DNA from: a virus
Virus record (IMG/VR): IMGVR_UViG_3300049810_000318
Coordinates: 1 to 22,751 of that record
Strand: one strand, 5' to 3'
DNA length: 22,751 bases
This document shows positions 1 to 22,751 of the stretch, in pieces. Position 1 is the first letter of the stretch. Each line of letters opens with the position of its first letter. A program made the position numbers and the translations under genes. The notes under the pieces were generated by a model. It was not told the DNA's origin and did no database searches. It saw only the letters and a program-made list of their open reading frames with translations.

Positions 1-138
1 TTGTGTTCTTAGTCTTACTCTAGTAGTAATGAAGGGAAGAACAATAACTAAGACGCCTCTCTTGTCTCCTCTCTCCACCCCATGGTCTCAGGCATTTAGG
101 GGATTTTCCTGTTACTCTCGTCAATTCATCATGGTTCT

Positions 139-168
139 ATAATACCAAAAAGTGGAGGGGATTGTCAA
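139..168 (-). promoter_or_regulatory. Sigma-70-like promoter reading left, leaderless geometry
   Basis: On the minus strand TTGACA (163-168) is followed by an 18-nt spacer and TATTAT (139-144, five of six consensus bases). Six nucleotides later comes ATG (130-132). The geometry is the same as at 2371-2400 and 9568-9597. The ATG opens only a three-codon frame (Met-Met-Asn-stop), so the product may be an RNA or a gene starting further left. Confidence 0.5.
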
Positions 169-179
169 GGCACTATAAA

Positions 180-292
180 CCTTGTAGCTGCGGGGTTCTC
201 GGAGGGTCTCTCCAGTTCTTAGAGTACCTTAGAGGTTCTCAGAGGGGTCTCGGAAAGGTTGTAGCCGTAGGGGTTTCAGAGGGGTTGACTCC
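180..292. repeat. Degenerate direct repeats, about 77 bp apart
   Basis: Two copies start TTGTAGC(T/C)G and continue into GGGGTT(C/T)xxxGAGGG (about 182-213 and 258-292). Between them, 234-253 carries a third GGTTCTCAGAGGGGTCTCGG block that matches 194-210 closely. Shorter fragments (GGGTCTCCGAG near 310, GAGACCCTCAG near 430) look like further decayed copies. The blocks are imperfect and lack the regular spacing of a CRISPR array. Function is unknown. They could be remnants of a duplicated regulatory element or a recombination scar. Confidence 0.45.
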
Positions 293-458
293 GAATAAAA
301 TAGGTGGTTAGGGTCTCCGAGTAACAGCAGCAAATCAAAGAATTTCCCACACATCAGAAACATCATCAAATACCAATATAATTACACACTTCTGCACACT
401 TCCACACACATTATATTCACAAGCACCATGAGACCCTCAGAATTATATTAAAACCACC

Positions 459-1091
459 TCAGAGTCCCTCTACTTCACTCCTTTTAAAGGGTAATATACG
501 GTATTTTAGATACTCATTGGGTATGGTATCGAATGCTTCTTTGAGATGTACGTCCATTGCAAGACTTATTCGTGGTTTCTTATACATATTACGTCTAACA
601 CCATGCATAAGTAAGCATCCAATCACATGGAGTTCTCCTCTTACATTCTGTGTCTTACCAGTGTCATCATAGTGTGTATACGAGGGTTCTTCACCATCTA
701 TAAACGTATTCATAGCATAAAAGTGTTGCATTCCCGATTGTCTCTCTTCGTCTTCTATGTCATGACCGTGGTTGTGAGTTAATAGGTCTTCTCCGTGTCG
801 TAGTATGTTCCCCCAGCATTGTATCCTCAGTTCGTCTTCGTCTTGGAATTCGGGTAGTTGGAAGACACGTTTGGGTATATTCAGTGGTCTGATGTCGGGG
901 TGTTGTAACCAGTTGTATACTTGGTGTTGTTTGGTGAGTCCCTTATATACGGACTTAGAGGTGTTCTTTATCTCTAATATCTTATGCTCGTCCCGTGTGA
1001 GTATGTACCCTATGTGTTTGCATTCGTCCTCTGTAAAGAAGTTTGGGTATCTTACATGAGAATAGTGGTCGATTACTCTTTGTGTATCCAT
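459..1091 (-). CDS. 2OG-Fe(II) oxygenase-like protein
   Basis: A 210-residue protein with a double-stranded beta-helix signature. A Trp-Gly-Asn-x-Leu strand at 93-97 leads into a histidine-rich metal motif HNHGHD (106-111). A distal histidine lies in LMHGV (H163) and an arginine at R174 (PRISLAMD) fits the 2OG carboxylate-binding position. This order is typical of 2OG-Fe(II) dioxygenases, which hydroxylate a substrate using 2-oxoglutarate, O2 and iron. The substrate is unknown. The chosen ATG at 1091 lies inside the end of the upstream gene (19-bp overlap). An upstream in-frame start at 1181 would sit entirely in the other gene's coding sequence. Codon choice has more C-ending codons than the genes at 4-20 kb. 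It is the last gene before the noncoding left end. Confidence 0.55.
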   Translation of the reverse strand: MDTQRVIDHYSHVRYPNFFTEDECKHIGYILTRDEHKILEIKNTSKSVYKGLTKQHQVYNWLQHPDIRPLNIPKRVFQLPEFQDEDELRIQCWGNILRHGEDLLTHNHGHDIEDEERQSGMQHFYAMNTFIDGEEPSYTHYDDTGKTQNVRGELHVIGCLLMHGVRRNMYKKPRISLAMDVHLKEAFDTIPNEYLKYRILPFKRSEVEGL

Positions 1092-1993
1092 GTTCTGAAG
1101 TAGAGGTCGGCTTTTGTGTGAGTATCTTCGTCTTGGGTTTGTGCATAGACGAACTTTGCTTGTTCTGATATATCTCTCCATTCGTGGTCATAGGATATAT
1201 AATCGGCATCCATGTCTTCTTCATTGGGGATTGACCATTCTTGTGGGAAATAACATTTGACATTGTCTTCCCATTCTTGTATCAGTCTTTGATTGGATTC
1301 TTTGTTGTTGATATAGTAGATTCCGAACTCTCCACATCCTGTAGGTAATACCACTCCTTTAAAGGTGTCTTCGATGTACTTTTGCACTCCTTGTTTGGTG
1401 TCTCCGTATTTGGATATGAGTCCTGTTGGGTCTGCCTTAAAGGTCTCGTATATCTCATGCAGGTCTCTGTAGTTGAATGCAGTGAAGAAATGAGCATAGT
1501 CCGTTTGTGTCGTGGTATCTTCGTCTGTCCACCATTTCGTAGGCATCACCATGTAAGGGAGTTCTTGTTCTTTGATGGTTTTAATGGTTTCGGGTTCGAG
1601 TATCTCATAGACCTCTGTGGTTTTACCCTTTGCATTAATGAAGTCTAATATGGTGTTCTGACTGGTATTCCTTGGAAATAGTTTGGTGTCCATAATAAGG
1701 ACTTTAATGTTCTGATTAGCACGGTCTTGGAATCCACCGACTCCTCTGTTCATGAGTAGTATTTTATTCCATGGTGATTCGGGATTGACTCCCTCTAATG
1801 CATTAAATTCGATGGGTTTGATTTCGTCCAATAGTCCCTCTGTTCCTGTATTGGTATAACAATTAAAACTGACGGTGTTGTGGTCTTTAGGGTATATGGT
1901 GTCGACTCGTAAGTTTTTGAGTCGGATGTAAGCACTATTAATTTCCTCGACAGAGGTGTTTCCGTTTTTTATCAGTACGATTTCTGTTGCCAT
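1073..1993 (-). CDS. Unknown protein, 306 aa
   Basis: Not recognised. It is a soluble, acidic, mixed alpha/beta-looking protein without signal peptide or membrane segment. The start at 1993 is supported by a GGAG ribosome binding site nine bases upstream. A TAAATA element (2031-2036) some 40 bases upstream could be a late-type promoter. The 3' end overlaps the start of the oxygenase-like gene at 1091, suggesting translational coupling. It uses many C-ending codons (ACC, GTC, CAC) and CGA or CGT arginine codons, unlike the A/T-ending, AGA-rich usage of nrdA. That hints at a different recent origin for this gene and its downstream partner. Confidence 0.7.
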   Translation of the reverse strand: MATEIVLIKNGNTSVEEINSAYIRLKNLRVDTIYPKDHNTVSFNCYTNTGTEGLLDEIKPIEFNALEGVNPESPWNKILLMNRGVGGFQDRANQNIKVLIMDTKLFPRNTSQNTILDFINAKGKTTEVYEILEPETIKTIKEQELPYMVMPTKWWTDEDTTTQTDYAHFFTAFNYRDLHEIYETFKADPTGLISKYGDTKQGVQKYIEDTFKGVVLPTGCGEFGIYYINNKESNQRLIQEWEDNVKCYFPQEWSIPNEEDMDADYISYDHEWRDISEQAKFVYAQTQDEDTHTKADLYFRTWIHKE

Positions 1994-2030
1994 TATATAA
2001 TCTCCATAATATAAATGTGTTTGTTCGTTG

Positions 2031-2037
2031 TATTTAG
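2031..2037 (-). promoter_or_regulatory. Candidate late-type promoter (CTAAATA)
   Basis: CTAAATA on the minus strand resembles the core of the T4 late promoter (TATAAATA). It lies about 38 bases upstream of the 306-aa gene and just past the stop of the 108-aa gene. It is a short motif in AT-rich DNA, so chance is possible. Confidence 0.3.
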
Positions 2038-2364
2038 TTATCTTCTCATACGTGCAATATCGATTGCATGTTCCTTGTCGTCCTCAAAGATGGGGACTGC
2101 ATTGGATTTATGCATCGTTGCAATACCGATTAACTTACGTTCACCAGTATATTGCATGGGTTCTTGTTTAGGTGTAATAGCACCCGTACTCGTTCCCTCG
2201 TATGACGGGTACTCTTCCTTTATTTCTTTCATGACTTGGTCGAACAGTTTCTGTTGGACGTTTATCATTTGTTTGTATTTAGAAGGTTTTGAAAATGCTT
2301 TGGTTTTCCTTCGTTTTCCATGTGGCCCATATCGTAATGATGACCCTAAATTAATCATACCCAT
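2038..2364 (-). CDS. Conserved small phage protein, 108 aa
   Basis: A small basic protein starting MGMINLGSSLRYGPHGKRRK, rich in Lys and Arg at the N-terminus and ending IARMRR. From memory the GSSLxYGPHGKRRK segment is a recurring small protein in marine T4-like phages. Its function is not known to me. There is no ribosome binding site before the ATG at 2364. A strong sigma-70 promoter ends exactly six bases upstream, so the mRNA probably starts at the AUG. A second ATG two codons in (2358) is an alternative start. Confidence 0.65.
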   Translation of the reverse strand: MGMINLGSSLRYGPHGKRRKTKAFSKPSKYKQMINVQQKLFDQVMKEIKEEYPSYEGTSTGAITPKQEPMQYTGERKLIGIATMHKSNAVPIFEDDKEHAIDIARMRR

Positions 2365-2370
2365 GTGTCC

Positions 2371-2400
2371 ATTATACTACGAACACATGAGTCCTGTCAA
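2371..2400 (-). promoter_or_regulatory. Near-consensus sigma-70 promoter, predicted leaderless transcript
   Basis: TTGACA (2395-2400), an 18-nt spacer and perfect TATAAT (2371-2376) on the minus strand. Six nucleotides separate the -10 box from the ATG at 2364, which puts the expected transcription start on the A of the start codon. It serves the 108-aa gene. Confidence 0.7.
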
Positions 2401-2406
2401 GTAATT

Positions 2407-2514
2407 TTAGAAAGAAAGTTTAATTACTTTATTGAGTCTGCCACTCTTCATGAGTGAATGAAATTTATCTGCAAAGGAATGAACCGAGGCAGACAATGAT
2501 GCATAATGTCGCAT
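2407..2514 (-). CDS. Small ORF, 35 aa
   Basis: A 35-codon frame beginning MRHYASLSASVHSF and ending VIKLSF, preceded by AGGAGATAACA, a good Shine-Dalgarno at normal spacing. The peptide is basic and rich in Ser and His, with no recognised domain. It lies alone between the terminator at 2639-2656 and the promoter at 2371-2400, so it would need its own promoter; a weak candidate exists at 2619-2647. The strong ribosome binding site is the main support. Small solitary phage genes of this kind are often host-takeover functions, but that is only inference. Confidence 0.5.
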   Translation of the reverse strand: MRHYASLSASVHSFADKFHSLMKSGRLNKVIKLSF

Positions 2515-2598
2515 TGTTATCTCCTGTTATGTTGAAACTATCCGACAACTGCACTTCGGTTTCCCTACTTAGTCTTTGTGTCTTAATTGTTTCGGTTA

Positions 2599-2618
2599 TG
2601 TGTCATTTATGTGACACA
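2599..2618. repeat. 7-bp inverted repeat with 6-nt loop
   Basis: TGTGTCA (2599-2605) and TGACACA (2612-2618) are perfect complements around TTTATG. It lies just downstream of the candidate -10 box at 2619-2624 on the minus strand, so it could be an operator or a hairpin in the 5' leader of the 35-aa ORF. Confidence 0.45.
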
Positions 2619-2647
2619 ATAGTATTTAGACAAAAAGAAGGGGTCAA
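2619..2647 (-). promoter_or_regulatory. Weak promoter candidate overlapping a terminator
   Basis: TTGACC (2642-2647, five of six) lies inside the terminator stem. After a 17-nt spacer comes TACTAT (2619-2624, four of six). It would transcribe the 35-aa ORF. The -10 box is weak. A TAAATA motif overlaps at 2623-2628. Confidence 0.3.
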
Positions 2648-2656
2648 CCGACCCCT
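2631..2656 (-). terminator. Rho-independent terminator after the outer-membrane protein gene
   Basis: On the minus strand AGGGGTC and GACCCCT form a perfect 7-bp, mostly G-C stem around the tetraloop GGTT (2639-2656). The stem is followed by TCTTTTTG. It starts 24 bases after the stop codon at 2680. It is the clearest intrinsic terminator in the window. The plus-strand side also has a T-rich run, so it may work in both directions. Confidence 0.75.
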
Positions 2657-2679
2657 GTCTTTATTTTACCATGGTTATC

Positions 2680-3282
2680 TTAGAAATTATAAGATAATCC
2701 GAATGATACTGAATCAGATGTTTGATTCTCAAATGCCTCATCCAACATAATCAATGCACTTAGTGTAAAGTTATTGAAGTCTTTGGACAAACTCAATGTT
2801 GAGAAGTCATCGTTTCTATCGTGATATCCATATCCGATAGTAGCATCAACACCATTCACAAACCATAAATCATATGATACATGTGCATAGTCGTCTTCAG
2901 TATCCGTATCTAAGAAATATGAAACGGTTAGATTGTTATATCCTACCTTTACAAATCCCTCTTCAACTGTATCGTAATCACCCTTGTCATAACGATACTG
3001 AATGAGACCTAACTGGACATCTAAATTGTCCATGACATCTAAGTTATATCCTAGATATAGGTCTTGTTCTTGAGTTGCTTCGTCTCCGAAGTCCACCTCA
3101 CCAATCCATGCACCAACAAAGAATCCGTTAGAATCCAATTCGATACCTGCATTAAACGATGATGCACCTGCCGATTGACTGACACCTCTCCACATATAGT
3201 CACTTGAGTAACCTATGCTTCCATTTACACCTGCAAATGCAGATGTTGATAGGACAAATAGTCCTAATAGTATATTTTTCAT
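2680..3282 (-). CDS. Outer-membrane beta-barrel-like protein (TIGR02001/Gcw_chp-like)
   Basis: A 200-residue protein with a signal peptide (MKNILLGLFVLSTSAFA, cleavage after about residue 17). It then has alternating strands rich in Tyr, Gly and Asp, and ends in Phe (SFGLSYNF), as outer-membrane barrels do. The opening GSIGYSSDYMWRGVSQS strongly resembles the TIGR02001 (Gcw_chp) family of proteobacterial outer-membrane proteins (SDYxxRGxSQS). The start at 3282 is fixed by AGGAGG seven bases upstream; an earlier in-frame start at 3300 would precede that site. It has its own promoter candidate and terminator, so it may be expressed alone. The likely location is the host outer membrane, where it could alter permeability or block superinfection; that role is inference. 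Confidence 0.75.
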   Translation of the reverse strand: MKNILLGLFVLSTSAFAGVNGSIGYSSDYMWRGVSQSAGASSFNAGIELDSNGFFVGAWIGEVDFGDEATQEQDLYLGYNLDVMDNLDVQLGLIQYRYDKGDYDTVEEGFVKVGYNNLTVSYFLDTDTEDDYAHVSYDLWFVNGVDATIGYGYHDRNDDFSTLSLSKDFNNFTLSALIMLDEAFENQTSDSVSFGLSYNF

Positions 3283-3302
3283 AATATACCTCCTAACCAT
3301 CT

Positions 3303-3331
3303 ATTATACAACAAATGAGTCTATCTGACTA
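3303..3331 (-). promoter_or_regulatory. Promoter candidate for the outer-membrane protein gene
   Basis: Perfect TATAAT (3303-3308) on the minus strand. A 17-nt spacer separates it from TAGTCA (3326-3331, four of six) in the -35 position. The predicted transcript starts near 3296 and carries the AGGAGG site, so unlike other promoters here it is not leaderless. Confidence 0.45.
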
Positions 3332-4001
3332 GAGGGTTTTTGATATCATCTTTCCATAACCACTGCACGAACTTCTTTGTCTCTTCATCCAGTGTAAATT
3401 TAGGAATGACATAGGAACTCTTGTGGATATGCTCTGCAACTTGTTCCATTGACCCATCCACTTGACTGAAATCGCAGTATAGATTTTCTGTGATGTGAAC
3501 ATTCGACTTACCCTTAATTTCGTCTAAATGTAACACTCTAGTGTAAGGTGTACCATTTCTGTTTATCCAATCACTCTGTTGTCGAAATAAACCAGTAGTA
3601 ACGATTGCATGAAATTCACTAGGGGTCATACTTCCACCATATCTTGGAATCTTATCTCCCTTGTCTATTCCATGTTGCATCATAGTGGGTAGAAACCTAA
3701 GGCATGATACAAATCTCTCATAGGGATTACGAGTAATGGTGAAGACATCTATGTTGTTCTCTGTTATCCAATCATCCAGTGTTGGGAATACTTGAAATGC
3801 TTGGTCTAATGTTAGATGTGCTAGTCCATCGACATTTAGTGAGTCGAGGGTTCTCTGATTGATAGGTAATACCTTAGACATTTGAGTACAGAAACAGTCG
3901 TAATCACCTGTATCCAATTGTTCGTATATGGAATTTCTCAGTCGACTTCCACCAGTCTTAGGTATATGCATGTAAAGACCGACCCATTCATCGGTCTTCA
4001 T
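3321..4001 (-). CDS. Sulfotransferase family protein
   Basis: A 226-residue soluble protein with both cofactor motifs of cytosolic and Golgi-type sulfotransferases. HIPKTGGS (12-19) is the loop that grips the 5'-phosphosulfate of PAPS. TRNPYERFVS (90-99), with R91 and S99, fits the 3'-phosphate-binding strand and helix. It would move a sulfuryl group from PAPS onto a hydroxyl or amine. The acceptor is unknown. It resembles the Sulfotransfer_2 type family. It follows a 2OG-Fe(II) oxygenase gene, so it could sulfate a newly made hydroxyl; that pairing is inference. An alternative GTG start at 4019 overlaps the oxygenase stop codon (TAGTG). The ATG at 4001 is preferred because a GGGA lies eight bases upstream. 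Confidence 0.7.
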   Translation of the reverse strand: MKTDEWVGLYMHIPKTGGSRLRNSIYEQLDTGDYDCFCTQMSKVLPINQRTLDSLNVDGLAHLTLDQAFQVFPTLDDWITENNIDVFTITRNPYERFVSCLRFLPTMMQHGIDKGDKIPRYGGSMTPSEFHAIVTTGLFRQQSDWINRNGTPYTRVLHLDEIKGKSNVHITENLYCDFSQVDGSMEQVAEHIHKSSYVIPKFTLDEETKKFVQWLWKDDIKNPLVR

Positions 4002-4018
4002 GTTCTTAATCCCGTACA

Positions 4019-4717
4019 CTAGTCTGTTTCTTGTGGTGGGTTAAGTTCCTCGTAAGTGGCAAACCTATAGTTTCCTGCAACACTCCATCTTTCTCCATCA
4101 CAATAGAATGGATATACTGAATGTTGTAACCATGCAGGGAAGACTAGGATGTCTCCTTCTGCTGGTATATGCATAAATCTTGATTGATTCATAAACAACA
4201 TTTCACCATAGTATAACTCTATATTACCTGCAATACTAGGTTCGTCACCATGTGCATTATCATACGGGTTATTGGCAACATCTGTAGGGTCTACAGTGTT
4301 TTTGGTGTAGATAACATAAGAGAAATTACCTGTATGTTGGTGTCTTGGATTGAAATCTCTTGCTGATGCACAATTGCACCAAACTCCCTCAGATACTATA
4401 TGGTGGTCTTCCATTCCCATGTTCTGTTGGTTAGTGAAGTTTACGATATGTTGTCTTATATGTCCTTCTAACTTATCAGATATCAAGTCCTGTAGAAAGA
4501 GTTGTTTCTCAACTCTACCTGCAAGTTGACCTTTTACATCTGTTGCATCACCCGATGCATTTAGGTTTGTGATATGTGTATTCAACTCATCTATAAATTC
4601 GTCATGTATTTTTCCGAGATATACAACTGGCCCGAATGGTGAAAATGTTTCACCATTTATTGGTTGTGATTCCCAATCGGGAAAGTGTTGTATCTTTTTA
4701 GATGAGAGAGGTTTCAT
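4019..4717 (-). CDS. 2OG-Fe(II) oxygenase
   Basis: A 232-residue protein with the full 2OG-Fe(II) motif set. W113 to N116 lead into the metal pair RHQHTG (H126, H128). The sequence GDILVFPAWLQHSV (188-201) provides the distal histidine H199, and R210 (GERWSV) is the 2OG anchor. The pattern matches the putative 2OG-Fe(II) oxygenase family common in marine phages (PF13759-like). It probably hydroxylates a small molecule or macromolecule; the substrate is unknown. The ATG at 4717 is chosen because GGAG lies seven bases before it. An earlier frame start at 4756 lies wholly inside the 72-aa gene. The true start still overlaps that gene by 20 bp. The sulfotransferase gene follows directly. Confidence 0.75.
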   Translation of the reverse strand: MKPLSSKKIQHFPDWESQPINGETFSPFGPVVYLGKIHDEFIDELNTHITNLNASGDATDVKGQLAGRVEKQLFLQDLISDKLEGHIRQHIVNFTNQQNMGMEDHHIVSEGVWCNCASARDFNPRHQHTGNFSYVIYTKNTVDPTDVANNPYDNAHGDEPSIAGNIELYYGEMLFMNQSRFMHIPAEGDILVFPAWLQHSVYPFYCDGERWSVAGNYRFATYEELNPPQETD

Positions 4718-4916
4718 TCTCTTTCTCCACAAATACCACTCCACCTCTTCTGACAAGTTCGTTTTTAACCTTTTGTCTTAGTTTAGGTACGACTGGTTTA
4801 TTAAATGCTTCAATCAATTCTTGGATTGATTTCTGTTTAATGTAATCATGAGTTGTTGTTAGTTTTCCAGTATTTCTATCTTTAGCAATTACTGTCTTTC
4901 CGTATTTAATTGGCAT
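4698..4916 (-). CDS. Conserved small protein, 72 aa
   Basis: A small basic protein starting MPIKYGKTVIAKDRNTGKLT, with a likely N-terminal beta hairpin and a helix ending NELVRRGG. From memory, short proteins opening M-P-x-K-Y-K-K and containing ELVRRG recur in marine T4-like phages. The function is unknown. Its ATG overlaps the stop of the 55-aa gene (TAATG) and its end overlaps the oxygenase start, so it belongs to a tightly coupled chain of small genes. Confidence 0.7.
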   Translation of the reverse strand: MPIKYGKTVIAKDRNTGKLTTTHDYIKQKSIQELIEAFNKPVVPKLRQKVKNELVRRGGVVFVEKENETSLI

Positions 4917-5083
4917 TATCCTTGTCCTCTGTTAACTGATATGTTTCTTTTCTTTGATTTATTCATAGTAGATGTCCCTAGTTTTACTGAACGACCTCTA
5001 CCTGCTTTACCTATTGATGTTACCTTTCTGCCCTTACCATTGATGGAGGACTTATGTTTTTTCTTTGAACTTGCTTTTGCCAT
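4916..5083 (-). CDS. Small basic protein, 55 aa
   Basis: A very basic 55-residue protein starting MAKASSKKKHKSSINGKGRK and containing GKAGRGRS, STMNKSKKR and a C-terminal NRGQG. From memory the SSINGKGRK to RGQG layout matches a small protein found in cyanophages and other marine T4-like phages. The charge suggests nucleic acid or virion DNA binding, but no function is established to my knowledge. Both ends are TAATG overlaps, with the 28-aa ORF upstream and the 72-aa gene downstream. Confidence 0.75.
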   Translation of the reverse strand: MAKASSKKKHKSSINGKGRKVTSIGKAGRGRSVKLGTSTMNKSKKRNISVNRGQG

Positions 5084-5169
5084 TATGTAAACACCTGTAT
5101 TAGTTCTAGGAATAGAATACCTGCAGTTAAGGACGTTAGTATTTTAAGTATTGTTATTTGTTTTCTCAT
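5083..5169 (-). CDS. Tiny membrane protein candidate, 28 aa
   Basis: A 28-codon frame (MRKQITILKILTSLTAGILF to LIQVFT) with a basic N-terminus and one hydrophobic segment long enough to cross a membrane (about 7-27). Its stop overlaps the start of the 55-aa gene as TAATG, the junction used repeatedly in this genome. It overlaps the end of the zinc-finger ORF by 26 bp. No strong ribosome binding site is visible, so translation may be coupled. The exact stop/start overlap supports it, but it is short enough to be chance. Confidence 0.4.
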   Translation of the reverse strand: MRKQITILKILTSLTAGILFLELIQVFT

Positions 5170-5305
5170 TTCTTTTTTCCATGTAATGTTTATGACTACA
5201 TTCTACACCACAGAAAATGTATTGTTTGTCAGCAGAATGGTATTTAACATCTTGGATAATCACCTTCTCATTACAAACAGAACACCTCAGTGTAAAGAGT
5301 TCCAT
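5144..5305 (-). CDS. Small zinc-finger-like protein, 53 aa
   Basis: A 53-residue protein with MELFTLRCSVCNEK (Cys-x2-Cys) and IFCGVECSHKHY (Cys-x3-Cys, then His). The layout fits a treble-clef or FCS-type zinc-binding fold. It may bind nucleic acid or protein; there is no specific family assignment. It starts three bases after the stop of the 5309-5920 gene. The ribosome binding site is weak, so coupling is likely. The cysteine pattern is the main evidence that it is real. Confidence 0.55.
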   Translation of the reverse strand: MELFTLRCSVCNEKVIIQDVKYHSADKQYIFCGVECSHKHYMEKRNEKTNNNT

Positions 5306-5308
5306 AAA

Positions 5309-5920
5309 CTAACTTTTAATTTGAACCTTTTGGTATACTTTACCACTAGATTCCTGTATTTCTTCTTCGGGTTCATCTTCAAATGGACTATACCATAACT
5401 CTAAGACTAACCTTTCACCATCCATTACTGGTGGCATTCCGTAATTTCTTTGAGAGGGGTTATTGAATTGAATAACATCTCCCTCTTCCATTACAATTAC
5501 GTTATTGTCAACGATTAGGTTTCCACCCTTGTAATCATTGCATAACTCGATGATTGCTATTCCCGTGAATACAGAATCATCATCTTCCTTTGACCAGTTT
5601 TGTGTTGACCCTTGTGGATATGATATTATTCTCCACTCATCAACCTTGTCAAAATCTTGTGTCGGATGGACAAATTCTCTGACCCAATCAACGACCTTTA
5701 GGAATACACCCGAATCATCATTTGACTGGCATAGCAAAATTTCTCTATTTCCATCATTATATTTTAGAATTGAATTGGATTTACCTATTACTACTGGGAA
5801 TACTCCCTTATCAGTATGTGTAACCTCTTCAACCTCTTCTTTATCAAATATGTCAATAATACCCTCAATTGTTGATGGGTCTATGATGTCTCTTGTTATG
5901 TGTATTTCAAATGGATTCAT
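5309..5920 (-). CDS. 2OG-Fe(II) oxygenase fold, catalytic residues lost
   Basis: A 203-residue protein with the late-strand layout of a 2OG-Fe(II) oxygenase. WRIISYPQG (96-104) stands where the motif before HxD normally lies. KGGNLIV (131-137) and EEGDVIQFNN (145-154) match the usual core strands, and GERLVLELWY (168-177) keeps the arginine anchor R170. The expected HxD or HxH is replaced by NWSKEDDD, and the distal histidine position reads SQRNYG. It probably cannot bind iron in the normal way. It may be a structural or regulatory paralogue of its neighbours, or use other ligands. The ATG at 5920 has AGGA seven bases upstream. A longer frame to 6037 lies inside the next gene. Confidence 0.55.
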   Translation of the reverse strand: MNPFEIHITRDIIDPSTIEGIIDIFDKEEVEEVTHTDKGVFPVVIGKSNSILKYNDGNREILLCQSNDDSGVFLKVVDWVREFVHPTQDFDKVDEWRIISYPQGSTQNWSKEDDDSVFTGIAIIELCNDYKGGNLIVDNNVIVMEEGDVIQFNNPSQRNYGMPPVMDGERLVLELWYSPFEDEPEEEIQESSGKVYQKVQIKS

Positions 5921-5927
5921 AATTTTC

Positions 5928-6608
5928 CTATTTTGGTTGTAGAAACTGGACTTGTGATATTCTCCAGTTTTCTTCCGAATATTTAGTGTAGTCGTCAATC
6001 CATGCACCGTGCAATCTATTGCCTGGAAATATAACACAAGTGTTAAACTCTGCAGGGATGATTCGTTCTACCTCAAAGGTTTCTTCTACTGGATATAGAA
6101 CACCTAAGTGTTCTTCGTTGGTTATCCACTCACCTCTATAAACTGCAGTTCCACCACTCTGATGTTTATCCAAATATACAAGCATGTTAAGTGTTGATAA
6201 GTGGTCGGGGGTGTCAAAGGTAGAATCTATATGTGGATAGTGTTGCATCTTGGTATCAAACTCTGTTATGGTTTGGAAACAGTTGAACTCATGCAACTTT
6301 GTCCAATCATAATTCCCTTTCCAATAATACTGTCTGCATATGTTTTGTATTCTATCGAAGTCTGCAAAATACTTTCTTGTAGGATGCCCTATCTTATCTA
6401 CAATTCTACAGTCATTGTATTCAATACCATTCTTTGATTGTCTTTCAGTGTTGTATTTCCACATAGGGAACTGACGATTCATTACGAAGTCATGTATATC
6501 TTGTGGGTTCTCGTAGAAATTACGAATAGTAATTGTTAGTCCATCAAACTCATGTTCTAGTTTTGGGTTGACTGCAAACAACTCATCGTATATAAATGTC
6601 TTATTCAC
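5928..6608 (-). CDS. 2OG-Fe(II) oxygenase (DUF6445-like)
   Basis: A 226-residue protein with a complete motif set: HYPHID (H126, D128), a GGTAVYR strand (152-158), IFPGNRLHGAW with distal H200, and NWRISQVQF with R216. The arrangement resembles the DUF6445 branch of the 2OG-Fe(II) superfamily. The reaction is probably a hydroxylation with an unknown substrate. The start is a GTG at 6608, inside the end of the upstream oxygenase gene (8-bp overlap), with GGAGAGG about nine bases ahead. Its degenerate relative follows eight bases downstream, so three oxygenase-fold genes lie in series. Confidence 0.72.
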   Translation of the reverse strand: MNKTFIYDELFAVNPKLEHEFDGLTITIRNFYENPQDIHDFVMNRQFPMWKYNTERQSKNGIEYNDCRIVDKIGHPTRKYFADFDRIQNICRQYYWKGNYDWTKLHEFNCFQTITEFDTKMQHYPHIDSTFDTPDHLSTLNMLVYLDKHQSGGTAVYRGEWITNEEHLGVLYPVEETFEVERIIPAEFNTCVIFPGNRLHGAWIDDYTKYSEENWRISQVQFLQPK

Positions 6609-7368
6609 CTGTTAGCACCTCTCCGTAATGTAGGTTTGTTCCAGTCATGTTATCTGTAATGGGTTCATTGTGTTTGAAATTAAATGATATTGCAATTCTC
6701 TCATAGGTATCAACATCTCCATTAGTATGTGCTGGAACTTCATGTTGTAGATAGGAGGGCCATAGTAAAAATTCACCTGTCTGATTATGAAAGTGTACTT
6801 CTTGTTGATGTCCATCCGACCCAATAACTGTCATATCTGGCCTCACTTGTTCTTGGGGATTCGATACTGCTCTTAAATTTGCAGTTGCAAGTAAACTTGG
6901 GTTCAAAAATTTAATTGGTTGTTGGTCTCTCTCACATTGAACATAGTAAGTTCCACTAACATGACAATGTTCATGATTATGTGTTGGATGATGATGTGGT
7001 GTATTATAAACACTTATCCATGCAAAGAGGTGTATATCATTTCTGCATAGGTTTCTGACTTCTATGTTGTATTGTGATTCTATGTATGCAATGTAAGTAT
7101 CCTTTGCAGTATTACTAAAATCAGTAAACCATGGCAATTGATGTGTCTCTTCTCTTAAGTCTTCGTCAAAGTAAGTGGTGTAGTTCCTTGCAGTGTCATT
7201 AGGATATCTGTTCTTAACCTCTGCAACTAATCTACGACAGTCCTCTGCAATAACATCATGTGGTAAATCAAACTCACCCTTTAACATTGAAGTTGGGAAT
7301 AATTCCAACAATTCTGCTGTAGGTGCAGGAGACCATTTTGCCCTATTGATGTTAGTTATTGGTTTCAC
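6601..7368 (-). CDS. 2OG-Fe(II) oxygenase (PF13759-like)
   Basis: A 255-residue protein. WISVYNTPHHHPTHNHEH (117-134) holds the metal-binding histidines, probably H130 and H132. GEFLLWPSYLQHEV (198-211) gives the distal H209, and YERIAISFNF (222-231) gives R224. The order and spacing match the PF13759 type that is common in marine phages. The substrate is unknown. The start is a GTG that overlaps the stop of the lipoprotein gene as GTGA, with no clear ribosome binding site, so coupling is likely. The next oxygenase overlaps its end by 8 bp. Confidence 0.78.
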   Translation of the reverse strand: MKPITNINRAKWSPAPTAELLELFPTSMLKGEFDLPHDVIAEDCRRLVAEVKNRYPNDTARNYTTYFDEDLREETHQLPWFTDFSNTAKDTYIAYIESQYNIEVRNLCRNDIHLFAWISVYNTPHHHPTHNHEHCHVSGTYYVQCERDQQPIKFLNPSLLATANLRAVSNPQEQVRPDMTVIGSDGHQQEVHFHNQTGEFLLWPSYLQHEVPAHTNGDVDTYERIAISFNFKHNEPITDNMTGTNLHYGEVLTGE

Positions 7369-7892
7369 TTCTTTTTGACTTTAACACCAACTGCATCTTC
7401 ATCGTTAATGGTTACATTACGATAATAGATTACGACTTCACCAATTTGTTTGATGTATCGTTTTAGTTCTTGCATGTCTTCTGCCATGACTTTGTAATCA
7501 CCAACAGTTGTTGCAACGAATAACACATCACCATTGTTTTGTGTTTTCATTTCGTCTAAGAATCTATCGAGATATGTATAACCTACTGGCCACTCGGGAT
7601 TCTCTCTTTCTGTTAACTCACATGTTTTAGGTCTTTTAAGTTGTTCTACACCTTCGTCATTGAATTTCTTAGGTTCGAATGATAAAGACTTAACACATGG
7701 GTTGACTATCTTTGCTTCAGATACTACGAACCATTTTGGTGCAGTCAATTCTACTGGTCGAGGTAAGTCGGGTTGTAAAATGTCTATCTTAACTGGTGTG
7801 CTGTTAATCTCAATACCTCTTGTAGGTATGAGTGAACAACCACTAATCAGTAGTGTTAGGCACAGTAAGTTTATAAAGTTCTTCTGTATCAT
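7365..7892 (-). CDS. Lipoprotein, possible outer-membrane spanin
   Basis: A 175-residue protein with a lipoprotein signal: a short basic N-terminus, a hydrophobic stretch and a lipobox LLISGC with C19 as the lipidated residue. The mature part has a Pro-rich start (LQPDLPRPVELTAPKW) and a C-terminal globular region, so it is longer than classic o-spanins. Its gene starts inside the end of the upstream gene for a membrane-anchored coiled coil (50-bp overlap). That is the usual order and overlap of i-spanin and o-spanin genes, which fuse the two membranes at the end of lysis in Gram-negative hosts. GGAGG lies about nine bases before the ATG. An unrelated periplasmic lipoprotein is the alternative. 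Confidence 0.5.
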   Translation of the reverse strand: MIQKNFINLLCLTLLISGCSLIPTRGIEINSTPVKIDILQPDLPRPVELTAPKWFVVSEAKIVNPCVKSLSFEPKKFNDEGVEQLKRPKTCELTERENPEWPVGYTYLDRFLDEMKTQNNGDVLFVATTVGDYKVMAEDMQELKRYIKQIGEVVIYYRNVTINDEDAVGVKVKKK

Positions 7893-8226
7893 TTTCCAAT
7901 CCCTCCATTACTAATTCACTTGCATTGTTGAACCTCAATTCAATCATGCCTGGCTTCTTTAGTGCAAGTAAATCTAAATTATGTCTAGAGAAAATTGCAA
8001 GATATTCTGCTTTCTCCGTTTCTGCCTGAGCTGCTTTACGAGTCATGTTCAACAAGGATTGACCCTGTTTCTCAAATGACTCCTTCATTGCAACCATTGT
8101 TCTTTTTTGTTCTTCTACTGCACCTTCAAGTTTCATATTGTTTGCAGTAAGTGTTTGATTCTCATTAAAGAGATACCAAGAACCTAATCCAAGTACAAGT
8201 ATAATTGCGATAAAAAATTGATTCAT
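7843..8226 (-). CDS. Membrane-anchored coiled-coil protein, possible i-spanin
   Basis: A 127-residue protein with one N-terminal membrane helix (about 3-20, FFIAIILVLGLGSWYLF) followed by a long charged helix likely to form a coiled coil (about 22-75). A compact tail follows (LALKKPGMIELRFNNAS). The topology, N-in with a periplasmic coiled coil, is that of an i-spanin, and the overlapping lipoprotein gene downstream supports a Rz/Rz1-like pair. Its ATG overlaps the stop of the 78-aa gene as TAATG. No holin or endolysin is visible beside it, so the lysis role is inferred from architecture only. Confidence 0.55.
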   Translation of the reverse strand: MNQFFIAIILVLGLGSWYLFNENQTLTANNMKLEGAVEEQKRTMVAMKESFEKQGQSLLNMTRKAAQAETEKAEYLAIFSRHNLDLLALKKPGMIELRFNNASELVMEGLENDTEELYKLTVPNTTD

Positions 8227-8462
8227 TATTTCTCCTCTATCTTATAGTCTAAACCACTGGATGAACGAATCTCTACCATCTTCTTGGTATCCCAATCTCT
8301 AAACTTTAAATGTTTTTCCTTCTGAATTAGAAGTTTCTTTGCTGTATAAACTGACTTATACATGTTTCCCTGTAAACCTTGTTGACGATAAACAGTTATT
8401 TCGTACTCTTCAGAGAAAATCCATCTCCAAAAAAGTATTAGTTGTTCTTTCAATTTACTCAT
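8226..8462 (-). CDS. Unknown small protein, 78 aa
   Basis: Not recognised. It starts MSKLKEQLILFWRWIFSEEY, an amphipathic helix that may lie on a membrane, and continues with short strands (EITVYRQQG, MVEIRSSSGLDYKIE) like a small beta domain. Similar short proteins exist in marine T4-like phages, from memory, without known function. The ATG at 8462 is preferred because GGGGAGA lies about ten bases upstream. A longer frame to 8504 would lie inside the oxygenase gene. It overlaps the spanin-like gene by TAATG. Confidence 0.6.
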   Translation of the reverse strand: MSKLKEQLILFWRWIFSEEYEITVYRQQGLQGNMYKSVYTAKKLLIQKEKHLKFRDWDTKKMVEIRSSSGLDYKIEEK

Positions 8463-9057
8463 TGTAATATTCTCCCCATCCTGTACATATGTATTTAGTC
8501 TCATTTAAAGGTGGGTTTCCACGATGCATATGTGTGAATTGCCCAGGCCATATCAAAACAGTTCCCTTTCTTGGTTTAAATCTGCAACTCTGATATAGAA
8601 ATTCTGTTTCTCCACCCTCTTCGATATCGTTTAGATATAACATCCATGCAAGAACTCTATGTCTTGAACGTGGGCCATCTGCCTCATAATGCCATTGATG
8701 AAATCCCTCAGTTTTTTCGGTCTTCTGTATCTTTCCATCAAAACTAAAGACATCAACATCCTCTCTTAAACTATATGCATGTTTATATGCAGGGAAAAGG
8801 TCATTGTTAAGAATGTCAAAGAAGAATCCTTCTCTTTCTGCTCTTAATCTATTGTATTGGGGTCTTTGTGAAATTGCACCAAAGGTTGCAGCTCTATCAG
8901 ATTTATCAATTGCAAGACCACCATCATATTCTCTTCTATGTGTAGTCCATCCACCCTCTTCATAATATTTGTAATTATCAAGAATATAATTGCAGATTCT
9001 ATCAGATATTGCATCATGGAAGACACCGATATGGTCTCCCCTATTTTCGAATTTCAT
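8455..9057 (-). CDS. 2OG-Fe(II) oxygenase, prolyl-4-hydroxylase-like
   Basis: A 200-residue protein. The metal motif is WHYEAD with H123 and E125 (HxE instead of the usual HxD). The core then follows as MLYLNDIEEGGETEF (139-153), KGTVLIWPGQFTHMHRG (164-180, distal H176 or H178) and ETKYICTGW (186-194) with K188 at the 2OG-binding position. This is the layout of the P4H-like family, whose phage members also often use Lys. It may hydroxylate a protein or small molecule; the substrate is unknown. It follows the HAD gene by six bases and its end overlaps the 78-aa gene. Confidence 0.75.
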   Translation of the reverse strand: MKFENRGDHIGVFHDAISDRICNYILDNYKYYEEGGWTTHRREYDGGLAIDKSDRAATFGAISQRPQYNRLRAEREGFFFDILNNDLFPAYKHAYSLREDVDVFSFDGKIQKTEKTEGFHQWHYEADGPRSRHRVLAWMLYLNDIEEGGETEFLYQSCRFKPRKGTVLIWPGQFTHMHRGNPPLNETKYICTGWGEYYNE

Positions 9058-9063
9058 GTTAGT

Positions 9064-9561
9064 TTACTTTCTTAACTCCTTTAGTTGGTTAATGGTGTCT
9101 TCTGCACTAGTATGTAAAATACCAATTCCACCATGCTCTTCCCAAGCATCAAGGTTCTTTTGTCTGTCGTCAATAAGAACACTTCCTTTGATTGCAAACA
9201 TACCTTTCTGACTACCAGTCATAGTACAAGTGACTACCACTGAAGGACTGACATGTTCTCTAATCCACTCGTTCTTATCGAACACTACTAATTCTCTGTT
9301 GATAACACCTGCAGCAGTCAAGATTTCCCAAGGAAGTCCTGTATGTCTTATGTATGCAACTAAGTCATACATATCTGGCATAGGTGGTAACATTCTGAAC
9401 AATCTCTTGTTCGTTAACTCTTCCTTCCTTTCGTCATAATCGTTATGACCTTGGTCGGTATTAGGGAATTCTCTCCCTGTTAAAGTTTCAACACCAGTGT
9501 TGAAATCTGCCAATACTCCGTCCATATCAACGAAGATTCTTTTTATTTCTTTATTTTCCAT
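9064..9561 (-). CDS. HAD-family 5'(3')-deoxyribonucleotidase-like phosphatase
   Basis: A 165-residue protein with the HAD catalytic motifs. DMDGVLADF (12-20) carries the nucleophile Asp and the acid/base Asp, ILTAAG is motif II, and LIDDRQKNLDAW is motif IV. The size and C1-type cap fit the 5'-nucleotidase, deoxy type C family, which dephosphorylates deoxynucleoside monophosphates. This suits a phage that also carries ribonucleotide reductase, although the substrate is not proven. The ATG at 9561 is chosen because a sigma-70 promoter ends six bases before it; a frame start at 9597 would lie in the promoter. Confidence 0.72.
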   Translation of the reverse strand: MENKEIKRIFVDMDGVLADFNTGVETLTGREFPNTDQGHNDYDERKEELTNKRLFRMLPPMPDMYDLVAYIRHTGLPWEILTAAGVINRELVVFDKNEWIREHVSPSVVVTCTMTGSQKGMFAIKGSVLIDDRQKNLDAWEEHGGIGILHTSAEDTINQLKELRK

Positions 9562-9565
9562 ACTG

Positions 9566-9904
9566 TTAGTATACATCTTTTTGGGTAGCATTGTCAAGTG
9601 TTTTATTCAATCTATGTGCAAGTGTTTCTGCCTCATTTTCATCGATAGATTCGTTGTTTATCACCTGTCTTACATGCACCATTTCATGTGCAAGTGTTAT
9701 GTATCTCTCCTCATCATACTTGACGAACATCTCCATATACATATTGACCCTTGCATTATGTGGATAATCTAGGAATCCTTGTCGTTTATCGGGATGTGGT
9801 AGTCTGAATATGTTTAGTGTAACTTTGGAATTGGTTATTCCTAGTTGATTTGCAAAGTATATTGCTCTATCTCTCAATTTCACATTGTTACATAATATAT
9901 TCAT
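9566..9904 (-). CDS. Zinc metallopeptidase-like protein (HExxH)
   Basis: A 112-residue protein with LAHEMVHVRQ: H73, E74 and H77 form the HExxH zinc site. An acidic DENEAE (89-94) follows that could supply the third ligand, as in gluzincin-type and SprT-like small peptidases. It resembles small phage-encoded metallopeptidases of unknown target. It lacks a signal peptide, so it should act in the cytoplasm. The start at 9904 has only a weak AGG nearby. It follows the small zinc-ribbon gene by seven bases. Confidence 0.65.
   Translation of the reverse strand: MNILCNNVKLRDRAIYFANQLGITNSKVTLNIFRLPHPDKRQGFLDYPHNARVNMYMEMFVKYDEERYITLAHEMVHVRQVINNESIDENEAETLAHRLNKTLDNATQKDVY
9568..9597 (-). promoter_or_regulatory. 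Sigma-70 promoter inside the metallopeptidase gene, leaderless geometry
   Basis: TTGACA (9592-9597), an 18-nt spacer and TATACT (9568-9573, five of six). Six nucleotides then lead to the ATG at 9561. The promoter overlaps the last codons of the upstream gene and would drive the HAD gene and the oxygenase cluster beyond. No Shine-Dalgarno is present in the six-base gap. Confidence 0.65.
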
Positions 9905-9911
9905 AACCTAT

Positions 9912-10064
9912 CTAATCATCAAAGTCCTCTAGTTCTTCAATGTTATCCTCATCCACTTCAGCACCACATAATGGACAATACTCCACATTATACTGATATG
10001 AATCCATCTCATGTTCTACATCTGATTGACTTTTACATCCATCACAATATACTTTAACTCTCAT
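9912..10064 (-). CDS. Small zinc-ribbon protein, 50 aa
   Basis: A 50-residue protein with two Cys-x2-Cys knuckles (CDGC at 7-10 and CPLC at 30-33) and a very acidic tail (EVDEDNIEELEDFDD). This is a zinc ribbon, possibly for protein or nucleic acid contact. The acidic tail makes DNA mimicry or protein binding possible, but that is speculation. The start overlaps the end of the 81-aa gene by 11 bp. Confidence 0.65.
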   Translation of the reverse strand: MRVKVYCDGCKSQSDVEHEMDSYQYNVEYCPLCGAEVDEDNIEELEDFDD

Positions 10065-10299
10065 CTAGTGTTTTCTCCCCGACAACTTCTTTCCAAAGAT
10101 TGTCAAATGATTTTGCCTTTCCATTTAGTTCAACAAATGGAACTTTACGGTCAATGTCTGCTTTTGCAAAGTCCACTCCTTGTATTTTATATCTAACACT
10201 ATTTTCCATTATGTCCAGTGATTCTAACATGGATATGATTCTCCAGTCTTGAGCACCTTGTTGGTCTTCGGGTAATAGATATGCAATAAACTCTCTCAT
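10054..10299 (-). CDS. Unknown small protein, 81 aa
   Basis: Not recognised. It starts MREFIAYLLPEDQQGAQDWR and has mixed helix and strand segments, with no signal or membrane span. The ATG at 10299 overlaps the glutaredoxin stop (TAATG) and has GGGAAG four bases upstream, which decides against the in-frame start at 10311. It may be functionally linked to glutaredoxin through coupling, but nothing in the sequence names a role. Confidence 0.65.
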   Translation of the reverse strand: MREFIAYLLPEDQQGAQDWRIISMLESLDIMENSVRYKIQGVDFAKADIDRKVPFVELNGKAKSFDNLWKEVVGEKTLDES

Positions 10300-10538
10300 T
10301 AGTCTTCCCAAACATCTCCGTGTTTTACATATTCTGCAAGTTGGTCGTAACCACCTATTGCATTACCGTCCACTCTGATTTGTGGAAAGGTTCTTGCAGT
10401 AGGAAACTCTTCAAAGAGTTCTTCTCTAGTGAAATCAGTATCCAACTGTTTGTAAGTGTATTCTAGTCCTTCCTTTTCACATAAAGACTTTGCTTTATCA
10501 CAAAATGGACATTGTGTTTTTCCAAATATTTCAATCAT
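10299..10538 (-). CDS. Glutaredoxin
   Basis: A 79-residue thioredoxin-fold protein with the dithiol active site CPFC (10-13). The conserved cis-proline stretch is TFPQIRVDG (50-58), followed by the GGYDQL glutathione-binding turn (63-68). It would re-reduce the ribonucleotide reductase encoded just upstream, completing the phage dNTP supply pathway, as phage-encoded glutaredoxins and NrdC do. GAGG lies seven bases before the ATG. It sits at the distal end of the nrdA-nrdB operon after two tiny membrane-protein genes. Confidence 0.9.
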   Translation of the reverse strand: MIEIFGKTQCPFCDKAKSLCEKEGLEYTYKQLDTDFTREELFEEFPTARTFPQIRVDGNAIGGYDQLAEYVKHGDVWED

Positions 10539-10548
10539 AATTTTACCT

Positions 10549-10644
10549 CTATAATAGTACCAATAAACAAAATAATCCTACCCACCATAACCAATGAGCA
10601 GATTTGAGTTCCTCTTTAATATCATTAAAAAACTTTTTAATCAT
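10549..10644 (-). CDS. Tiny membrane protein, 31 aa
   Basis: A 31-codon frame, MIKKFFNDIKEELKSAHWLW then VGLFCLLVLL, with a charged N-terminal helix and one C-terminal membrane span. It overlaps the upstream tiny gene as ATGA and its stop lies ten bases before the glutaredoxin start. The location between two sure genes and the exact overlap support it. The function is unknown. Confidence 0.5.
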   Translation of the reverse strand: MIKKFFNDIKEELKSAHWLWWVGLFCLLVLL

Positions 10645-10808
10645 AATAAGTAATCACTCCTTTCTTTCTTTGCAGTATATATTGTTCCAGTTTTACGACC
10701 ATAATAAGGGTCTTTCTCAACACCTTTAGTTCCCTCATCAAAAAAGAAAAAGGTTATCAATGACACTAATGCCAACCAAAGTATTGCTATTAAAATTACA
10801 CCATCCAT
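10641..10808 (-). CDS. Small membrane protein, 55 aa
   Basis: A 55-residue protein with an N-terminal membrane span (GVILIAILWLALVSLITFFF, residues 3-22) and a basic, soluble tail (DPYYGRKTGTIYTAKKERSD). Its ATG overlaps the stop of the QueC-like gene (TAATG) and its own stop overlaps the next tiny gene (ATGA). It has no known family. The two adjacent tiny membrane proteins may act together at the inner membrane, which is inference. Confidence 0.6.
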   Translation of the reverse strand: MDGVILIAILWLALVSLITFFFFDEGTKGVEKDPYYGRKTGTIYTAKKERSDYLL

Positions 10809-11434
10809 TATAGTCCTTCCGTGTATATATGTTTATGAGACATGGATTGGTATTCTTTACACTTATAACAAACATTGCAAGGTTGTAAATCATCTGTTGG
10901 ATAACTACAACTCACCACAAGTGGTTTGATATTGTCGGGAATACTTTCCCACATCTTTTTCTTAGTCCATCCACTCAATGGTGGATACATTTTTTGGTCA
11001 TGGTCAAGTCCATTCATTATTCTTCCAAAGAACTCAAATGCAATTTGAAATTCCCATGCTCTTGGTAGGAAGTGGTAATCACCTCCATCACCATATTCTA
11101 ATATCCCACTGTTAACTCCCCAGTAGAATTTCTTAACTTGTGGATACTTAAGTGCAGCAGTGCAACATGCAAGTATCCAGTGTTTAGATGAATGAAAGTA
11201 CTCCTCTGATTCACCAAAATACGGGTTAGGTGAATAGGTTGGATGTTCATGTATGATAAGTGGTGTCTTTAATAGATTACATATCTCTACTACATTTTCT
11301 CTTAACTTGTTTGCTTGTGATTCGGGATTGGGAAAAATACTATGCAATGCAACCACATTCTCATTTCTTCCCTTTAACCAATTCAATAGTGCAACGGATT
11401 CTACTCCACCACTAAACATAACAATACTTTCCAT
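10808..11434 (-). CDS. queC: QueC-like PP-loop ATPase (7-cyano-7-deazaguanine synthase-like)
   Basis: A 208-residue protein with the ATP-pyrophosphatase P-loop at the N-terminus (FSGGVES, 7-13). A C-terminal zinc-type cluster C176-x9-C186-x2-C189-x2-C192 is present, the diagnostic layout of QueC. QueC turns 7-carboxy-7-deazaguanine into preQ0 using ATP and ammonia. Phages use preQ0 for tRNA queuosine or as a modified base in DNA. No QueD, QueE, FolE or DpdA-type gene is visible in this window, so precursors would come from the host or elsewhere in the genome. Other PP-loop enzymes are possible. It abuts nrdB (TAG then ATG). Confidence 0.65.
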   Translation of the reverse strand: MESIVMFSGGVESVALLNWLKGRNENVVALHSIFPNPESQANKLRENVVEICNLLKTPLIIHEHPTYSPNPYFGESEEYFHSSKHWILACCTAALKYPQVKKFYWGVNSGILEYGDGGDYHFLPRAWEFQIAFEFFGRIMNGLDHDQKMYPPLSGWTKKKMWESIPDNIKPLVVSCSYPTDDLQPCNVCYKCKEYQSMSHKHIYTEGL

Positions 11435-12532
11435 CTATAATTTAAAGTCCTCAAAGGTAGAATCATCTACATCTTGTTTAATACCACCAATGACATAAGA
11501 TTCAATCTCCGTCTCTTGTGGTGCATTCTGAAGTCCTCTACTGTTGAACCAATGTTGTGTCCATGGTAAAGGGTTATTTGTTGAAGATATCTCATAGATA
11601 GGATTTAGTCCTATAGCACGAAGTCTTTTGTTTGCAATAAACTCAACATAGTTTCCTAGTAGTTGTGTTGATAATCCAATCATTGAACCATGTTGGAATA
11701 AGAAGTCTGCCCAGTCCTTTTCTTGTTTGACTGCATCTTCGTATAACTCATATACTTCTTTCTCACAATCTTTCATAACTTGATTCATCAACTTATCATT
11801 CTCTTGGTTCTTATATGCTTTAAGTATGTGTTGTGATATTGCAAGGTGTTGTGATTCGTCTCTTGCAATAAGAGAGATAATCTTTGCACTTCCTTCCATC
11901 ATCTTAAGTTCTCCGAATCCGAATGAACATGCAAAGGATACGAAGAATCTAATTCCTTCTAAGATGTTAACTGATATCAATGCAAGGTATAGTGCCTTAT
12001 ATAAATCGTATTCATCTACTTTAAGACCTAGTAATCTCCTACGACCAAGTGCAATAAACTCATCATACTTCTCCGTAACCATCTCTGCACGTTTTACAAT
12101 TGCTTCTTCATCAAGTATAGTGTCAAAGATATCACTAGGGTCTGCATAAATGTTTTTAATGATATGGGTATAACTTCTACTATGGATTGTTTCCATAAAG
12201 TCCCATGTAATAATACAAGACTCAAGTTCAGGCAAAGTCACAAACGGTAAAAATGCTATGGATGGAGCTCTACCTTGAACCGAGTCGAGTAAAGTTTGAT
12301 ACCTCAAATTAGAGGTAAAGATGTGTTTTTGTGCATCATTAAGATTCTGATAATCTGCTCTGTCTTTCTGCAGAGATACCTCTTCGGGTCTCCAAAAGAA
12401 TCCTAATTGTTTTTGAGTGAGTTTATCAAATATTGGATACTTGAACTCATCAAATCTTTGTGTGTTTAACTCCTCTCCAAAGAACAGTTTGTTCTTCGTG
12501 AAGTCAACTTTATTTTTATTAAATACTGTCAT
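11435..12532 (-). CDS. nrdB: Ribonucleotide reductase class Ia, beta subunit
   Basis: A 365-residue NrdB. The diiron and radical residues are present: D83, then E114 and H117 in METIHSRSY with the radical tyrosine Y121. A later ARDESQH segment gives further metal ligands. It makes the tyrosyl radical that NrdA uses to convert ribonucleoside diphosphates to deoxy forms. The start overlaps the oxygenase stop as ATGA with no strong ribosome binding site, so it is probably coupled. An unrelated 2OG oxygenase gene separates it from nrdA. Confidence 0.95.
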   Translation of the reverse strand: MTVFNKNKVDFTKNKLFFGEELNTQRFDEFKYPIFDKLTQKQLGFFWRPEEVSLQKDRADYQNLNDAQKHIFTSNLRYQTLLDSVQGRAPSIAFLPFVTLPELESCIITWDFMETIHSRSYTHIIKNIYADPSDIFDTILDEEAIVKRAEMVTEKYDEFIALGRRRLLGLKVDEYDLYKALYLALISVNILEGIRFFVSFACSFGFGELKMMEGSAKIISLIARDESQHLAISQHILKAYKNQENDKLMNQVMKDCEKEVYELYEDAVKQEKDWADFLFQHGSMIGLSTQLLGNYVEFIANKRLRAIGLNPIYEISSTNNPLPWTQHWFNSRGLQNAPQETEIESYVIGGIKQDVDDSTFEDFKL

Positions 12533-13485
12533 TTCTTTTTCTTAATTTCTGCTTTGGTTAAATAGGAATAGTTATTTAGATAATCAGATTTCTTCCCATA
12601 CTTCCCATCTAACTCATCCCAACCATCCCAAATTTTCTGTGCCTTATCGAATTGTTCATACTTATCTTCTGATGGGGCATATCTATTTGGTCTTCCATCA
12701 TATGCAAATACAGATGCATCTCTTTCGTCTGCACCTCTTCCTAGATATCCTATTGACGCCTCGGGAAATGCAGTAATATATCCTGCAGGATTTATAAAAT
12801 GTAAAAACATATGATAACTATATTCACCTAAAAATTTGTCTCTCCAGTGAATTGCATTTGGCCCTTGATAAAGTAAAACATCTCCTACCTCTAATGAAAT
12901 TGGAGTTCCAACTCTTTCTCTATGTGGTAATTTTTGTGAAACACTTCCTAAGAATTCTACATCTGCACCTGCATTAACATAGTCTTTATCCTTCTGCACC
13001 CATATCTTCCATGGAGTATTATCATCAGATGCATAGTCTAAACATATAGTGCAAGATATTTCACATGATGGTCTATCGGTATGTGCTTTTAGAAATGCAC
13101 CTCTGTCATATTTTCTAGTATATGAATAGGTATCAACTAATTTAATATCAAATACATTATCTAAATTATCTCTCATCCACCTATGCAAAGCAACTGCAGG
13201 TGGAAAGTTATATGCACCAACAGATTTATTTAAAGTTTCTTGGGGTGAATCATGAATGATGTCGTCTTCTCTATGAAAGAAATGTTCATTGTGTTTTGGG
13301 TCTCTCTCTGATACTTTCCATGCATCCAATGTCATGTTAGTAATTTCTTTAGGAATAAAGTTCTTCAATACCACATACCCATCTTCTATAAACTTCAATG
13401 TAAGAGGTGATATTTTGCCTGGCATTTTTTCCGTCTCATCTTGATACTGAATTTTTTCAGTTCTATCCTTAAATGGCACAGGCAT
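12529..13485 (-). CDS. 2OG-Fe(II) oxygenase between nrdA and nrdB
   Basis: A 318-residue protein. It has YTRKYDRGAFLKAHTDRPS (122-140) with the metal pair H135 and D137. GDVLLYQGPNAIHW (201-214) gives the distal H213. The 2OG anchor is less clear (R215, or a residue near YHMFLHF). N- and C-terminal extensions make it longer than the other oxygenases here. The reaction is probably hydroxylation of an unknown substrate. From memory, similar genes occur beside nrd genes in marine phages. The ATG at 13485 has a perfect AGGAGG six bases ahead. It overlaps the nrdA end by 17 bp and nrdB by ATGA. Confidence 0.72.
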   Translation of the reverse strand: MPVPFKDRTEKIQYQDETEKMPGKISPLTLKFIEDGYVVLKNFIPKEITNMTLDAWKVSERDPKHNEHFFHREDDIIHDSPQETLNKSVGAYNFPPAVALHRWMRDNLDNVFDIKLVDTYSYTRKYDRGAFLKAHTDRPSCEISCTICLDYASDDNTPWKIWVQKDKDYVNAGADVEFLGSVSQKLPHRERVGTPISLEVGDVLLYQGPNAIHWRDKFLGEYSYHMFLHFINPAGYITAFPEASIGYLGRGADERDASVFAYDGRPNRYAPSEDKYEQFDKAQKIWDGWDELDGKYGKKSDYLNNYSYLTKAEIKKKK

Positions 13486-15784
13486 CACAATCCTCCTCAT
13501 CATTTGGTGAATCCATCATTGGTGGAACATAATCATTCATTGCAGAGTTCTCATCTTTAACAACATCTTCTGTTTTACCATCCATAGTGTTTTGGTAATA
13601 TGATGTCTTCCAACCATATTTGTAAGTGTTCAATAAGTCTTTTGCCATGATTGATACTGGAACTTCTCCGTTATCATAATTCTCGGGATTGTATGACCAG
13701 TTTCCACTAATTGCTTGGTCAAAGAACTTCTGCATCACTGCAACTATTTTGATGTATCCATCATTGTCTTCCATGTCCCATAGTAATGTATAAGAGTTTT
13801 TTAACATAGAATATTGTGGAACTACCTGTTTAAGTGTTCCTTTTTTACTCTTCTTAACACTAAGGTAGTCTCTTGGTGGTTCTATCCCATTCGTTGCATT
13901 AGAGACGACTGAGGAGCTCTCTGACGGCATCTGTGCAGTCAATGTGGAGTGTCTTAGTCCATGTACTTTGATTCTAGTTCTAAGTTTATCCCAGTCACAT
14001 GTTAGTTTATTAGGAACAATTGTGTCGACATCTTTCTTATAGTGGTCTATTGGTAATAGTCCTTTTGCATACTTAGTTCTATCGAAGTAATCACATGCAC
14101 CTTTCTCTGATGCAATTTGATTAGATGCACATAGTAAATGATATTGAAACTGTTCTGTTAAGTCATGCACCAATTTATGTGCTTCGGGGTCATTGTACTT
14201 CACCTTATTCTTTGCAAGGAAATGTGCAAGACCGATGTAACCAATACCCAATGACCTACGTGCAAGTGTTGACCTCTTGGCTGCTTCTACTGGATACTCT
14301 TGGAAATCAATTAGTTCTTCCAAACCTCTGACTGCAAGGTCACATAAACTCTGTAACTCTTCCATCTTAATAATACCTACATTGATTGCAGATAAGATAC
14401 ATAGTGCAATTTCACCTTTACCATCAATGTGGTTGATAGGGTCTGTTGGTAATGTAATCTCTTGACATAGGTTACTCATGTTGACCTTATCTAAGAATGA
14501 ACTATGAGAATTAGAATGGTCTATATTCATAATATAGATTCTACCAGTCTCTGCTCTTTCTTTTAGGATATCAGTAAATAATTCTCTTGCACTTATTTTG
14601 GTCTTAGGTATAGAAGTTGCACGTTCATATTTCTCATAGAGTTCATCAAACTCGGGTGTTCCGAATGCCTCATATAGTCCATCTACCTCATGTGGACTGA
14701 ACAATGTTATGTCTTCGTTGTTTAAAAATCTCTTGTAGAACAGTTCTGATATCTGAATAGAGTAATCTAATTTTCTGACTCTGTTATCTTCTGTTCCTTT
14801 GTTGTTCTTTAACACTATGATATCTTCTATCTCTTGATGCCAGATAGGAAAATGAACAGTTGCACTTCCTCCCCTCACTCCGTTTTGAGTACAACATCTA
14901 ACAGTTGTTTCAAACTTCTTAAGGAATGGAATGACACCAGTGTGTTGAACCTCTCCACCTCTAATCTTAGAACCTAGTCCTCTAATACGACCTGCATTGA
15001 TTCCTATACCTGCTCTTTGTGCAACATATCTTCCAATTGCCATGTCTGAACTGAAAATTGAATCTAATGAATCATCAGAGTCAACGAGAACACATGATGC
15101 AAATTGTCTTAATGGTGTTCTGACCCCTGCCATGATTGGTGTTGGGATATTGATTTTATATGTTGAGATTGCATCATAGTATTTTTTAACATATTCTAGT
15201 CTACTCTCTTTATCATAATTTCTAAACAATGTCATTGCAATTAACATGTACATGAATTGTGGTGTCTCAAACACCTCTCCATTACTTCTGTCTTGCACTA
15301 GGTACTTGTCTACTATTTGCTGTAGTCCTGCATATGTGAAGTCTAAGTCTCTGTTGTGTCTTATGTATTTGTTGCACTGGTCTATCTCATCTTTAGTGTA
15401 GATGTTTAAGATACTAGAATCGTATACATTTCTATTGATGTTTCTTTCTATGATATCATAAAGTGGTGGATAAATTGTTGAGTCTTTCCACTTGGTATTG
15501 AATACTTGTTTCTGTATTCCAAACAGTAATAGTCTGGCTGCAACGAATTGGTAATTAGGATTCTCTAGTGATATCAAATCACTTGCAGATTTAACTAAAA
15601 TCTTTTGGATGTCTGTTGTGGTAATTCCATCATAGAACTGTAATCCACTATTCATTTCAACTAATGATTCTGATACACCTGTAATTCCTTTACATGCTTT
15701 CTCTACCATTCTATGAATCTTCTCTAAGTTTATCTCTACCTTAGAACCATCTGATTTAATTACTTGTATTGTTGTCTGACTCAT
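13469..15784 (-). CDS. nrdA: Ribonucleotide reductase class Ia, alpha subunit
   Basis: A 771-residue NrdA. The redox pair C231 (FASCVLVD) and C462 (ALCILSA) is present, as is the thiyl-radical site N438, C440, E442 (SNLCQEITLPT). The tyrosine pair of the radical path lies in SYYQNT near the C-terminus, which ends CDACAI with the cysteines that accept electrons from glutaredoxin. The N-terminus (IKSDGSKVEINLEKIHRMV) looks like an ATP-cone, so dATP feedback is possible. The start overlaps the primase stop as ATGA. A perfect sigma-70 promoter inside the primase gene gives it independent expression. The length is near that of the E. coli enzyme. Confidence 0.96.
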   Translation of the reverse strand: MSQTTIQVIKSDGSKVEINLEKIHRMVEKACKGITGVSESLVEMNSGLQFYDGITTTDIQKILVKSASDLISLENPNYQFVAARLLLFGIQKQVFNTKWKDSTIYPPLYDIIERNINRNVYDSSILNIYTKDEIDQCNKYIRHNRDLDFTYAGLQQIVDKYLVQDRSNGEVFETPQFMYMLIAMTLFRNYDKESRLEYVKKYYDAISTYKINIPTPIMAGVRTPLRQFASCVLVDSDDSLDSIFSSDMAIGRYVAQRAGIGINAGRIRGLGSKIRGGEVQHTGVIPFLKKFETTVRCCTQNGVRGGSATVHFPIWHQEIEDIIVLKNNKGTEDNRVRKLDYSIQISELFYKRFLNNEDITLFSPHEVDGLYEAFGTPEFDELYEKYERATSIPKTKISARELFTDILKERAETGRIYIMNIDHSNSHSSFLDKVNMSNLCQEITLPTDPINHIDGKGEIALCILSAINVGIIKMEELQSLCDLAVRGLEELIDFQEYPVEAAKRSTLARRSLGIGYIGLAHFLAKNKVKYNDPEAHKLVHDLTEQFQYHLLCASNQIASEKGACDYFDRTKYAKGLLPIDHYKKDVDTIVPNKLTCDWDKLRTRIKVHGLRHSTLTAQMPSESSSVVSNATNGIEPPRDYLSVKKSKKGTLKQVVPQYSMLKNSYTLLWDMEDNDGYIKIVAVMQKFFDQAISGNWSYNPENYDNGEVPVSIMAKDLLNTYKYGWKTSYYQNTMDGKTEDVVKDENSAMNDYVPPMMDSPNDEEDCDACAI

Positions 15785-16827
15785 ATCTTTTTGTATTCCT
15801 GTAATTTAAGTTTAGCACTTAGACCATCGGTTGTGCATTCATCAATTATACTCTTAACTTCTTGTTCTGTCAATCCATTAAGAATCATTTCATTGATATC
15901 TTTGTAAGCATCAACTCTTCTATCGTTCCATACACATACCGAATATCCAAGGTCTATTACCTCGTCTATCTTTTTTAGTATTTCTTTGTTTCTTGGTTCA
16001 TTATCAAATATGAGTACCGAACTATCTTTTATCGTCTCGTCAATTTTTTTGAAATCACTACCTGCAACTGCAATAGAATTGGGTAGGAATAAACTATCTA
16101 TCGGCCCTTCAGTCACATAGATTGTTTTAGTTCTGTCCACTTTATTAAGATTAAAGATGAGTGGCAAATCATCTCTGAATCTCATAGTTAAGTATCTTAG
16201 TGGTGAGTCATTTATTGCTCTTCCACTGATTCCTATGAGTTCACCATCCTCACTGAAGAATGGTAATATGATTCTTGGGTCGTTTCCAAGAACTCGGTCT
16301 TTGTATTTAGAAGATAAAAGGCTTAAAGATTGTGGATGTTCTGTATACCATAACTCATTGAAATGTACTTTGGGTATCTTTCTGTCTTCTAGATATTTCT
16401 TTGCAACTGCAACTTCGTTGCATGGTTTCATTAGAAATTTTAGGTTTTCAACAGTCATAATATCTTTTGTATTTATCTCTGTTTTGGGTGTAAATTTAAA
16501 AGTGTTTGCAGATGGCATCTTATGTCCACTTGCATGGTTCTTAGGTTTACGACCACTTTCCTTTAACCACTCCTTTACATATTCTTTATGAATAACAGGG
16601 AAATGGTCTTTGATAAAGTTTACGGATGATGTGGATTTACCACAATTATGACACTTATAGATAAAGGACTGTTCCACTGCAAAGTGGTATCCACGTGCTT
16701 TGTAAGTGTTTTTTGATGAGTCTCCACAATAGAGACAACGGTGATTAAGGGTAGTATCCCCTTTCCATTTTGCCATGTCCAACGAGGACACGACCATACT
16801 CAAGTATTTTCGTTCTAACCATAACAT
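15781..16827 (-). CDS. 61: DNA primase, T4 gp61 type
   Basis: A 348-residue DnaG-type primase. The N-terminal zinc-binding region has CLYCGDS and CHNCGKS with KARGY between. The TOPRIM core follows as VTEGPIDSLFL, LIFDNEPRNK and VWNDRRVDAYKDINEM. The order and sequences match T4 gp61, which makes RNA primers with the gp41 helicase. The ATG at 16827 lies seven bases after a TATAAT box, so it is likely translated from a leaderless message. Another ATG three codons earlier (16836) falls within the -10 box itself. No Shine-Dalgarno precedes either. Confidence 0.92.
   Translation of the reverse strand: MLWLERKYLSMVVSSLDMAKWKGDTTLNHRCLYCGDSSKNTYKARGYHFAVEQSFIYKCHNCGKSTSSVNFIKDHFPVIHKEYVKEWLKESGRKPKNHASGHKMPSANTFKFTPKTEINTKDIMTVENLKFLMKPCNEVAVAKKYLEDRKIPKVHFNELWYTEHPQSLSLLSSKYKDRVLGNDPRIILPFFSEDGELIGISGRAINDSPLRYLTMRFRDDLPLIFNLNKVDRTKTIYVTEGPIDSLFLPNSIAVAGSDFKKIDETIKDSSVLIFDNEPRNKEILKKIDEVIDLGYSVCVWNDRRVDAYKDINEMILNGLTEQEVKSIIDECTTDGLSAKLKLQEYKKI
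15845..15873 (-). promoter_or_regulatory. Perfect consensus sigma-70 promoter for nrdA, inside the primase gene
   Basis: TTGACA (15868-15873), a 17-nt spacer and TATAAT (15845-15850), all twelve consensus bases matching at ideal spacing. It lies in the last part of the primase coding sequence. The predicted start near 15838 gives a leader of about 54 nt before nrdA at 15784. Confidence 0.7.
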
Positions 16828-16857
16828 TAGTACCATTATACACGATACTAATGTTAT
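16821..16857. repeat. Perfect 12-bp inverted repeat, probable operator
   Basis: ATAACATTAGTA (16821-16832) and TACTAATGTTAT (16846-16857) are exact reverse complements separated by 13 bp that contain the TATAAT box. One arm covers the promoter spacer and the other the transcription start and first codons. A dimeric repressor bound here would block RNA polymerase. Confidence 0.7.
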
Positions 16858-16863
16858 TTACAA
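16835..16863 (-). promoter_or_regulatory. Primase promoter with -10 box in an inverted repeat
   Basis: Perfect TATAAT (16835-16840) with TTGTAA (16858-16863, four of six) 17 nt upstream. The expected start coincides with the ATG at 16827. The -10 box lies in the central gap of the inverted repeat at 16821-16857. Confidence 0.6.
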
Positions 16864-16874
16864 GGTGTTTTTAC

Positions 16875-17072
16875 TTATACTTGAGCATCAATTATTGCTT
16901 GAACAGCATCAAGTGCTGCTTGGTGGTCTACCATTGATGCATCATAATTAACCTTTGCACCATGGTCGTCTGCAAGTGTATCATAATCATCAGGTCTTGT
17001 TGGTGGATTATCAGTTAAGTGCTGTTTGATTTCAGCTGGTGATAAAGTACTTGTTACTTCTTCTCCTGTCAT
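16875..17072 (-). CDS. Small acidic protein, 65 aa
   Basis: Not recognised. It is an acidic, mostly helical protein starting MTGEEVTSTLSPAEIKQHLT, with NPPTRPDDYDTLADDHGAKV in the middle. No cysteine, signal or membrane span is present. A strong AGGAG lies seven bases before the ATG. A GATAAATA element at 17108-17115 could be its late-type promoter. It lies between the coiled-coil membrane protein and the primase promoter. Confidence 0.65.
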   Translation of the reverse strand: MTGEEVTSTLSPAEIKQHLTDNPPTRPDDYDTLADDHGAKVNYDASMVDHQAALDAVQAIIDAQV

Positions 17073-17106
17073 GTTATTCTCCTAAATTTAGATTGTTGTT
17101 AACCAT

Positions 17107-18294
17107 TTATTTATCTGTTTCTACTGTCTGTACTCTCTTTTTTGGTACTTGTAAAACATATCTTTGTTCAATTACTGGTGGTTTTTTTTCTTCAATAATT
17201 TCCTTCTGCTTTGTCATCATTGCAAGTGACGACACTAGTAGTAACACTGCAAGTGGGTCAAACACAAAGATTAACATGAATATCACCCATCTAACTGCAT
17301 TGTCAAGATACTTGACACTGTCTTCCTGTCCGTATATTATCTCTGCAATATACTTGATTGGGCCGACTTCTCTTTCTAAGTTGAGTATGACCTGTTCTGA
17401 ATCAAACTTCTCTAACTTAAGTTCATCTATTGTATCATAAGATTGGTCAATCAACAAGTTGAATTCATCAGTTTTTTTAATTAGGTCATCTACATCTCCC
17501 GTGGATGACTGTTGTAAACTCTTTATCTCTATGTTTGCAGTGTCAATAGTGTCTTGTGCATTTTGTCTATATTTGTCTATGTTACTCTGTTGTTCTGCAA
17601 TGTCATCTCTTATCTGTTCTCTCTGACTTTTCTGTTGTTCGAACAAAGTGTTTGCTTGTGAAACATAGTCAATGGTTTCTGTCTCTGCACCACCCAATAG
17701 ACCACCCTCATCAGTAGTGATGACCTCTACTCCTTTTTTCCTTAGTTCATTGACTGCAGTGTCAAGTGTCGTGAGTTGTCCTCTAAGGGATTCTATTTGT
17801 CCCTTTGCATAGTCTATATCACCTTGCACCCTATCCCATGCACCATCTCTAATAGTTTCTTGTTGTTTGATAGACTCTGATACATCTATCTTAGAACCAC
17901 CCAGTGATGATATTCTTTCTTCATATGTTGTTATCTTATTCTGTTCTCTGAATATTTGATTATCAATACGAGTGACCACTGATTGTGCTTGTGCAGTATC
18001 ACCTGTTTGTTCTGAATGTGCTTTGGATAGATATCCGAATATACCTAATGATGTAATCAACATTAACACTATAACACTGAACACTAGGTAATACTTAAAG
18101 TAGTTGAGTCTTTCCCAAAAGAGATGTAGGTAGGCAGCACTGACAATCTTACCGAACTCTAATGCACCTGCCATGATGACGATACCCATAAATGCACCTG
18201 CAAATATAGTTGCAAGTCCTAATACAGAAAAGTATGCAGCAATCGATGCGATTCCTATAGACGTAACTAATGCCAAGTAATTCAAATATTTCAT
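17107..18294 (-). CDS. Membrane protein with long coiled coil, 395 aa
   Basis: A 395-residue protein with three N-terminal membrane spans (about 3-25, 27-47 and 67-90). A long soluble Gln- and Asp-rich coiled-coil region (about 95-310) follows, then a last hydrophobic segment (VRWVIFMLIFVFDPLAVLLL) and a basic tail. Proteins of this build occur in T4-like cyanophages, from memory, with no known function. It would sit in the host inner membrane or be carried in the virion. There is no clear ribosome binding site before the ATG at 18294, and the preceding stop is five bases upstream. Confidence 0.7.
   Translation of the reverse strand: MKYLNYLALVTSIGIASIAAYFSVLGLATIFAGAFMGIVIMAGALEFGKIVSAAYLHLFWERLNYFKYYLVFSVIVLMLITSLGIFGYLSKAHSEQTGDTAQAQSVVTRIDNQIFREQNKITTYEERISSLGGSKIDVSESIKQQETIRDGAWDRVQGDIDYAKGQIESLRGQLTTLDTAVNELRKKGVEVITTDEGGLLGGAETETIDYVSQANTLFEQQKSQREQIRDDIAEQQSNIDKYRQNAQDTIDTANIEIKSLQQSSTGDVDDLIKKTDEFNLLIDQSYDTIDELKLEKFDSEQVILNLEREVGPIKYIAEIIYGQEDSVKYLDNAVRWVIFMLIFVFDPLAVLLLVSSLAMMTKQKEIIEEKKPPVIEQRYVLQVPKKRVQTVETDK
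17108..17115 (-). promoter_or_regulatory. Candidate late-type promoter (GATAAATA)
   Basis: GATAAATA on the minus strand matches seven of eight bases of the T4 late promoter TATAAATA. It lies about 36 bases upstream of the 65-aa gene, over the stop codon of the gene before it. Confidence 0.35.
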
Positions 18295-18298
18295 AATG

Positions 18299-19057
18299 TT
18301 AAAATCGTTTTAATAACGGGTCATTCTTTTTTTTCTTTTTTCTTATATGTCCAACTGAAGTATCTGTTGCAGTTGATACACCTGTTGCATTCATAGGTGC
18401 ATCTTCTGTCAATTCATCCGTTTTAAAAAACTCTACAAGTTTATCTGCAATCTCATATGCAATAAACTTATCTGAAGGGTAATGTACTCCTGCATTTATT
18501 CTTCCCTCTGCACTCATATCAGCTGCTTTTAGAAGGTGTTTCTTTTGTGCTGGATACTTCTCTCCATAATAATGTGCAACCATTCGTGCCTGTAATGCAT
18601 GATTAGATGGATAAGAAGGTGAACCTGTTGTTTCATACTTTTCGTAACTAAACTTATCCATTCCTAGTGCCTCTGCAACTTGGTGTGGTCTTGGTCGGTT
18701 AAACTTATTCTTGTAATATCTACCAATATGTTTAGCAGCAAATGTAATTTTTTCTATATCCTTTGGGTTATATTCTAAGTCCTGTCCATCTAAAAACTCT
18801 CTAATATAATATGTGGTTGAATCATTAGTATTAATATAAACCATCTTATCAAAATCTGATAACATCTCTCTTCTGTCAATTATCTCATTGAGTTCTTGTA
18901 TAGTTGTTCTTGAACTATTTTTAGGTGGTAGTGGTACTTCCATGTCCATCCAACCATCATCGAAAAGTTTATCACATTCCTTTTTGTTAAACTTCTTAGG
19001 TGGATTCTCTGAATAGATTAATTTATCTACGTTAAGTCTTGCTTCAATAAACATCAT
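18299..19057 (-). CDS. PAP2-family phosphatase, soluble
   Basis: A 252-residue protein with the three phosphatase motifs of the PAP2/haloperoxidase superfamily. K116-x6-R123-P124 is motif one, PSNH (150-153) motif two and R186-x5-H192-x3-D196 (GRINAGVHYPSD) motif three. These bind phosphate and form a phospho-histidine intermediate. There are no membrane spans, so it resembles bacterial class A acid phosphatases without a signal peptide. The substrate is unknown. The C-terminus is a Lys-rich tail (RKKKKKNDPLLKRF). The ATG overlaps the end of the 187-aa gene by 14 bp. Confidence 0.75.
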   Translation of the reverse strand: MMFIEARLNVDKLIYSENPPKKFNKKECDKLFDDGWMDMEVPLPPKNSSRTTIQELNEIIDRREMLSDFDKMVYINTNDSTTYYIREFLDGQDLEYNPKDIEKITFAAKHIGRYYKNKFNRPRPHQVAEALGMDKFSYEKYETTGSPSYPSNHALQARMVAHYYGEKYPAQKKHLLKAADMSAEGRINAGVHYPSDKFIAYEIADKLVEFFKTDELTEDAPMNATGVSTATDTSVGHIRKKKKKNDPLLKRF

Positions 19058-19607
19058 CTGCAGTTACCAATACTCTGTCTTCTCCAATGAACCCAATGTA
19101 ACATGTTATTCCAAACACTTTACTATGTTCTTGTAAGATAGACACTTGTGTTTTTTCGGGATAGATAGTGTCGTTCTGTTCTTTTAATTGTCTTCTCAAA
19201 CGATATGTATGATTAACTTCAATATCTCCCACTTCCATTGCTTCTGTTAACATCTCCGTTATCAGTAAGTCTTCATTTTTTAAGTGGTGGTAGAACTTCT
19301 CACATAGTTCTTCCATTTGGTCTTCTTTTAAATTAGTATGTTCTTTTAGTAATAGAAGTGCAACAGCATATGATGCAAATGCAGTTTTACCGAATGGAAT
19401 TTTGTTAATGATTCTTTTAAGGTTAAAGACCAACCTATGAAGTAAATCGAATGAATCCTTTTCTTCTGAAGTCTCAACATCTTTGGATTTGATACGATTT
19501 CCGTTCTTATCAATGATTCCAAGTTTATATGCTTTGAAGTTCTCCCACTTTGTAGTAAGGAGTTTAAGGATTCTAAAAACTATTAATGTGTCTACTATTC
19601 TTGGCAT
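19044..19607 (-). CDS. Conserved T4-like phage protein, 187 aa
   Basis: No assigned function. The N-terminal part, LIVFRILKLLTTKWENFKAY then LGIIDKNG and FNLKRIINKIPFGKTAFASY, resembles a conserved protein of T4-like phages such as cyanophages and vibriophages, from memory, possibly virion associated. It is mostly helical and basic. The ATG at 19607 has no Shine-Dalgarno. A CTAAATA element ends five bases upstream, and an AT-centred palindrome lies directly before that, between this gene and the tRNA genes. Confidence 0.65.
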   Translation of the reverse strand: MPRIVDTLIVFRILKLLTTKWENFKAYKLGIIDKNGNRIKSKDVETSEEKDSFDLLHRLVFNLKRIINKIPFGKTAFASYAVALLLLKEHTNLKEDQMEELCEKFYHHLKNEDLLITEMLTEAMEVGDIEVNHTYRLRRQLKEQNDTIYPEKTQVSILQEHSKVFGITCYIGFIGEDRVLVTADDVY

Positions 19608-19612
19608 ACAAC

Positions 19613-19634
19613 TATTTAGGTCTTTTAAAAGACC
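19613..19634 (-). promoter_or_regulatory. CTAAATA motif beside a 16-bp palindrome
   Basis: GGTCTTTTAAAAGACC (19619-19634) is a perfect palindrome that can fold as a 6-bp hairpin with a TTAA loop. On the minus strand it runs straight into CTAAATA (19613-19619), and five bases later comes the ATG at 19607. It could be a late promoter with an operator, or a processing hairpin after the tRNAs. No T-run follows, so it is a poor terminator. Confidence 0.45.
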
Positions 19635-19638
19635 AATA

Positions 19639-19728
19639 TGGCGGAAGATGAAGGATTCGAACCCTCGATACCCGTGAAGGTATGCTTGATTTCAAGTCAA
19701 GTGCATTCAACCACTCTGCCAATCTTCC
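19639..19728 (-). tRNA. tRNA-Ser (UGA)
   Basis: A 90-nt tRNA. The acceptor arms are GGAAGAT and ATCTTCC with discriminator G and an encoded CCA. The anticodon loop CTTGAAA sits between CTTGA and TCAAG, giving anticodon TGA. A long variable arm (CATACC to GGTATC) and a T-loop TTCGAAT are present. It reads UCA codons and is the last of three clustered tRNAs. Confidence 0.95.
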
Positions 19729-19735
19729 GAAAACG

Positions 19736-19811
19736 TGGTGGAGTTAGAGGGAATCGAACCCACGACCTACTGATTGCAAACCAGTCGCTCTCCCTACTGA
19801 GCTATAACCCC
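19736..19811 (-). tRNA. tRNA-Ala (UGC)
   Basis: A 76-nt tRNA. The acceptor is GGGGTTA and TAACTCC, discriminator A, with encoded CCA. The anticodon loop TTTGCAA between ACTGG and TCAGT gives anticodon TGC. It is close to bacterial tRNA-Ala(UGC) in the D-arm (AGCTCAGTAGGGAGAGC). It reads GCA, the commonest Ala codon by eye in neighbouring genes. Confidence 0.95.
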
Positions 19812-19821
19812 ACGGTTAAAA

Positions 19822-19897
19822 TGGTGCTGATTGTCGGAATCGAACTGACGACCTACTGATTACAAATCAGTTGCTCTACCTACTGAGCTAAACCAGC
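19822..19897 (-). tRNA. tRNA-Thr (UGU)
   Basis: A 76-nt tRNA. The acceptor is GCTGGTT and AATCAGC, discriminator A, with encoded CCA. The anticodon loop TTTGTAA between ACTGA and TCAGT gives anticodon TGT. It starts two bases after the stop of the 123-aa gene, so it is probably cut from a shared transcript. It reads ACA codons. Confidence 0.95.
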
Positions 19898-19899
19898 TT

Positions 19900-20271
19900 T
19901 TATAATTCTCTTAGTCTCCTTGCAAGTGCATCGTCAACGGGAATTTCTACTTCAAAATTCTCCTCAACATATCCTAAGTATAACAACATTGTTTTTATTG
20001 ATGCCCAATATTTATCATCTTTAATCTTAAATCTCAACATTCTCATTGATGCATCATATCCGAATACATTGAATATGGTGATGGTGTGATTTAACATAAG
20101 ACGTTCTCTCATTTCTCCACTCTCATGGTATCTATGAAGTAATCGTTTTAAGTATCGGAATCTACGAAGGTCTTCTTGGAAGTCCTCAACACTCTCACAT
20201 TGAGGGTCATCGTAATGATGTAATGCATACGCATTAAAATTTTTTGTTGTTATTTTATCAAATAAACCCAT
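19900..20271 (-). CDS. Conserved T4-like phage protein, 123 aa
   Basis: A basic helical protein containing EDLRRFRYLKRLLHRYHESG, RERLMLNHTITIFNVFG and a C-terminal YLGYVEENFEVEIP. From memory it matches a family of about 120 residues found in most marine T4-like phages, of unknown function. It is the only protein gene directly ahead of the tRNAs. An inverted repeat with a TAAATA motif in its loop lies about 20 bases upstream. There is no good Shine-Dalgarno before the ATG. Confidence 0.72.
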   Translation of the reverse strand: MGLFDKITTKNFNAYALHHYDDPQCESVEDFQEDLRRFRYLKRLLHRYHESGEMRERLMLNHTITIFNVFGYDASMRMLRFKIKDDKYWASIKTMLLYLGYVEENFEVEIPVDDALARRLREL

Positions 20272-20288
20272 AATATAATAAAGATGTT

Positions 20289-20320
20289 GTTAAGTCCACC
20301 TTTTATTTAGTGGACTCAAC
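20289..20320 (-). promoter_or_regulatory. 11-bp inverted repeat with TAAATA in the loop
   Basis: On the minus strand GTTGAGTCCAC (20310-20320) pairs with GTGGACTTAAC (20289-20299) with one G-T pair. The 10-base loop begins TAAATA (20304-20309), the core of a T4-type late promoter. No T-run follows on the minus strand, so it is not a standard terminator. It may combine promoter and operator for the 123-aa gene and tRNAs, or be an RNA processing hairpin. Confidence 0.5.
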
Positions 20321-20330
20321 GGAAAGGTTT

Positions 20331-20720
20331 TTAAACTAAAGAACCGTAAACTTTGAAACTACCTGTTTCTAATTTTTCTACTTTTAATGAAAGTGTATAA
20401 CCTTCTGCATTTGTTTCAAACTCATCAAATGGTGTATCAACTGACTTACCAAAAGCATCCATTCTTTTATAAGAAACAGAATGATTACCACTTGTAGTAA
20501 AGTCGACATCTTCATCCATAGTTTCTTTGAACAGACCTAATTGATTAAGTTTTGCATCCATTTGATTGACTGCAGCTTCTACAGTCATGTATTCTGATGA
20601 TGCAGTATGTCCTAAGATTGCATTAATCTTTGCTTTTACTGATTCATCAGAAAGGTCGTATGGTGCATGAGTTGATGATAACCCTGAATCTTCGTTTAAA
20701 AAGTTTTTAAATGTTTTCAT
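20331..20720 (-). CDS. Candidate internal head protein, 129 aa
   Basis: The N-terminus MKTFKNFLNED is close to the capsid-targeting peptide of T4 internal proteins (MKTYQEFIAEA). It carries L-N-E, which fits the L/I-x-E cleavage rule of the T4 prohead protease gp21. The rest is an acidic helical and beta protein of unknown fold ending SFKVYGSLV. If the analogy holds, it is packed in the head, trimmed and injected with DNA. Several non-internal T4-like phage proteins share the MKTF start, so this is tentative. GGA lies seven bases before the ATG. Confidence 0.5.
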   Translation of the reverse strand: MKTFKNFLNEDSGLSSTHAPYDLSDESVKAKINAILGHTASSEYMTVEAAVNQMDAKLNQLGLFKETMDEDVDFTTSGNHSVSYKRMDAFGKSVDTPFDEFETNAEGYTLSLKVEKLETGSFKVYGSLV

Positions 20721-20724
20721 ATTA

Positions 20725-20988
20725 TTATCCGTTTATTGCAACACCAACACCAAGTACTTCTGCACTAGCAGAGAATACTTCATCAGTAGGACTTTTCTGA
20801 ATAACTTCAGTCTTTCCACCACCTAGTGTAAATGTTCCGATTAATACATTTGCAGAAGTTTCTACAGACATTAATCTATTTGTTGTGCCAGAGTTAACAA
20901 CCCTGACTGCAGTTGAACTACCGAAGTTAGAACCGTTTCCAGTTCCAACTCCACATGCAGTCTCTGATTGTAATAACTTATATCTCAT
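20725..20988 (-). CDS. Conserved small virion-type protein, 87 aa
   Basis: An all-beta-looking protein rich in Gly, Ser, Thr and Val, starting MRYKLLQSETACGVGTGNGS. From memory, MRYxLL-starting proteins of this size occur with structural genes in cyanophages and other marine T4-like phages. A decorating or neck function is possible but not shown. GAGG lies eight bases before the ATG. It is followed by the candidate internal protein gene. Confidence 0.65.
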   Translation of the reverse strand: MRYKLLQSETACGVGTGNGSNFGSSTAVRVVNSGTTNRLMSVETSANVLIGTFTLGGGKTEVIQKSPTDEVFSASAEVLGVGVAING

Positions 20989-21001
20989 GATTTATCCTCT
21001 A

Positions 21002-21286
21002 TTAACTATCTGATAATACTGTATCGTCATCTATTGCAGCAGTGTTAACATCATCATCATGGTCAAAGTCAGCAACGTCAGCACCCATTGAACCTGAAGA
21101 CATTGCAACCAATGTTTCAAATTGAGTTCTTGACCCTACTACCTTTCTTAATACCCAACCTTCAGAATTAACACCTGCACTAGCAGTAACTTCAGCTGTA
21201 TCAGCACCATAACATTCTGCTTTATCTGCAGTGTTAAGATATTTTGGTTTAGAAGCTTCGTTGTCTAATAATCCCCATAGTGCCAT
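21002..21286 (-). CDS. Conserved small structural-type protein, 94 aa
   Basis: It starts MALWGLLDNEASKPKYLNTA, a MALWG opening that recurs, from memory, in structural proteins of marine T4-like phages. The C-terminus is very acidic (DVADFDHDDDVNTAAIDDDT). A conserved GWVLRK segment lies in the middle. No enzymatic motif is seen. AGGAG lies seven bases before the ATG. It probably belongs to the virion gene block, but its exact position in the particle is unknown. Confidence 0.68.
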   Translation of the reverse strand: MALWGLLDNEASKPKYLNTADKAECYGADTAEVTASAGVNSEGWVLRKVVGSRTQFETLVAMSSGSMGADVADFDHDDDVNTAAIDDDTVLSDS

Positions 21287-21295
21287 TTTTTTCTC

Positions 21296-21841
21296 CTATT
21301 TTGAAACTCTTAATATTGTATCAAAAGTCTTTTTAAAAGACTTAGTGTCTTTTTGTAATAACTGTATGTATTTAGTTCTTAATGCTGGTTTAACCTTCAT
21401 TAATGTGTTATAAACTTTTGCAGCATCATCTGCTTTGACTTTACTCTTCTTGTTGTCGTCTGTTGAGACTTCACCATCTTTAGTTAAATCTCTAAAGTTT
21501 CCTAACTGAACTAATATGTTCTTATCTGCCCATGATTGAGTACCACTTGCACCCTTCATCTCTAGAGCATTCAGTGCATTTTGCATCACTTCATCTTCCG
21601 ATGCTTCTGAATACTTACCACCAGCCATTGTAGAAATCTTATTCAACTTTATACGAAGTTCTTTCTCATTCTTTGACTGTTGTACTGCACGTGCAATTTT
21701 TTTATTACCTGCATCAGACATCATTCCAAAATCACCAATCTTTTCCATGATTTTGTTAATCTCTTTTGCAGCCTTTTTAGAGTATCCGAGTTTCTTTATC
21801 TTCTCTCTAAAAACTTTAAGTCTTGCATCGACTTTATCCAT
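21296..21841 (-). CDS. Unknown helical protein, 181 aa
   Basis: Not recognised. It is a Lys-rich, helical protein (KVFREKIKKLGYSKKAAKEI near the start, YIQLLQKDTKSFKKTFDTIL near the end) with no signal or membrane span. AAGGA lies about six bases before the ATG at 21841. The sequence and neighbourhood suggest a DNA-associated or scaffold-like virion protein, which is inference only. Confidence 0.65.
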   Translation of the reverse strand: MDKVDARLKVFREKIKKLGYSKKAAKEINKIMEKIGDFGMMSDAGNKKIARAVQQSKNEKELRIKLNKISTMAGGKYSEASEDEVMQNALNALEMKGASGTQSWADKNILVQLGNFRDLTKDGEVSTDDNKKSKVKADDAAKVYNTLMKVKPALRTKYIQLLQKDTKSFKKTFDTILRVSK

Positions 21842-21849
21842 AACTATCC

Positions 21850-22479
21850 TTATTCTGAAAGTTCTGAAAAGACATCTTCTATTTCATCTGCATCCATTAA
21901 GAATACGTCTGATTTTAGTAGAGCAATAATATTCTTTTTATCTCCTGAGATATCTGCAGAAGTATTTGAAGTTGTTTTAATCTTTACTCTATACTTTTTC
22001 TCAACTTTTTTTTTGAATGCATCACTTCCCATGAAGTCTGCATCTATAGTAGTTTTACCTTTCATATCAAGTTTTTCTTCTATAGATTCGTTTGCTAGTT
22101 GTAATGCTTTTGCTACATTCTTATTTTTTGATAACCCTTTTTTGATTGCTTCAATTCTTTTAACTGCACCTGTCATATTACCACCCATTGAGGATGCAAT
22201 ATCTATTGCCTTTTGAATCATTGCAGACATAGAAACTTCATCAACAGTTTCTTCTTTGACTCCATCTTTACCTTTTTCATCATCAGAGTTATAGTTTTTG
22301 TCTATGTAATCAAAAAACTCTTTCTTCTTTGCATCGTCAAGTTCTGCTGGTGATGTAACACCAAACTTCTTTAATGCACTGTCAAAGAACTTTTTGTATT
22401 CTGCAGAGTTCTCTACAACTTTTCTAGATGCTTCTAATAGGTCATCTGATAACCCTAGTTTATGTCCTGTAAAACTCAT
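21850..22479 (-). CDS. Unknown helical protein, 209 aa
   Basis: A charged, helical protein starting MSFTGHKLGLSDDLLEASRK. The segment KKKEFFDYIDKNY resembles short stretches in several T4-like phage structural proteins, from memory. The central EETVDEVSMSAMIQKAIDIA contains an L/I/V-x-E-like context but no firm protease site. The C-terminal third (KTTIDADFMGSDAFKKKVEK) could be a small alpha/beta domain. It overlaps the upstream partial gene as ATGA. No enzymatic function is visible. Confidence 0.65.
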   Translation of the reverse strand: MSFTGHKLGLSDDLLEASRKVVENSAEYKKFFDSALKKFGVTSPAELDDAKKKEFFDYIDKNYNSDDEKGKDGVKEETVDEVSMSAMIQKAIDIASSMGGNMTGAVKRIEAIKKGLSKNKNVAKALQLANESIEEKLDMKGKTTIDADFMGSDAFKKKVEKKYRVKIKTTSNTSADISGDKKNIIALLKSDVFLMDADEIEDVFSELSE

Positions 22480-22751
22480 TGTTCTAATTCTCCTTTGTCG
22501 AAATAATTAAATAATTTTTCTTTATTGTCTTCATTAAGTTCCATTGATTTTGCAAGTCTACCTAACATATTCTTTTCTGTCAACTTTTCTATTGTTTTTT
22601 CTACTGAAAGTTTTTCTTCTACAACTTCAACTTCTTCAGGTATTGGTTTAACACCTGCATCTTTGAACATTGCCATCAGTTTGTTATTGGTAGGTAATGT
22701 AATCTTCTTCTCTTTACCTAACTGAGCAACTAACTTTTCAAATCCTTTTGG
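22476..22751 (-). CDS. Partial gene, C-terminal 91 residues, unknown
   Basis: The frame is open from the right edge, so the gene continues outside the window. An internal Met at 22676 is probably not the start, because 25 further codons upstream read without a stop (PKGFEKLVAQLGKEKKITLP). The visible part is acidic and helical, with VEVVEEKLSVEKTIEKLTEK and a C-terminal LFNYFDKGELEQ that echoes the FFDYIDK segment of the next protein. It may be a related structural or scaffold-like protein. The stop overlaps the next start (ATGA). Confidence 0.65.
   Translation of the reverse strand, partial: PKGFEKLVAQLGKEKKITLPTNNKLMAMFKDAGVKPIPEEVEVVEEKLSVEKTIEKLTEKNMLGRLAKSMELNEDNKEKLFNYFDKGELEQ

Follow-up and report, generated by a model that had tools for sequence, protein, structure and literature searches.

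Seven genes of a single fold lie within 13 kb of the virus record IMGVR_UViG_3300049810_000318 (22,751 nt, the whole stretch analyzed and here called the window). The original prediction read seven 2OG-Fe(II) oxygenase-fold genes in less than 13 kb as suggesting a dedicated modification program, perhaps of virion proteins, host surface sugars, or nucleotides. The seven reading frames are all present, on the minus strand, interspersed on that single strand with nucleotide-metabolism, spanin, and outer-membrane-protein genes (Table 1). Density alone, however, says little, because a wealth of 2OG genes is a known feature of marine T4-like phages. Early cyanophage genomes mostly carry 1 to 5 each (PMC3037559, in its available text). 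As a yardstick we merged matches to PF13640 and PF13759 at E ≤ 0.01 into places and took the densest 13 kb, which gave 5 places in HTVC008M, 6 in S-CAM9, 6 in S-SCSM1, and 3 in ACG-2014f, against four of the seven members (P1, P2, P5, and P6) for the same block in record G001. This measure undercounts, as it found 20 places in the whole of S-SCSM1, for which the available text of PMC9602691 gives 24 oxygenase genes. With three of the four cultured marine T4-like phages holding 5 or 6 places and the block 4, the bare density is within the range of such phages, and we rejected it as the main finding.

Table 1. Members of the 2OG-fold block and neighboring genes, in window positions
Feature	Position	Strand	Assignment and site residues
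P1	459..1091	-	Probable 2OG fold, PF13759-like; H136, H138 (HxH), H193, R204 (numbering of the 240-aa ORF)
P2	4019..4756	-	PF13759 2OG oxygenase; HQH (139, 141), H212, R223
P3	5309..5920	-	2OG fold without metal ligands; S-K-E replaces HxD, Y replaces the distal H, R kept
P4	5928..6608	-	DUF6445/phrog_1644 ("minor coat protein"), 2OG-like; HID (126, 128), H200, R216
P5	6601..7368	-	PF13759 2OG oxygenase; HNH (130, 132), H209, R224
P6	8455..9057	-	PF13640 2OG oxygenase; HYE (123, 125), H178, K188
P7	12529..13503	-	phrog_2954 ("ferrochelatase" label), 2OG fold; HTDR (141-144), H219, R221
nrdA	13469..15784	-	Context; ribonucleotide reductase large subunit
nrdB	11435..12532	-	Context; ribonucleotide reductase small subunit
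Sulfotransferase-like gene	3321..4019	-	Context; adjoins P2
Gcw_chp protein gene	2680..3300	-	Context; outer-membrane type by look
Rz-like spanin pair	7365..8226	-	Context; overlapping genes directly ahead of P5

What does set the locus apart is its conservation. The genes do travel together in relatives: P5-P4-P3 stand together in 28 of the 30 contigs with P5, the remaining two contigs ending at P5, a lipoprotein gene lies directly ahead of P5 in all 28 blocks, and in 40/40 cases P7 has nrdA, nrdB, or both as an immediate neighbor. The grouping of the seven genes is thus above chance as a conserved block, which we read as an accessory module that a lineage of uncultured marine T4-like phages has kept. 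Several neighbors overlap: P5 and P4 by 8 bases, P2 and the sulfotransferase-like gene by P2's last base, and P7 both of its nrd neighbors. The ORFs encode 200 to 324 amino acids, the longest being P7; those of P1 and P3 extend to 1181 and 6037, and we place their probable starts at 1091 and 5920, matching the starts of the orthologous ORFs in L004. Promoter-like sites in positions 1 to 14000 showed no excess over shuffles (47 versus 55.5). A cyanobacterial host is not favored, since no psbA-type gene was found in the MAG that contributes locus L061 or in any of 10 related virus records, most of them fragmentary.

The members are old, divergent 2OG-Fe(II) oxygenase folds, P1 and P4 only probably so. 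Profile searches did not place most of them outside this superfamily, an outcome that would have refuted the original prediction. A double-stranded beta-helix is assigned to P2, P5, and P6 by Pfam (PF13759 at E = 3.4e-12 and 2.1e-17 and PF13640 at 1.2e-12, respectively, all above the curated cut-offs) and to P3 and P7 by AF2 models and fold search. P4 matches DUF6445 above cut-off (1.3e-8), and its fold is probably 2OG as judged from PF13640 matches below cut-off across the family (0.0012 for the window protein, E ≤ 0.01 in 17/17 members); its profile met only unconvincing non-oxygenase matches, at 0.12 and above, among PDB sequences. The weakest case is P1, a probable 2OG fold that matches PF13759 across the whole domain at 0.0031 and at E ≤ 0.01 in 5/11 family members (best, 0.0013), all below cut-off. 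As had been proposed, the seven diverge too strongly to be recent copies, cross-family HMM scores reaching 10.2 bits at most. Profile comparison joins P2 with P5 (95 to 96%) and P3 with P6 (87 to 89%), and local hhalign places P1 nearest P5 and P2 (18 to 35% only), P7 nearest P6 (8 to 26%), and P4 near none of the other six families; in other profile comparisons, P4 versus P6 and P1 versus P5 gave probabilities below 1%. Matching phage records number 439 for P6, 127 for P2, and 5 each for P4 and P1; P5 matched none at 1e-5.

Six of the seven carry a plausible metal triad, as the original prediction held, and P3 alone does not. The HxD/E...H form is found in P4, P6, and P7 (HID..H, HYE..H, and HTD..H), and P6 has the H-to-K spacing of P4H. 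P1, P2, and P5 have HxH..H instead, a pattern common to the solved relatives 3BVC and 2RG4, both uncharacterized, and Fe/2OG chemistry is less certain for these three. The site residues are invariant in 11/11 rows for P1 (H136, H138, H193, and R204), 5/5 for P2, 17/17 for P4, 18/18 for P5, 11/11 for P6, and throughout the P7 family alignment. Because of this conservation, the six would probably be working oxygenases, each predicted to oxygenate a different target with 2-oxoglutarate and O2.

P3 is the exception. The window ORF alone gives E = 0.069 against PF13640, 15/19 members of its family match that profile (best, 1.6e-15), and its AF2 model (pLDDT 85.1) matches prolyl hydroxylases and AlkB. 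Its ligand columns read S, E, and Y in the window, L004, and L006, and so lack the usual metal ligands. The triad is complete in 12/19 rows and broken in 7/19, with the first His alone lost in L012 and L016. Probably the site was broken twice or more: the best P3 tree (19 rows, those ligand columns removed) has 2 changes and the best P4+P5 tree (16 rows) 3, each with a bootstrap range of 2 to 3, and well-supported branches alone force 1 and 2 changes, respectively. The branch of the window clade is long, and since its join with L007/L010 in the P3 tree has low support (77/66) and brings long branches together, one loss may be shared by the two; adding L012/L016, the loss events may total two or three.

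Judged from its substitutions, the gene is nevertheless under purifying selection, which bears on the possibility that P3 is the product of a decaying gene and no functional partner. The lost ligands would suit decay, as would the faster change of P3 than of P4 in the same pair (dN/dS, 0.365 versus 0.068), about fivefold, so that selection may have been partially relaxed. Yet the domain is open in 19/19 aligned rows, the window/L006 pair shows a synonymous excess (P = 0.0014), and of the three broken-site pairs (0.365, 0.227, and 0.181; a fourth, very close pair gave 0.49) 0.227 and 0.181 are no higher than the values of two intact-site pairs (0.252 and 0.182). Decay is very unlikely in our view. 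Most likely, P3 would persist as a noncatalytic partner of an active neighbor, probably P4 or P5, both of which accompany it in every complete block. A narrow literature search found no phage 2OG pseudoenzyme. Window P3 had no tblastn match at 0.01 among 50,697 phage records, and an intact relative used as the query matched 117. Among the 10 of these 117 records listed are S-SM1 and S-SSM5, in which the gene is "leprecan" in GenBank and "DNA endonuclease" in RefSeq. We rejected "endonuclease" for P3, as phrog_2297 is also matched, at 5.9e-17, by P6, which is clearly an oxygenase.

P7 had no Pfam match at E ≤ 1, the ferrochelatase profile PF00762 included, and its profile no match at E ≤ 1 among PDB sequences. 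It matches the phrog_2954 profile at 3e-37 and has the family motif HxDR..C...HWR, of which HxDR and HWR are kept in 3/4 aligned cultured-phage members; in L065, the weakest of the four, HxDR is kept and HGR replaces HWR. PF00762 found nothing at E ≤ 1 in four phages, three of them with phrog_2954 members, and the control was positive in 10/14 genomes. Given the 2OG fold, the family motif, and the missing PF00762 match, we rejected "ferrochelatase" for P7, and on the evidence here the database label of its family, mostly that of a heme enzyme, is wrong. This matters for pelagiphage "2OG oxygenase plus ferrochelatase" pairs: as far as the available texts go, PMC11561400 names phrog2954 and takes it as a ferrochelatase in a seasonal-virus result, and PMC9599517 pairs ferrochelatase with 2OG oxygenase in a "partner gene" inference. 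P7 has the oxygenase fold, and further phrog_2954 members have its motif and no match to a ferrochelatase profile, which undercuts both inferences, the proteins of PMC9599517 themselves lying outside the present comparison.

The P7 AF2 model (pLDDT 87.7) matches SnoN, PHD2, and P4H, with Z up to 16.8. P3 and P7 have their fold in common with prolyl hydroxylases (PHD2, bacterial P4H, and viral vCPH), at about 9 to 15% identity in the rows compared and, for P3, without the metal site. In two relatives only, L011 and L013, and not in the window, P7 is fused to a domain that matches the PRMT3 catalytic core at 3.8e-9 over residues 32 to 121, with an aligned EW pair close to the end that is presumably that of the PRMT active-site loop; the Pfam matches of this domain are limited to RrnaAD, PrmA, and families of general methyltransferases. 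A narrow literature search found no phage-encoded protein arginine methyltransferase. L011, L012, L013, and L016 carry a further fusion, of P1 with a spermidine-synthase-like domain. Two loci with P7 relatives, L060 and L061, were found in the bacterial and archaeal genome collection, both on MAG contigs, the latter with the phage gene order.

Because of the arginine-methyltransferase-like fusion, a protein target seems favored for P7, alone among the seven, and this is the best pointer to a target in the block. With nearest folds that include PHD2 and P4H, P7 would most likely be a protein hydroxylase. The prolyl-hydroxylase match does not by itself fix the substrate, as the model also matches HygX and lysine/ornithine halogenases and hydroxylases acting on small molecules, and SnoN tops the Z list. 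Our preferred reading, a conserved module of six working oxygenases with P3 as partner and P7 as protein hydroxylase, has in our estimate about an even chance of being right as a whole.

Among the alternatives, nucleotide or DNA modification, with P7 acting on ribonucleotide reductase products and the others on DNA bases, is possible though unlikely. The place of P7, locked between nrdA and nrdB and beside a 5'-deoxynucleotidase gene (NT5C), suits nucleotide chemistry equally well; the window block also holds a QueC-like gene, 3/19 P3-family members weakly match Tet_JBP, and AlkB is among the P3 model matches. Against this, the QueC-like gene occurs in only 4/28 complete P5-P4-P3 loci, the fused partner of P7 resembles protein arginine methyltransferases rather than nucleotide enzymes, and the window ORFs scanned (about nine small ones omitted, in a record that is a fragment) contain no base-modifying set. 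We regard as unlikely a multisubunit hydroxylase in which metal-less P3 would serve P4/P5 as a dedicated scaffold or substrate-binding subunit, with a P7 branch, joined in relatives to the arginine-methyltransferase-like domain, hydroxylating and methylating one protein, possibly ribonucleotide reductase.

Tailoring of glycans or the outer membrane of the infected cell, within a superinfection or receptor-change program, is likewise unlikely. P2 is directly followed by the sulfotransferase-like gene and then by the Gcw_chp protein gene (found in 13/28 blocks), and the 2OG run of cultured HTVC008M likewise lies near a methyltransferase and a porin gene. The sulfotransferase-like gene is found in only 5/28 blocks and P2 in 10/28, however (some loci do not extend far enough to include either), so this reading fails for the constant P5-P4-P3-P7 core, and no sugar-nucleotide gene is present among the window ORFs scanned. 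In a further reading, which the available text of PMC3037559 puts forward for cyanophages, many cheap oxygenases would consume 2-oxoglutarate in bulk and so shift the host's metabolism of this compound and of nitrogen or succinate. This would suit a fold with so many divergent members and no known shared substrate. Seven families, each conserved with a ligand pattern of its own, would not be needed for such an effect, however, and P3 lacks the usual site; we consider this reading very unlikely.

Compared with the 2OG expansions of marine T4-like phages, as they appear in the available text of PMC9602691 and PMC3037559, the block has the same Pfam families, divergent members, and similar local density but differs in being ordered and conserved, in having a metal-less and an nrd-operon member, and in the methyltransferase fusions of its relatives, features that all go unmentioned there. 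New here are the conservation of the block, the breakage of the P3 site under apparent purifying selection, the P7 and P1 fusions, and the relabeling of phrog_2954. Such oxygenases occur in hundreds of marine phage genomes, and the literature, in its available text, names no target that has been tested; the metal-less member of this conserved block and the fusions to methyltransferase domains offer concrete pairs to test. A close cultured counterpart is gp034-gp042 of Pelagibacter phage HTVC008M, also a run of genes of 2OG type, clear for gp036 and gp039 and weak for gp034 and gp037. The methyltransferase there is spermidine-synthase-like, P2 has a close relative in gp036, P4 has phrog_1644 in common with gp037, and gp040 is similar to the domain that some relatives carry fused to P1. 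The run differs in its genome place, between tail/baseplate genes, its counterparts of P5 and P3 are very distant at best, and the phrog_2954 gene lies apart from it, at 56871-57449. In HTVC008M, the "minor coat protein" label of gp037 may hide another 2OG gene, and the RefSeq label "DNA endonuclease V" hides the clear gene gp039 and the weaker gp034.

What sets the block of seven 2OG-fold genes apart is its arrangement and not its density. Searches of viral contigs for P5 and P7 gave 41 contigs, each counted at one locus; they are not independent of each other (L003 has the same P5 and P7 sequences as the window, and several others are near copies). P7 was found in 40. It is directly preceded by nrdA in 38 of these, a P6-like gene lying between in the other two, and directly followed by nrdB in 38, the other two contigs ending after P7. 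P5 was found in 30 contigs, with P5-P4-P3 consecutive in 28 and the other two ending at P5. The check originally suggested, whether the genes stay together in relatives, came out positive for this core and for P7 beside nrdA and nrdB. A spanin lipoprotein gene directly precedes P5 in all 28 complete blocks, where P1 (16 loci), P6 (15), and P2 (10) are variable, some loci not being long enough to reveal them; the complete set of seven occurs in 5. Most likely, the block is a lineage-specific set of divergent hydroxylases that includes a probable protein hydroxylase and a metal-less partner.

The seven 2OG-fold genes originally proposed, P1 (at 459), P2 (4019), P3 (5309), P4 (5928), P5 (6601), P6 (8455), and P7 (12529), were confirmed by Pfam, family-wide matches, and AlphaFold2 models, P1 and P4 as probable members. 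Pfam places P2, P5, and P6 in 2OG-Fe(II) oxygenase families at scores over its cut-offs. P4 has a DUF6445 match, and PF13640 is matched at E<=0.01 by each of the 17 members of its family, the copy in the window falling below the cut-off. The PF13759 match of P1 (0.0031) spans the full domain, and 5/11 of its family match likewise at E<=0.01, again below the cut-off. P3 on its own matches weakly, but 15/19 of its family match PF13640; P7 has no Pfam match. The models of both are confident (pLDDT 85.1 and 87.7, respectively), and the solved structures closest to them are 2OG-fold oxygenases: for P3, a bacterial P4H (Foldseek, 3.5e-7), 6N1F (Z 16.3, rmsd 3.2, 157 aligned), and the viral vCPH (Z 15.9, rmsd 2.5, 149 aligned); for P7, PHD2 (Foldseek, 1.8e-9; Z 16.7, rmsd 3.0, 186 aligned), tied with SnoN (Z 16.8, rmsd 3.3, 206 aligned). 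A general likeness to prolyl hydroxylases was already known, since many marine phage proteins are described in PMC12774648 as resembling human EGLN3 with the iron-binding histidines kept.

Likewise, a plausible metal triad in six of the seven proteins is borne out by alignments of relatives, P3 being the exception. The candidate metal-site residues are invariant in P1 (11/11 rows), P2 (5/5), P4 (17/17), P5 (18/18), P6 (11/11), and P7 (24/24), following an HxD/E..H pattern in P4, P6, and P7 and HxH..H in P1, P2, and P5. The latter, from which we infer the metal-binding residues of these three proteins, also occurs in 3BVC and 2RG4, solved but uncharacterised relatives of P5. The ligand columns of P3 hold S, E, and Y, none of the usual metal ligands; its Arg, which in 2OG-fold sites usually holds 2-oxoglutarate, is kept.

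The full triad is present in 12/19 members of the P3 family and broken in 7/19, in three sets: all three ligands are gone in the window, L004, and L006; L007 and L010 have a deletion and lost the distal His; and in L012 and L016 only the first His is changed, to Met. The best P3 tree, built without the metal-ligand columns, needs two changes of the site (bootstrap range, 2 to 3) and the best P4+P5 tree three (2 to 3), well-supported branches alone forcing one and two, respectively. Despite the broken site, the reading frame is open and the position of the gene kept. The window and L006 differ by 18 non-synonymous and 15 synonymous single-base codon changes in P3 (p=0.0014 against neutrality), and dN/dS is 0.365, 0.227, and 0.181 in broken-site pairs and 0.252 and 0.182 in intact ones; the value for window and L004, 0.49, comes from a very close pair with few changes. 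Between window and L006, P4 is much more tightly constrained than P3 (0.068), which is not so for P7 (0.375). The simplest reading is that P3 may be a catalytically dead subunit required by a neighbour, with which it would form a complex.

Fusions bear on the likely chemistry. P7 runs on into a methyltransferase domain in L011 and L013; that of L013 has protein arginine methyltransferases as its best PDB sequence matches (PRMT3, 3.8e-9) and falls in the RrnaAD, PrmA, and general methyltransferase families of Pfam. Among 15 records searched, a set that excludes the contig of L011, this type of domain was found in one, L013's own contig. P1 runs on into a spermidine-synthase-like domain in L011, L012, L013, and L016; Spermine_synth matches 3/11 P1 family members at E<=0.01, over the cut-off in L012 and L016. 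In Pelagibacter phage HTVC008M, a free-standing relative of this domain, gp040, immediately follows a series of 2OG-like genes. Such fusions suggest a target shared between the partners, and for P7 our best guess is a protein.

The density of the block is only mildly special. Counted as PF13640 plus PF13759 places, four cultured phages have 5, 6, 6, and 3 in their densest 13 kb, and this block in record G001 has 4; S-SCSM1 has 24 2OG oxygenase genes by its authors' count (PMC9602691). Marine T4-like phages in general can therefore be rich in this fold. The original observation is confirmed and its interpretation supported in part.

P7 matches phrog_2954, labelled "ferrochelatase," at 3e-37. 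Of 140 phage records matched by tblastn with P7, the best 60 include 50 with a "ferrochelatase" feature under the match; S-CREM1, among the matches listed, is already labelled "2OG-Fe(II) oxygenase family protein." We reject "ferrochelatase" for P7 and probably for its family, given the oxygenase fold of P7 and a profile search of four cultured phages that gave no PF00762 match at E<=1 (control positive in 10/14 genomes). Three of these phages carry phrog_2954 members; the four members aligned keep HxDR, and three of them also HWR. In the ACG-2014f "ferrochelatase," PF13640 clearly matches a second domain (4.5e-17). A literature search for a published correction returned only PMC11561400, which reports "ferrochelatase (phrog2954)" as enriched in seasonal viruses. 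Similarly, HTVC008M gp039, named "DNA endonuclease V," is over the PF13640 cut-off.

The window (22,751 bases; G+C, 36%) carries on its minus strand primase, nrdA, nrdB, glutaredoxin, 5'(3')-deoxynucleotidase, a spanin pair, and three tRNA genes, over which the plus-strand ORFs listed are probably spurious. From this gene set and the nearest relatives we read its source as a T4-like phage. Megablast matched 51 phage records, the best 10 in nrdA only (~71%), all Synechococcus phages.

Features of the window and of the related HTVC008M locus
Feature	Record	Position	Strand	Remark
Gcw_chp protein, phage-borne	window	2680-3300	-	signal-like start by eye
Overlapping Rz-like spanin pair	window	7365-8226	-	sits inside block
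Small protein, HEMVH zinc-protease-like motif	window	9566-9904	-	motif by eye
QueC-like PP-loop gene	window	10808-11434	-	adjoins nrdB
tRNA genes Ser, Ala, Thr	window	19639-19897	-	three genes
2OG-like genes under RefSeq "DNA endonuclease V" and "minor coat protein"	NC_020484.1	24214-27034		gp034 weak, gp039 clear; gp037 weak

The HEMVH protein has no Pfam match at E<=0.01. The QueC-like gene is present in only 4 of the 28 complete blocks, and no other preQ0 genes were seen among the window ORFs scanned. A porin gene also adjoins the 2OG run of HTVC008M (compare the Gcw_chp gene). The order primase-nrdA-P7-nrdB of the window recurs in a phage-like 121-kb contig of a Sphingobacteriales MAG, for which a host relationship and misbinning are both possible; there, nrdB is followed by a small gene whose CAACHG motif resembles a heme-binding one.
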